A stretch of DNA of 64,000 bases from Sweltsa coloradensis (Eukaryota > Arthropoda > Insecta > Plecoptera > Chloroperlidae), in assembly GCA_024449915.1 (NCBI GenBank), contig JAMZAV010001269.1, positions 434,001 through 498,000 on the forward strand, given 5' to 3'. Position 1 is the first letter of the stretch, and every line of letters starts with the position of its first letter. The position numbers and the translations under genes are program-made. Under the pieces are notes generated by a model, which did not search any database, was not told the origin of the DNA, and was given only the letters and a program-made list of their open reading frames with translations. Shown one piece after another: positions 1 to 64,000 of the stretch.

Positions 1-266
1 TCCCCTTAAATTTAACTACCCACATAACTCTCAGGCCACCTCCCCCAGCTCGTGTTTGCGGCAACGAAAGTGGCTTCTCAGAGGTAAAGTGCGCCTTGAA
101 CTATGATTTGATGGGTATTTAAACAACATCTGTGCAGACGCCAAGTCAACTACTTCTCATACTAAAAGGTCAGAGAGTTGAAGAAGATCGTGAAGCTAAA
201 ACCTGAAAGTACAGTCTACGCAAAGAGCTTTTTATCATCGGTTTAGGAAACAAGGGTGAACGATTG

Positions 267-631
267 TTTATTTGGATTAAGGACGCGTCAACCGTTAGGT
301 CAGAATGCGCCACTCTAGCCTATAAGGGGGGTGGGGAGGAGGGGTCCATGCTGGTCAGAACCAGCCACGGGTAAGGGGAGGAAGGGGGGTTTCTCACGTC
401 GTGGTCGTCATCGTCTTTGTCATCGTTCTTTGAGTCATTGTCATCGTCGCCGGGGGGTCGTCAAGGGAAGGGGGCAAGGTCCCCGACGACGATTGCCAGA
501 GCTCGCCTCTAGTTTCGGGGAGTAAAAAAGATACTCTGCTCGAGTTAGCTGATGTTTGCGAGGTGGACTTTTTCTCTTGAATCGCCTTTTACGATTAGCA
601 GAGCCATGCTCTGGGCCGGGCCCAGATGGGG
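267..631 (-). mobile_element. Repeat A copy, nearly complete
   Basis: Carries every A landmark in order: TTTATTTGGATTAAGG, GTCAACCGTTAGGTCA, the GCTGGT/ACCAGC hairpin, the GTC-rich middle, AATCG/CGATT, AGAGC/GCTCT and a right end CCCAGATGGG. It lacks the usual AATTCTACCCC loop near the right end. The minus strand is taken as sense because complete copies have T-rich left ends and flanking duplications. Confidence 0.85.
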
Positions 632-645
632 CAAGCATCTACAGA

Positions 646-725
646 AAACAACGCCGTGAGAAACTAGGGCGCTTCAACCGAGTTGGATATATTGCGCTGA
701 CTGTGATATTGTAAGTTAATTGATT
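646..725 (-). mobile_element. Repeat B, short copy
   Basis: Shows GTGAGAAACTAGGGCGC, CTTCAACCG and CTGTGATATTGTAAGTT. It lies 15 bp right of an A copy. Only the part nearest the (GAC)n end is present, as expected of a 5'-truncated minus-sense retroposon. Confidence 0.75.
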
Positions 726-837
726 TTGATTTTAAATTATTATAAAAAAGTTTAATATTTTTTTAAAATTTAGTTACAGCTTTTTGAAGGAAAATGATTA
801 AGATGATAGTGATTATGCAAATAATATTTTGTGATGC

Positions 838-1192
838 ACGCTTTGGTTAAGTTTGGTATATTTGGGTTACGATCGTGTCAGTTAGGTCTTAATGCACTAC
901 TGTGGCCTAAGAGATGTAGGAAACAAAGACCCATGCTAATCAGAAGCTGCCACGGGCAGGAGGAGTCAAAAGTTTTTTTTTTATTTAGGGCGCGTCAACC
1001 GCTAGGTCATAATACGCCACTCTAGCCTAGCAGATGTTGGTAGTTCCCGACGACCGCCAGACCTCGCCTCTAGTTTCTGAGAGTAAAATACTTGCTTAAA
1101 TACTAGTTGATACTTGTAAGGTGGATTTTATCTCAATCCTCGTATTTTAAGATTTGCAGAACCATGCTCTGAGTCAAACTCTATACGGGGTC
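838..1192 (-). mobile_element. Two degenerate Repeat A fragments
   Basis: The first (about 838-970) has a decayed core and a CCATGCTAATCAGAAGC version of the first hairpin. The second (about 983-1192) has a good core, then jumps to CCCGACGACCGCCAGA, so the GTC-rich middle is deleted. It ends near CATGCTCTGAGTC. Both are older than typical copies. Confidence 0.65.
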
Positions 1193-1223
1193 GTATGTAT
1201 GTTGTTGGTTATGAGGTTTAAGG

Positions 1224-1380
1224 GCGCGTCAACCGTTAGGTCATATTGCGCCTCCTGCGATATTGAAGTTTATTATAGTTAGTTAATGACAATATATATT
1301 TTTCAAAGGGGTGGAACGTAAGGGGTGACATGGGGGACGCGGGGTGGACAGGTCTGTGCTGGTCATAACCTGCCACAAGC
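1224..1380 (-). mobile_element. Repeat C copy 1, A/B mosaic
   Basis: Starts with the shared core and CTGCGATATTGAAGTT as in B. It continues through GGAACGTAAGGGGTGAC into GTGCTGGTCATAACC, an A-like first hairpin, and CCACAAGC. Two other forward copies begin near 33353 and 57534. Confidence 0.7.
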
Positions 1381-1389
1381 TTTTGTTTT

Positions 1390-1530
1390 GGTTTATTTGG
1401 ATTAAGGACGCGTCAATCGTTAGGTCATAATGCACCACTCTAGCCTAGGGGATATGGGGAGGAGGAGCCCTTGCTGGTCAGAACCAGCCACAGGTATAAG
1501 AGGAGGAATGGGGTTCTCACGTCGCGCAGG
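1390..1530 (-). mobile_element. Repeat A, right-truncated
   Basis: Intact T-rich left end and core, ending just after TTCTCACGTCGCG. The right part is missing, which equals 5' truncation of a minus-sense retroposon. Confidence 0.75.
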
Positions 1531-2187
1531 GGGTTAGGTGGTGTCACGGGGATTGGTTGCTGGCTGGTGTTTAATGAATTTATACTTTTCACCACCTACA
1601 ACTAATTAAATCTCCATGGTCAAATCAATTCTGCAGCTGAGAGCCCATGCACTGAAGTATCATCAGTGATTTCAGCATCTCACAGACTTTAGTATGCAAC
1701 ACGAGAAGATGTGCAACACAACTAAACGAAAGTTAACCTACTGATGCGGCCGAGCGATCTGAATCCCGTTCTATAGGAACCGTCCGTGATTCCCACATTA
1801 CGTGTACCGCATTGAAATTAGCGAAGTGAAATTAGCAACTTTCTGTACGTGTTGGTTGTATCTAGGATAAAAACAAGATGGGCGTGCTGAGATGGTTCGA
1901 TTCCCGGGGAGGTGAGTGCATGGCATACTTCGCGTATTTACACTGCAGCTTCGTTGTAATTAAGTCTAGCTGTCTGTCTTTGTGTGCTTCGTTGAGATGC
2001 GCATGGAGAAAGGAAAGAAAATAAAAGTTGGGTCTGTTTGTACAACAATGTAATGTGAATACTCTTAATATGTGAATTATTATTATGAGTTGTTTAGCGA
2101 TATGAAAAATGCAAAACTTGGTCATTTTTCAAGATTCTATATTTTAGAAACCTGTCCAGCGATACGAGCCCTTGTGTAGGTTGGAGG
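1531..2187. other. Unique sequence, no gene seen
   Basis: AT-rich sequence with no recognised repeat, RNA or coding signal. Open frames here are short and without recognisable motifs. Confidence 0.5.
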
Positions 2188-2577
2188 TTTTTTTTTTTTT
2201 TTTTGTTTATTTGGATTAAGGACGCGTCAACCGTTAGGTCATAATGCACCACTCTAACCTAGGGGGGGGGGGGAGGAAGAGGGGCCCATGCTGGTCAGAA
2301 CCAGCCACGGGAAAGGGGAGGAAGGGGGTTTCTCACGTCGCGGTCGTCATTGTCTTTGTCATTGTTCGTGGTGTCATTGTCTTTGTCATCGTCGCCGGGG
2401 GGTCGTCAAGGGAAGGGGGCAAGGTCCCCGGCGACGATTGCCAGAGCTCGCCTCTAGATTCGGGGAGTACTACCCTTCTTGCTAGCTGATGTTTGCAAGG
2501 TGGACTTTTTCTCTTGAATCGCCTTTTACGATTAGCAGAGCCATGCTCTGGGCCAATTCTACCCCGGGCCCAGACGG
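2188..2577 (-). mobile_element. Repeat A, complete, with long T tract
   Basis: A run of 17 T (2188-2204) precedes GTTTATTTGGATTAAGG, the clearest poly(A)-like tail on the minus strand in the window. Core, GTC region, CCCCGGCGACGAT arm and right end GGGCCCAGACGGGGG are all present. Confidence 0.88.
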
Positions 2578-2693
2578 GGGTAATAGTTTGGGGGTATGTT
2601 AAAATAATCTATATTTCACATAAAGTTTTCGATTCTTTTTTTATAAAGGGCGCGTCAACACTATTTTGCGTAGTGTTTTGGTATATTTGGTTT

Positions 2694-3079
2694 CAGGGTG
2701 ATTTTGGTTTATTTGGATTAAGGACGCGTCAACCGTTAGGTCATAATGCACCACTCTAGCCTAAGGGGGGGAGGGAAGAGGAGGAGCCCATGCTGGTCAG
2801 AACCAGCCACGGGTAAGGGGAGGAAGGGGGGTTTCTCACGTCGCGGTCGTCATCGTCTTTGTCATCGTTTGTTGTGTCATCGTCATCGTCGCCGGGGGGT
2901 CGTCAAGGGAAGGGGGCAAGGTCCCCGACGACGATTGCCAGAGCTCGCCTCTAGTTTGGGGGAGTAAGATACTCCGCTCTTACTAGCTGATGTTTGCGAG
3001 GTGGACTTTTTCTCTTGAATCGCCTTTTACGATTAGCAGAGCCATGCTCTGGGCCAATTCTACCCCGGACCCAGACGGA
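2694..3079 (-). mobile_element. Repeat A, complete
   Basis: Full order of landmarks with a right end GGACCCAGACGG. A stub of the core alone (about 2640-2670) lies just to its left. No clear flanking duplication seen. Confidence 0.87.
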
Positions 3080-3107
3080 GAAAATGAATTAAAAATAAGT
3101 TAAATCA

Positions 3108-3216
3108 AGGTAATTTTCTCCGTTTTGGTCAACTTCGGGAATTTATTCCAAGTGTACAGAATTTTTAACGCAAATTTGCATACGGGATATCAACGTTTAA
3201 ATCAATGTGAACGCGC
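3108..3216. repeat. Repeat H copy 1
   Basis: Shares GGGAATTTATTCCAA, GTGTACAGA, AACGCAAATTT and GGATATCAACGTTTA with 19846-19952, with several indels. Family unknown. Confidence 0.6.
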
Positions 3217-3756
3217 AGGTTAATTTGGTTTTATCGTAAGATAAACAGTTTGGGGGTTTGAATTTCCAGAATTTTAATCCATGTTTTGTATTTCCCATTT
3301 TTTCAAGTATTGGACTTGTCTCGCAATGGATCTTTAAGGCTTATTTTGCGCGCGCGCGCATTTGAGTTTGGCCAAGCTCTGAGTGAGATATCCGTAAGTG
3401 GCCTTTTCGAATAGGTATCGAGCAAAACTCTACAGTGTAACAATTTCGAGTTTAGTGTCTCTAGCTAAAGCTCAGTCAAATTTCACTTCTAATAAATAAT
3501 ATAAGTTTGTTAGTGCTGTCATGTAATCAGTTAATTGGTCTTAAAATATCTAATTACATTCTGGAGTCTAAATGTCAAGGTACGTAAGCTCGAGAAAAAT
3601 GTCGCTTCATCGACTGATTTCGCCCCAAACCTAGCTCTGAACTCGATAGAGTCTTCTTGTAAGGAATGATCACAAGTTTCACTGCTTGGAAAATACCAGG
3701 AGGAAAAGTCGAACAATCAAAGATGACTCTCCATTACTACGTAAGCCGCTATTGAT
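3217..3756. other. Unique sequence, no gene seen
   Basis: AT-rich, with a short (CG)n run near 3349. No motif or repeat recognised. Confidence 0.45.
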
Positions 3757-4228
3757 GACGACGTGAGAAACTAGGGCGCTTCAACCGGTTAGGTCATATT
3801 GCGCCGCCTGTGATATTGAAAGTTGATGAGATGAGTTAATGGTGTGTTTGATGATTAGATTGTTTTCTAATAGTGTATATTATATTATAACAAAATAAAT
3901 TGGTGATGATAATAGTAAAAGCAAAACAAAAGTTATTTATGTGAATGAACATAAATAAATTAAAGAAATGTGTATGATGTGAATTAAATGTTGTTAAATA
4001 GATTATTTTGGACGAGAAATGTAAAAAGTTTATCGCCGTTATCATATGATTGAAGTTCTTTATAATCATATGATTGGAAGAAATTATTTATTTTTATGAA
4101 TTTTACCTGCCCACAGGGCAGGAAGGTTTATGCAGGGCAATTGCGTGCACAAGGCATCATAATTTTATTTGGTACATTCTGCTAGCATATGATGTGTCAC
4201 ATGTGGGAATAACCTTTTCTCTGGTTAA
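3757..4228 (-). mobile_element. Repeat B, long copy
   Basis: Begins GACGACGTGAGAAACTAGGG, then the core GGTTAGGTCATATTGCGCC. It continues through the AT-rich body with ATCATATGATTGAAG and CATATGAT hairpin arms, and ends near AATAACCTTTTCTCTGG. It carries an extra piece around ACCTGCCCACAGGGCAGG not seen in other copies. Confidence 0.82.
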
Positions 4229-4461
4229 GGTCAGGTTTTCCCTTTGGTTAGTTTCAAGCAAATCCGCTAGTTGGGCGCTACTGGTCAAAACTACGCGGGC
4301 GTTTGAATGTGGTTTGGTTGAAAGTGCCCCCGAAAGGTAGGCAACTTCTCAGACGTCTGTGGTGGAAGGCTGATCTCTTTAGGGGTTGCGGGGGTGGGGG
4401 GCGAGGGGCGAGCGGTTTAGAGCAAAAAAAGGGTCTTCTTCTCTAGGTATTGAAGTATTGA

Positions 4462-4733
4462 CATAAAGAATAACAGATTCGGAAGAAGGGTCCGGCCATT
4501 ATAAATATCTCTTTGTGTGCAAAACTTTACAACAGACCAATTAGTTTACAACCATTATCATCCACACTGCTACCTTCATCAAATCTGTCAATCTAACAAT
4601 CGCGACGAATTTAGATAATTATTGAAAAGTTTACTTTTGTCAAGGAACAAAAAATTGATTCCTACAGCATTTATATAAGTTAAGTTGTGAAAAGGGTTTC
4701 ATATAGGTTTTCAACTCGGTCATAGCATAATCC
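4462..4733. repeat. Repeat G copy 1
   Basis: Matches 6824-7070 imperfectly: CCATTATAAATAT, TTTGTGTGCAA, CCACACTGCT, CTACAGCATT and TTGTGAAA in the same order and spacing. It abuts the left end of the jockey fossil, so that element may have inserted next to or within a G tandem pair. Confidence 0.6.
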
Positions 4734-4734
4734 A

Positions 4735-6160
4735 GAGCCACGTGGACGAAAATTCTATCATACCAGACACTCAATATGGCTTTGTGAAGCAAGCATCAAC
4801 CGTGCACCAACTGCTCAGATTATCCAACAAAATTACCCATGGGTTTAACTCCGGACATGGTACGGCAGCTGTCTTTCTTGATGTGGCTAAAGCCTTTGAT
4901 ACAGTCTGGCACGCCGGCCTCCTGTTCAAGCTGAAACAACTTAAATTTCCGCTGCACCTACAGCACCTAATAAGATCATTCCTAAAAGAGCGATCGTTCA
5001 AAGTTTCTTGGCTCGGAGCAGTCTCTACTACACGACCAATCAAAGCGGGTGTACCACAAGGATCTGTGTTAAGTCCACTCCTATTCAATATATACTCAGC
5101 GGACCTCCCTAAACTTCCTCCTGATGTGGATATCCATTTATTCGCGGACGATGATGCCCTGGCAGCTACTGCAAGATCTCCTACACTGACCGTAGCTTTA
5201 CTCCAGGCAGGTCTCAACAAGATGGCAGCCTGGTATGCCAAGTGGCGAACTTCGATCAACCATCCAAAACGAAAGCGGTTTATTTCACAAAGCGACGGAA
5301 GCCGCTACTGCCCTATCTGGAGCTAGCAGGAGTACAGATCCCTTGGTCAGCATCTGCCAACTACCTTGGTACGGAGATGGATGCGCGCCTTACCTGGTTA
5401 AACCACATTCAAAAACATCCATCGCAAAGTCACTGGAAAAGCGGCAGCCCTACGCCCTCTACTTACTTCCCCGCAAATTGATTTATCTGACCGTCTGACC
5501 ATCTACAAACAGATTCTCCGACCGGCCATCGCCTATGCATGCCCAGTGTGGTCCGTGTTAACACTCAGCAATCTTGATTCACTACAACGGCTACAGAATA
5601 GAATCTTGCGAATGGTGTCCTTCGCCCCGCGCGAAACTCCCATCCACCTTCTCCACGAAGACCTAGAAATGGCATCAATAGCCGAGCACCTCCGTGATGT
5701 CTCCCGAACATTCTACAACGACCTACCAGACAGAAGAAATCCGACCATCCAGGCGCAGACACAGTTCCTTCCGAGCCCAAACGACATATATATCAGACCT
5801 ATATCAGCAATCAGAACACCTCTCACCATACCACTTCATCTCAACCGAAAGCGGCCCCCGATGTTCCAAGGAGGTCTTCCTCCGCCCGCCAAGAACAGAC
5901 GGGAATAACAAAACCGTTCCTACTGTAAACTCATTTTGCCCCACCCCACATCATACTGTACAATTATCTGGCGGATGATCCGCTATTCCCCCAAATTAAC
6001 CCCCCCCCCTTCCCAATCATACAGTCTGGAAAAATCCACGACTCCGCGTTCTCATCATCAGGCACCCCCATCAAACCGTAATTTATGGCCATCAGAGGCC
6101 GGCATTTACATTGCCACTCACGGACAAAGCGTTCCGATGAGAAGAAGATAGATAGATGGC
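4735..6160 (+). pseudogene. Jockey-type LINE reverse transcriptase, 5'-truncated and frameshifted
   Basis: The first segment (4742-5260) holds reverse transcriptase motifs: FLDVAKAFDTVWH (palm, first catalytic Asp), AGVPQGSVLSPLLFNIY and LFADDDALAA (usual FADD box). The frame shifts near 5263 and again near 5412. The thumb and C-terminal part, with ILRPAIAYACPVW and LQRLQNRILRMV, resumes to about 5908. The endonuclease domain and all sequence upstream of the palm are absent. A C-rich 3' UTR and a GATA-like tail end near 6160. These motifs are typical of the jockey superclade, common in arthropods. It cannot encode an active enzyme. Confidence 0.9.
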
Positions 6161-6823
6161 GCGTTATTGTTAATATTGAACGTGAATATTACCTCCAATA
6201 AAAAATGTAATTAAATATTTTAAAAAATCGTATTTAGAATCTACCCCCTCGGTCACAGAACTTATTACGTGATGTAATTTGATTTTACTCTACGCCTCAC
6301 GATATGTATAAAATAAAATAAACATTTAATCACTAACATAATCGTTCCAGAGCCCAAGCTGTCGCTTTCATTCACTATTTGGCGCAGATAAACAAACTCT
6401 CCAGAAAGTGGATAATGCAATCAGGTGTCATAAATAATTCTAGTGTGAGAATGAAAATACAAAAATTGATAACAATTATAATTTATGTTCAATCTTTCCA
6501 TCAGGGTATACCTTTCTAGAGACTACCCGATCCGATCCGATGTGATACGACTACTTTTAATTGCATATATTAAAAAATAAGCAATGTCACATTTATGCTC
6601 TTATGCCAATAAACCCCGTTAAGGATTCGATCAAAAATAATGAACACACACACAAAAATTTAAGACACTATCATGTCATTATAGCCTGTTCAATACTCGC
6701 GATCAAAAATAATATACATAAGAAACCACAAAATCAATGACACCTAATGATGTCGGGTAGGTAGCAACTTGTGAGTAGAAGCCCCCCCCCCCCCCCCCGC
6801 CCCCCAACGCCGGCCAAATACCC
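6161..6823. other. Low-copy AT-rich sequence
   Basis: No gene seen. Parts (about 6310-6740) weakly resemble 7560-7790, sharing ATAAAATAAAATAAA, AATAATATAC and AAATCAATGACAC, so an old duplication is possible. An 18-C tract starts near 6781. Confidence 0.4.
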
Positions 6824-7070
6824 ATTTCGATTCTGAAGGAAAGGTCTGCCCATTATAAATATATCTTTTGTGTACAACAGCCAATTTCGTAAACCATTTA
6901 GGTGGTCCGCCACACTGCTGCCTTCCCCAGTTATGTCGATTTTCAACCTCACAATGTCAACAATTTAAATAATAATTATATTTGAATAGTTATAATCCAA
7001 ATCTTTTTTTGTAATGAACACACATTTATTTCTACAGCATTATAGTAAATAATTGTGAAAGAAATGTAGG
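6824..7070. repeat. Repeat G copy 2
   Basis: Second copy of the G repeat, on the far side of the jockey fossil and in the same orientation as copy 1. Confidence 0.6.
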
Positions 7071-9770
7071 GCAAAATCAATTTGTGTGTGTGTTTACATA
7101 TTTCTACAGAAAATGAAGTGTAATTTTACTCATTTACACCTGTCCACGTTATGTACCCAATAAATCGAACTACAATTCGAAACTATAATATATACAGTAT
7201 TGTCGTAGTACTGGTACAGCAGTTTTAATTATTTTCACAAACTATTTTATAGAACCGAATTCAGAACCTTGGGACTCGACAAAGCAACGATCTCCTTATC
7301 CGCCCGAGCCAGTTCTAGGAACGAAGGTGGATTTTGTTTTCATCTTGCAATGTTTGAAAGGGACCATGATGAGTGACTGAGTAGACCTCCCCTTCCAAAC
7401 TCGAAGCAGGCCATAAATACAAGGATTCAGTGAATGTAAATTTTGGGGTTTGTTTTAGCATGCTTACTTTTATTGTTTTGGCAATTTGCACCATGCCAGT
7501 GCCATGCTAATGGCCACCGGCCATAGCATATGCGTTGCACGCTATTATAGATTATAATAACACACACGAGCAATATATGCATAAAATAAAATAAAACATA
7601 AATTAACAAAACCAGTGCAATATTTCAATAATATATCCAATTGCTATCAATGACACTAACGAATATTATAGCCCATTACGGAAGGCGAAAAAAAATAATA
7701 TACTCATACACATAAAACAGTATACTCAATGAAAAATCAATGACACTCCCGTGTCAGCACAGCACAGCATATCAATAAATCTATGAATAATGTTTTTCTT
7801 CAATATTATCTTATGACCGACTTACATATTCGTATTATTTCGGGGATGAGAAGGACACAATATCGCCTATAACCGGATTTATAACATTTACTTTTGTTAA
7901 AATTGTTACTATGGCAAATAATATGATTGTGTGAAGGATAATAATAATAATAATATATTTTCGCATCGGAAACGCCGGACTCGGCTTCGGCTATGATGCT
8001 AGGGAGTCGGACAACAACCGTAGGCCTACTGTTATTTTTGCCAGGGATTCTGTAGACAAGTTTAGAACCCAACAAATCTCTGCCTCACAGCTCTCAGCCC
8101 CCAGACCCTAAACTCATCAATAAACGTATTTCTGAATTCTGAGAATCGCCTTCAAAGGGTATTTTTATATCCCTTTTTTATCTAGGGTATACTATGCATC
8201 CATTCACAACAACCTTGTGCAAAAAAACAAATACCATCTCTAAACTAAAAGTAGAGTTGATAAGCGTTATCTCGGTTTTAATAAATTCATTGTCTTATTT
8301 ACATTTTTCTAAGCATTTTAGTTTTTTTTTGCGAAGTGTTTATCCTCATATTTAAGGAAATATCCGATTAAAACATATCAAATGGTTATTGATTTGTTTT
8401 GCAATTTCTCTTAGAATTGAGCTACAATTTTGATTGAAAAACATTTTAGGCCTTGTTTTGACTTGATGAATTGAATAACTATATATATAATCACTAAATG
8501 ATAAAAATTACACTATTTAACTATCACTTATACAAGAATGCCCCACCTTTCAAGCCATTCCTTTCAGGTCATTTCACAGGTCGTAAAATCGCTCTATTGT
8601 ATTCGTCATGCATCTCTCCATCCTTTCTTCAAGCCAAAAAAAAAGCCAAAAAAAAGTATTTACTTTTGGAAAGGGTTGGGTTGTTGTCATTTACGTTCGC
8701 AGACTGTATAAATTAATGTATTGTGCAAAACTCAATCACAGGCCAGTAATGTAACTAATATTATTTCAATCTTATCACTTAATTGATGAGTCGAGTCAAA
8801 AATTATACTACACACACACTGTCTAGCCTGCATTTTCCGGTTATTTGAGTTTTTGAGAGGCGATTTTAGCTTTAGTTTCATTTCATGGATTCTCATCTGA
8901 GTAGGCCTACTAATTATACACTGTTGAGCAAATGATAATCATTACGAACTTCAAAAAAGCATCGTGGATTATTTCTAGTTAAATTTAACCACGAGTGGCA
9001 TTTTCGAGATAATTGTAAGCGTATGCAGAATGAGGTGACTATCGTCGAGTTGCCGCGCCTTCAAATTCACTAATATGCATTTCAGTATCGAACTACTCAC
9101 GTGTAATTAGTAATTAGATATAATATGTGAAAGGTGCTGAGGTGATATGCAGAATTTGTTTCAAAGTTGCATTTTGTCCTTCCGCGTACGACTGGAAACT
9201 TACTACCGAGTTCCAAACACTGCCACTCTGAGCGCTCCTTGACGGATGAAATTTTTGTTCAATATTTATAAACTAATTTCACTGATAGTTTGGAAACGGT
9301 GAAAGATATCTTAAAAATTTAAAAAGCATTAAACTACAACAACTAATGCAATTTCAAGTACAGCCCTTTAGTAATTTTTTTTTTAGGGACAGAAACAAAA
9401 GGTAATTTAATCAAATGTCATTAATAATTTTTTTAATGGACTTCAATTGGAATTTAAAAAAAAATCGTTACTTTGAAATCACAATTTAACGTTTTGTATT
9501 TCAACGTTCGAATTTCGTTTCTGAATTGATATTTGCTCTAAATATCGCTGAAATTGTCAATTGTGCAGATGCTAATTAAAAGTGCATTATAATGATGTTA
9601 TTACAAATTTTAGTAATTAACGTTAGGTATGATTGAAGCTAAACATTTTATGCTTACTAAAAAGTCCAAAATCGCCTTCATAGCTTTATTAGTTCCGAAG
9701 ATATGGCTATTTTACTGCAAACCATGGCAAATAATGTTGCATTCCCCCTTACCCCTCTAGAATGCCCTAG
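7071..9770. other. Longest stretch free of A and B; no gene recognised
   Basis: AT-rich low-copy DNA. It contains a short (TAA)n run near 7938 and a few TAGGCCTA palindromes (8025, 8904). Open frames are short and show no domain motif. Exons of the gene at 10.6 kb could lie here but none can be recognised. Confidence 0.45.
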
Positions 9771-10006
9771 TGCTAGCGATATCCGTGAGCTAGACGTGTG
9801 AGGCCTATTCGAATTCTGGACAATTCCACCTCTTCTCTACGTGGGAGTCGAGACGTAGGTGGACGAATTTTATTAGTCAGTGTGGGCATCACACTACGCA
9901 ATTTGTTATTTTGCCACCACATCCCAAGATGCTTGTCGCAAATCCAACAATCGTTGCTTGAATCCACTCTTGCCACCTCGAACGGGAACAAAAATTACGA
10001 CTTACG
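9771..10006 (-). mobile_element. Repeat B distal (5') segment
   Basis: Matches the far end of the long B copy at 27773-27990: ATATCCGTGAG, AATTCTGGACAAT, GAGTCGAGACGTAGGTGG, TTATTAGTCAG and GCAAATCCAACAATCG. It is followed directly by the (GAC)n end of the next B copy, giving a head-to-tail junction. Confidence 0.75.
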
Positions 10007-10520
10007 ACGACGTCAGAAATTAGATCGCTTCAACCGGTGTTTTGGTTTATTTGGATTAAGGACGCGTCAACCGTTAGGTCATAATGCACCACTCTAGCCT
10101 AAGGGGGGGGAGGAGGAGGGGTCCATGCTGGTCAGAACCAGCCACGGGTAAGGGGAGGAATGGGGGTTTCACGTCGCGGTCGTCATCGTCTTTGTCATCG
10201 TTCGTTGTGTCATTGTCATCGTCGCCGGGGGGTCGTCAAGGGAAGGGGGCAAGGTCCCCGACGACGATTGCCAGAGCTCGCCTCTAGTTTCGGGGAGTAA
10301 GATATTCTGCTCTTTCTAGCTGATGTTTGCGAGGTGGACTTTTTCTCTTGAATCGCCTTTTACGATTAGCAGAGCCATGCTCTGGGCCAATTCTACCCCG
10401 GGCCCAGACGGGGACACTTCAACCGGGTAGGTCATACTACGCTGTCTGTGACATTGTAAGTTAGTTCATTGTATTTTATTTTTGTGTTTGTTTATGTTTT
10501 TCTAAGATTATATAAAATAA
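10007..10520 (-). mobile_element. Repeat B interrupted by Repeat A
   Basis: Left part 10007-10037 ends in CTTCAACCGG. Right part resumes at 10417 with CTTCAACCGG and continues GGTCATACTACGCTG into CTGTGACATTGTAAGTTAG. The A copy between them sits inside the B core. Confidence 0.85.
10038..10416 (-). mobile_element. Repeat A, complete, with target-site duplication
   Basis: All A landmarks present, left end TGTTTTGGTTTATTTGG. It is flanked by CTTCAACCGG at 10028-10037 and 10417-10426, an exact 10-bp duplication of B core sequence. This shows that A is a discrete inserting unit. Confidence 0.93.
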
Positions 10521-10621
10521 AATCAATGATACAAAATAAATTAATATTGAATGGCACTTCTCACCCGTTATCTGTTCTATTTACACTTGTATACATAATA
10601 AATAAAATGTTCGCCACTTAC

Positions 10622-11214
10622 CTCATGTATTTCCTATGTTCGTTAACCGGCACAAAGTACTCATCGTAGGGATCGTGATAGTTTCCGGACGCCCCCTCGT
10701 CCCCATTCTCCTTCTTTATAGGGATCCCGTTAGTTCCATCCTTCTCCCCCGCCTTGTAGGGGCTCATGTTCACTAGTTCCAGGTTCACAGCCTCTGCCGC
10801 AGGTTTGTCCTTGACCACGTCACTTCCTGCTTCGCTAAGGTTTACCTCCTTCAACATGGAAGTGTCAACCACGGGGGAGTTCAAAAACGCGCCGTTATTA
10901 TAATTACCGTTTTTATTTTTACTAGATTTAGGAGTTTCCTTAATCGATTTCGATTCGTCTTCGTCGACGAAACCCGGGTTGTCTATACCGATTGGTTTTT
11001 CCTCAGTTGCCTTTTCCATAATGTTGGTAGTGCTGTTTCGTTTGTTTTCGTTTTCCTCTACTTTGGCGCTAAGTTTGGGGGAGTTTTCGATGTTTATGTT
11101 GGTGGTTGTGGTGTACTGGGGTGTGCTTGAGGTTGGTAGTGTTGTCTCGATAGACGCAGTGGTGCCACTACTGTCGCCACTGGATGAAGACATGTTTTCT
11201 TCGTTGGCTTCCAT
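10622..11214 (-). CDS. N-terminal coding exon of an unidentified protein
   Basis: Minus-strand open frame of 197 whole codons plus two bases. The start ATG (A at 11214) sits in a good context, ACAATGG. The exon ends ATGAG before GTAAGT (10621-10616), a strong donor. The peptide (starts MEANEENMSSSSG, ends PVNEHRKYM) is rich in Ser, Thr, Asn, Glu and Lys, has no Cys or Trp and no membrane segment, and looks disordered. It could be the cytoplasmic N-tail of a membrane protein, but that is a guess; I do not recognise the family. Later exons are not recognisable in the window. Repeats lie within 210 bp on both sides. Confidence 0.72.
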
Positions 11215-11304
11215 TGTAGCCAAGATGACGGACTTGGGGACTTAGGCGAAGAAGTAGGTGTTCATTGGTTGATGGTGGCTGTCATTGGCCAATCACCGAC
11301 ATCT
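11215..11304 (-). other. 5' untranslated part of the exon with 3' splice acceptor
   Basis: On the minus strand a T-rich tract ending TTTTTAG (AG at 11304-11303) is a good acceptor, so an upstream non-coding exon is likely. The exon then opens with a six-codon upstream frame (ATG at 11302, stop TGA) before the main ATG. This could lower translation of the main frame; that is inference. Confidence 0.55.
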
Positions 11305-11423
11305 AAAAAGACAAAAACAATTTTGTTGGATTCCACAATCATTAGAGACGTTGAGTCCCAGGGGATTTAGCATGTAAAAGAAAATAGTTATCTGTTAATA
11401 ACATTGTTTGTTTATCTTGGTTT

Positions 11424-11575
11424 TAGTTTATTTGGATTAAGGACGCGTCAACCGTTAGGTCATAATGCGCAACTCCAGCCTAGGGGATATGAGGAAGTAA
11501 GTCCCATTCTAGTCAGAACCAGCCACGGGTAGGGGGAGGAAGAGTTGTTTCTCACGAAGTGGTCGTCATTGTCTT
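11424..11575 (-). mobile_element. Repeat A, right-truncated
   Basis: Good left end and core, stops in the GTC-rich region (GTCATTGTCTTTTA). It lies about 120 bp upstream of the exon acceptor. Confidence 0.75.
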
Positions 11576-11957
11576 TTATAGAATAATGGCAAAGTAAAAC
11601 TTCTTTGCCTCTTTAGACTTCATAAATTTATCAATAATCTTTTATTTCTCGATTTGGATAGTCGGGAAACACTCCCGTAGGTGGAATTGTATTATATATT
11701 AACAATAATCTTTTAATTACCTTCCAAGTCTGCGCGTATACCTACATAGTACATAGTTCGGTTACACGCATCATAAAAAGATATTGCCCATTTCGTATGT
11801 TGAATGTTCATTGTTCAAATGAAGGTATACTCAAAATGTCATCAAGATAAGGTGCTTGATTATAATGTTTAAAATATACTTCTTATATGTCAATTATGTA
11901 CAACAAAAACAAACGTCCTTCATCATATTGTGTGGGTCTACTTAGCGAATGTTCGGT

Positions 11958-12050
11958 TATGTTTATTCTGGTTTGGCTCAAGTCTAAGTCAACCGTCGGG
12001 TCATAATGCGCCACTCGAGCCCAGTGGGTATGGAAACAACCAGGCAGAGG
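11958..12050 (-). mobile_element. Repeat A fragment
   Basis: Core variant GTCAACCGTCGGGTCATAATG followed by GCCACTCGAGCCC; the rest is lost. Confidence 0.5.
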
Positions 12051-12422
12051 ACAGGTATTACACCGGCCCCCACCCAGACTGGGGGAGTGTACGAGTGGGA
12101 GAATGACGCTTCCGAGAGGGAAAGTGATGGGTGAACTCAGAGCCAGGTCGTGACGTTATAGAGCGCGTTGCTCTTCTTCGTGCCAGCTCGTCTTCGAGTA
12201 TGTCGAGATCGTGCGCCTGGTATGGCGGGGTGAGTTGACACCACACATGGGAGATGAATGCCTGGGAGGGAGGACGTCTAGTTTCAACCTTCAGGTTATT
12301 ATGCGCCACACAACAAGAACGACGTGAGAAACTAGGGCGCTTCAACCGGTTAGGTCATACTGCGCCGCCTGTGATATTGAAAGTTGATGGTATGAGTTAA
12401 TGGTGTGTTTGATGATTATAAT

Positions 12423-13334
12423 CAGGGGCGGCTCGTGAGTTATCATCGTGGGGGTGCACATAATTTCGAAGTCTTATTCTGCGGGAAACAAAGGGGTCTG
12501 GGGCGCAGCCCAGCCGCCGGAGGCGAAATTTTTTTCAGATACTAATGGTCTGAAGTACCCGGAAAACGACTTAAGAGTATATTTTTTTTAATTTATTGGT
12601 CGGGAAAAACTCCCCTGTGTAATTGTTACTTATGAAAAACCATCCAAAAAATTAATTATTATATGGTTGATTAAAATATTACATACCCGAATAATGTCCC
12701 TTCATCTCCTCCGACACGCGCCTCAAACATCACATCGTATATTTATTTTAAAATGAAGTCCATTTCTAATTTTTCGTCCAATGTTCGTTTTAAAAAACTG
12801 TTTATTTTTAGATCGCTTATTACCGAAGTCATATTATGATTTCACTTCACGGCACGATAATAATTTTAACACTGTTTGCTCACTTCACCAACCCTGTCGC
12901 AACAACTTTCACTAGCTACTGAGCGGATTGTATTTGTGGGGGTGAATGAATGCTGCGCCTGCGAGCAAAATACCAAGGCATTGAATGAAATAACTGGTTT
13001 TGACCCAGTCGCTTGCGCGATCTTCCAAGCTTTTTCAGACGTGATTTCAAAAGATGGCCCGGGGCTCGTTCTGCCATGCCGACTGTAGAAAACGATGATA
13101 AAAATGAACTCACATTCGGAGAGCACCCTCCGATGGCAGCACTTATACCTACTGAAGAATGACTCCTGCCGAATATGCCTTGCTTTGGGCCGGCCAAAAA
13201 ATCCATGCAAACAAATTTAAACGACTTATGGGGAATATAACGAGATTTGAGACGAACCTTAAATTTGGAATTAAGTTCGCGCAGATATTTGGGGGTGCGC
13301 GTGCACCTGTGCACCTATACACGAGCCGCCCCTG
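12423..13334. mobile_element. 912-bp non-autonomous hAT-like transposon
   Basis: Perfect 15-bp terminal inverted repeats CAGGGGCGGCTCGTG and CACGAGCCGCCCCTG, flanked by an exact 8-bp duplication ATTATAAT (12415-12422 and 13335-13342). The CAG start and 8-bp duplication are hAT hallmarks. Several 70-130-residue frames inside show no transposase motif I can name, so it probably depends on a partner. It landed in B and is younger than that copy. Confidence 0.92.
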
Positions 13335-13509
13335 ATTATAATTATTGTTTTCTAAGTGTATATATATATATAAGAAAGAAAATGGTGGTGATGATGTAGC
13401 AAAACAATAGTCAGTCATTTAAATGGAAATAAAGAAACTAAAGAAATGTGTATCATATAAATTAAATTTTGTTAACTTAATAACTTAGAAGTAATGTAAG
13501 AATTTCTAA

Positions 13510-13511
<2 letters not shown>

Positions 13512-13568
<57 letters not shown>
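13512..13568. repeat. (TA)n microsatellite
   Basis: Nearly pure TA dinucleotides, expanded from the TGTATATATATA stretch found in the B body. Confidence 0.95.
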
Positions 13569-13570
<2 letters not shown>

Positions 13571-13660
13571 TATATATTTAAAAAATGATGATAGTAATAG
13601 CAAAACAAAAGTAATTTATGTGAATGGAACATCATTATAATATTTTATATTGACGACTGA

Positions 13661-13890
13661 ATGTCGTCATCGTCTTTGTCATCGTTTGTATGTGCATGTG
13701 TAAACCAACCGCGGTCAGAAGGAGGAAACGAGGATTCTCACGTGGGTAGTCGTCGAGGGATGAGGGAGGGGTCCCCGACGACGACTGCCAGAGCTCACAT
13801 CTAGTTTACGAGAGAAAATAGTATAGCTGATGTTTGCAATGTGCCTTTTTTCTAGCATTGTACAATCGGCAGAGGAATACCTCAGAAAAA
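13661..13890 (-). mobile_element. Degenerate Repeat A lacking its left end
   Basis: GTCATCGTCTTTGTCATCG, then a displaced GGTCAGAAGGAGG, then CCCCGACGACGACTGCCAGAGC and GCTGATGTTTGCAATG. The AATCG/CGATT arm region reads GCATTGTACAATCGG, so a short ATTG/CAAT pairing remains despite changes. Confidence 0.6.
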
Positions 13891-13910
13891 CAGTAACCTG
13901 GGCCTACAGT

Positions 13911-14290
13911 TTTTTTTTGTTTATTTGGATTAAGGACGCGTCAACCGTTAGGTCATAATGCACCACTCTAGCCTAAGGGTAGGGGGGGGAGGAGGGGCCC
14001 ATGCTGGTCAGAACCAGCCACGGGTAAGGGGTGGAAGGGGGGTTTCTCACGTCGCGGTCGTCATCGTCTTTGTCATCGTTCGTTGTGTCACTGTCATCGT
14101 CGCCGGGGGGTCGTCAAGGGAAGGGGGCAAGGTCCCCCACGACTTTGCCAGAGCTCGCCTCTAGTTTCAGGGAGAAAGATACTCCGCTCTTTCTAGCTGA
14201 TGTTTGCAAGGTGGACTTTTTCTCTTGAATCGCCTTTTACGATTAGCAGAGCCATGCTCTGGGCCAATTCTACCCCGGGCCCAGACGGGG
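13911..14290 (-). mobile_element. Repeat A, complete
   Basis: T8 at the left end, full core and hairpin series, right end GGGCCCAGACGGGG. Followed at once by a second copy of the right half. Confidence 0.88.
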
Positions 14291-14472
14291 AGTCAAAGGA
14301 AGGGGGCAAGGTCCCCGACGACGATTGCCAGAGCTCGCCCCTATTTTCGGGGAGTAAAATACTACCCTTTATTCTAGCTGATATTTGCGAGGTGATTTCT
14401 TTCTCTTGAATCGCCTTTTACGATTAGCAGAGCCATGCTCTGGGCCGATTCTACCCCGGGCCCAGACGGGGG
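14291..14472 (-). mobile_element. Repeat A right half, tandem to the previous copy
   Basis: Begins inside the unit at GTCAAAGGAAGGGGGCAAGG and runs to GGGCCCAGACGGGGG. There is no T-rich left end, so this is a partial tandem duplication or template-switch product, not an independent insertion. Confidence 0.8.
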
Positions 14473-15056
14473 ACTACAGAGTATGGTGAACTATGTAACC
14501 GATTTAAAAAAAATATATTTATATTTACACAAGTTATGAAGTCTTTAATTTGGAAATGATTTGTTAGAAACAAAATATCAAACCCAAAAATGAAATATTG
14601 ACGCTTCTCTTTTCACAAGCCTGATCTCTCTGCCCCGTGGTCCATGTATCATGGTCACTCAAGTACGCGTACATTACATTACGTGTCAAACGAGAAAATA
14701 TAAAACTTTCTTTTCCAGCTGTTCACTTTTTGCACCTATCAAGTTATTCAATTACACGTGCAGTAATGCATATAAAAATTATAGGTTAGGGTAATGCTCT
14801 CTCGGCCGGCCTTGCTCTACAAGGAATGTGGTCTACGTCAATCAACCTTCAGCTGGGTTCGATTGATTTGCATTGATTGACACGTGAGAGCGTAATATCA
14901 ATGTCTTACACTCCACGTGATGTGATCCGAGGCATTTCCTTGTGCGTCGTTGGTGACAGAACCACGCCCTGCTCACCTCGTTGCGCTCGCCCTGCGCACA
15001 CTTCAAATCTCACCATGTTCGAGAACATACTTCGCCTCTATAAAAATACATGCAAT
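14473..15056. other. Unique sequence, no gene seen
   Basis: Mixed-composition DNA with no recognised repeat or coding motif. Confidence 0.45.
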
Positions 15057-15057
15057 C

Positions 15058-15175
15058 GAAGACGACGTGAGAAACTAGGGCGCTTCAACCGATTAGGTCA
15101 TACTGCGCCGTCTGTGATATTGAAAGTTTATGAGATGAGTTAATGGTGTGTTTGATGATTAGATTGTTTTCAATG
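15058..15175 (-). mobile_element. Repeat B, short copy
   Basis: GACGACGTGAGAAACTAGGG, the core, then TTAATGGTGTGTTTGATGATTAG. It breaks off into (AAAT)n. Confidence 0.8.
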
Positions 15176-15237
15176 AATAAATAAATAAATAAAATGCATT
15201 CCTATTTAGAGTCTGCCAACCCTGTAGGGCCGGAACC
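15176..15237 (-). mobile_element. Repeat E fragment (copy 3)
   Basis: (AAAT)n tail, then ATGCATTCCTATTTAGAGTC and AACCCTGTAGGGCCGGAACC as in the other E copies, with a deletion between. It joins the next B copy through a shared GACGACGACG stretch. Confidence 0.65.
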
Positions 15238-15355
15238 GTCGACGACGACGAGAGAAACTAGGGCGCTTCAACCGGTTAGGTCACACTGCGCCGTCTGTGA
15301 TATTGAAAGTTTATGAGATGAGTTCATGGTGTGTTTGATAGTTAGATTGTTTCCA
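15238..15355 (-). mobile_element. Repeat B, short copy
   Basis: Near duplicate of 15058-15175 (GAGAAACTAGGGCGC, CTGTGATATTGAAAGTTTA), also ending in (AAAT)n. The pair suggests a local 180-bp duplication. Confidence 0.8.
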
Positions 15356-15690
15356 ATAAATAAATAAATAAATAAATATATAAACAAATAAATAAATAAA
15401 TAAATAAATCAAATACATTCGTTTTTAAGAGTCTTCCCATGCACTCAGTCACAGAACTGATTTTCAGTGGGGGGGATATAAAAATTTAAAGACGGCCAAG
15501 CCAACTCTGTAGGTCCGGAACCATCGACGAGCGAATGACCAACTAGAGATCGGCGTATTTAAGTTGGAAACACCGATCAACGAAGCTGGACACGATTATA
15601 CAGCATTGGACAGAGCCAGAATCAACAAAACTAATTCGGAACAACCGTAGAATGTATTATGTGACTCGTTGCTAGGACGGCTCCAAAATC
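15356..15690 (-). mobile_element. Repeat E, SINE-like, copy 1, head missing
   Basis: (AAAT)n tail at the low-coordinate side, then GAACTGATTTTCAGTGGGGG, AGCCAACTCTGTAG, GATCGGCGTATTT, AGAATCAACAA and GTTGCTAGGACGGCTCC. It matches 55283-55545. The tRNA-like head seen in the other copy is absent because an A fragment starts here. Confidence 0.75.
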
Positions 15691-15828
15691 ATCCTTTAGG
15701 TCATAATGCGCCGCTCTAGCCTAAAGGATATGGGGAGAAGGAAACCCCCACGGGTCAAAACAGGAAAACGGGTGGGGGGAGGAAACGGGGGTTTCACATC
15801 GCGGTCATCGTGCTTTGTCACGTTCTGG
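15691..15828 (-). mobile_element. Repeat A, right-truncated fragment
   Basis: TTAGGTCATAATGCGCCGCTCTAGCC through a decayed first hairpin to CGGTCATCGTGC. Left end also missing. Confidence 0.65.
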
Positions 15829-16196
15829 TTTTTTTTGGTTTATTTGGATTAAACGCGTAACCGTTAGGTCTAAGCCCCACTCTACCTAAGGGGGGGGGGG
15901 GAGGGGGGGCCCATGCTGGTAGAACCAGCCACGGGAAAGGGGAGGGGGGGGGTTTTCCGTCGCGTCGTCATCGTCTTTGTCACTTTCGTTGTGTCTTTGT
16001 CATGCGCCGGGGGGTCTAAAGGGAAGGGGACAATGCCCCCGGACGACGATTGCCAGAGCTCCCCTCTATTTGGGGAGTAAGAATCCGCTTTTTCTAGCTG
16101 ATTTTTTGCGAGGTGGACTTTTTCTCTTGAATCCCCTTTTACGAAAAGCAGAGCCATGCTCGGGGCCCAATTCTCCCCCGGGCCCAGAGGGGGACG
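15829..16196 (-). mobile_element. Repeat A with many small deletions
   Basis: Full span, but single bases are missing throughout: AAACGCGTAACC in the core, GCTGGTAGAACC in the first hairpin, GTCATGCGCC in the middle. Either sequence decay or poor consensus quality. Confidence 0.8.
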
Positions 16197-16373
16197 GGCT
16201 ACTTTAAAACATCATTATTCTTACTCTTACGTTTTCCGTCAACTTCAATGTTCAAGATGGCCCAACTTCAAGTTAGCGTTGACGCCCAAGTTGACGCTGA
16301 TCGTAGGCTCAACTCAATGTCTTCACTACTTGCAAAAGGTTTATCTCAGTGTGACAAAAAACCTGCTCTCACA

Positions 16374-16440
16374 CGACGTGAGAAACTAAGGCACTTCAAC
16401 CGAGTATTTAGATCATTTTGGCGAAACCCCTTTATTTGTA
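16374..16440 (-). mobile_element. Repeat B stub
   Basis: CGACGTGAGAAACTAAGGC and CTTCAACCGAG, then unrelated sequence. Confidence 0.55.
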
Positions 16441-16574
16441 ATTTGGTTTAAATTTGAATTTGTTGTTAAGGTGTTTTTTATTTGTTTTTGTTTTTAAATG
16501 ATGGAAAATAAAAAGTTGATAGAAAATGGAAAAATACTATGTGTATCCCTTGGTTTTTTGGTTGAGGGGCGGCG

Positions 16575-16880
16575 CCGTCAGGTCATAATGCGCCATTTAG
16601 CCTATAGGGGGTTGGAAAGGGGGTGCCCAAAAGGGAGAAAGGGGGTTTTCACTCGCGGTCGTCATCGTCTTTTTAACGTTGTGTTGTCTTTTTCATCGTC
16701 GTCAAAGGGGGTCGTGAAGGGAAAGGGGGATTGTCACCGCACGTCTGCCCGAGCTGCCTTTTTTCAAAAGGTAAATTTTTCTTGTACTAGCTTAGTTTGG
16801 AGAAGGACTTTTTCTTGAATGCCCTTGTACGATTTAAAAGAGCCCTGTTCTGGGCCATTTTCCCCGGGGCCAGACGGGAA
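16575..16880 (-). mobile_element. Repeat A, heavily eroded by deletions
   Basis: Core GTCAGGTCATAATGCGCC, GTCATCGTC, GGGTCGTGAAGGG and a right end GGGCCAGACGGG are recognisable, with many missing bases and little left of the first hairpin. Confidence 0.65.
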
Positions 16881-16892
16881 GGGTTTTGGTTT

Positions 16893-17222
16893 TTTTTAAT
16901 TAAGACGCGCAACCGTTAGGTATAAAGCCCACTTTATTTTCAGGGGATTTTGGGGGGGAGGGGCCCATTTGTCGAACCAGCCCCGGGGTGGGGAGGAAAG
17001 GGGGGGTTTTCACGTCGCGGTTTTCATTTGTCTTTGTCACGTTGTTTTTGTCATTGTCGTCAAGGGAAAGGGGGAGGGGTCCCCGACATGATTTCCAGAG
17101 CTCGCTCTAGTTTTGGGGAGTTATACTCGCTCTTTTGGATTTTGCGAGGTGGTGTTTCTCTCGAACGCCTTTTTCGATTAGCAGAGCCCCGGTGGGCCAT
17201 TTTCTCCGGGCCCGACGGGGGG
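16893..17222 (-). mobile_element. Repeat A, eroded by deletions
   Basis: Order of landmarks kept from AATTAAGACGCGC to GGGCCCGACGGG, again with many one- to three-base losses. Confidence 0.7.
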
Positions 17223-17317
17223 GAGGACGACTTAGAAATGACTTGAGCTGGCTCATTCAATGTAAAGACTTTCTCCGTAATTATTATCAAGCAGGACTCA
17301 CATTAAGGGAACTAACA

Positions 17318-17400
17318 GAACATCGACAGGGGGATACAAGGCGCTTAAACATGTTAATATTGCACGCCCGCGATATTGTAAGAAAATAAAATTAATTTGT
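17318..17400 (-). mobile_element. Degenerate Repeat B
   Basis: AAGGCGCTTAAAC, ATATTGCACGCCCGCGATATTGTAAG resembles the B core with many changes. Confidence 0.4.
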
Positions 17401-18455
17401 TGTATGTTTTATGTTTATATTGTTTTTTAAGTTTATAAAAGAAATAAGACACTGAAAAATTATTCATGAAAAAGGGAAACGTACATTTTGAAAGTTTGTA
17501 CCGATGTACAATCATAGCCTGCTTGCACCTGTTTTGCATGGTAATGCAGTCAAAACCTTTGGTGCGTTGGGTTACTGGCCTATGTTTAGTGATTTTACCC
17601 AGAACAGTGTTTTAATATTTAAACTCGACTCGTAATCGACAATAATATTTCCATACTCTCGTTGATTATTCCTCGACAATAAAACATCAAGTAATACATA
17701 GGCCTTCATCCTAATAATATGTAATTACTTATAAACTGTGCGATGTAGAAATGAACCCCACATGAAACAAGAATTTCACCGAAGCATTGATTAGGAAGCA
17801 CGAGACATGTTGTAAACCCAATTATGTTTAAGTTATATAATAGGTACAATTTGTATAATTCTAGACGCACAAGCTAGGCGCGGTTGCTTAATCGTTCGTT
17901 AGTGAAACACTAATTACGCGACTGGCTATAAACGTATGGAATAGTTCATTGATTGGTGTCCGTGGCAAAACCAAACTAATGATCAAAGTGGTTAAATACA
18001 CGAACTAAAAACAGTGAGTTAAAACATGCGATGAGGGAGTTACGTAGTTGCCAAGTCGGGGTGTCCTGTTAGATGCATGGTTGTCAGATTTCTTCTCATC
18101 TACATCAACATAATCACTCGTCATATTCATGTACACCTCAGACCTGAATTTAAATACCCATTACCATTTTCTTAACTTCATCCATATTTTCTATTCAATT
18201 TTCAATTAAATTGAATTAAATTTATTATTATTTCATTGCGCTTATTATTTAATTGAATGCTTTTTATACAAACTCGGTCAAAAACCGGAGCTAACATGTT
18301 GTAGGGATTTACGTCAAGTACTTCCATGGGAACCTACATTACATACATTACTGTGTCCTAACTCTAGCGAAAATAAGTCATTAAGAATATTGACTGAAGA
18401 TGATGTTTTCTTTCAGCTGTGTACGGTCGTGGCCGATTTCTCGTCGCAAAACGAA
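17401..18455. other. Unique AT-rich sequence, no gene seen
   Basis: About 1 kb without A, B or other recognised repeats, and without a convincing reading frame. Confidence 0.45.
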
Positions 18456-18517
18456 ACGACGTGAGAAACTGGCGCTTCAACCGGTTAGGTCATATTGCGC
18501 CGCCTGTGAATGAAAGT
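18456..18517 (-). mobile_element. Repeat B, short copy
   Basis: GACGTGAGAAACTGGCGC and the B core to GCCTGTGAATGAAAGTT, then the A left end. Confidence 0.75.
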
Positions 18518-18903
18518 TTTTCGGGTTTATTTGGATTAAGGACGCGTCAACCGTTAGGTCATCATGCACCACTCTAACCTAGGGCAGGGGGGATGAGGAG
18601 GGGTCCATGCTGGTCAGAACCAGCCACGGGTAAGGGGAGGAAAGGGGGTTCTCACGTCGCGGCCGTCATTGTCTTCGTCATCGTTCGTGGTGTCATTGTC
18701 GTCATCGTAGTCGAGGGGTCGTCAAGGGAAGCGGGCAAGGTCCCCGGCGACCATTGCCCTAGCTCGCCTCTAGATTCGGGGAGTAATATATACTACCCTT
18801 CAAACTACCTGATGTTTTCGAGGTGGACTTTTTCTCTTGAATCGCCTTTTACGATTAGCAGAGCCATGCTCTGGGCCAGTTCTACCCCGGGCCCAGACGG
18901 GGG
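18518..18903 (-). mobile_element. Repeat A, complete
   Basis: All landmarks; right end GGGCCCAGACGGGGG. The main hairpin arms differ from consensus (CCCCGGCGACCAT), useful for covariation tests. Confidence 0.87.
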
Positions 18904-19202
18904 ATACTTGAAATATACTTGTTGATTATAAGTGCTTAACATTTTTGTTGCTCTAAATCACGTTGTTTTCGCCGCACGGAAAAAATTAAAAAACGTTTTT
19001 CATAAAAATCTGAGCATTCAACATATTTTTGCTAATTAACTGTTACGTTAATTTATTGCTATAATCCAACTTTTTGTAAATTTACTCGGCAAAAAGACGG
19101 TAATTAAAAACAGGCATATTTGCTATTGGGTTTTGTCATTCATTGTTTCATTCTACATGGTTGTCCATAACCGGGGGGCAAAACGTTATAGTAATGGAGA
19201 TT

Positions 19203-19330
19203 GACGACAACGTGCGAATCCAGGGCGCTTCAACCGGATAGGTCATTTTGCGCCACCTGTGTTATAACGTACGTCAGTAAATTGAATTTGTTTGTCTAAT
19301 TTTTCTTTCATATTGTTAGTTTTTGTTTAT
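19203..19330 (-). mobile_element. Repeat B, diverged
   Basis: GACGACAACGTGCGAATCCAG, GGCGCTTCAACCGG, CATTTTGCGCC and a body that differs from most copies. Confidence 0.65.
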
Positions 19331-19492
19331 TTAAGTTTATTTGGATTTTGAACGTGTCAACCGTTTGGTCATAATGTGCCACTCTAACCTAGGGGAAGGA
19401 GGACGTTTCTCATGTTGTGAGATGCACTTTGTCTTTTCTCGCCTTTTACGATTAGCAGAGCCATGCCATGCTCTTGAACAGAGGGGGGGGGG
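19331..19492 (-). mobile_element. Repeat A, internally deleted
   Basis: Core with GTCAACCGTTTGGTCA, then a jump from TTCTCATGTTG to CTCGCCTTTTACGATTAGC and the AGAGCCATGC hairpin. Confidence 0.65.
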
Positions 19493-19845
19493 GGGAGTTT
19501 CGTAATAACATTATATCACACCTCCACGACCACGAGTGAGATAATTAGCATTTGAATTGCATGAATTGCAGCATATTTTTCTTTATTCGACTCACGATAA
19601 AATGTGAACAAGCTGAGTGATGTATTTTTTTTTATCTTACGCAAAAGATTTTTACAAATAAAAAATGGTTTAAAAAATTGGAAAATTTTCATTCTGTTTG
19701 GTATTTCTGATTTGTTTCGGGTAAACTGTTAACAGAATCGGTATCATATTTCACGATAACGTTAATAAAGGATCAATCTATTGGATCCAGTTCGCGTATT
19801 TTTGGATTAAGCCATCGGTTTTGAATATTAAAAAATGTGAAATCT
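19493..19845. other. Unique AT-rich sequence
   Basis: No gene or recognised repeat seen. Confidence 0.4.
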
Positions 19846-19952
19846 CCATAATTTACTAAATTTTAATTGAACTTTGGGAATTTATTCCAATGTACAGATA
19901 ATAACGCAAATTTTTATACTGGATATCAACGTTTATATAAAGGAACTTTATA
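19846..19952. repeat. Repeat H copy 2
   Basis: Counterpart of 3108-3216 in the same orientation; both lie between an A copy and a B copy. Confidence 0.6.
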
Positions 19953-20008
19953 AACATTAAAAATTTGGTATTAATATATAATCGAACCGTTCAGCTCAAA
20001 TTGCCACA

Positions 20009-20412
20009 ACATTGACGACGACGTGAGAAACTAGGGCGCTTCAACCGGTTATGTCATATTGCGCCGCCTGAGATATTGAAAGTTAATAAAATGATTGTAT
20101 GGTGTGTTTGATGGTAATTTTGTTTTCCAAATAAGAAAAGAAAATGATGATGATGATGATGATATTAATAGCAAACCGAAAATGATTTATTTCAATGGAA
20201 ATAAATAAATAAAATTAATGTGTATGATGTGAATTAAATTTTGTTAAATAAATAACTTTAAAAGAAAATTTGAAAGTTTGTCGCCGTTTTCATATGATCG
20301 GAGTTCTTCATATTATGATTAGGAGAGGTGGAAATAAATTGCTAGCGCAAGGCGTCATATATATCGTATCTGCTTGACGCTGAGGTAATACATCTGATTA
20401 CACATGTGAAAA
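20009..20412 (-). mobile_element. Repeat B, long copy
   Basis: GACGACGACGTGAGAAAC through the core and body (AATAGCAAACC, GTATGATGTGAATTAAA, GTCGCCGTT, TCATATGATC) to CACATGTGAAAATC. Contains a (GAT)n run near 20143. Confidence 0.82.
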
Positions 20413-20820
20413 TCTCCTCGCGTGAATTTAGAATGTTTTAAGTCTTAGAGTTTCTTCGACCTTGTCAATTAATTTAATTTGTTACTATTTTCTATGCGAG
20501 TTTTTCCCAGAATCGGATGATTATCATGTGTTGGGTAAATTCGGAGGATTTTTTAGGTAGAATGTGTATCATTTGATTCGATTTGTGTAGAAAGACGATA
20601 AAGTTCATTTTTCTGATACATAATATTGTTTTACTCGGTGACGTAGATACAAGGAAAATGAAATAAATTTATATTATATTAATTTTACGTATGGTAAAAT
20701 ATGAGCTGTGATGCTGTTTAAATTTGAAGTAACTGAATGCCTAGTTTAATCTGATTCGCAATTTTAGTCCAAAAGGTTTGATATATTATTTTTTGTTCTT
20801 TCGATTGGGGTCCTAGGCCC
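20413..20820. other. Unique AT-rich sequence
   Basis: No gene or recognised repeat seen. Confidence 0.4.
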
Positions 20821-21195
20821 CTATTTGGATTAAGGACGCATCAACCGTTAGGTCATAATGCACCACTCTAACCTAGGGGGGGGGGGGGGGGAGGGGCCCA
20901 TGCTGGTCAAAACTAGCCACGGGTAAGGGGAAGAAGGGGGTTTCTCACGTCGCGGTCGTCATCGTCTTTATCATTGTTCGTTGTGTCATTGTCATCGTCG
21001 CCGGGGGGTCGTTAAGGGAAGGAAGGGGGCAAGGTCCCCGACGACGATTTCCAGAGCTCGCCTCTATTTTCGGGGAGCAAAATACTACCCTTCATACTAG
21101 CTGATGTTTGCGAGGTGGACTTTTTCTCTTGAATCGCCTTTTACGATTAGCAGAGCCATGCTCTGGGCCAATTCTACCCCGGGCCCAGACGGGGG
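20821..21195 (-). mobile_element. Repeat A, complete
   Basis: Core GCATCAACCGTTAGGTCA, long G run, GTC region, right end GGGCCCAGACGGGGG. TTGGGGT occurs near both ends and may be a short duplication. Confidence 0.86.
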
Positions 21196-21202
21196 TTGGG
21201 GT

Positions 21203-21720
21203 TAAGAGCGCGTCAAACGTTCGGTCATAGATTAATGCACCATTCTAGCCCATGCGGGTCAGAACCAGCCACGGGTATGGGAAGGAAAGGAGGAGTTCTC
21301 ACTTCGCGGTCGTCATCGTCTATGTCATTGTTCGTGTTGTCATTGTCATCGTCGTCGGGGAGGTCGTCAAGGAAAGCGAAGGTGTCACAGCACAGCATAT
21401 TCAGCGTTTTGTAACATATAAACGATCCATTGATGATAATTCAACCAGCTAGAATATTGATAAAATAACGTTAGTTAGTATGAGGGCACATTAACCGTTA
21501 GGTCATAATGTCCGCCACTCTATAGCCGAAAGAGAATAGAGAGGAAAGACCAATGATGGTCAGAACCAGCCACGGGCGTCGGGAGGGAAGGGGGAAATTT
21601 CCTCGTGTCGACTACCAGAGCTCGCCTCTAGCTTCGGGGAGTAACAAACTCTACTACGTACTATAGCTGATGTTTGTTGGATTGGTTTGTGAATGGACTT
21701 GGCCTCTATTTTTCGCCTGT
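21203..21720 (-). mobile_element. Two partial Repeat A copies
   Basis: 21203-21395 is right-truncated after GGTCGTCAAGGAAAGC. 21485-21720 has a core GCACATTAACCGTTAGG and an internal deletion before CTACCAGAGCTCGCC. Confidence 0.7.
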
Positions 21721-21745
21721 TGCACGTGGAGTGACTCGGCCCGAG

Positions 21746-21960
21746 TGACGACGACTTTAGAATCTAGTGCGCTTCAACCGATAAGGTCACATTGCGCTAC
21801 CTGTGAGTTTATGGTGTGTTGGATGATTATATTGTTTTCTAAGTTTATGAAAGATTAATGATTTATTTGTAAAACAAATGAAGTGTGTTTGTTATGAATA
21901 AAATTTAGTTAAATAAATTACTTTCAATTAGCAATTTAGAGTTTGTCGCTGTCAGACGTT
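21746..21960 (-). mobile_element. Repeat B
   Basis: GACGACGACTTTAGAATCTAG, GCGCTTCAACCGATAAGGTCA, then body to GTTTGTCGCTGTCA. Confidence 0.7.
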
Positions 21961-22107
21961 CTAATGAGTTATTTTATTTATTTTGTTTTGTTTATTTGGA
22001 TTAAGGACGCGTCAACCGTTAGGTAATAATGCGCCACTCTAACCTAGGGGATGGGGAGGCGGGTCCCATGCTGGTCAGAACCAGTCACGGGGCGGAATGG
22101 GGGGTAT

Positions 22108-22613
22108 TTACATTTACATTTATTTATAAGCTTACAGTTATACAAATTTTTGTATGGTGGCAAGGGACAATATTAACATTTAAATATTAAAATATAAAAT
22201 TTCATAATATTTACAAATTTACAAATTTTCCAAAGAACTTTTAAAATGAATTAGCCCATCTTTCTTTACGGTGCTCTCAGGTAACAAATTCAATTCAGAT
22301 ACTGTCTATCAATAAACGAAAATTTTCCTATATCTGTCTTAATAATATCTCTTTTAAGTTTCTAATAATGATCCCCCCTACCCTTATTAATCCCCATTTG
22401 AAGAAAACTAGTGATTTCTCCCCAGCCTGGAAAATCCCTTGACGCCTTATACAATTTACAGAGCATGTCTCTTTTTCTTCTCAATTCCAAGGCATCCCAT
22501 CCTAATTCATTTGTCAGCTTTCCCATACTTTCATTTTCATATCTCCTAATCTTTTTACCATTTATATCATTTTCTTCTTTCCACCACTTTTTGAATCCTT
22601 TAACCTTTCTGGC
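22108..22613 (-). mobile_element. LINE 3' end inserted in Repeat A
   Basis: About 506 bp: the end of a coding frame, a 3' UTR, and a tail of TGTAAA-like units on the minus strand (22108-22125). It interrupts an A copy and so is younger. Its tail lacks the A/B core and is not the obvious partner of A or B. Confidence 0.72.
22362..22613 (-). pseudogene. C-terminus of a LINE reverse transcriptase ORF
   Basis: An 83-codon minus-strand frame, open to a TAG stop at 22364-22362. It contains LGWDALELRRKRDMLCKLYKA, the pattern seen just after reverse transcriptase at the C-terminus of jockey, CR1 and I-type ORF2 proteins. It is 5'-truncated, lacks catalytic motifs and has no internal stop, so it is probably fairly recent. 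Confidence 0.68.
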
Positions 22614-22860
22614 AGCTTCTCACGTCGCGGTCGTCATCGTCTTTTCCGCCGTTCGTGGTGTCATTGTCATTGTCATTGTCGTCGTTGTCGGGGAGGTCGT
22701 CAAGGGAAGGGGGCAAGGTCCCTGACTACAATTGCCAGAGCTCACCTCCAGTTTCTGGGAGTAAAAAACTACCTCTCTTATACTAGCTGATGTTTGCGAA
22801 GTGGACTTTTCCTCTTTTCTCGCTATTTACGATCAGCAGAGCCGAGCTCTGCGCCGAACT

Positions 22861-23286
22861 ATTATTTTTATTGAATATTGCGATTACATTTGTAAGGAAT
22901 ATGTTTTAGTCTGCAGCTATATTTATGTTTCTTCCCCACAAATATCTAAAAATTATGTAAATATACGTAAGGAAAACTTTAACATCCCCCTAGTGGAGTC
23001 GTGACCTAACCCAACATGATCTGCTGAAACATCGAAAGTCCACTCGATCGCCCGCACATAGGCCCCATACCAGCCACCCATCCTTGCAGGCTAACACTAC
23101 GTAGGCGATGGGCTATTGTTCACGAGAGAACAATGGGATTACACATTAGACCGTGTTGGGTAATTATTCAGGAAGTTAGGCTACGATCCACTCGTTTACA
23201 TAACTCAACGCTTCCGAGTGGAGGTGATGGTGCAGAGAGGAACTGTGCGTCTCTAGGGTTCGGGGGACCTTTTGCTGGTTCAAAGT
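22861..23286. other. Unique sequence
   Basis: No gene recognised. The stretch around 23000-23260 is less AT-rich than its surroundings but has no motif I can name. Confidence 0.4.
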
Positions 23287-23345
23287 GGGTCTATTTGGAT
23301 TAAGGGCGCGTCAACCGTTAGGTCAATGCATCACTCTGGCCTCTG
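23287..23345 (-). mobile_element. Repeat A stub
   Basis: TATTTGGATTAAGGGCGCG, core, ATGCATCACTCTGGCC, then stops. Confidence 0.6.
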
Positions 23346-23351
23346 TGCAAC

Positions 23352-23610
23352 CGGACGACGACGACGTGAGAAACTAGGGCGCTTCAACCGGTTAGGTCAT
23401 ATTGCGCCGCCTGTGAATGAAAGTAAATTAGAAGAGTTAATGCAGGTATGTTTGATGATTAGATTGTTTTCTATGTGTATAAATAACAAAATAAATTGAA
23501 GATGAAGAAAGTAATAGCAAAATAAAAGTTATGTATGTAAATGAAAAGAAAGAAAAGAAAGATATGTGTATGAAGTTAATTAAAGTTTGTTAAGTAGATT
23601 ACTTTGGAGA
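23352..23610 (-). mobile_element. Repeat B
   Basis: (GAC)n, GTGAGAAACTAGGGCGC, core, then body to TTACTTTGGAGA; shares GTGAATGAAAGT with the 18.5, 27.4 and 38.0 kb copies, suggesting a subfamily. Confidence 0.82.
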
Positions 23611-23617
23611 ACCTATA

Positions 23618-23770
23618 AACGACGACTTGAGAAACTAGGGCGCTTTAACTGGGGAAGTCATATTGCGTCATTTGTGATCATTGTTCGTAAATGAGTCTTA
23701 TAAAAATAAAAGTAGGGCTAAATAATACAGGTTTTATTGAAAAAATAAATGGAATTTGTCGTTCATTTGT
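23618..23770 (-). mobile_element. Repeat B, diverged
   Basis: ACGACTTGAGAAACTAGGGC and a weak core (CTTTAACTGGGGAAGTCATATTGCG). Confidence 0.55.
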
Positions 23771-23968
23771 TTTTTATATTGTTTGCTGAATTATAAGAGA
23801 GGGAAATGATAGAGAAAGTAGTGACAACAAGAGTAAAATTAGTTTTTGATAATAACAAATTAAAATGTAGGCTATTTGATGTGAATTTGAGTTTGTTTGG
23901 TTTAAGGGCGTGTCAACCATTAGGCTACGGGATGTGGAAAGCAGGCGCGTAGGAACGTTTTGAAAGTT

Positions 23969-24346
23969 TATTTTTTGAATTTTGATTTTGATTAAGGACG
24001 CGTCAACCGTAAGGTCATAATGCACTTCTCTAGCCTAAGGGATATGGGAGGAGGGGCCCATGCTGGTCAGAACCAGCCACGGGGAGGGGGAGGAAGGGGG
24101 GTTTCTCACGTTGCGGTCGTCATCGTCTTTGTCCTCGTTCGTTGTGTCATTGTCATCGTCGTCGGGGAGGTCGTCAAGGGAAAGGGAAAGTGTCCCCGTC
24201 GACGATTGCCAGAGCTCGCCTCTAGTTTCGGAGAGCACTCCCCGCTTACTAGCTGATGTTTGCGAGGTAGACTTTTTCTCTTGAATCGCATTTTACGACT
24301 AGCAGAGTCATGCTCTAGGCCAATTCTACCCCGGGCCCAGACGGGG
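23969..24346 (-). mobile_element. Repeat A, complete, with duplication
   Basis: Flanked by TTGAAAGTT at 23960-23968 and 24347-24355. The target sequence resembles the ATTGAAAGTT of B. The tail is T-rich (TATTTTTTGAATTTTGA). A core stub lies just left (about 23905-23950). Confidence 0.88.
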
Positions 24347-24654
24347 TTGAAAGTTGGGGGGGGGGGGGGGGGGGATGCAAATTCATTAGCAGATTTTGTA
24401 GGCAGCAGCTGTTTTAACTTCACTGCAACTATCTGCGATATAAAAACTCAATAATTGAACGTGAAGTGGCCCATTTTTGTAAATTTCAACTTAATTTTCT
24501 ATGTAAGGAAGCATACAGGCAAACATATTTGTTTTACCAAGGTGATAGTCAAATTGTATAAGTGTATGAGCATATTTACTATACGGAATTTCTGGGATTA
24601 ATATTTTACTAACGTTAGTTCCTCCCCCCCCCCCTTCCTAACCCGGTTCCTACG

Positions 24655-25040
24655 CCACTGGTGGAAGGGAAAGTCCCTTGCTGGTCAAAAGCAGCTACGG
24701 GTAAGAGGGGGGGGGGGGGGGGGGGGGAGATATGGTTTTTACGTCGGGGTCGTCAGTCTCTGTCGTCGTTTGTGTTTCATTATAGGAATCGGAATAACGA
24801 CGACGTGGGAAACTAGATCGCTTCAACTGGTTGTCATATTGCTCAGCCTGTGATATTGTAAGCTAATCAAGAGTTTTTATAGTGTGTTTGATGATAATAT
24901 ATTTTTCTAAGTTTATTAAAGTAATTAAAAAGATAAATAATTTATTTTAATATCAATTGAAAAATGTTGTTGATATGAATCAAAGTAATGTTGAAAGTTT
25001 GTAGCCGTTATCATAATATGATCGTATGATTTGGAAAGAT
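24655..25040 (-). mobile_element. Decayed Repeat A then Repeat B
   Basis: 24655-24790 keeps TGCTGGTCAAAAGCAGC and GTCGGGGTCGTCAG around a long G run. B follows at 24795 (AACGACGACGTGGGAAAC) through GTAGCCGTTATCATAATATGATC. Confidence 0.65.
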
Positions 25041-25449
25041 CAAATTCCGTGCGCAAAAACTCAAAACACAAATACGTGCAAGAATGTTGCTTCAGGACGT
25101 CCCTCAACAGTGATTATAGATATACGAAATACTCTGCTATTGTAGCCTGGTACCGTCGCCTTCCTTATTATCCGGTAGTTATACTGTATCGCGTACACAG
25201 CTATTATTCGTCGGTTTTATTACGCCTGCTCCACTAATAACAAGGTAGTGATAATGTTACTTAAGACAATTATTAAATACAGAAGGCGTATGCGCGGTTG
25301 CTCACTTTCACTGTGTGCAGACAAGCAGAATTAATTGAAAACTTGTGTGCTATAGCAGATGTGAGAGATTTTATTTATTTATTCTATTTACGTTTAAATA
25401 CTGATTTACAAAGGACGACAGCTAAATAAAACTAATTAGATAAATGTTT
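25041..25449. other. Unique sequence
   Basis: No gene or recognised repeat seen. Confidence 0.4.
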
Positions 25450-25797
25450 TAGCGTCAACCGTTAGGTCATATAATGCACCACTCTAGCCTAGGGGATATG
25501 GGGAGGAGACGCCCATGCTGGTCCGAACCAGCCACGGGTAAGGGGAGGAAAGGGGGGTTTCTCACGTCGCGGTCGTCATTGTCATCGTTCGTTGTGTCAT
25601 CGTCATCGTCGTCGAGGGGTCGTCAAGGGAAGGGGGCTGGGTCCCCGACGACGATTGCCAGAGTTCTCTAGTTTCGGGGAGTAAGATACTCCCCTCTTAC
25701 TAGCTGATGTTTGCGAGGTGGAATTTTTATCTTGAATCGCCTTTTACGATTAGCAGAGCCATGCTTAGGGCCAATTCTACCCCGAGCCCCGACGGGG
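25450..25797 (-). mobile_element. Repeat A, nearly complete
   Basis: Lacks the TTTATTTGGATTAAGG left end. The GGGGAGTAAGATACTCCCC hairpin is an uninterrupted 8-bp stem. Right end CCCCGACGGGG. Confidence 0.85.
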
Positions 25798-25814
25798 ATT
25801 TTTATATTGATTTC

Positions 25815-26163
25815 CTAGTTCGCGTCAATGCTCATCTCTAACCTAAGGGATATTGGGATGAAAATCCTATGCTGGTCAGAACCAGACGCGGGTAGGTGGA
25901 GGAATGGGGGTTCTCACTCCATGGTCGTCATCGTCGTCTTTGTCATCGGTCGAGTTGTGATTGTCGTCGTTGACGGGGAGGTCGTCAAGGGTGGTCCGCA
26001 CGACGACCCGTGCGATTTAGGCACATGCTAGGGGATGTAGGCCTAGGGCGGGGGTTTCTGGGATTAAAGTACCCCCCTATGTACTAGCTGATGCTTGCGA
26101 GATGTACTTTGCCTGTTCTCTCGCCTTCTATTCTATTTCTATTTTACCCCGGGCCCAGACGAG
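25815..26163 (-). mobile_element. Old Repeat A
   Basis: Core mostly lost (GCGTCAATGCTCATCTC), hairpin GCTGGTCAGAACCAGAC, GTC region, and right end CCCCGGGCCCAGACG. Confidence 0.7.
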
Positions 26164-26165
26164 AC

Positions 26166-26783
26166 AAACATTGTGTAAAGAATGCTAAATATAGATCTGG
26201 TTTCTCCATGCATAACTTTCCTTCCGGGAATAAACTCACTATACGGTAAATCATTTAAATTACATACATTAGCTAATGAGGAAACAATTATTTACGTTTG
26301 TGACAAATTTGGGCGGAATTAAATAATTCAAATATGGAAATCATGATTTATAATTTAAAATAGCAACGCGGATATTTATTTGTATGCTTTCATTACAATT
26401 GATTTGAATGCGATATTTACCGTTGTTTTGTGTCATGCATCTTCGCGGATCACTGGTTCTCGTTTTCATTGTTTGGTGTGTGTGAGCGATAGAAGGGGGG
26501 GGGGGGGGGGGCGTGCAGCTTCCGCCTGAGCGATGGTACACACGTACACGCACGCGTTTCGCGTATTTAACGAGATTCAACGAGAATTTACGAGAAGAAA
26601 TCGATTAGCTATTACGCCATGCAATGAAAGTTTTCTTCCTATTGTTTTGGTGTTTGTTGGAAAACTGTGTTGAATCTAGTTACAAGGGCTGTTGGTTTTA
26701 AGTGCAGAATTATTTAGTAGTTGTGTAAAATAATGTAAGTGATCACTTTTCAGCAGTGATCAACATTCCACACAGTGGATTCA
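26166..26783. other. Unique sequence with a G tract
   Basis: AT-rich, with a run of about 18 G near 26495. No gene or repeat recognised. Confidence 0.4.
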
Positions 26784-27193
26784 ATTTTTATGTTTTTTGG
26801 TTTATTTGGATTAAAATCGGATATAACTGTTAGGTTATAATGCACCACTCACCACTCTAACCTAGGGGATATGGGGGGGGGGGAGGAGCCCATGCTGGTC
26901 AGAACCAGCCACGGGTAAGGGGAGGAAAGGGGGGGTTCTCACGTCGCGGTCGTCATCGTCTTTGTCTTGTCATCGTACGTGGTGTCATTGTCGTCATCGT
27001 CGTCGAGGGGTCGTCAAGGAAAGGGGGCAAGGTCCCTGACGACGACTGCCAGAGCTCGCCTCTATTTTCGGGGAGTAAAATACTACCCTTGATACTAGCT
27101 GATATTTGCGAGGTGGACGTTTTCTCTTGAATCGCCTTTTACGATTAGCAGAGCCATGCTCTGGGCCAATTCTACCCCGGGCCCAGACGGGGG
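26784..27193 (-). mobile_element. Repeat A, complete, with 12-bp duplication
   Basis: Exact flanks ACAGTGGATTCA at 26772-26783 and 27194-27205. T-rich tail ATTTTTATGTTTTTTGG adjoins the left duplication, as in target-primed reverse transcription of a minus-strand element. Confidence 0.94.
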
Positions 27194-27205
27194 ACAGTGG
27201 ATTCA

Positions 27206-27362
27206 GACTTTTCATCCCGGGGGATCTTATATAGAGATCAAGCACGGGGGGTTTGGGGGGCAAAGACCTGCAACAATAGCGCCGCAGGCGAAAATGGTGA
27301 AAATCAGGTTTTTGGAGTGCGCTTGGTGCGTTTTAGAAAAAAGTAGTAGCGTGAATGCAGTA
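27206..27362. repeat. Repeat F copy 1
   Basis: Contains GGGGGGCAAAGACCTGC, CGCAGGCGAAAATGGTGAAAATCAGG, then TTTTTGGAGTGCG. The reverse complement matches 56440-56625. The G-rich and C-rich ends suggest a DNA-transposon fragment; class not determined. Confidence 0.6.
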
Positions 27363-27366
27363 TAAT

Positions 27367-27990
27367 TCGACGACGACGTGAGAAACTAGGGCGCTTCAAC
27401 TGGTTAGGTCATATTGCGCCGCCTGTGTATGAAAGTTGATGAGATGAGTTAATGGTGTGATTGATGATTGGATTGCTTTCTAAGTGTGTAAATAACAAAA
27501 TTGATTGATGATGATGAAAGTAATAGCAAAATAAAAGTTATGTATGTGAATGAAAAGAAAGAAAAGAAAGAAATGTGTATGATGTGAATTAAATTTTGTT
27601 AAATAGATTACATGGATGAGAAATTTAGAATGTTTGTTGCCGTTATCATATGATAGAAGTTCTTCATATGATGGGAGAGATCAAAATATTGCGTGCGCAA
27701 GGCATTGCATGATGTATGGTTAAAGGTACATCACATGTGTCACATCTGGGAATAACCTTTTCTCTTGTTAAGAGATATCCGTGAGTTGGACGTGTGTGGC
27801 TAATTCAAATTCTGGACAATACCACCTCTTTTCTACATGAGAGTCGAGACGTAGGTGGAAGTATTTTATTAGTCAGAGTGGGCATCGCACTACGCGCGCA
27901 ATTTGTTATTTTGCAACACATCTCAAGGTGTCTGTCGCAAATCCAACAATCGCTGCTTGAATCCACTCTTGACATCTAGAACGGGAACAA
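27367..27990 (-). mobile_element. Repeat B, longest form
   Basis: Reference copy of about 624 bp: (GAC)n, core, AT-rich body, ATCATATGA/TCATATGAT hairpin, GCGTGCGCAAGGCAT, ACATGTGTCACATCTGGGAA, GAGATATCCGTGAG, then the distal segment shared with 9771-10006. No coding capacity. Confidence 0.85.
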
Positions 27991-28104
27991 GATTGAAATC
28001 AGCGTCGCGACGCTGGGAAGCTTCCTTAGCAGCTGTATACCCACGTGGGTAGCCCAGAGGATATGCTGTTTAGAACTATTGCAACGCGTAGGGGGAGAAG
28101 TTTG

Positions 28105-28514
28105 AATTTATATGGATTTAAGGGCGCATCAACTGTTAATGCTACTAAGATCCAGCCACTGGTGGGGGGAGGAGATTTTTCTTTTTGGTTTATGGACGCG
28201 TTAACTGTTAGGCCATAATGCACCACTCTTACCTATAGGGGATATGGGACTAATGCTGGTCAGAACCAGACACGGGTAGGGAGAGGAAAGGGGGAAGTTC
28301 TCACGTCGTTGTCGTCGTCGTCGGGGAGGTCGTCAAGGAAAGGGGGACAGGTCCCCGACGTGACCGCCAGTTCTCGCCTCTACTTTCATGCAGTAAAACA
28401 CTCCTCTAAGTAGCTGATGTTTGCGAGATGGTCCTTGTCTCTTTCCTCGCCTCCTACGACCATAGCATTTATAGCTATGCTCTGGACCTCTTCTACACCT
28501 TGCCCAGACGTGGA
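28105..28514 (-). mobile_element. Repeat A stub and old full Repeat A
   Basis: 28105-28165 is a core stub. 28187-28514 has the core GCGTTAACTGTTAGGCCATAATG, the hairpin, a shortened GTC region, TCGCCTCCTACGA and right end GCCCAGACG. Confidence 0.7.
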
Positions 28515-28837
28515 ATGTTAATGGACTGCAACAATTAAGAGGTTCTTGTCTAGGTTTCCGGTGCAATGTATAACAATACGAATCTCCGCTGCTAACCACT
28601 TTAAATGTAACACTTCCACTATTTTCGCTCAACATTAATTTATTGGTGCAAGCTAAGAGACTGAGTGCGACATGTATTGTAACGCTCTGCACACAATACA
28701 TCTTCTGTTTAATTGACTTTTGTTGCATTTACTTTACGTACATTTTATAAAACGAATTACGCGCTGGAGTGATCTCCTGATGCATTTACTACGTAGTTAC
28801 ATTCCTTTCCTACTAATAAGTTACGTCGACCAGAAAA

Positions 28838-29450
28838 CGACTGAGTGAGATACTAGGGCGCTTCAACCGGTTAGTTCATTTTGCGTCGCATGACATTAAA
28901 TATAATGATATGAGTTTATTTTATGTTTGATGATTATATTGTTTTCTAAGTGTATACATTAGAAATAAATAATGATGATGATCGTAATAGCAAAACAAAA
29001 ATTATTTATTAGAATGGAAATAAATAAATAATTTTTTTGGTTTATTTGGATTAAGGACGCGTCAACCGTTAGGTCATAATGCACCACTCTAACCTAGGGG
29101 GGTTGGGGAGGGGGAGGAGGGGCTGATGCTGGTCAGAACCAGCCACGGGTAAGGGGAGGAAAGGGAGTTCTCACGTCGTGGTCGTCATTGTCTTTGTCAT
29201 CGTTCGTAGGGTCATTGTCGTCATCGTCGTCGAGGGGTCGTCAAGGGAAGGGGGCAAGGTCCCCGACGACGATTGCCAGTGCTCGCCTCTATTTTCGAGG
29301 AGTAAGATACTCCGCTCTTATCTAGCTGATGTTTGCGAGGCATGGACTTTTTCTCTTGAATCGCCTTTTACGAAAAGCAGATCCATGTTCTGGGCCAAAT
29401 TCTACCCCGGGCTCAGACGGGGGAATAAATAAAATAAATTTGTATGATGT
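28838..29450 (-). mobile_element. Repeat B interrupted by Repeat A
   Basis: B runs 28838-29020 to AATAAATAAATAA, then A, then resumes at about 29424 with AATAAATAAA and TTTGTATGATGTGAATA. Confidence 0.75.
29034..29423 (-). mobile_element. Repeat A, complete, inside Repeat B
   Basis: T7 left end; flanks AATAAATAAATAA and AATAAATAAAATAAA are consistent with a duplication but the target is simple sequence, so this is weaker evidence. Right end GGGCTCAGACGGGGG. Confidence 0.85.
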
Positions 29451-29465
29451 GAATATTTTTTTGTT

Positions 29466-30017
29466 GTTGTTGTTGGTTTATTTGGATTAAGGGCTCGTCA
29501 ACCGTTAGGTCATAATGCACCACTCTAGCCTAGGGGATATGGGGAGGAGGGGCCCATGCTTGTCAGAACCAGCCACGGGTAAGGGGAGGAAAGGGGGACA
29601 TCGTTCGTTGTGTCATTGTCATCGTCGTCGGGGAGTTCGAGATATTTGGATATAAGGACGCGTCAACCGTAGGTCATAATGCACCATTCTACCTAGTGGG
29701 GTGGGGTAGGAGGGGCACATGCTGGTCAGAACCAGCCCCGGTAAAGGGGAGGAAGAGGGGTCTTACGTCGCGGTCGTCATTGTCGTCGTTATTTTTTTTT
29801 TTATTGGGGGGGGGGTGTTATTTTGGATTGAGGACGCGTCAACCGTTAGGTCATAATGCACCACTCTAACCTATGGGTGGGGGGGGTGGGGGGGGGGGGG
29901 GGCTGATATGCTGGCCAGAAACCAGCAACGGGTAAGAGGAGGAAAGGGTTCTCACGTCGCGGTCGTCATCGTCTCGTCATCGACGTTGAGGGGTCGTCAA
30001 GGGAAGGGGCTGGGTCC
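29466..30017 (-). mobile_element. Three right-truncated Repeat A copies in series
   Basis: 29466-29636, 29645-29790 and 29822-30017 each have left end and core but stop in or near the GTC-rich middle. The third has a long G run. Confidence 0.75.
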
Positions 30018-30020
30018 ATA

Positions 30021-30310
30021 CGAAAACGACGACGTGAGAAACTAGGGCGCTTCAACCGGTTAGGTCATTTTGCGTCGCGATATTGAAAGTGAATGAAATG
30101 AGTGAATAACGGTGTGTTTGATGATTATATTGTTTTCTAAGTTTTTATATAATTTAAAGAAAATGATGGCGATGAAACTTAACAAAACAAAAAATATTTA
30201 TTTGAATGTAAATAAATAAATAAATGAAAGAAATAAGTATGACGTAAACTAATTTTGTTAAAGAAATAACTTCGTATTAGAAATTTGTAAAGTTTGTCGT
30301 CGTTATCATA
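30021..30310 (-). mobile_element. Repeat B
   Basis: ACGACGACGTGAGAAAC, core CATTTTGCGTCGCGATATTG, body to GTCGTCGTTATCATATAC. Confidence 0.8.
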
Positions 30311-30604
30311 TACTGTTATGCTTTGCACACGGAGCGAGTGAATTGCCACAATTAAGTTTATTTGCGAATTGCAAAAATGATACCCATCCGTAACTGAATG
30401 CAAAGCAATGAAATAATGCACAATAGCAGTGCATGTTTGTTGATAACCCGTGTGTTACAATGGCTAATGGCGTAATGACTTTATTAATTATAATTTATAA
30501 TCTTTATTATAATCATAGATTTTTATGTCCATACAAGATTGAAAGAATTCACTTTTCACAGTTCTTGACAGTCCACTTAATTATTTGAGATATTTGTTGA
30601 GTTT

Positions 30605-30990
30605 ATTTGAATGAAGGGCGCGTCAACCGTTTGCTAATAATTTTCCACTGTATCCTAGACTGGCACTGAGAAACGACGTGATAAACTAGGACCCTTCAAC
30701 AGGAAAATTGGATTCATTAAGTTTAAGGGCACGTCAACCGTTAGGTCATAATGCACCACTCTAGCTTAGGGAGGCGGGGTAGGGGGAGGGGGGCCCATGC
30801 TTGTCAGAACCAGCCACGGGTTAGGGGAGGAAGGGGGGTTCTCACGTCGCGGTCGTCATCGTCTTGTCATCGTTCTTGGTGTAATTATTATCGTCGTCGG
30901 GGAGATCGTCGAGGAAAGATGGCAAGGTCTCCGACGACGATTGCCAGAGCTTGTGTTCTTACTTATGTTTGCGGGATTGAGTTTATCTCA
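30605..30990 (-). mobile_element. Repeat A and B stubs, then a right-truncated Repeat A
   Basis: 30605-30655 is an A core stub and 30672-30715 a B stub (GACGTGATAAACTAGG). 30722-30990 is A with a good hairpin that ends after ACGATTGCCAGAGC and TTTGCGGGATTGAG. Confidence 0.7.
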
Positions 30991-31037
30991 TTCCACGCGG
31001 TTTTAACGATCATCTATGCCCAATGGGATTCAGAAAA

Positions 31038-31115
31038 GAAACGACGTGAGAAACTAGGGAGCTTCAACCGGGTAGGCCACCTGTAACATTGTTAGTTAAT
31101 AAATTTAATTTGTTT
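31038..31115 (-). mobile_element. Repeat B, short copy
   Basis: AACGACGTGAGAAACTAGGGAGC, CTTCAACCGGGTAGG with the GTCATATTGC part deleted, then CTGTAACATTGTTAG. Confidence 0.65.
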
Positions 31116-31535
31116 GTTTGTTGTTATTGACCTGACGACGTCCAGAAGTGATGCTCGCACGCTAGCGCTAAACTATCAAAGTATATCAGCTCGACGCCAG
31201 ACTCTGTTATGGTAATTACGTCCACGCAGTCTACCGACCGAACTAGAAATGAAATTAAACGTCTATTTCCAGTTAAACAATTAGTTTCCGAGATGCCATT
31301 ACAAACCTACCCGCGGGCCGACCAAACTAATGGGATATTCTACTGGTCGCGGTGGGAATGTTGGTGACCTTGCTTTATGTTAGCAGTTGCCAACTTTACG
31401 CTTTTGTCGAAGCCATGTGCACATTCGAAGTAATAGTATATAGATTGCAAAACATATTAGGTGATTCATACTTTCTTTAAGCTGTTGTTTCAATGTCAGA
31501 TGTAGTTTTAAGCTGCTTTCGTAGATAAATTCTGA
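31116..31535. other. Unique sequence
   Basis: No gene or recognised repeat seen. Confidence 0.4.
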
Positions 31536-31883
31536 TTTGGTTTTTTTGGGTTTAAAGGGACGCGTCAACCGTTAGGTCATAATGCACCACTCTAACCGAT
31601 GGGGGGAGGAGGGGCCCATGCTGGTCAGAACCAGGCACGAGCAATGTGAGGAAAGGGGGTTCTCACGTCGCGGTCATCATCTTTGTCATCGTCGCCGGGG
31701 GGTCGTAAAGGGGAAAGGGGGCGAGATCCCCGAAGACGATTGCCAGAGCTCGCCTCTGGGTTGGGGGGAGTAATATACTACCCTTCATACAAGCTGATGT
31801 TTGCAAGGTGGACTTTTTCCAGAATCGCCTTTTACGATTAGCAGAGCCATGCTCTGGGCCAATTCTACCCCGGGCCCAGACGG
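31536..31883 (-). mobile_element. Repeat A, complete, with 15-bp duplication
   Basis: Exact flanks GTAGATAAATTCTGA at 31521-31535 and 31884-31898, the longest exact duplication in the window. Left end TTTGGTTTTTTTGGG. Confidence 0.95.
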
Positions 31884-31999
31884 GTAGATAAATTCTGAGA
31901 TCATTCTATTTTTAGATAAATTCTGAAATCACTTCTTTTTTGCAACAGATATACGAATTCTATATTCCCTTAAAATATACTTTATTTTGATCAATATTG

Positions 32000-32155
32000 C
32001 GTCAACCCTTTGGTCATAATGCTGCACTACACTATGCCTACCTAGAGGATATGGGGAGGAAAATCCCATGCTGGTGAGAAGTAGCCATGGGCAGAGGGAG
32101 GGAAGGGTTTGGGGTTCTCACGTCGTGGTCAGCATCGTCCGTGTTGTCGTAGTCA
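32000..32155 (-). mobile_element. Old right-truncated Repeat A
   Basis: GCGTCAACCCTTTGGTCATAATGC, hairpin GCTGGTGAGAAGTAGC, TTCTCACGTCGTGGTC, then lost. Confidence 0.65.
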
Positions 32156-32248
32156 TGAAACATAACTTCCAAAACAAGGTTGGAGTCCTGTAATTTTTTG
32201 TTTGATTATACCAACGCGTAAGTTACACCGATTTAGTCATTCAATTCA

Positions 32249-32620
32249 ATCGACGACGTGAGAAACTCGGGCGCTTCAACCGGTTAGGTCATATTGCGCC
32301 GCCTGTGATAATGGAAGTTGACGAGATTAGTTAATGGTGTGTTTGATGATTAGATTTTTTTTTAAGTGTAAAAAAAAACGATGATGATAATAGCAAAACA
32401 TAAGTTATTTATGTGAATGGAAATAAAGAAATTAAAGAAAATTTTTATGATGTGAATTCAATTTTGTTAAATAAATTACTTTGGATAAGAAATTTTAAAA
32501 GTTTGTCGCCGTTTTCATATGACAGAATTCTTGTACCTTCTGTAGCATATAAAGTACGATTAAATATTCATCACTTGTGTCACATCTGTAAATAACCTTA
32601 TCTTAGACGTGGTGGCTAAT
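32249..32620 (-). mobile_element. Repeat B, long copy
   Basis: GACGACGTGAGAAACTCGGG, core, body, GTCGCCGTTTTCATATGA, then CACATCTGTAAATAACC. Confidence 0.82.
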
Positions 32621-32754
32621 TCGAATTTTGAACAAATTATGCAGGAAATCACTGCCCTCTAGAATCTAGATATCTCTAAATATGATGTTAAACACATCTT
32701 TCTTTGGGAATAAAGCCAAACCTTTAAAGGCCAAACTAGCAGACAAAACATGGT

Positions 32755-33147
32755 TAGTTTTTTGGTTTATTTGGATTAAGGACGCGTCAACCGTAAAGTC
32801 ATAATGCACCACTCTAACCTTAGGGGGATGGGGGGAGGAGGGGCCCATGCTGGTCAGAACCAGCCACGGGGAAGGGGAGGAAAGGGGGATCCGCACGTCG
32901 CGGTCGTCATCGTCTTGTCATCGTTCGTTGATCATTGTCATCGTCGCCGGGGTCGTCAAGGGTAGGGGACAAGGTCCCGACGACGATTGTCAGAGCTCGC
33001 CTCTAGTTTCGGGGAGTAAGATACTCCGCTCTTCTAGCTGATGTTTTTTGAGGTGGACTTTTCTCTTGAATCGCCTTTTACGATTAGCACTTTTGCTATG
33101 CTGCACTCTGCTCATGCTCTGGGCCAATTCTACCCGGGCCCGACTTC
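32755..33147 (-). mobile_element. Repeat A, complete
   Basis: Core GTCAACCGTAAAGTCA; an extra piece (about 20 bp) is inserted after ACGATTAGC before CATGCTCTGGGCC. Confidence 0.85.
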
Positions 33148-33352
33148 TCTACTTCTCTATACCCATTTCCCCTATGGGGTAATTGGGTGGGGTATATTTA
33201 ATTGTTGGTTTTCATTGTTTATGTGTACACAGTTATTGTATCAGTTATAAACAAAATATTTTTCAGTATCTGTTATTCTTAAATACAACATTAGATGTAA
33301 ATAAGCCACGTTTAAATGATGTTTATGTTAATTGATGTTGATGTTTATTAGG

Positions 33353-33560
33353 TTTAAGGGCGCGTCAACCCTTTAGGTCATATTGTGCCCCCTGTCATAA
33401 TGTAGTTGTTTATTACTTAGTTTATAACTTTATATTTTCTAAAGGGAAGGAACGTAAGGGGCGACGCGGGGAGACGCGCGGCGGACAGGCCTGTGCTGGG
33501 CAGAACCAGCCACAAGCAAGGGGAGGGCATGGGAGTAGATGGCCGGGGCCACAGGACGCC
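33353..33560 (-). mobile_element. Repeat C copy 2
   Basis: Core GGGCGCGTCAACCC, CATATTGTGCCCCCTG, AT spacer, GGAACGTAAGGGGCGACGC, CAGGCCTGTGCTGGGCAGAACC and CACAAGCAAGGGGAGGGC. Confidence 0.75.
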
Positions 33561-33873
33561 CCGACCCAACCCCGGCCAAACCATGTTTAAAGCAGTTCAA
33601 ATCAAATAAACTTTTGCATGTGTAAAGTTCTAGAAAACTTTCCACCCGCTTTTAATGCCAACTTCTTTTGAATCCTTTAAAACAGTTCTAATTTATTTAT
33701 GTGCTAACTATATATTGCTGTTAGATGAGTTTGTTGTCTTATCAGAATTGTAAGATAGTTCACAAATGGTGCCTAATAACTTGACAAAAAGGGGAATAAA
33801 CACACAACCCATTTACACCCCTACCACCCAATTCCTCCGCTTACCCTAAAAAACTCTTCAAGATGTTAAACAG
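33561..33873. other. Unique sequence
   Basis: No gene or recognised repeat seen. Confidence 0.4.
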
Positions 33874-34182
33874 TCAACGACGACATGAGAAACTAGGGCG
33901 CTTCAACCAGTTAGGTCATATTGCGCCGCCTGCGATATTGAAAGTTAATGATTTTAGTTTATATGGTGTGTTTGTTTGTATTTGTTTGTTTGGTGTGTTG
34001 TCCACCTTTGTTAATTATTGTTGTCCGTTGTTAATCATTTTTTAACTGAATAGGATAGAAGTTACATAAATAAATAAAATAAAATAAATAAGATGATTAT
34101 ATTGTTTTCGTAGTTTATAAAAGAAAAGAAAATGATGGTGATAATAATAATAGCAAAATAAAAGTTATTTATTGAATGGAAA

Positions 34183-34221
<39 letters not shown>

Positions 34222-34260
34222 ATGAATAAATAAATATAGATAATGTGTTTGATACGAATT
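33874..34260 (-). mobile_element. Repeat B with insert and (AAAT)n expansion
   Basis: ACGACGACATGAGAAACTAGG and core; about 100 bp of unrelated sequence (33985-34080) splits the body. An (AAAT)n run at about 34178-34232 grows from the ATAAATAAATA normally present. Confidence 0.78.
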
Positions 34261-34464
34261 GGTCCATCCGTCCGTCTGTCCGTCCGGTGCGTGAGTCACG
34301 TCTCCCGACAACAACCGAACACGATCTCCGATTGACCTGTTGAACATCAAGCTCTTTAACAAGGATGTCGCACAATGTTTTCATTTAATATACGGGAAAT
34401 AATTCTTAAGTAAAATGAAATATTTCTGACTTGGGGATTTGGTTTAACAATTTTTTAGTTTTAG

Positions 34465-34994
34465 TTTATTTGGACGAAGGGCGCGTCAACCGTTAGGTAA
34501 CCAAAATCCCGGAAGACTTCGTGGCCACGAGTGTAACACATGAGTTAGTAACCTTCAGGAATGCCATCATTGTTTTGAGATTCTTCCCACTACACATCCC
34601 ATAGTAAAGATATCTCCATACTAATTAGTCTAAATCTTATACCAAAAAACAACGTTCGTAATTTGTCGGTTGGATCCTTGAGGTTTAGACAATACCGAGC
34701 GGAAATGACGTCATCGCATGTAGAGTCCCCCGCCGGAAGTGCTTAGGCCGGGAACATCTCATAATTGCGCCTCTAGGTAGATCAGGTAGTTTCTTGTGAA
34801 ACCAACGAGTTCGTCGAGTGACCAGATGGGCCATTAGCCTTCAAAGGCCACCCATGGAACATGCGTGAACCCTTCCTACCAACGTAATTACGTGAGGAGC
34901 TTGACATTGAGTACATTACTTTCCCTTTTTTCCCTTGTTTTCAATTTCCTTTTTTTGAGTGTATTTGCTTTTTAAGACTGTTTAGTGTAATTTT
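34465..34994. other. Repeat A stub then unique sequence
   Basis: A core stub ends at GTTAGGTAA (34497). The remaining 500 bp has no recognised repeat or coding motif. Confidence 0.5.
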
Positions 34995-35340
34995 TTTGTT
35001 TATTTGGATAAAGGACGCGTCAACCGTTAGGTCATAATGCACCACTCTAGGGGATATGGGGAGGAGGGGCCCATGCTGGTCAGAACCAGCCACGGGTAAG
35101 GGGAGGAAGGGGGTTTCTCACTTCGCGTCGTCATTGTCTTTGTCATCGTTCGAGGTATCGTGGTGTCATTGTAGTCGTCGTCGAGGGGTCGTCAAGGGAA
35201 GGGGGCAATTTCCCTGACGACGATTGCCAGAGCTCGCATCTAGATTCGGAGAGTAATATACTCCCCTCTTACTAGCTGATGTTTGAGAGGTGTACTTTTT
35301 CTCTTGAATCGCCTTTTACGATTAGCAGAGCCCTGGGCTA
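34995..35340 (-). mobile_element. Repeat A, nearly complete
   Basis: T7 left end; AGAGTAATATACTCC stem retained; ends early after AGCAGAGCCCTGGGC, so the last hairpin is missing. Confidence 0.85.
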
Positions 35341-35361
35341 GATAATAAGCACATGACCAGA

Positions 35362-36022
35362 CAACAACATAAGATACTAGGGCGCTTTAACCGGTTAGGT
35401 CATATTGCGCCGCCTGTGATATTGAAAGTTGATGAGATGAGTTAGTTCTATCGTGTTTTTAATGATTATATTGTTTTCTAAGTGTTTATAAGAAAATAAA
35501 ATGATCGTGATGATAGTAATAGCGAAACAAAAGTGATTTATTTGAATGGAAATTATTTAGAGTATGATGTGAATTAAATGTTGTTAAATAAATTACTTTG
35601 AATGAGAAATTTAGAATGTCGCCATTATCTTACGATGGAAGTTTTTCATATGATTCAAATGGCGTGTGCAAGGCATCATATTTGTTACATTCTGATGTAC
35701 GATTAAAGGTACATCACATGTATCACATCTGGGAACAGACGTTTCTCATGTTAGGAGATATCCGTGAGTTAGAAATGTGTGGCCTATTACTTAGAATTCG
35801 GGACTATTCCACCAATAAGCAGAATTGGCAACCCGCTGCTCGGCGTCATCATTCGGTGTCGGTGCAGTTGTTTTGTTATTAGTTAATAACCTTGTTGTTG
35901 TTGTTTATGTTGTTGTTAATTCACCATTGGTGCAACTGCAAGCAAGTGAAGCTCCAAAACCATTATATATTATAATTTAATACCATAATGGCAAAACCCA
36001 AATAATCGTAATACCATAAACC
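35362..36022 (-). mobile_element. Repeat B, first unit of a head-to-tail dimer
   Basis: About 661 bp. After AATTCGGGACTATTCC the distal part differs from the 27.4 kb copy: it contains GGTGCAGTTGTTTTG, TTAGTTAATAACCTTG, a (GTT)n stretch and ATGGCAAAACCCAAAT. The next unit begins directly after it. Confidence 0.82.
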
Positions 36023-37110
36023 AACGACGACGTGAGAAACTAGGGCGCTTCAACCGGTTAGGTCATTTTGCGCCGCCTGTGATAATGAAAGTTGATGAGA
36101 TGAGTTAATGGTGTGTTTAATGAATATATTATTTTCTAGGTGTGTTTATATATAAGAAAATAAAATGATGATGATGATATAATATATAGTAATAGCAAAA
36201 CAAAGGGGATTTATTTGAGTGGAAATAAATAAATAAAGGAAACGTGTATGATTTGAACTAAAGATTGTTAAATAAATTTTGAATATGAAATTTATAAAGT
36301 TTGTCTCCGTTATCATATGACAGAAGTTTTTCATATGATTCAAATGGCGTGTGCGAGGCATCATATTTGTTACATTCTGCTAACATATATGATATGTACG
36401 ATTAAAGGTTCAAAACAAGTGTCACATCTGGGAACAGCCGTTTCTCTTGTTAGGAGATATCCGTGAGTTCGACAAGTGTAACCTATGCGAATTCGGGACT
36501 TTACCATCACTAAGCAGAATTGGCAATCCTCTTCAATCTGAGCTTGCAGATTTAAGTGCCACCGTCGTCGACGTCATCATCGGTGCAGTTGTTTTTGTTA
36601 TTAGTTAATAACCTTGTTGTTGTTTTTGATGTTGTTGTTGTTAATTTACCAGTGGTGCAAGCAAGTAAAGTTTTGATTAAGGAACCATCTAACCGTTAGG
36701 TTCATAATGCACACTCTAGCCAAGGTGGGTGGGAGGAGGAGCCCATGCTGGTCAAGAACCAGCCACGGTAAGGGAGGAAGGGGGGTTTCTCACGTCGCGG
36801 TCGTATCGCTTTGTCATCGTTCGTTGTGTCATTGTCATCGTCCGCCCGGGGTCGTCAAGGGAAGGGTGCAAGGTCCCGCGGACACGATTGCCAGAGCTCG
36901 CCTCAGTTTGGGGAGAAAGATACTCCGCTCTTACTAGCTGATGTTGCAGGTGACTTTTTCTCTGAATCGCCTTTACGATTAGCAGAGCCATGCTCTGGGC
37001 CAATTCATTACCGGGCCAGAGGGCCCGTCGCGAAGTAAAGTAGTAGTTTTAAAACCATTATATAAGTATAATTAAATACCATAGTGGCAAAACCCAAATC
37101 GTTCAGCCAT
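36023..37110 (-). mobile_element. Repeat B, second dimer unit, split by Repeat A
   Basis: Matches the first unit along its length. The break falls between AAGCAAGTAAAG and AAGTAAAGTAG in the distal part; the end (37041-37110) again reads AACCATTATATAAG to GGCAAAACCCAAAT. Confidence 0.84.
36671..37032 (-). mobile_element. Repeat A with 8-bp duplication, many small deletions
   Basis: Exact flanks AAGTAAAG at 36663-36670 and 37033-37040. The first dimer unit at 35362-36022 shows the uninterrupted target. The copy lacks many single bases, as at 15.8-17.2 kb. Confidence 0.9.
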
Positions 37111-37375
37111 GCTGCACCCGTGAGCAGGTTTCTAGTGTGGGTGCGCGTTGCAGACAGACCACAAGGTTGTCCACTTGTTAATTAGTGACGTCAGCCGGAA
37201 CGTGCCACACTTGAGCTCCGTTACAAGGCGGTGCAACGTGTAACAGAACAGGGCAAGGAGGTGCAGCCAGGTAAACGGACTAGGTGATGGAGCTGGAACG
37301 ATTCCAAGGAAAAGTGAAGTTGATTTGTTGTTTAGTTTCATGTTCAATCGGATGAAAAAGAAGGAAAGTTATTAA
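37111..37375. other. Unique sequence left of the MITE
   Basis: No gene or recognised repeat seen. Confidence 0.4.
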
Positions 37376-37753
37376 GAGGATGGGATACTCGCGAAATTAA
37401 AACCACGCGAAATTACAGTTTTTTCGTGATATCTCGAGAACAATGCAAAATATCTAAAAACTGATTGCAGACAGCCTGTGGTTTTATTAGAGCAATATAT
37501 AATGCAAGAAAAAATATTCAAATATAATAATCGGTGCGGTTTGTATAAGAAATGCATTTAATTAATTATATATATCAAATAAAAACTTAATTGCCATCAC
37601 ATAACAATCTTTTTTCGTACAGGCTATAGTTCTCCCAAAACCACAGGGCTGTCTGCAATCAGTTTTCAGATATTTTGCATTGGTCTCGAGATATCACGAA
37701 AAAACTGTAGGCCTAATTTCGCGTGGTTTTAATTTCGCGAGTATCCCATCCTC
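37376..37753. mobile_element. 378-bp MITE with long inverted repeats and TTAA flanks
   Basis: Left arm 37376-37485 and right arm 37637-37753 are near-perfect inverted repeats starting GAGGATGGGATACTCGCG, differing by two substitutions and two small indels. TTAA lies at both ends (37372-37375 and 37754-37757). A TTAA target fits piggyBac-like elements; a TA target is also possible because TTAA contains TA. The 150-bp centre has no coding capacity. High arm identity suggests recent activity. Confidence 0.92.
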
Positions 37754-37757
37754 TTAA

Positions 37758-37969
37758 TGCGCGAAGTGTTAAGTAAAGTTACGGATGGGGAGTTGGTTAT
37801 ACTAATCAGTTCGTGGTGTTTCATTGTAGACAGGGTATTATTATTATATTATGTTGATGTTTTAGTTCACATCGGAAAGAACTTAAAACTAAAACACGAT
37901 AAATATTTCAGTATATTATCAATATTTCCTGACTATAAATTATTTAAACAATATGACATTCAGTTTTGT
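37758..37969. other. Unique sequence
   Basis: An open frame here (to about 37980) is AT-rich and without a recognisable motif; not called as a gene. Confidence 0.35.
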
Positions 37970-38165
37970 ACGACGACGTGAGAAACTAGGGCGCTTCAAC
38001 CGGTTAGGTCATATTGCGCCGCCTGTGAATGAAAGTTGATGAGATGAGCTAATGCAGGTGAGTTTGATGATTAGATTGTTTTCTAAGTGTATAAATAACA
38101 AGATAAATTGATGATGATGAACGTAATAGCAAAATAAAAGTTATGTATGTGAATGAAAATAAAGA
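37970..38165 (-). mobile_element. Repeat B
   Basis: GACGACGTGAGAAACTAGGG, core, GTGAATGAAAGTTGATGAG subfamily body to AATGAAAATAAAG. Confidence 0.83.
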
Positions 38166-38174
38166 ATATTCAGT

Positions 38175-38350
38175 TTAAGGACGCGTTAACCGTTAGGTCA
38201 TAATGCGCCACTCTAGCCTGAGGGATGTGGGGAGGGCACAACCGTGCTGGTCAGAACCAGGCACGGACAAAGGTATGGGGAGGTATAGTTCACGTCGCCG
38301 GCCAGAGCTCGCCCATATTTCAGGGAGAACAATATTCCCCTACTTGAGTC
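38175..38350 (-). mobile_element. Short Repeat A variant
   Basis: Core GTTAACCGTTAGGTCA, GTGCTGGTCAGAACCAGGC, then directly GTTCACGTCGCCGGCCAGAGC. The whole GTC hairpin is absent. It ends TTGAGTCTCGGAAAACC. Confidence 0.72.
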
Positions 38351-38357
38351 TCGGAAA

Positions 38358-38550
38358 ACCACGACATGAGAAACTAGGGCGCGCCAACCGGTAGACCATA
38401 ATGCGCCACTCTAGCCTGAGGGATGTGGGGAGGGCACAACCGTGCTGGTCAGAACCAGTCGGGGGCAAGGTATAGGGACATGGGTAGTTCACGTCGCCGG
38501 CCAGAGCTCGCCCATATTTCAGGGAGAACAATATTCCCCTGTTTTGAGTC
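38358..38550 (-). mobile_element. B/A fusion copy
   Basis: Starts as B (ACGACATGAGAAACTAGGG) and continues as A from the core on (CGCGCCAACCGGTAGACC, ATAATGCGCCACTCTAGCC). It then repeats the short A variant of 38175 almost exactly. The switch is at the shared core. Confidence 0.78.
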
Positions 38551-38554
38551 TCGG

Positions 38555-38660
38555 AAAACCACGACATGAGAAACTAGGGCGCTCCAACAGACCAGTTAGG
38601 TCGTATTGCGTCGTCTGTGATATTTTAAGTAAATTAATTGTTTGTTTTTTCAAGTTTTTT
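38555..38660 (-). mobile_element. Repeat B variant
   Basis: ACGACATGAGAAACTAGGGCGCTCC, AACAGACCAGTTAGGTCG, TGATATTTTAAG; almost identical to 39203-39320. Confidence 0.75.
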
Positions 38661-38682
38661 TAAGAATTTAATTTAATTAGAT

Positions 38683-38826
38683 TAAGGGCGCGCCAACCGT
38701 TAGGTCATAATGCGCCACTCTAGCCTAGGGGTAGTGGGGAGGAGGGGCCCATGCTGGTCAGAACCAGCCACGGGTAGGGGGAGGATGGGGGTTTCTCACG
38801 TCGCGGTCGTCATCGTCTTTGTCTTT
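38683..38826 (-). mobile_element. Repeat A, right-truncated
   Basis: Old-type core GGGCGCGCCAACCG and AATGCGCCACTC (perfect GGCGC/GCGCC arms). Stops in the GTC region at GTCTTTGTC, where the next A begins. Confidence 0.8.
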
Positions 38827-39202
38827 TTTTGGGGGGTTTATTTGGATTAAGGACGCGTCAACCGTTAGGTCATAATGCACCACTCTAACCTAGGGAGGGA
38901 GGAGGGACCCATGCTGATCAGAACCAGCCACGGGTAAAGGGAGGAAAGGGGGGCTCTGACGTCGCGGTCGTCATCGTCTTTGTCATCGTTCGTTGTGTCA
39001 TTGTCATCGTCGCCGGGAAGGTCGTCAAGGGAAGGGGGCAAGGTCCCCGACGACGATTGCCAGAGCTCGCCTCTAGGTTCGGGGAGTAATATACTCCCCG
39101 CTTACTAGCTGATGTTAGCGAGGTGGACTTTTTCTCTTAAATCGCCTTAATGATTAGCAGAGCCATGCTCTGGGCCAATTCTACCCCGGGCCCAGACGGG
39201 GG
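38827..39202 (-). mobile_element. Repeat A, complete
   Basis: All landmarks; the GGGGAGTA-ATA-TACTCCCC stem is 8 bp with an altered loop. Right end GGGCCCAGACGGGGG. Confidence 0.88.
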
Positions 39203-39520
39203 ACATGAGAAAACTAGGGCGCTCCAACAGACCGGTTAGGTCGTATTGCGTCGTCTGCGATATTGTAAGTAAATTAATTGTTTGTTTTTTCAAGTTTTTT
39301 AAGAATTTAATTTAATTAGATTAAGGGCGCGCCAACCGTTAGGTCATAATGCGCCACTCTAGCCTAGGTGATGTGGGGAGGGCAAAACTGTGCTGCATGG
39401 ACAGAACCATGGTCATGCACAGGCAAAGGTAGGGAAATGGGTAAGTATCTCAAGTCACCGGCCAGTGCTCGCCTATAGTTTCAGGGATTATATTATAGCC
39501 TACTAATTGATGTTTGCGAG
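39203..39520 (-). mobile_element. Repeat B variant and short Repeat A variant
   Basis: 39203-39320 repeats the B variant at 38555. 39325-39520 is a short A variant with CACCGGCCAGTGCTCGCC. The order B-variant then A-core matches 38555-38826, so a local duplication is likely. Confidence 0.72.
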
Positions 39521-39529
39521 ACTAACTTA

Positions 39530-40078
39530 ACTTCGTTTCGTTTTGCACAATTTCATTGATATTCTATAAATAGTTGTTATAATATATTATCTTATCTGTA
39601 CGTAGTTTGTATTACACAAGGTTTCTATGCTGTACGTTGCAACTAATGAATACATTACAACCAACATTGCAAAATATACATACCGGGTTAAAAAATTAAA
39701 TTAAACGCTGCTAAGGTCTGCATGATAAATAGTTAAAGATACTGTATCACATGCTGAGACGAAGCAGGTGATTCGTCGTTGGTTTTATCAAGAAATAGGT
39801 CAACTTATTTTGTTCTTGGAACAAGGTAAAGTAAAGAGTTGTGTAATGGATTAAATCTCACATGGTCATTTGTCACTTATAACAGTAATGATCTAATGGC
39901 ACTAAATTAGTTGATTTGGTTGGGTGTCATGCATATTATGTTAAGTTGTCAAATTAAAACAATGTGTGTAATGCAAATTGCGTATAAGGAAAGACAAATA
40001 CACGATTATAATCAACAATATAAATATTTATATATATATAGTTGTTGTGTTTAATGTTTAATGCAGCTACAATTCAGA
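39530..40078. other. Unique AT-rich sequence
   Basis: No gene or recognised repeat seen. Confidence 0.4.
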
Positions 40079-40458
40079 TTTTTTTAGATTATTTGGATTA
40101 AGGACGCGTCAACCGTTAGGTCATAATGGCACCACTCTAGCCTAGGGGGGGGGGGGGCGAGGAGGGGCCCATGCTGGTCAGAACCAGCCACGGGTAAGGG
40201 GAGGAAGGGGGGTTTCTCACGTCGCAGTCGTTTTCGTTTTTGTCATCGTTCGTTGTGTCACTGTCATCGTCGCCGGGAGGTCGTCAAGGGAAGGGGGCAA
40301 GGTCCCCGACGACGATTGCCAGAGCTCGCCTCTAGTTTCGGGGAGTAAGATACTCCGCACTTTCTAGCTGATGTTTGCGAGGTGGACTTTTTCTCTTGAA
40401 TCGCCTTTTACGATTAGCAGAGCCATGCTCTGGGCCAATTCTACCCCGGGCCCAGACG
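40079..40458 (-). mobile_element. Repeat A, complete, short duplication
   Basis: ATTCAGA at 40072-40078 and 40459-40465. T7 at the left end. All hairpins present. Confidence 0.88.
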
Positions 40459-40480
40459 ATTCAGAGATTCAAATGTACCC

Positions 40481-40550
40481 GTCCGGGTGGTACGCAGACG
40501 CTCACCTGGAATGTGGGAGACCCGTGGTTCGAATCCCGGTTGGGGCGGAC
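40481..40550 (+). tRNA. tRNA-like segment, probable SINE head or pseudogene
   Basis: Has an A-box-like TGGTACGCAGACGC, a 5-bp anticodon stem CTCAC/GTGGG around CTGGAAT (anticodon GGA, serine type), a B box GGTTCGAATCC, partial acceptor pairing GTCCG/CGGAC and a following T run. The T stem is imperfect, so a working tRNA is doubtful. Confidence 0.5.
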
Positions 40551-40560
40551 TTTTTTAATT

Positions 40561-40870
40561 TCTGAATTGTTAAGCGAGCGAAGCGAGCGTTTCCATTTGA
40601 CTCTGCCGGAAAAATTAGTCACTGGTTTTGTTTTTTTTTTTGTTTTTTTGTTTTTTTGTTTTTTTGTTTTTTTGTTTTTTTTTTGTTTGTATGTCTCGCG
40701 ATAACGTTCGAACGGAGGCTCGGATCGAGTTGAAATTTTCACCATCCGCAAGCTTTGTTCTCGATTGAATGCCATTAGTTTTGTGGCAAAATCGTTCAAA
40801 AAGTTAAAAAGTTACATTAAAGTTAATCGAAAGTTTTTTTTTCAAACTCAACGGCGACAAAATCTGAGAT
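40561..40870 (-). repeat. Repeat D copy, inverted relative to the 45 kb pair
   Basis: AAGCGAGCGAAGCGAGCG followed by TTTCCATTTGACTC is the reverse complement of the D end at 45.5 kb. An A-rich block and an AAATTTCA-like stretch follow in the same relative order. Includes (T7G)n at about 40623-40685. Confidence 0.6.
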
Positions 40871-41340
40871 AGCCAAATCATTTAGAATGTCCGTCCCGTC
40901 ACGAATATGTTAATTTTTTTTTGATCCGATAAGTAGTGTAGATGGAAAATTACATTATAACAAAAATAACCTTGCCATGGCAAACGAAAAAACGCGCAAA
41001 GTTTTTAATGCACTGCCACCCAGAAGTAAACAAAATACTTTCGAGGAAGCAGGCTATTATTTGTCAACAAAGAGTTTAAATAGTTTTTCCCAAGGAATCA
41101 AGGTCCTCTAGATGGCGGTGGATTTTAAAGTAAAGATTTAAACACGGGTTTACCCAAATACCTTGGCAAAAATAAATAATACTGGAAACGCGAACGTCGT
41201 AAATATAAAAATTTAAAAAAATGTGCAATGTGGGTCTAGCTATAGCACGTGCTCGCTTATCAACGCGTCCAACTGAGCGTTTCCTAGTATTAAATAAATA
41301 ACGACAATCTATTGTAGAATTTTATGGAAACGAAGTTATG
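40871..41340. other. Unique sequence
   Basis: No gene seen; may hold the diverged remainder of the D copy. Confidence 0.4.
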
Positions 41341-41672
41341 ACGCGTCAACCGTGAGGTCATAATGAGCCACTCTAGCCCCTAGGGGATGGGGAAGGAAAG
41401 TCCCATGTTGGTCAGAACCAGGCACGGGTATAGGAGGAAAAGAGGGGTTCTCACTTCTGGGCGCGGAGTCATCGTCTTTCTCATCGTTCGTGTTGTCATG
41501 GTCGTCGTCGTCGGGAAGGTCGTCAAGAGGCGGGCGAGGTGACCCCGACGACGACCGCCAGATCTCGCCTCTACTTTCAAGGAGTAAAATACTCTGCTAC
41601 TTGCAGATGTTTACGAGATGGACTTTTTCTCGTTCCTCGACTATTACGATTCGCAGAGCAATGCTCTGGGCT
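41341..41672 (-). mobile_element. Repeat A, older but nearly full
   Basis: GCGTCAACCGTGAGGTCATAATG, hairpin GTTGGTCAGAACCAGGC, CCCCGACGACGACCGCC arm, CTCGACTATTACGATTCGC; last hairpin missing. Confidence 0.78.
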
Positions 41673-41702
41673 ACCATAAGCCTACAAAAACTGAAAGAGC
41701 TA

Positions 41703-41900
41703 TGACGACGACGTGAGAAAACAGGGCGCTTCAACTGGTTAGGTCATATTGCGCCGCCTGTGATATTGAAAGTTACTTATAGTTAGTTATTTAGTGGGGA
41801 TTCATGTCACAAAACAGTAAAGTTATCAACGCCCATTTGAAAGTTAATTTAATGAGTTTATGTTGTGTCTGATTGTTTTCTCAGTTTATAAAAGGGAAAA
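41703..41900 (-). mobile_element. Repeat B with short insert
   Basis: ACGACGACGTGAGAAAACAGG, core, TGATATTGAAAGTTACT; after about 60 unrelated bases the body resumes as GAAAGTTAATTTAATGAG. Confidence 0.75.
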
Positions 41901-42336
41901 TCAGTTCCAAAGTTTTAATTTGTGGTATGTGCTAACACGTCAGTAAACATATTAAACACATTTGTGTGTTTAGTCTAGCCGTGGTTTGGACCTTCCCTCA
42001 GGGTCCCTGAGAATGCATAACACTAGCCCACAAACCAGATTATCTTTCGTCTGGTGCCTCTAACCACAACTCTCTCGTTTTCTGTGGGAGGGCTCACATT
42101 TCAATGACCCAGTTTACAATATGTAGACTTGATCCAATCTTAAAATATAGCCTAATCGTAACTCGCCATGTAATAAGGTTGACCATAATAATACCTGAGT
42201 TATATGTGTATATTATCTTACCAGTGGTGTTAGCACGGTCTCCTTAAATCGAGACTTCAAGTTCTGAAAAAAGAAAAACACACAGGTTAGTTAAAAATCG
42301 ACTCAGAACCAGCCATTTAGTCTGTTTAAAAAAAAT
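41901..42336. other. Unique sequence
   Basis: No gene or recognised repeat seen. Confidence 0.4.
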
Positions 42337-42650
42337 TGGATTAAGGGCGCTTCAACGGTTAGGTCATAAGGCGCCACTCTAGCCTAGAGGAATATGGGGA
42401 GGTGGAGCACATGCTGGTCAGAACCAGACACGGATAAGGGGAGGAAGGGGGGGGTTCTCACGTCGCGGTCGTCAACGTCTTTGCTATCGTTCGTTGTGTC
42501 ATTGGACAGTGGTCAGTAGGAGGGGTTTTCTTACACGACATATCAGAAGAATTCCGCAAAATTAAATGACGTGAGAAAATAGGGCGTTTCCACAGATTAG
42601 ATCATATTGCGCAGCTTGTTATTACATGAAATTCATGAGCTGTTTGCACT
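42337..42650 (-). mobile_element. Right-truncated Repeat A then Repeat B stub
   Basis: A (42337-42510) has GGGCGCTTCAACGGTTAGG, a B-like CTTCAAC inside an A body. B stub (42567-42650) reads GACGTGAGAAAATAGGGCG. Confidence 0.68.
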
Positions 42651-42754
42651 TCCTGTTCAAACTAGAAACAATTTTTTTTATTATTATTTTGGGTTTCAAA
42701 TTAATTGGAGGAATGGAAACTGTTTATTTTAAATAAATTTATTTTATTTATTAA

Positions 42755-43095
42755 GATTAAGGGCGCGTCAACTAAACAGTTACTATAAATTATCATGGCT
42801 TTTATAATTTGTATTTGTTTTGTCTAGTGTTGGTTTTGGTTTATATGGAATATGCCTATAGGCCTACGGGCGCGTCAACTGTTCGTTCATAATGCGCAAC
42901 TCTAGCTTAGGCGTTATGGGGAGGAGGGGCCCATGCTGGTCAGAAGCAGCCACGGGTAAGGGAAGGTCGTCGCGGTCGTCATCGTCTTCGCCACCGTTCA
43001 CGTTGTCATAGTCGTTGTCGTCGTCGTCATCGTCGTGAAATTCATCGAGGGGAGGGGAATGGTTCCACGGCTTAGATTGCCGGAGCTCGCCCTCA
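42755..43095 (-). mobile_element. Repeat A stub and partial Repeat A
   Basis: 42755-42775 is a core stub. 42870-43095 has a full left half with GTC repeats and stops after GATTGCCGGAGCTCGCC. The GTC tract is unusually long. Confidence 0.68.
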
Positions 43096-43294
43096 TCGTC
43101 TTCACATAGAAACGTGTAAAGTGCAGCAATGATACAATAAATAACTAGTAAAACAATACGAAAAGTGAGATCAAGTTTAAATACAGTCCATTCGAAAATA
43201 CAGACTAAACATATACACCGTCGGAATTTAGCTGTGGCTATACGATTCACACACAATAAACATTTTATATGAGACTATAATTTTGCATTTAAAA

Positions 43295-43490
43295 TTTGGA
43301 TTGAGGGCGTGTCAACCGTTAGGTCATATTTCTTGGTTTATTTGGATTAAGGACGCGTCAACCGTTAGGTCATAATGCACCTCTCTAGCCTATAGGGGAT
43401 ATGGGGAGGAGGGGCCTATGCTGGACAGAACAAGCCACAGGTAAGGGGGGGAAGGGGGTTTCTCACGTCGCGGTCGTCATGTCTTTAAGG
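43295..43490 (-). mobile_element. Repeat A stub plus right-truncated Repeat A
   Basis: Core stub at 43295-43330; 43333-43490 ends in the GTC region at GTCGTCATGTC. Confidence 0.72.
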
Positions 43491-43574
43491 TACTTGTCAT
43501 GACGTCGTGAGAAACTAGGGCGCTTCAACCGGTTAGGTCATAGTGCGCCGCCTGTGATATTGAAAGTAGAATGA

Positions 43575-43767
43575 TTATGGTTTATTTGGATTAAGGACGC
43601 GTCAACCGTTAGGTCATAATGCACCACTCTAGCCTAAGGGGGTGGGGAGGAGGGGCCCATGCTGGTCAGAACCAGCCACGGGTAAGGGGAGGAAGGGGGT
43701 TTCTCACGTCGCGGTCGTCATCGTCTTTGTCTTCGTTCGTTGTGTCATTGTCATCGTCGCCGGGGGG
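43575..43767 (-). mobile_element. Right-truncated Repeat A inside Repeat B
   Basis: Left end and core intact; stops at ATCGTCGCCGGGGGG, the middle of the main hairpin. Confidence 0.85.
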
Positions 43768-43837
43768 AGTTAATGGTGTGTTGATGATTATATTGTTTTC
43801 TAACTGTATATCTAAGACAATAAAAAGATTTTTTTGT

Positions 43838-44219
43838 TGGTTTATTTGGATTAAGGACGCGTCAACCGTTAGGTCATGATGCACCACTCTAGCCTAAGGG
43901 GGAGGGGGGAGGAGGGGGCCCATGCTGGTCAGAACCAGCCGCGGGTAAGGGGAGGAAGGGAGGTTTCTCATGTTGCGGTCGTCATCGTCTTTGTCATTGT
44001 TCTTTGTGTCATTGTCTTCGTCGTCAGAGAGGTCGTTAAGGGAAGGGGGAGGTATACCCGACGACGATTGACAGAGCTCGCCTCTAGTTTCGGAGATAAA
44101 TATTATAATCCCCTCTTACTAGCTGATGTTTGCGAGGTGGACTTTTTCTCTTGAATCGCTTTTTTACGATTAGTAGAGCCATGCTCTGGGCCAAATTCTA
44201 CCCCGGGCCCAGACGGGAT
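43838..44219 (-). mobile_element. Repeat A, complete, inside Repeat B
   Basis: T7 left end. Flanks AATAAAAAGA and ATAAAGAAAAG are an imperfect duplication of A-rich B sequence. Right end GGGCCCAGACGGG. Confidence 0.88.
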
Positions 44220-44288
44220 AAAGAAAAGAAAATGAAACAGATGATAAGTTATTTATATCAATATAAAAATAAATAAACTGTACTAATA

Positions 44289-44735
44289 AGACGACGTGAG
44301 AGACTGGGGCGCTTCAACCGGTTAGGTCATATATTGAGCCATCGTGGTATTGTAAGTTAACTAATGCAATGAGTCTATGGTGTGTTTTATGATTAAACTG
44401 TTGTTTTCTAAGCTTATTAAATACTTGAGGATGATATACAAATTAAACATTATTTATTTGAAGATTTTTTTGGCTTAAGGACGCGTCAACCGTTAGGTCA
44501 TAATGCACCACTCTAACCTAGGGGGTTGGGGGGGGGGAGGAGGGCCCATGCTTGTCAGAACCAGCCACGGGTAAGGGGAGGAAAGGGGGTTCTCACGTCG
44601 CGGTCGTCATTGTCTTCGTCATCGTTCGTGGTATCATTATCGTCATCGTCGTCGAGAGGTCGTCAAGGGAAAGGGGCAAGGTCCCCGACGACGATTGCCA
44701 GAACTCGCTTCTATTTTCGGGGTGTAAAATACTTC
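44289..44735 (-). mobile_element. Repeat B then right-truncated Repeat A
   Basis: B (44289-44465): GACGACGTGAGAGACTGGGG and core. A (44474-44735) runs to ACTCGCTTCTATTTTCGGGG and loses its right third. Confidence 0.78.
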
Positions 44736-44790
44736 TCTTCATACTATAAACGTTCCGGAAGACACACCTTGTTTATATAGTATTAACATA

Positions 44791-45208
44791 ACTAGGAAAA
44801 CGCTAAAGTCCCGTCGCGTTGTTGAGCGAGCACCGGTACGTGCAACACGCCCTAGTTCGACATTCCCATAATGTTACATACCAATAAGTCTTTAAGGTCT
44901 TGACCGATTTAGCTGAAAATTTGTAAAACAGGAGAGAATGTTGTACTTATTGACCCTGCAAAATTTCATAACGATTGGATCATTTTTTTTAATTTTTAAT
45001 TTTTTTAATTTTTTATAACCAACAATCGGATTTTGTTCAAAAACTATACAGCAACCCGCATAGGTGGTATGTAAATGTGTGAAAAATTTCAGGTCGATCA
45101 GAGAAACGGTGCGACCTGTACCGAAGCAGTAACAGAAAAAAAAACAGACATTCGAGCCATAAGAGTCAAGTGGAGACGCTCGCTCAATCAAGGAATAGGT
45201 GTTTGTCA
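44791..45208 (+). repeat. Repeat D, first unit of a tandem pair
   Basis: Starts ACTAGGAAAACGCTAAAGTCCCGTCG and ends GTGGAGACGCTCGCTC. Contains AAATTTCATAACGATTGGA, AACTATACAGCAACC and AAATTTCAGGTCGATCAG. No coding frame. Confidence 0.8.
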
Positions 45209-45211
45209 GAT

Positions 45212-45535
45212 ACTAGGAAAACGCTAGAGTCCCGTCGTGTTGTTGAGCGAGCACCGGTACGTGCAGCACGACCCGAGTACGACATTCCCATGTTACATAC
45301 CATAATTTCATAACGATTGGAACATTTTTTATATTTTTTTTATATATATAACCAACGATCGAATTTTGTTCAAAAACTATACAGCAACCTGCATAGGTGG
45401 TATGTACATGTGTGCAAAATTTCAGGTCGATCAGAGAAACGGTGCGACCTGTATCGAAGCAGTAACAGAAAAAAAGAAAAAAACGGACATAAGAGTCAAG
45501 TGGAGACGCTCGCTACGCTCGCTCAAAAATCAAGT
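45212..45535 (+). repeat. Repeat D, second unit of a tandem pair
   Basis: Same order as the first unit, about 95 bp shorter through one internal deletion. Ends in the palindromic GCTCGCTACGCTCGCTC. Confidence 0.8.
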
Positions 45536-45784
45536 TCCGGGTAAGTATGCCCGCCCGTTCCAGCACTGAAATCACCAACCGAAATAAATCTCAATGTTGA
45601 TTCGCTAACCCGAGCATAAAGACGTCGCCTTGAGCCTTTTAGCCGCATCATCGGACAAGCAAGAATAGAATCCATTAGCTGGGTTTGACCGCCCACTCCG
45701 GGGAGAGAATTAACGTCGAGTGTTCACAGGTGTTTAGTAACAATGGGGCTATAAAAAGAAATCGTCAAGATGGATTGCGAAGGA

Positions 45785-46165
45785 TTTTTGGTTTATTTGG
45801 ATTAAGGACGCGTCAACCGTTAGGTCATAATGCACCACTCTAACCTAGGGGGGGGAGGGGGAGGAGCCCATGCTGGTCAGAACCAGCCACGGGTAAGGGG
45901 AGGAAGGGGAGTTTCTCACGTCGCGGTCGTCATCGTCTTTGTCATCGTTCGTTGTGTCATTGTCATCGTCGCCAGGGGGTCGTCAAGGGAAGGGGCCAAG
46001 GTCCCCGACGACGATTGCCAGAGCTCGCCTCTAGTTTCGGGGAGTAATATTACACCCTTATTACTAGCTGATGTTAGCGAGGTGGACTTTTTCTCTTGAA
46101 TCGCCTTTTACGATTAGCAGAGCCATGCTCTGGGCCAAATTCTACCCCGAGCCCAGACGGGGGGA
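45785..46165 (-). mobile_element. Repeat A, complete, with duplication
   Basis: ATTGCGAAGGA (45774-45784) and ATTGTGAAGGA (46166-46176) differ at one base; T-rich sequence follows the left one. All hairpins present. Confidence 0.9.
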
Positions 46166-46209
46166 ATTGTGAAGGAATTTTGGCCCGCGTAGAAATTAAA
46201 ATTGTAGTT

Positions 46210-46500
46210 AACTTGGTTTAAGGGCGCGTCAACAGATAGGTCAAGATGTGCAACTCTAGCCTAGGAGATATGGGGTGGAGGAGAGGAGCCATGCTATAGT
46301 CAGAACAAGACACGGGTATAGGGAGGAAAGGGGGGTTCTCACGTTGCGGTCGTCATCGTCTTTGTCATCGTTCGTGGTTTCATTGTCATCGTCGTCGGGG
46401 AGATCGCCAAGGGAAAGGGAAGGTGTCCTCGACGACGATAGCCAGAGCTCGCCTAATAGTTTCAGAGAGTAATATAATTCTACCCCGAGCTAAGACGGGG
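46210..46500 (-). mobile_element. Repeat A with internal deletion near its right end
   Basis: Core GGGCGCGTCAACAGATAGGTC, GTC hairpin, then jumps from AGAGAGTAATATAAT to TCTACCCCGAGCTAAGACGGGG. Confidence 0.78.
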
Positions 46501-46667
46501 CTCAAAACCAGAACTATAAGAACACTTGTATAATTCATACCAAGTGTAGGGAAATGTGTTATTGGTATTTAGCATACACAGCGCGCCGTCCGTGTTTCCC
46601 ATGCACATCCTCCAGGTGAGACACGACTATGTCCCCGGACCCCACCGCCAGTCTAGCTGAAGCAGCT

Positions 46668-46945
46668 ACGACGACGTGAGAAACTATAGGGCGTTTCTAC
46701 CGGTTACGTCACATTGCGCCGTCTGTGATATCGAAAGTTTTTATGAAATGAGTTTATGGTGTGTTCGATGATTATTATTGTTTTCTGAGTTTTTAAAATT
46801 TAAAAAAAATGAAGTTCATAATAGCAAAAAAAATATTAATTTGAAGAAAAAAAGTTATGTGATTGTAGTGAATTAAATTACGCAACAGAAAGATAATTTG
46901 GATAAGAAATATAGAAAGTTTGTCGCCGTTATCATATGATATTAA
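46668..46945 (-). mobile_element. Repeat B, long copy
   Basis: ACGACGACGTGAGAAACTATAGGGC to GTTTGTCGCCGTTATCATATGAT. Confidence 0.8.
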
Positions 46946-47211
46946 ATTAATCAAGCATCAATTAAAAACTATTGCAGTTCTTTCGTACTTATGCCGTATG
47001 CAATGGTATGTTGTTTTCGTAAAAATGTAATTTTAACTCATTTATGGGTTTGTATTCCCACACCGTCTCTGTAGTTGTGGATATAGAAACAATCACACTT
47101 ATCAGTAATCCGCCTGAATTTTCGTTTTGTTTTTTCCTATGAATTATCACGCCTTATTGAGACTAAATAATTTCTGGGTGTAGACGTGTACCAAATGTTT
47201 ATCACAGTGTT

Positions 47212-47370
47212 TATTTGGATCAAGGGCGCGTCAACCGTTAGGTCATAATACGCCACTCTAGCCTAGGGGATGTAGTGAGGAGCAGCGTATGCTGGTCAGA
47301 ACCAGCCACGGGTAGGGTGAGGAGAGGGGGGGGGGGAGGTTCCTCACGTCGCGGTCGTCATCGTCTTGGA
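47212..47370 (-). mobile_element. Repeat A, right-truncated
   Basis: Old-type core with AATACGCCACTC; stops in the GTC region at GTCATCGTCTT. Confidence 0.78.
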
Positions 47371-47720
47371 CAGAAATCAGAATCGTAATATGATGACTGT
47401 GGTGATTCTTGGAGTAATTTTCATTCAGGATTTCAACTTGGCATCAATCAAACTTCCTTTCACTTATTGTGTCAACTCGAGTGCGTAATACGTACGCATG
47501 CGTTTTCTGAGAAGAAATTTAATGAAATTAAATCAATGATAAGTTAAATGAATGCCTATCAAACCACGTTAGCTTTCTACTTGTTCTGTAACGATTTCTT
47601 GGTACTCTTGAACCGGAAAACCATGCTGTACCACTACCAGTATGTCGGTAGCAAGATAGAGCTTCATTTATGTTGTGTTTGAATCCGACAAATTATTTGC
47701 GTTCTTCGAGCTTTTTTTTG
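47371..47720. other. Unique sequence
   Basis: No gene or recognised repeat seen. Confidence 0.4.
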
Positions 47721-48052
47721 TGGTTTATTTGGATTAAAGACGCGTCAACCGTTAGATCATAATGCACCACTCTTACTAGGGGAGGGGGGGGGGGGGGAGG
47801 AGGGGCCCATGCTGGTCAGAACCAGCCACTGGTAAGGGGAGGAAAGGGGGGTTCTCACGTCGCGGTCGTCATCGTCTTTGTCATCGTTTGTTGTGTCATT
47901 GTCATCGTCGCCGGGGGGTCGTCAAGGGAAGGGGACAAGGTCTCCGACGACGATTCCCAGAGCTCGCCTCTAGTTTCGGGGAGTAAGATACTCCGCTCTT
48001 ACTAGCTGATGTTTGCGAGATGGACTTTTTCTCTTGAATCGCTTTGTACGAT
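47721..48052 (-). mobile_element. Repeat A, slightly right-truncated
   Basis: Complete through GAATCGCTTTGTACGATT, then ends; last two hairpins missing. Confidence 0.86.
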
Positions 48053-48149
48053 TAAAAAAATACTATATATTGTTATATATTTTTTGTTAACCGTGACTTT
48101 GGAGTCGTTCTCCTAGCAACGAAGTCTATATATAAACCGAATTGTATTA

Positions 48150-48540
48150 TACGACGTGAGAATCTAGGGCGCTTCAACCGGTTGGGTAACAACGCCTGTG
48201 ATATTGAAATTAAATCAAATGAGTTTATGGTGTGTTGATGATTATATTGTGTTCTAAGTTTATATAAAAGAAAATAAAGTGATGGAATGGTGATAGTAAA
48301 GCAAAAGAAAAAAATATTTTTTGAATAAAAAATGAAATGTGTTTGCTGTGATTTAAAAAAATTGAACTAAGGGCACGTCAACCGTTAGGTCATATTGCGC
48401 TACTCTAGCCTATAGGGAATATGGGGGAGGGACACATGCTGGCCAGAACCAGAATAAATAACTTTGAATGAAAACTGTTGAAAGTTCGTCTTCGTGGTCA
48501 TGATAAAAGTTTGCGTGCGCAAGGCAACATAAAATACCAT
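48150..48540 (-). mobile_element. Repeat B interrupted by a Repeat A stub
   Basis: B 48150-48362 and 48454-48540 (AATAAATAACTTTGAATG, GCGTGCGCAAGGCAAC). The A stub 48365-48453 stops inside the first hairpin at CTGGCCAGAACCAG. Confidence 0.78.
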
Positions 48541-48652
48541 TATACCTTATTTATTCATTTAGATATCGAGTTCAATTACTATGTGTTAAACTGTCAATCT
48601 GGTGCCTTCTTTGAAGGTTCGATGTGTTGCAGATTTTTCTATTTTACTTATA

Positions 48653-48730
48653 TGCGGTGGCGTATTCGATTAGGGCGTAGGTCCGAAGAATGCTGCACCT
48701 AAGGGGCGTGGGTTCGAGTCCAGCATAAGA
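48653..48730 (+). tRNA. Degenerate tRNA-like segment
   Basis: B box GGTTCGAGTCC near the end of a 78-base GC-richer block. The arms pair poorly, so this is a SINE head or tRNA pseudogene at most. Confidence 0.35.
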
Positions 48731-49114
48731 CATATATAGGGTTTTTAGTAATTGTTTTTCTCCCTCATCAATCAGAAATTCATAAATTTATCACCAATTC
48801 ATCGCTTCCAACTTAGATTCATCACATCATAAATAGAATAAATCGGTTGCCAAGCAAATCACACATGGTTATAAGTGACAATCCCTGCTTGAATCATCGC
48901 TTGGAGATAGCTGCAGTTGCAGTTCGGACTCTGCACCCAGACTTGCAGGGGGGGGGGGGGTAATGCAATTACAGCAGGGAGTGCTAGTCGAGTGTTTGCT
49001 GCAAGACTCTCGTGCTGTATACGTGTGCGTTGTGTGTGTTGCGTGCGGTTCCGACGATCGAGTGAGCTACTTGTATAAAATATGGAGTGTTTTAAAAATT
49101 GGTTTAATGGTTTA
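48731..49114. other. Unique sequence
   Basis: Includes a G tract near 48949. No gene recognised. Confidence 0.4.
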
Positions 49115-49490
49115 AGGGCGCGCCAACCGTTAATTCATTACTCGCCACGCCAATCCCTGACGACCCGTGATGGATAGATCCATACGCACGTAATCTGACG
49201 AAAGTGGGGGAAGGAGTTTCTTACTTTGACGCACAGAGCTCGCTTCCAGTTTGGGTGAGTAAAATACAAATACTTCCATATAACTTACGTAGCCTTCTAA
49301 CTGATGTTTGCGAGATTTGCATTTTTTTCTCGCCGTCTTAGATCTGCGTAACAATTTCCGGGCTTATCTACTCCGGACTCAGACGTGGACCTCATACTAA
49401 TGAGGAGGAACGTACGCCGGTAGTAGAATCTAGGGCGCTTCAGCCGTGTATGACATATTGCGCCGCCTGTAATATTGTATGTATTGTAAT
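49115..49490 (-). mobile_element. Old Repeat A then Repeat B stub
   Basis: A (49115-49390) keeps GGCGCGCCAACCGTTA, CAGAGCTCGCTTCC, CTGATGTTTGCGAG and CGGACTCAGACG. B (49415-49490) keeps TAGAATCTAGGGCGCTTCAGCCG and GCGCCGCCTGTAATATTG. Confidence 0.65.
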
Positions 49491-49615
49491 TGTTTAATAT
49501 TGTGACAAGTTATGAAATTTAAGTTTATTTATGAACATAAAATTACGAACATTATAGTTTTGACGCACAATTTATATTTTATTTTGTTCTAAAAATTATT
49601 TTCGTTATTTTCGTT

Positions 49616-49980
49616 TAAGGGCGCGTCAACCGTTAGGTCATAATACGCCACTCTATAGCCTAGGGGATGTGGGGATAAGACATCGATGGGACCAATTCTA
49701 GAGCGCGTCAACCGTGTATAGGTCACATTACACCGCCTTTGATATTTTGGGAATTTGTTCTTATTTTAATATTGTGTTTCAAATTGATAAATTCAAGTAA
49801 AACGTTATGGTGGATCTACAGAGGGAAGACTCATTGTGGTCAGAACCAGCCAGGGCTGGAAGAGGTCTCACGTCGTGGTCGTCATCGTCTTGGTCATCTT
49901 TTACACTACAGTGTCATGTCGTCGTCAGGGAGGTCGTCAAATGGAGGGGTGTCCCCGAAGACGACTGCCTCAAATCTCGC
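49616..49980 (-). mobile_element. Repeat A stub and degraded Repeat A
   Basis: 49616-49690 is a core stub. 49810-49980 keeps GGTCAGAACCAGCC, GTCGTGGTCGTCATCGTC and the pairing arms GTCGTCGTCAGGG and CCCCGAAGACGAC. Confidence 0.6.
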
Positions 49981-49984
49981 GTTT

Positions 49985-50702
49985 TAAAAATTTAAAAATA
50001 TAAAATCGACACCGAGTTATGTCGCCGAAAACCATTTCAATGTTGATTGTCAGTTGTTAACAATGTACTTTGATTTAAAATACTGACAACTTTCAACGAA
50101 GTTACACATAAATCATATACGATCCATGGCTGCTGGAAATTTATTACTAAATCCCAAATGTAAATGACACTTTATAAACAAACAACGCCATCAATTAATT
50201 CTCCGAGTGTGCAAGCCAGCGGCACGTACGTGTCTCGTATCACTTCGAAACTGAAAGTGGGCTCATTAGAAATCAGTCTGATTTCCGTCACATTATTCCG
50301 AGCGCGCAGACAGTGTTTTGTTTCTCGCGCGCGTCCAACTGGTTCGGTTTCTAGCGGGCCTTGGCTTCGACCCAGCACCGTCGTCCTTTCAACGGGAGAA
50401 AGTGAATTTGTCGCCGTGTCGATCTGAAAATAGACATATTCCCGCGAGTAGGAAATGACTGCGGGTATGGGCGCGAGTTTGCTGCCGGGTAATAAGCCGT
50501 TACAGGCAACGAGCCGCGTACGGTAATAAACAATCCAATGACAGCTCCTTAGAGGAAGTTTTATTAGGCTACTTTAGTCAATTATATGACTTTCTATTTG
50601 GTGTTGATTTTGTATTGTTGTATGATCGTCATAGCATTAATATACTGTGTCACGAATTAATTTGTTGTTTAAACACTTTCTGAATTAATTTTAATACATT
50701 TG
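49985..50702. other. Unique sequence, unsupported open frames
   Basis: An 87-codon frame at 50164-50427 overlaps a comparable antisense frame and has no motif, start context or splice signals to support it. Slightly higher GC than its neighbours. Confidence 0.4.
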
Positions 50703-51082
50703 TTAAGGACTCGTCAACCGTTAGGTCATAATGCACCACTCTAACCTAGGGGTGGGGGGAGAGAGAGGGAGAGAGGAGTGGTCCATGCTGGTCAGAACCA
50801 GCCACGGGTTATGGGAGGAACGCTTTGTGGCCATCATCGTCTGTGTCTTCGTTCATCTTGTCATGGTTTTCGTCGTCGTCGCCATCGTCGGGGAGGTCGT
50901 CAAGGGAAGAGGGAGTAGTTCCCGACGACGAATGCCGTAGCTCGCGTCTAGTTTGGGAAAGAAATATACTTCTCTATTTAGGCACAGCTGATGTCTGTGT
51001 GATGTGCTTTATCTCTTTCCTCGCCTTTAACTATTAGCATAGCCATATTCTTGGCCAAATTCTAACTCGGGCCCAGAAGGTG
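50703..51082 (-). mobile_element. Repeat A, older, full span
   Basis: GTCAACCGTTAGGTCA to GGGCCCAGAAGGTGGG. The unusual right end AGAAGG replaces AGACGG. Confidence 0.8.
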
Positions 51083-51449
51083 GGTTTTAGTTTATTTGGA
51101 TTAAGGTCGCGTCAACCGTTAGGTCATAATGCACCACTCTAGCCTAAGGAGGAGGGCCCATGCTGGTCAGAACCAGACACGGGTAAGGGGAGGAACGGGG
51201 GTTTCTCACGTCGCGGTCGTCATCGTCTTTGTCATCGTTCGTTGTGTCATTGTCATCGTCGCCGGGGGGTCGTCAATGGAAGGGGCAAGGTCCCTGACGA
51301 CGATTGCCAGAGCTCGCCTCTAGTTTTCGGGGATAAGATACTCGACTCTTTCTAGCTGATGTTTGCGAGGTGGACTTTTTCTCTTGAATCGCCTTTTACG
51401 ATCAGCAGAGCCATGCTCTGGGCCTATTCTACCCGGGCCCAGAAGGTGG
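51083..51449 (-). mobile_element. Repeat A inserted at the end of another Repeat A
   Basis: Its right side reads GGGCCCAGAAGGTGGGG, the same rare variant as the preceding copy. This is best explained as a 16-bp duplication of the older copy's end. Confidence 0.82.
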
Positions 51450-51544
51450 GGAAATATTAATTATTCCATTAACTTTTCGTGTTTGCCATAGGTATAGTTT
51501 TATATAATTATCTAAGTCTAACACCCATTCTGCGAAAGTTGTGG

Positions 51545-51811
51545 GAGACAACGTGAGAAACTAGGGCGCGTCAACCGGACAAGCCATTGTGCGCAAGCTG
51601 TGATAGGTATTGTAAGTTGATACATATATTAACACTTGTTGTTGTTGTTGTTGTTGTTGATGACTGATGATTATTTAGTTAAAAAATCGACGATATTTAT
51701 AATATTAGCAAAACTTAAAATTTATTAGAAAATGATAAATGTTTATGTTAATCAAAGCGTATCTCTGTTACCGCCTTATTCTCTGGGACAATTCTACCCC
51801 GGGCTCAGACG
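51545..51811 (-). mobile_element. Repeat B with an A end fragment
   Basis: B from GACAACGTGAGAAACTAGGGCGCG, with an A-like CGTCAACCGG core and a (TTG)n run. 51780-51811 holds a detached A right end, CTCTGGGACAATTCTACCCC then GGGCTCAGACGG. Confidence 0.68.
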
Positions 51812-51865
51812 GTATACAAAGATGATAGTACCAATGGTAGTGAAATGTTTCATATATATACACAC

Positions 51866-51885
51866 ACACACACACTCACACACTG
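51866..51885. repeat. (CA)n microsatellite
   Basis: Short CA run after TATATATA. Confidence 0.85.
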
Positions 51886-52054
51886 TTTTTCCTTGTGATA
51901 CGAGTGACTATCATCGATAGCGGTCGTAGCCATATGGTCTCAACAAGCAACAACCATCAAGCCACCGGACCCCAATTTCATTCCCTTATTTTACCAAACA
52001 TGCAAATTGGTAACCTACATAAAAATACGGTTATATTGTGCGAAGCATTGACAA

Positions 52055-52586
52055 AAAACACGTGAGAAACTATGGCGCTTTAACACGTTAGGTCATATTG
52101 TTTTACAAGTTTATATGAAAAAAAATGATGTTGATAGTAAAAGCAATTTTTTATTTTTATTTAAATGTGAGGAACTAAATAAAGGAAATGTTTATAATGT
52201 GAATAACATTTTGTTAGGTACTTTTGTTCATTTGGATTAAGGGCGCTTCAACCGTTAGGTCATAATGCACCACTCTAGCCTAGGAGATATGGGGAGGAGG
52301 GGCCCATTGCTGGTCAGAACCAGTTACCGGTTGCGGGAGGAAAGGGGGGTTCTCAAATCGCGGTCGTCATCGTCTTTGTCAACGTTCGTTGTGTCATTGT
52401 CGTCATCAAGGGGAGGGGAGAGTTCCCCGATGACGACCGCCAAATCTCGCCTTTAATTTCGGATATTAATTTAATTCCCTTCTTACTAGCTGATGTTTGC
52501 GAGATGGACTTTTTTCTCTTCAATCGCCTTTTACGATTAGCAGAGCCATGCTCTGGGCCAAATTCTACCCCGGGCCCAACGGGATC
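52055..52586 (-). mobile_element. Repeat B then Repeat A
   Basis: B 52055-52215 with a deleted core (TTAACACGTTAGGTCATATTG). A 52228-52586 is full span with GGGCGCTTCAACCG, a B-like core arm, and ends GGGCCCAACGGG. Confidence 0.78.
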
Positions 52587-52589
52587 TTT

Positions 52590-52991
52590 TCTCTTGTAAG
52601 GAGATTACATTACATTGTGCAACGTTGTAGCTGTGCCGAACCCCCCTCCCCCCTCATTATTAATTCAAAGATAACGAATCTCTCTCCCTCGCAACAAGTT
52701 AATTAAAACAACACAGAGTTGCCAAACCGCCTACTCGCCATGTGTAGTTACGCGACCTACTGTGATAATAGAGTGGGCCCCTTTCCTTTCATTGGCGACG
52801 CAATAAAATCAATTCCAAACCTGACCTATTCACGGGTGGTATTGCAACATGTGGGCTCAGTTGATGTTCCCAAACAATTGATACAAGTGTAATGAGATAA
52901 TGTTAAGCTGTGCTTAAGAGTGAGTACATTCAAACAATTGAGTAATGGAACCTATGTTTTACGAGAATATTAATTAACTTTATCCTTTTTT
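52590..52991. other. Unique sequence
   Basis: No gene or recognised repeat seen. Confidence 0.4.
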
Positions 52992-53150
52992 TTGTTTATT
53001 TGGATTAAGGACGCGTCAACCGTTAGGTCATAATGCACCACTCTAGCCTAGGAGATACGGGGAGGAAGGGGGGTTTCTCACGTCGCCGTCGTCATCGTCT
53101 TTTACGATTAGCAGCCATGCTCTGGGCCAATTCTACCCCGGGCCCAAATA
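52992..53150 (-). mobile_element. Repeat A with large internal deletion
   Basis: Core and CTCACGTCGCCGTCGTCATC join directly to CTTTTACGATTAGC and the final hairpins, so both ends are intact and only the middle is lost. Confidence 0.8.
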
Positions 53151-53202
53151 ACAAAATATGATATGACCACTCAACGTGACAAAATATAGTCCAGGAATTT
53201 AT

Positions 53203-53790
53203 TACGACGACCTGAGAAACTAGGGCGCTTCAACCGGTTAGGTCATATTGCGCCGCCTGCGATATTGTAAGTTAATTACATGAGTTAGTGGTGTGTTTGA
53301 TGATTATATTGTTTTTTAAGTATTTAAACGGAAAGAAAATGATGGAGATTGGTTTATTTGGATTAAGGACGCGTCAACCGTTACGTCATAATGCACCACT
53401 CTAGCCTAAGGGGGGTGGGGTGGAGGGGCCCATGCTGCATGGTCAGAACCAGCCACGGGTAAGGGGGGAAGGAGGGTTTCTCACGTCGTGGTCGTCATCG
53501 TCTTTGTCATCGTTCGTTGTGTCATTGTCATCGTCGTCGGGAAGTCGTGAAGGGAAGGGGGCAAGGTTCCCGACGACGATTGCCACGGCTCGCCTCTAGT
53601 TTCAAGGACTAATTAACTCCTCTCTCTCTAGCTGATGCTTGCAAGGTGGACTAATTCTCTTGAATCGCCTTGTACAATTAGCAGAGCCATGCTCTGGGCC
53701 AATTCTACCCCGGGCCCAGACGGGGGAAAATTGATGGAGATGATAGTAATAGCGAAAGAAAAAAATATTTGAATTTAGTTTTAGTTTCTT
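53203..53790 (-). mobile_element. Repeat B interrupted by Repeat A
   Basis: B reads through AAAGAAAATGATGGAGAT, is interrupted, and resumes GATGGAGATGATAGTAATAG. Confidence 0.84.
53350..53726 (-). mobile_element. Repeat A, complete, with 14-15-bp duplication
   Basis: AAAATGATGGAGAT (53336-53349) and AAAATTGATGGAGAT (53727-53741) differ by one base. Confidence 0.92.
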
Positions 53791-53834
53791 CTGTTAGTTT
53801 ATTTACTTATGTTTAGTTTTTTTTTTTAAATTAA

Positions 53835-54446
53835 TGGACGCATCAATCTTTAGGTCATAATCCTGTGTAGGTCAGAACCAGCTACGGATATGGGGAGAAT
53901 TTGGTTTATTTGGATTAAGGACGCGTCAACCGTTAGGTCATAATGCACCACTCTAGCCTAAAGTGGGGGGGGTGGGGAGAGGAGGGGCCCATGCTGGTCA
54001 GAACCAGCCACGGGTAAGGGGAGGAAGGGGGGGTTTCTCACGTCGCGTTCGTCATCGTCTTTGTCATCGTTCATTGTGTCATTGTCATCGTCGCCGGAAG
54101 TTCGTCAAGGAAAGGGGGCAAGGTCCCCGACGACGATTGCCAGAGCTCGCCTCTAGCGATTGCCAGAGCTCGCCTCTAGTTTCGGGGAGTAAGATACTCC
54201 GCTCTTTGTAGCTGATGTTTGCGAGGTGGACTTTTTCTCTTGAATCGCCTTTTACGATTAGCAGAGCCATGCTCTGGGCCAATCGTCATCGTCTTTGTCA
54301 AGGGAAGAGGGAGAGGTCTCCGAGCTCGTCTCTAGTTTCCTACTTATACCAGCTGATGTTTGCTAGATGGACTCTGTCTCTTTCATAGCATTTTGCGATT
54401 ACAGAGCCGTGCTCTGGGCCAAATACAACCCCTGGCCCAGACGGCG
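53835..54446 (-). mobile_element. Repeat A stub, full Repeat A with internal duplication, and a right half
   Basis: 53835-53900 is a stub. 53904-54284 is complete except its last hairpin and carries an internal tandem duplication of CGATTGCCAGAGCTCGCC (about 54133-54180). 54285-54446 is a decayed right half starting CGTCATCGTCTTTGTC. Confidence 0.78.
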
Positions 54447-54794
54447 AAGACGGTCCAAGTCTGGTTCAATCTTTTCCCAAAATATCGAGGCACCCAAATT
54501 AGGCCCAAATTTATAGTAACTATAGTAAATCATCTGCATATGGACACCTACTGGAAAAAATAACTGGGGATACCCCAAGATAGAATCATGTGCTATATAA
54601 CTGATAATTGAAATAACGATAACAATGCTGATAAAAATGAGACATGAAACGTTTTTTAATTTGCTCGCTGTACTATAAATTGTGTTTCATTTCATTTCCA
54701 AGGACTCTTCTCTGCAAGGACAGATGACATTGCGATATATTTTATCTTGCCAACATCTACAGTGCTACGCTATTATTATATGTTAGTGGTGTTA
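54447..54794. other. Unique sequence
   Basis: No gene or recognised repeat seen. Confidence 0.4.
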
Positions 54795-55137
54795 AATGAC
54801 CGTAGAGCATTATCAACTCTAGCCTAAGGGGGGTGGGGAGGAGGAGCCCATGCTGGTCAGAACCAGCCACGGGTTAGGGGAGGAAGGGGGGTTTCTCACG
54901 TCGCGGTCGTCATCGTCTTTTTCATCGTTCGTTGTGTCATTGTCATCGTCGCCGGTGGGTCGTCAAGGGAAGGGGGCAAGGTCCCCGACGACGATTGCCA
55001 GAGCTCGCCTCTAGTTTCGGGAGTTAGATACTCCGCTCTTACTATAGCTGATGTTTGCGAGGTGGACTTTTTCTCTTGAATCGCCTTTTACGATTAGCAG
55101 AGCCATGCTCTGGGCCAATTCTACCCCGGGCCGAGAC
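54795..55137 (-). mobile_element. Repeat A with decayed left end
   Basis: Left part reads GTTAAATGACCGTAGAGCATTATC where the core should be; the rest is near consensus, ending GGGCCGAGACAG. TAGTGGT occurs on both sides. Confidence 0.82.
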
Positions 55138-55149
55138 AGTGTAGTGGTC

Positions 55150-55240
55150 GTTACGACGACATGAGAAACTGGGGCGCTGCAACCAGCTTGGTCATATAGC
55201 GTTGCCTGTGGTATTGTGATTTAATTAAGTTGATTTGTTT
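55150..55240 (-). mobile_element. Repeat B
   Basis: TACGACGACATGAGAAACTGGGGCGC, core with GCTTGGTCATATAGCG; shares GTGGTATTGTGATTTAA with the copy at 56629. Confidence 0.72.
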
Positions 55241-55255
55241 GTCGTTTATTATATT

Positions 55256-55685
55256 GTTAAATAAATAAATAAATAAATTTTATTTAGAGTCTACCCACTC
55301 AGTTATAGAACTGATTTTCAGTGGGGGACTTTAAATCAAAGCGACCAAGCCAACCCTGTAGACCTCGACGCAATCGACGAGTGAGCGATAACCAACCAAA
55401 GATCGATATTTTTAATAGGAAATATAGCAATCAGTGGTATGGACAGTGCGAACACCCGCGGATCAACGCCAGAATCAACAAGGCCGATTCAAAACAACTC
55501 TGAAATTTATTATGTGCTTCGTTGCTAGGACGGCTCCAAAGTCACCGTTTACAAACTCCTAAGACAAGAACTGATGGACTGAGTCCAAATCAGAAGTTAA
55601 AAAACTTCTGACTTAGCGGGAATCGAACCCTGGACCTTCTGCATTGGAAGCAGATACGCTAACCACAAGACCAACGAGTTTATTA
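55256..55685 (-). mobile_element. Repeat E, complete SINE
   Basis: On the minus strand: a tRNA-like head (55678-55612), an inverted stretch around CAGAAGTTAAAAAACTTCTG, the body shared with 15356-15690, and an ATTT-type tail at 55256-55276. About 430 bp. This structure is standard for a tRNA-derived SINE. Confidence 0.8.
55612..55678 (-). tRNA. tRNA-Gly(TCC)-like head of Repeat E
   Basis: Minus strand reads GTGGTTAGCGTATCTGC (A-box region), CTTCCAA loop (anticodon TCC) and GGTTCGATTCC (B box). The acceptor stem and part of the T stem do not pair, so it is a SINE promoter, not a functional tRNA gene. Confidence 0.65.
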
Positions 55686-55727
55686 ATGTGAATTGACATA
55701 GGCCCTTTTCCCGCCCCCGCCGTGTTT

Positions 55728-56098
55728 TGGTTTATTTGAATTAAAGACGCGTCAACCGTTTGGTCATAATGCACCACTCTAGTATTTGGGGGGGAGGGGG
55801 TGCAGGGACCCATGCTGGTCAGAACCAGCCACGAGTAAGGGTGGAAGGGGGGTTTCTCACGTCGCGGTCGTCATTGTCTTTGTCATTGTTCGTGGTGTCA
55901 TTGTCTTTGGCATCGTCGCCGGGGGGTCGTCACGGGAAGGGGGCAGGTCCCCGACGACGATTGCTATAGAGCTTGCCTCTAATTTCGGGGAGTAATACAA
56001 TCTAGTACTCCCGTTCTTCTAACTGATGTTTGCAAGGTGGACTTTTTTTCTTGAATCGCCTTGTGATCTGGGCCAAATTCTACCACGTTCCCAGACGG
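55728..56098 (-). mobile_element. Repeat A, nearly complete
   Basis: Core GTCAACCGTTTGGTCA; the AATCG/CGATT and AGAGC/GCTCT hairpins are deleted (CGCCTTGTGATCTGGGCC). Right end TTCCCAGACGG. Confidence 0.82.
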
Positions 56099-56439
56099 TT
56101 TGGGGGTGGGGGGGGGGGGGGGTGGTGAGGGGAGACAACTGGGACTTCTTTTGTTGACGTTGTAGTCATTGTAATCGTTCGTATCGTGTCGTCGTTGTGG
56201 TCGTCAGGATAAAAGCGTTGCAGGCAAGGGCACCCGCAGGTGGGGCAAGGGGGGCAGGCCCCCCCCCCCCCCCGTCGAAGCACATGGAATAAAATTTCTG
56301 TATTTATATTAATCAGTTGAAACTAAAATTAAAATTAAAAATAAAAGAAATTGCAGGCAAAATATTTTGAAGGTTTTCTTTAGGATTCCTTTTGGTAGTT
56401 TTCTTGTTTCGAGGGATCGACTGCACAAAAATTACATAA

Positions 56440-56625
56440 GTTTGGTATTTTATTCAGCCCACTCCTTTTTTCTAAAACCCACCAAACGTATTCTAAAAAC
56501 CTGATTTTCAACATTTTCGCCTGCACTGCTATTGTTGGGGAGGGTCTGCCCCCCAACCCCCCTGTGCTTGCCCATCGAAAGTACAAATTGCAATTTTTGC
56601 CCCCGACCCCTGCTAAAATTCCTGC
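56440..56625. repeat. Repeat F copy 2, opposite orientation to copy 1
   Basis: CTGATTTTCAACATTTTCGCC, TGCCCCCCAACCCCCC and GTGCTTG match the reverse complement of 27234-27330. A C-rich block at about 56259-56275 may belong to the same element. Confidence 0.6.
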
Positions 56626-56628
56626 GTT

Positions 56629-56700
56629 GTACGACGACGTGAGAAAGTAGGGCGCTGCAACCGGCTTGGTTTTATTGCGTTGCCTGTGGTATTGTAATTT
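56629..56700 (-). mobile_element. Repeat B, short copy
   Basis: TACGACGACGTGAGAAAGTAGGGCGC and a diverged core, then interrupted by Repeat D. Confidence 0.68.
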
Positions 56701-56701
56701 A

Positions 56702-57316
56702 ACTAGGAAAACGCTTAAGTCCCGCCGCGTTGTTGGATGAGCGTAATTGGTGCGTTGAGCTGCCATGTGTTATGCGGATTTCCTGTTATTATGTGAAAAA
56801 ATTATTACTTTGTCGAAATTTTTTTAAAAATTAAATTAAATTAAATTAAAAATTAACTTTAGTTTGTTATTTTTTTATAAATCGTAATTTAAAAAAAGAA
56901 CAAAATCGTAAAATTGCGATTATTATAAGAAATAATTATTCGATTGCGCTCAAATTTTACACGAATATATTAATTTATAAAATTAAGGTTTTGTGAAAAA
57001 ATCATTACAATAGGATAAAGCATGTTGGTGTTATAAGTCAAAGAATTTTTTTTTTAAATCGAAAAAAATCTTAAAATTGCGATTTTCATAAGAAATAATT
57101 TTCCGATTGCGCTCAAAAACGTGGCAGTTCTAAGTTCAGAGATTTCGAAGGCCTTTATAAAATTTCATCGCAATTGGAGTATCGGTTTAGCCGGAATCGT
57201 GTTAACAAACACACAATAATACAAACAGAAAAAAAAGAAAAAAAAACATTCCGTTTTTTTTTCTCCAGTGTAGTGAAATGGAATCTTCGCTTCGCTCGCT
57301 ACGCTCATCCAATAAA
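56702..57316 (+). repeat. Repeat D, long diverged copy
   Basis: ACTAGGAAAACGCTTAAGTCCC start, AAATTTCATCGCAATTGGAGT, A-rich block, then CTTCGCTCGCTACGCTC end. About 615 bp, longer than the 45 kb units. Confidence 0.68.
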
Positions 57317-57364
57317 GTGCATTTGTTTTGTCATTTCTTATATTGTTAGTTTACTAATGTGAAT

Positions 57365-57475
57365 TCTCGCAGGCCCTTCTCTCGTTCCGCCATGTGTCTG
57401 GTTCTGACCAGCACAGGCCTGAATCCTCTTGTTTTCCCGAGTTTCTCCATACGCCCCTATATAAATGAGTGTTGG
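57365..57475 (+). mobile_element. Repeat C-like fragment in reverse orientation
   Basis: GGTTCTGACCAGCACAGGCC is the reverse complement of the C hairpin block, with GAGTTTCTCC following. It is the only clear A/B/C-type copy found in the opposite orientation. Sequence similar to its left end also occurs at 55680-55727. Confidence 0.65.
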
Positions 57476-57533
57476 GTGGGGGGAGGGGGGGAGGTATATA
57501 ATTATTATTAGTTATTATTAGGTTCAAGTATAA

Positions 57534-57795
57534 AGGGCGCAAGTTTATTGCGCCTCCTGTGATAATGTTGTTTTGTAGTTTGTATCTATATACTTATATT
57601 TTTTCTATAAGGGAGGAACGTAAGGGGTGACGCGGGGTGAACAGGCCAGTGCTGGTCAGAACCAGCCACAAGCAAAGGGAGGGCATGGGAGTAGGAGGTG
57701 GCCTCGGGCAAGGATCGGGTGGGGGGCTGTAGGGATGTGGTCTGTGACGAAATCAGGTGGGGAGGTAGAGGGCTCTGATGACGAGGAAGTTTCAA
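57534..57795 (-). mobile_element. Repeat C copy 3, longest
   Basis: Core shortened, GCGCCTCCTGTGATAATG, AT spacer, GGAACGTAAGGGGTGACGC, GTGCTGGTCAGAACC, CACAAGCAAAGGGAGGGC, then GGTGGCCTCGGGCAAGG. Confidence 0.72.
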
Positions 57796-58293
57796 AGTTT
57801 AGTCTTTACAGTTACACACTGTCTTGTAAGGTAATGTTTCCATATCACTCAGTAACTATTTTACTCATTTCCGATTTCTATAATCCTGTTCTTTCATGGT
57901 AGTTCTGGTAAGACGTGACTCAGGGATGACGTCATTTCAAATAAAAGTAAACGGCCACGTTTTAATTTATTACACGGCCCTTCTCCTTCTCCCGGCGGAG
58001 ATCTCAACGAGCGGTCGGCAGCTAACACAGCCTAGCCCACCGGCCGGCAGTTCCTAGAACCAGACCGCGTCACACATTCTTGCAGTCGTCGTCTTCTCAA
58101 GCATATCCTGTGGTCCGGAGAAGATGATTCGCAGCTTCATCTCGTCCCCTTTGTTTGCGGTCGGGGAGCCGACAGGTCCGGTCTTTTCAACAATGTCATG
58201 GTTGAAAGAAGAACTATTAGGACAAATCCAAGGTTTTTATGCCTTTCACAAAGCTAACATTGGCATTTGACATCTGAGTCTGGAGTGCATTCG
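57796..58293. other. Unique sequence
   Basis: GC-richer than its surroundings near 57970-58200. No coding motif recognised. Confidence 0.4.
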
Positions 58294-58400
58294 ACGACGA
58301 CGTGAGGAACTAGGGCGCTTCAACCGGTTAGGCCATATTGCACGGCCTGTGATACTGAAAGTTGATGGTGTTTGATGATTAGATTGTTTTCTAAACAATG
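58294..58400 (-). mobile_element. Repeat B
   Basis: CGACGACGACGTGAGGAACTAGG, core, GTGATACTGAAAGTTGATGG. Confidence 0.78.
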
Positions 58401-58562
58401 TCTGAAGGCAGCTCATTCCCGTAATTGTAGCAATACGTTAGACCGGATAATAACTAAAATAATACGTTTTTATGAATTGGCAACCTCCTTATAACATGTC
58501 ATATTTGTAATAGTTTTCTCTTTGGTAAAGGAATGAATATACAATTTATTTATATATATATA

Positions 58563-58593
<31 letters not shown>

Positions 58594-58682
58594 ATATATA
58601 TATAAATAAAACTCCAGTAAAATTTGTCAATTAAAAGGGAGTAGGTCCTAAACGGTATTTTCATAATTTGTACAAAAAAAAA

Positions 58683-58955
58683 TGACGACGACGACGACGA
58701 CGACGACGTGAGGAACTAGATTTCGTTAGGTCATAATGCACCACTCTAGCCTAGGGGATGGGGAGGAGGGGCCCATGCTGGTCAGAACCAGCCACCATGG
58801 TAAGGGGAGGAGGAAGGGGGTTCTCACGTCGCGGTCGTCATATTCTTTGTCATCGTTAGTGGTGTCATTGTCGTCATCGTCGTCGAGGGGTCGTCAAGGG
58901 AAGGGGTAAGGTTCTCGACGATGATTGCCAGAGATCGCCTCTAGTTTCGGGGAGT
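58683..58955 (-). mobile_element. Repeat B stub with long (GAC)n joined to right-truncated Repeat A
   Basis: Eight GAC units, GTGAGGAACTAG, then after ATTTCG directly an A core TTAGGTCATAATGCACCAC and the A body to TTTCGGGGAGTG. A second B/A fusion. Confidence 0.78.
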
Positions 58956-59275
58956 GCGCTTCAATCGGTTTATCGTTTTATGTAGACACACGTTAATTAT
59001 TTATTACATAATTATACATAAATGTAAAAGTAAAATTAAACTATATTATTAAAACGGAATTAATTTATTATGTGTGAACAATCTAAAATGTAAACAGTGA
59101 GGAAAGTGTAGTACATTCGAGTCACACGTAGTTTTTGTGATACGAGAGATATTTCTACTACCCACCAACGGTTTTATTCAAATAACATGCAACGAAACTC
59201 ACAAACACTATGAATGAAACAAAAGCAACTACAAATTACAACTTTATTATCTAGCAATATTCTGGTCTGTGTTTG
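58956..59275. other. Unique AT-rich sequence
   Basis: No gene or recognised repeat seen. Confidence 0.4.
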
Positions 59276-59277
59276 CA

Positions 59278-59500
59278 TTTTTTTTTTTGGTTTATTCTGT
59301 TTATTTGGATTAAGGGCGCGTCAACCGTTGGGTCATAATGCGCCACTCTAGCCTAGGGGATATGGAGAAGTAGGGCTTTAATACTGGTCAGACCTCAGAA
59401 CCATCCACGGAGGGGTGGAAAGGGGGAGGGGTTCTCACTTCGCAGTCGTCATCGTCTTTATCATCGTTCGTTGTGGCATTGTTATCGTCGTCGTAAAGGT
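59278..59500 (-). mobile_element. Repeat A, right-truncated
   Basis: T tract then GTTTATTTGGATTAAGGG, old-type core, GTC region to ATCGTCGTCG, then stops. Confidence 0.78.
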
Positions 59501-59774
59501 GACGTAACTAATACCCACCTTGCAAATTAAGTTTTCTATTTTAGTAACCAAAAAAGTGACGAACTTGTCAGTGACGACTTTCACTGACACTCGCCTGTAA
59601 TAAAACTCTCAGAACAAGGTCTACCAACATTAAATTGTCAAAACACATCATTAGTGTTGCTAATTGTTTTGTAATTTGTATGTTGTGTTTACAATATTTG
59701 TCGTAATAATGCCAAAACTAAATAAATTACGCCTGAAGAGCAAACGGCGTAACCAGGTGTATAGATGGAATGAA

Positions 59775-60352
59775 GTAGGCGTGAGAAACTAGGGCGCTTC
59801 AACCGTGTAGCCACCTGTGTTATGTAAGTTAGTAAATTTAGTTTGTTGTATTTGATTTTAAATAAGTTTATTTGGATGAAGGGCTCATCAACCATTTGGA
59901 CCTAACGGTTAGGTCATAGTACGCCACTGTAGCCTAGGAGATGTGGAGATTGTCGGTTTATTTTCGGTTTATTTGGATTAAGGGCGCGTTATCCGTTAAA
60001 TCATAATGCACCACTCTGGCCTAGCCATTCTCTGGCCCATGCTGGTCAGAACCAGCCACGGATAGGTGGAGGAAAGGGGGTTTCTCACGTCGTGGTCGTC
60101 ATTGTCTTTTCAGCGTTCGTGTTGTCATAGTCGTCATCGTCGTCGTTGACGTCGTCGTCTTCGTCGTCGGGAGGTCATCAAGGGAAGATGGAGAGGTCCC
60201 CGACGACGACCGCCGAAGCTCGTCAATAATTTCGGTAAATAATGCTTCCATATACACACTAGCTTTAGTTTGTGAGGACTATCTCTCTCCTCACATTTTA
60301 CGATAAGCAGAGCCATGCAACAAATTCTACCCCGGGCCCATGCAGACAGGGG
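59775..60352 (-). mobile_element. Repeat B stub, A stub, and full Repeat A
   Basis: B 59775-59850 (GGCGTGAGAAACTAGGGCGC). A stub near 59870-59945. A 59958-60352 full span with an enlarged GTC tract, ending GGGCCCATGCAGACAGGGG. Confidence 0.72.
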
Positions 60353-60549
60353 TGTTGTGTGTATGATTTTTACTAAAATGAAATAATGGACTTGCTCACT
60401 TGGTTGGGGGCGGCTACGCACGGCACGGCTTGGTTGTCCAACAAGTTTGTGACCACACCTACTCAATCTGGACGAGCTCAACCGACAACCGGGATGAATT
60501 TCCGAACACACTGGTTTTCAAACGTTATCTTACTGTGTTATTAGCAATA

Positions 60550-61340
60550 AAGACGAGAGAAACAAGGGCGCTTCAACCAATTAGGTTTTATTTCGGCGCC
60601 TGTGATATTGCAAAGTTAATAAAATGAGTTTGTCGTGCGTTTGATGATTATTGTTTTCTAAGTTTATAAAGGGAAAGCAATTAATAGAGATGGCATTGAA
60701 TGGTGTGAAATTGATTTTTTTCTCTCCATAAAATGTGTTTGATTTGTATTTCTTTGAATGAGGAACTTAGAAGTTTGACGTCGTTATCTTTTTGTTTATT
60801 TGGATTAAGGACGCGTCAACCGTTAGGTCATAATGCACCACTCTAACCTGGGGGGGGGGGGGAGGAGGGACCCATGCTGGTCAGAACCAGCCACAGGGAA
60901 GGGGAGGAAGGGGGGTTTCTCACGTCGCGGTCGTCATTGTCTTTGTCATCGTTCGTGGTGTCATTATCATCGTCGTCGGGGAGGTCGTCAAGGGAAGGGG
61001 GCAAGGCCCCCGACGACGATTGCCAGAGCTCGCCTCTAGTTCCGGGGAGTAAATATATTTCGCTGTTATGCTAGCTGATGTTTTCGAGGTGGACTTTTTC
61101 TTTTGAATCGCCTTTTACGAGCAGCAGAGCCATGCTCTGAGCCAAATGGTAGAAGTTCTTCATATGATTAGAGATAGATCAAATTGCGTGCGCAAGACAT
61201 CATATGTCAATGTGTTACATTTTGATAACATATGATGTAGGTACGGTTAAAGGTTCATCACATGTGTCGCTCGTGTGTGGATACATTAACCACTGCACAA
61301 TGTGTGTTGGAATAACCTTTTCTCTTGTTAGGAGATTCTA
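60550..61340 (-). mobile_element. Repeat B, long, interrupted by Repeat A
   Basis: B reads to GACGTCGTTATC (60796) and resumes at 61147 with GGTAGAAGTTCTTCATATGATTAG, continuing to CCTTTTCTCTTGTTAGGAG. Confidence 0.84.
60797..61146 (-). mobile_element. Repeat A, slightly right-truncated, inside Repeat B
   Basis: T5 left end; complete to CATGCTCTGAGCC. The last hairpin is absent, as expected of 5' truncation in the minus sense. Confidence 0.88.
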
Positions 61341-61576
61341 TAAGTAACTGATGGCGTACAATGTAATTATTTATAATCGTTGAAGTTTTGGTCAATAAGT
61401 TATTGATCGTGCGTTTTTGAATAAACAATTCGTTCACGTTCGGGGCTTTGATTTTAAAGAATTTGACCACAAGTGTAATATATTAGCGTCAGTTCGTTTT
61501 TAAATTTAATTTAACAATAATAATTATTGTGGGAAGCCTGCCCAAGGTGCAATTATACACACATATCACACAAGAC

Positions 61577-61890
61577 CAGCACGACGACGTGAGAAACTAA
61601 GGCGCTTCAACCGGTTAGGTCATTGCGCCGCCTGTAACATTGTAAACTAAGATAATGAGTTTGTTTTGTGTTTGATGTTTATATTGTTTCCTAATTTTAT
61701 AAAATAAAATAGATGATATTGATAGCACAGAGTTATTTAGGGTTAAGAGTGCGTCAACCGTAAGGTCTTGATGCATTACTTTAGCCTAGTGGATACGAGG
61801 AGGAAAGCCTCATGCTGGTCAACTCATGTTTTTTTGGATTCATCAAGTTTAAGGGCTCGTCAACCGTTAGGTCATAGTAATGCGCAACTT
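61577..61890 (-). mobile_element. Repeat B and two Repeat A stubs
   Basis: B 61577-61735 (GCACGACGACGTGAGAAAC). A stubs 61742-61825 and 61850-61890 hold cores AGTGCGTCAACCGTAAGG and GGCTCGTCAACCGTTAGG only. Confidence 0.7.
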
Positions 61891-62659
61891 CATTACAATT
61901 TTCTCCTAACATTGTTCATTTAATTCAACACACATGAAAATTTACCACACATCACTTTGACACGCTGATGTGGTTAATGTCATGTTGTGACATTAAAGAA
62001 TATTGATCTATGGATTGAGTTATGTCCTTACTTCGCGGTTTCAAAGGTTCTTCGATCTTCACAGTCAATGATCTGACCTGACTTTGCTTTCAGGTCAGGT
62101 GAATGCACGAAGTACATGCTGAACTCTCAAGACGTCTGCATCGAAAATTGCAACATTTGCATCGGAATTTGGGTCGCTTTGTAAAAACCCATGCAAACTC
62201 AACATATTCCTGCGAAGTTGTAACAACTATTTTTACGACCAGTTGTCATGCGTTCTGTTATTTTTATGAAAGTAGCATCTGATTCATGGGCATCTTAACA
62301 CACTGCAGTTCTCAGAACTTGGCTACAGGTTGCATTCTCTAAGAAATTAGAAGAGATGTATGCAATGGCCGGTGACGGCATTCGCATAGTTTGTATATAG
62401 TATAATATACCCGGAACAAATCTTATAGCTCAAATGTTTAAACTTTTAATTACTTTCTTGAATGAGTCACAGTTGTCCACGTTGGTTCATACGGTAGCGG
62501 ATCACTATCAGTCAAATGTCATTAAACACGTTGAAGACGACTGAATAGTCGTCGAAATATTGTTACATAGTTTTCTTTATTTACAAGAGCAGTGTATAGT
62601 CCAAATAATTCATTACATTATTAACCTCACCGGCTCTAAAAGTTTCCTTATTATATTAA
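61891..62659. other. Unique sequence with one hairpin
   Basis: No gene seen. GACGACT-GAAT-AGTCGTC (about 62535-62552) flanked by TTGAA and GAAAT is a short perfect hairpin. Confidence 0.45.
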
Positions 62660-62715
62660 GGTCATAGCAAATGGTACTAACATCCAGACACGGGTTCGAA
62701 TCCCGTATGTGGCAT
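62660..62715 (+). tRNA. 3' half of a tRNA-like sequence
   Basis: Perfect T arm ACGGG-TTCGAAT-CCCGT with a B box. No convincing A box or acceptor stem, so probably a fragment of a tRNA-derived repeat. Confidence 0.4.
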
Positions 62716-62919
62716 GGGTCATTTGCAATTGTAATTCACCCTCAATATCACCACTCATTGTCACGGATGGCAATTTTATAATAATATATAAAGGCTTCCG
62801 CTTATTTCTCGCTTTAGATAGTCGGAAAATATTATTATAGAGAAGTTAAGCAAAAATTAATAATTTAATGTTCTTCGTTTTAGTTTGTTTAAGTTTTAGT
62901 TTAAAAAAAATATTGGATT

Positions 62920-63130
62920 AAGTACGCGTCAACCGTTAGGTCATAATGCAGCACATGTTGTTGTTAACATGGTGATTATGAAGACGTGAGAAACTAGGGC
63001 GCTTCAACCGGGTATATTAATTACGCCTCTAAAACTTCGAAATTATTGTAACTTGTTTGTTTGTGTTTTAATTATACTATTTCTTAAGATATACAATAAA
63101 ACGATAGTTATAATAATATGAAAATTAATT
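62920..63130 (-). mobile_element. Repeat A stub and Repeat B
   Basis: A core stub (GTACGCGTCAACCGTTAGG) then B from GACGTGAGAAACTAGGGCGC with a shortened core. Confidence 0.65.
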
Positions 63131-63189
63131 TATAATATTAACATCAAAATTAATATAACTTTTATAACTTTTAAATGTCTCGCTACCCG

Positions 63190-63300
63190 TTGATGACATT
63201 TTTTTATTTATCGGGTTGTTTCGTATCGGCGCTAGTGATATCTTTCTGTCGACGTTTCGAAGACCTTGTTGTCTTCTTCTTCAGGACTTAATGTCATCAA
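63190..63300 (-). repeat. Inverted-repeat hairpin with hammerhead-like core
   Basis: TTGATGACATT and AATGTCATCAA form an 11-bp inverted repeat 89 bases apart. Inside, the minus strand reads CTGAAGA, a GAAGAC/GTCTTC stem, then CGAAAC. This resembles part of a hammerhead core but lacks a clear cleavage site. Confidence 0.5.
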
Positions 63301-63364
63301 AATTAATGTTTGTAATGTGACAATTCTAATGAGTAATTTAGAAAGTTTATCGACAATATCGTTT

Positions 63365-63484
63365 GGATCACTCGTTAGGTCATAATCACTCTAGCCTAAA
63401 AATGTGGGGAGGAAAGTCTCATGCTGGTCAGAACCAGCCACGGGCAGGAGGAGACAAATTCTTCCCCAGGCCAAGACGTTGGGG
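63365..63484 (-). mobile_element. Repeat A fragment
   Basis: TCGTTAGGTCATAATC, hairpin GCTGGTCAGAACCAGC, then jumps to CCCCAGGCCAAGACG. Confidence 0.65.
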
Positions 63485-64000
63485 GGGGGGGGGGGGTTCG
63501 GGGATCTTTCAGTTTTATTACAAACTCTTATGAATATTGCATGTCTTCTATAGCTACAAGAAACTCTGACTTTCTATTCAGATCCTCTAAAATTCACATC
63601 CCTCAAACACCCTCCCTCACTCCCTCCTCCCAACCCCGCACGTAATACTACTTACAAAACAAATTACCCATAATAACCTGAAATGGCCACGTAACATTTT
63701 TTCTCTAGTCGAACAGGGTCAAGTCTCAGGTTGGTTATTAATTAATCTTTGTCCAGCCGACAAGTGGTTATTTCTAACCCTGCCCTCCGGCTTCTCCGGG
63801 GAGGTATAATCACAGCTTACCTCTCCCCCCCCCTCAATCTCTTTCTCTTACCCTAATTTATTAGCCGCGGGCGCTGCAGCCTGGACAAGTGAATTAATAG
63901 GATGCGCGTCGAGAGCGTAGCAAGAACTTGAATCAGTTTCACTAAAAATAGGAAAATACTCGTTAGTCGTTAGTTTTTCTGTTTTATTCATCGTCGTAAG
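63485..64000. other. Unique sequence with G and C tracts
   Basis: No gene or recognised repeat seen up to the window edge. Confidence 0.4.

Follow-up and report, generated by a model that had tools for sequence, protein, structure and literature searches.

Copies of a LINE/SINE pair point one way over domains of hundreds of kilobases in Sweltsa coloradensis

Two elements of Sweltsa coloradensis, A and B, which form a retrotransposon pair (LINE/SINE), pile up in domains where both old and recent copies are nearly all oriented one way, whereas outside these domains orientation is random. Direction is best read as a stable property of domains of ~0.2–0.6 Mb that is established on insertion and probably reinforces itself. 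The window, i.e., the whole analysed stretch of 64,000 nucleotides (contig JAMZAV010001269.1, or C1269, positions 434,001 to 498,000), belongs to one such cluster, which covers at least 388–624 kb of the contig.

According to profile searches of both strands (E ≤ 1e-3, overlapping matches removed), the window contains 97 A matches (73 3'-ends) and 56 B matches (47 3'-ends), all on the plus strand and none on the minus. The near-uniform orientation claimed in the preliminary description is thereby confirmed, as is its figure of about 45 B segments, while its "over 50 A" is too low. Strands in Table 1 are given as RNA sense, which for A and B is the minus strand with the tail at the low-coordinate end; the T-run of A and the (GAC)n of B both lie on the low side, as had been described. 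A and B together cover 46% of the window. Comparison of the window with itself yields 2757 same-strand pairs versus 3 inverted ones, none of the latter involving A/B copies. Within 124 kb of C1269, 146 A and 92 B 3'-ends are co-oriented, and 2 of 307 matches are reversed, both short fragments. If copies are independent, the probability of 238 of 238 3'-ends pointing one way equals 4.5e-72, which excludes chance as the cause. The exception reported previously (57365–57475) is a reversed A/C-like piece by eye and does not attain E ≤ 1e-3 in the A and B profiles. The LINE 3' end also placed previously on the low side does not agree with the reverse-transcriptase LINE recognised by Pfam (4691–5908), which is on the plus strand with its 3' end on the high side.

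Table 1. Longer A and B copies and other features of the window (full count: 97 A and 56 B matches); positions are those of the window
Feature	Position	Strand	Remark
A (SINE-like), near full length	264..630	-	profile match, model 4-375; 3' tail on low-coordinate side
A, full length, reference copy (2197-2580)	2200..2578	-	98% identical copies elsewhere
A, full length	2702..3078	-	
B (5'-truncated LINE 3' end)	3754..4064	-	
Jockey-like LINE, PF00078	4691..5908	+	opposite to A/B
B fragment and LINE ORF C-terminus	9775..9991	-	
B split by A at 10040-10412	10004..10450	-	duplication CTTCAACCGG
A, full length, within B core, co-oriented	10040..10412	-	
Open frame with first recognised host-gene coding exon, then GAG|GTAAGT	10618..11241	-	
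B	12319..12417	-	
A, full length, also in L015	13914..14290	-	
181-bp tandem duplication of A 5' half, no separate insertion	14291..14472	-	
B	15058..15190	-	
B	15241..15373	-	
A	15833..16192	-	
A, diverged	16885..17220	-	
A	18523..18902	-	
B	20014..20353	-	
A	20822..21194	-	
B	23357..23602	-	
A	23981..24346	-	duplication TTGAAAGTT
A	25452..25797	-	
A	26795..27192	-	duplication ACAGTGGATTCA
B, 665 bp, low-end (GTC)n as 3' tail, degraded minus-sense LINE ORF C-terminus	27369..28033	-	
A, diverged	28178..28512	-	
B, split by A at 29035	28837..29028	-	
A nested in B	29035..29422	-	duplication AATAAATAAA
B	30026..30311	-	
A	31536..31884	-	duplication TAGATAAATTCTGA
B	32251..32603	-	
A	32760..33141	-	
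A	34991..35335	-	
B	35360..35813	-	
B	36024..36506	-	
A	36671..37020	-	
B	37970..38166	-	
A	38835..39201	-	
A	40083..40458	-	duplication ATTCAGA
B	41704..41774	-	
A, directly after B piece 43767-43821	43837..44217	-	
A	45786..46162	-	duplication ATTGYGAAGGA
B	46668..46941	-	
A	47715..48054	-	
B	48151..48357	-	
A, diverged	50698..51080	-	
A, abuts A copy 50698..51080 head to tail	51086..51446	-	
A	52222..52582	-	
B, split by A at 53349	53204..53762	-	
A nested in B	53349..53725	-	
A	53900..54283	-	
A	54816..55137	-	
A	55726..56098	-	
Reversed A/C-like piece around CTGGTTCTGACCAG	57365..57475	+	by eye only; no profile match
B	58293..58394	-	
A	59963..60340	-	
B	60552..60670	-	
A	60789..61145	-	
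B pieces and LINE ORF C-terminus	61143..61336	-	
B	61581..61723	-	

A is a SINE-like element of ~380 bp (376-position consensus) that shares the 3'-proximal core of B and displays the shortness, A-rich 3' tail and target duplications of a SINE, the last found by a strict rule in 28 of 91 near-full-length copies. The common core (~30 nt) lies near the 3' end; positions 20–53 of the A profile match B cores, and the last ~25 nt of A differ from B. Judged from its sequence, B is a LINE 3' end with 5' truncation, and relatives of the LINE's ORF carry an RNase H domain; the (GAC)n low end of B is fixed and its high end variable, with a 5' end recurring at 665 bp in one window copy and five other loci. 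The 5' half of B holds the C-terminal ORF of the LINE, the reverse transcriptase of which was not located. Two database fragments, each listed with a 1048-bp contig (probably one contig for both), are 95–96% identical to this ORF, and PF00075 RNase H is found in one of them. A is presumably mobilised by the LINE machinery of B. ARAGORN reports no tRNA in A or the window (box-A/B-like motifs are seen by eye only), Rfam gives no match for the window, and the shared core is absent from IMG/VR. Among 31 open frames, 20 have no Pfam match and 11 have some.

One-way clusters elsewhere, proposed earlier as a check, were indeed recovered by a genome search. Among the places listed, two exact-core clusters are one-way in 17 of 17 and 13 of 13 copies, and groups of at least three copies with uniform direction occur on at least 16 contigs. 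Variant-core pairs within 200 kb on one contig comprise 165 same and 0 opposite (among 200 places listed; some are local tandem duplicates), and the union of 340 places listed gives 427 same and 21 opposite pairs at this distance. Contig C277 is one-way across 609 kb wherever sampled, with all 5 extra samples on the minus strand; the two best sampled domains measure 0.24 and 0.6 Mb. Away from clusters, both orientations occur (38 plus, 32 minus), so the rule requires a cluster. Neighbours there are 20 same and 20 opposite at distances of at least 5 kb, and 5 same and 1 opposite below 5 kb. On C87, A/B appear in none of 20 samples, yet one A copy is known there.

A/B divergence ranges from <5% to >30%. 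Of the matches with at least 60 aligned bases, none of the 22 under 5% divergence is reversed, and 1 of the 248 more diverged ones is. Neither many reverse copies nor mixed clusters were found, despite three young copies opposite to their neighbours (L011, L021, and L027). A copies arise through separate insertion events that produce target duplications, and the sole insertion shown to be polymorphic, which the other apparent haplotype lacks, is co-oriented. Among the 28 A copies with target duplications, 11 are nested in A/B, all 11 on the same strand; this share is close to that expected from A/B coverage, and thus no signal of local targeting is found. Distances from insertions to the nearest shared core are as random (KS p = 0.62, n = 46), which rejects targeting to the core and leaves the recombination process suggested there unsupported. 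The earlier objection to independent retroposition and block copying holds in part, the one-way clusters elsewhere speaking for it on the places listed. Some copies did not arise by insertion: that at 14291–14472 is a tandem duplication of 181 bp that does not appear in the apparent other haplotype. Tandem-looking local duplicates occur on C172, C485, and C1269 (404–415 kb). With one 181-bp case shown beside the runs on C172 and C485, tandem duplication was rejected as the main source. The copying of a single block was rejected too, given the 70 repeat pairs that non-A/B spacers form over the 124 kb, many within 404–415 kb.

The explanation tentatively favoured is that polarity reinforces itself and so fixes A/B direction over domains. 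Strand choice would be made at insertion and be heritable in cis as a property of the domain. By chance, copies of one direction would first come to outnumber the others in a domain; they would bias the location and strand of later insertions of the same family, possibly via directional transcription, R-loops, or a nicked strand exposed to the same LINE machinery. A chance founder direction would then become fixed over hundreds of kilobases, and purging of inverted newcomers may sharpen polarity. Each step of this feedback is a proposal. It is conceivable, at rather low confidence, that the pair passes on polarity in cis, the strand of later insertions being set by copies already present or by the domain that they form, and a founder's direction thereby being inherited over a wide age range and across domains of as much as 0.6 Mb or more; similarly speculative is the reading of such polarity as a self-organised strand-specific target memory, independent of genes or sequence motif.

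A rather unlikely alternative is replication-coupled insertion, with the LINE machinery priming on the strand that is exposed when forks run in one direction and domains representing long origin-poor zones that such forks replicate. It agrees with the scale (0.24 to at least 0.6 Mb), with orientation stable over all divergence classes, with the lack of a link to host-gene strand in the two domains that hold exons, and with the absence of a strong target motif by eye. However, window spacers show no strand skew (GC 0.009, AT −0.021), which also rejects host-DNA strand composition as the cause; outside clusters, neighbours separated by 5–100 kb have no common orientation (6 same, 7 opposite), and the bias is weaker among other repeats of the 124 kb (54 direct and 16 inverted pairs, two of the 16 being palindromes). 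The orientation rule is thus family-specific, with non-A/B repeats mixed and the Jockey-like LINE opposite. The replication-linked and strand-specific causes raised in the preliminary description are weakened by the missing skew and the mixed orientation outside clusters, and both stay among the candidates.

Post-insertion purging, in which insertion is random and inverted copies in dense arrays are lost via hairpin-driven deletion or harmful dsRNA, is unlikely as well. It fits uniform clusters with random copies outside them, and exceptions are more common in young copies than in older ones (3 of 46 versus 1 of 249, the latter counted before overlaps were removed; p = 0.013, the sets coming from different loci), which hints at purging rather than pure insertion bias; the "young" copies may already be old enough for selection to have acted. 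Inverted Alu pairs are also depleted in humans (PMC3215922), where SINE neighbours, as here, more often share direction and nested insertion into tails may propagate it. There, however, the effect is small (adjacent inverted:direct ratio of 0.82, and 0.955 after CLIQUE correction), versus a ratio near 0 here, where reversed matches are limited to 2 short fragments of 307 in 124 kb and one-way runs extend up to 609 kb. Moreover, recent copies (L015 left out) are already 21 co-oriented versus 3 opposite, and in C1269 22 versus 0, and the clustering itself is not explained by purging.

Unistrand piRNA clusters, i.e., domains transcribed one way that keep copies yielding silencing RNA, as flamenco does for Gypsy, appear improbable. 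Flam clusters of several Drosophila species span 227–1085 kb, and in flam-like clusters strand bias is confined to Gypsy elements (PMC10643416); the domains resemble them in being large loci of hundreds of kilobases with one-strand content limited to one TE group. In contrast, Gypsy LTR elements are involved there and a LINE/SINE pair here, where the bias is near-total. The same source gives up to 14 large piRNA clusters per Drosophila assembly, compared with at least 16 contigs with uniform groups among the places listed here. Recent insertion is also seen, and two domains contain gene exons in opposite relations.

Co-orientation with a long host gene, elements inserting or surviving only in sense to a germline-transcribed giant gene, is the least credible, being very improbable. 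On C1269, all five recognised exon regions (380–445 kb) are on the minus strand with A/B sense to them; they would form one gene, which the exon at 10618–11241 (named homologs include Blattella, Cryptotermes, and Timema) suggests to be a type II transmembrane serine protease. However, plus-oriented copies continue on the upstream side of the first recognised coding exon as far as 624.6 kb, ~179 kb away from it, although a distant promoter is possible. In a one-way domain of contig C4, A copies flank an aminotransferase exon (PF00155) that is antisense to them. Mouse intronic SINE variants are 41.6% sense (PMC3446317), the common feature being that direction relative to genes is selectable. That bias is mild, whereas uniformity here is near-total, with A/B sense to the exons of one domain and antisense to that of the other. 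Direction is not predicted by host-gene strand (n = 2); a simple gene-sense rule is thus rejected, and the host-gene cause suggested earlier fits C1269 and fails on C4.

Telomeric LINEs HeT-A and TART form long arrays of co-directional copies, which sit at chromosome ends and grow by end-to-end addition, free of target duplications. A and B differ in being interspersed with unique DNA and gene exons and in having target duplications; the C1269 cluster is internal, and no telomere repeat is found at C4:1–1500 or C39:1–1500, contig ends inside clusters, which rejects telomeric arrays. In the literature covered on SINE orientation, clusters, replication, piRNA, telomeres, and TE islands, mostly other than subscription papers, no report of the one-way domain pattern was found.

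Target-primed insertion is usually treated as strand-blind, weak biases such as those in human and mouse aside. A near-complete rule that holds regionally, for one family, and not outside domains would point to an unknown control layer (replication, chromatin, or feedback) or to very strong selection against inverted repeats. Since the domains hold a dated series of insertions, the cause is testable directly in one species.

The preliminary description had placed more than 50 segments of type A and about 45 of type B between positions 267 and 63484 of the window, nearly all with tails on the low-coordinate side, and had judged such uniformity excessive for independent retroposition. Both-strand profile searches bear the pattern out, all in one direction. 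With profiles built from window copies, both strands scanned and overlapping matches removed, A has 97 matches (73 with the 3' end) and B has 56 (47 with the 3' end), each in a single orientation. Together they cover 29,258 bases, or 46% of the window. The exception reported at 57365-57475 is discernible by eye and lies under the profile threshold. Alignment of the window to itself yields 2757 same-strand vs 3 inverted pairs, none of the latter in A or B copies.

Within 124 kb (the window and 30 kb on either side), 146 A and 92 B 3'-ends share a single orientation, and among 307 deduplicated matches only 2 are reversed, both of them short pieces of A with 80 and 32 bases aligned. According to divergence, among matches of at least 60 aligned bases in the 124 kb, 22 of 22 are co-oriented below 5% and 247 of 248 above it. 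Sparse 3-kb sampling of C1269, the contig on which the window occupies 434001-498000 in an assembly of 1.449 Gb, reports A/B in 5 of 18 stretches, all plus; on contig C87 the same sampling gives 0 of 20, yet one A copy is known there. Cluster-edge samples of 1.5 kb contain A/B in 4 of 6 cases, all plus, with none at 618 and 631 kb, and the outermost matches in these samples lie at 388.3 and 624.6 kb.

A measures about 380 bp and ends in an A-rich 3' tail; under a strict rule, target duplications are recognizable in 28 of 91 near-full-length copies, with lengths of 7-17 bp and in most cases 9-14. From its sequence, A appears SINE-like, with a putative polymerase III head. In the RNA sense the tail of B is (GTC)n, and most copies are truncated on the 5' side; five loci have the same 5' end as window copy 27369, which gives a 665-bp form. 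Read in that sense, the 5' half of B codes for the C-terminal portion of a LINE ORF. The best database match to this ORF (95% identity) and a second matching fragment, which carries an RNase H domain, are both listed with a 1048-bp contig, and thus probably come from one and the same contig. A and B have a common core, which would fit a SINE and its putative helper LINE, although their final bases are different. At the high end of 27369-28033, the B 5' end starts with the perfect palindromes GGAAGCTTCC and CAGCGTCGCGACGCTG (RNA sense).

Several other elements occur in the window and at other A loci. A non-autonomous DNA transposon at window 12424-13334, with ends CAGGGGCGGC...GCCGCCCCTG, sits in a B copy and is missing from L015, one of the best-matching A loci; we take the transposon to be hAT-like. 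A large imperfect palindrome of foldback/MITE-like form (37371-37758) is 79.5% self-complementary. At 40459-40560, a SINE-like head related to tRNA and containing a GGTTCGAATCCC box, recognized by eye, adjoins one of the A copies; for the window as a whole, ARAGORN finds no tRNA. At L004, another A locus, the ORF at 2590-3057 matches GIY-YIG weakly (E 4e-4, under cut-off) and is perhaps a Penelope-like element. The A copy of L017 (C934:85.7-89.1k) has inserted within or next to a long open frame, which by eye resembles a gypsy-type LTR element polyprotein.

Besides the reference, the 29 best A copies (L002-L030), each with about 1.5 kb per side, were checked for A/B neighbours. These are present at 25 of 29 loci, entirely co-oriented at 22 and entirely opposite at 3 (L011, L021, and L027), with 114 same vs 6 opposite neighbour matches. 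L015 matches window ~12.1-15.4 kb over 330 bp at 100%, 606 bp at 98.5%, and 1077 bp at 95.5%, and carries a co-oriented A insertion with GTATGT flanks that is missing from the window at 13693. We read L015 as the apparent other haplotype of the window, so the independent locus count becomes 21 to 3 (p=0.0003).

Genome-wide, the exact 26-base A core has 9966 occurrences, of which 4641 are forward and 5325 reverse (reversed-pattern control, 0). The first 100 of these, which are the places listed and lie on contigs C2-C41, include two clusters, on C4 (17/17 minus) and C39 (13/13 plus); the remaining 70 places listed are 38 plus and 32 minus, with neighbours 5 same and 1 opposite below 5 kb, and 20 and 20 at 5 kb or more. 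The two variant-core patterns have 173 and 499 matches, the first 100 of each giving 200 places. Among these matches listed, same-contig pairs, which are not independent of one another, number 165 same and 0 opposite within 200 kb, 20 and 2 at 200-400 kb, 10 and 3 at 400-700 kb, and 1 and 2 beyond 700 kb. Also among the matches listed, 12 of 13 contigs with at least 3 variant-core places are uniform, the other being C109 (5 minus and 1 plus 660 kb away), and C277 has 9 minus places across 609 kb, with 5 intervening samples all minus. Between plus places on C734, the sample at 220 kb is empty and the one at 270 kb has plus copies. When all lists are united (340 places among the matches listed), 427 pairs separated by no more than 200 kb agree in direction and 21 disagree. 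Of 145 adjacent pairs within 250 kb, 15 are opposite; 13 of these 15 include one or more of the exact-core places listed, and the other 2 are on C552 and at the known inverted copy L021. Variant-core runs on C172 and C485 resemble tandem duplicates; at C172:1042-1056k, seven copies spaced at roughly 1-kb multiples may stem from an A-bearing unit that has expanded locally in tandem.

Two close rivals of the reading favoured below concern what sets the direction of a domain. The first is purging of inverted copies. Orientation exceptions amount to 3/46 for young copies vs 1/249 for older ones (p=0.013), counted before overlap removal (older, 1/248 after) and on copies from different loci. The second is replication-fork coupling. 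For host strand composition, another candidate cause, the window spacers give a GC skew of 0.009 and an AT skew of -0.021, and L031, one of the stretches flanking the window, has a spacer GC skew of 0.157 (1 of 6 flank stretches) in a locally duplicated region. As to a general strand bias at insertion, pairs of non-A/B repeats within the 124 kb are direct in 54 cases and inverted in 16, many direct ones falling in the duplicated stretch at 404-415 kb (L031-L032), where non-A/B sequence is locally duplicated in direct orientation with up to 100% identity over 148 bp. A Jockey LINE at window 4691-5908 runs opposite to A/B.

We infer one transmembrane serine protease gene from the C1269 exon regions, and A and B are sense relative to it. 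A partial second copy of its membrane-span exon adjoins the main one (L032 5018-5200, C1269:419.02-419.20k).

Exon regions of the inferred protease gene on C1269
Feature	Position	Strand	Remark
N-terminal exon	444.6-445.2 kb	minus	
Membrane-span exon	419.2 kb	minus	
Factor-Xa/EGF-like exon	394 kb	minus	under Pfam cut-off
LDL-receptor A repeats	389 kb	minus	
Trypsin exons	380-382 kb	minus	1 of 2 above Pfam cut-off

On C4, an aminotransferase exon at 74.2-74.6 kb is antisense to the flanking A copies of the one-way cluster (last cluster core listed at 69.6 kb, co-directional A piece at 75.2 kb), so a simple gene-sense rule fails, on these two domains. Targeting to the common core is rejected as well, since nearest-core distances of 46 A insertions are like those of random points (KS p=0.62). 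Among the 28 insertions with target duplications, 11 are nested in A or B, a share close to A/B coverage, and all 11 are same-strand.

The listings of literature searches show no earlier report of one-way domains of A/B type. Human Alu pairs have an inverted:direct ratio of 0.82 (PMC3215922), a weak version of the far stronger A/B bias. Mouse intronic SINE variants, 41.6% sense (PMC3446317), fall far short of the domain pattern. The flam and flam-like piRNA clusters (PMC10643416) resemble the A/B domains, whose own piRNA output would be hypothetical, in size and family specificity.

Orientation acts like a domain-level property, kept over a wide age range and absent outside clusters, and the rule is, as far as tested, specific to the A/B retrotransposon pair. 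The favoured reading, putative in every step, is cis self-reinforcement at insertion: the A/B direction in a domain would reinforce itself in cis as further copies insert.
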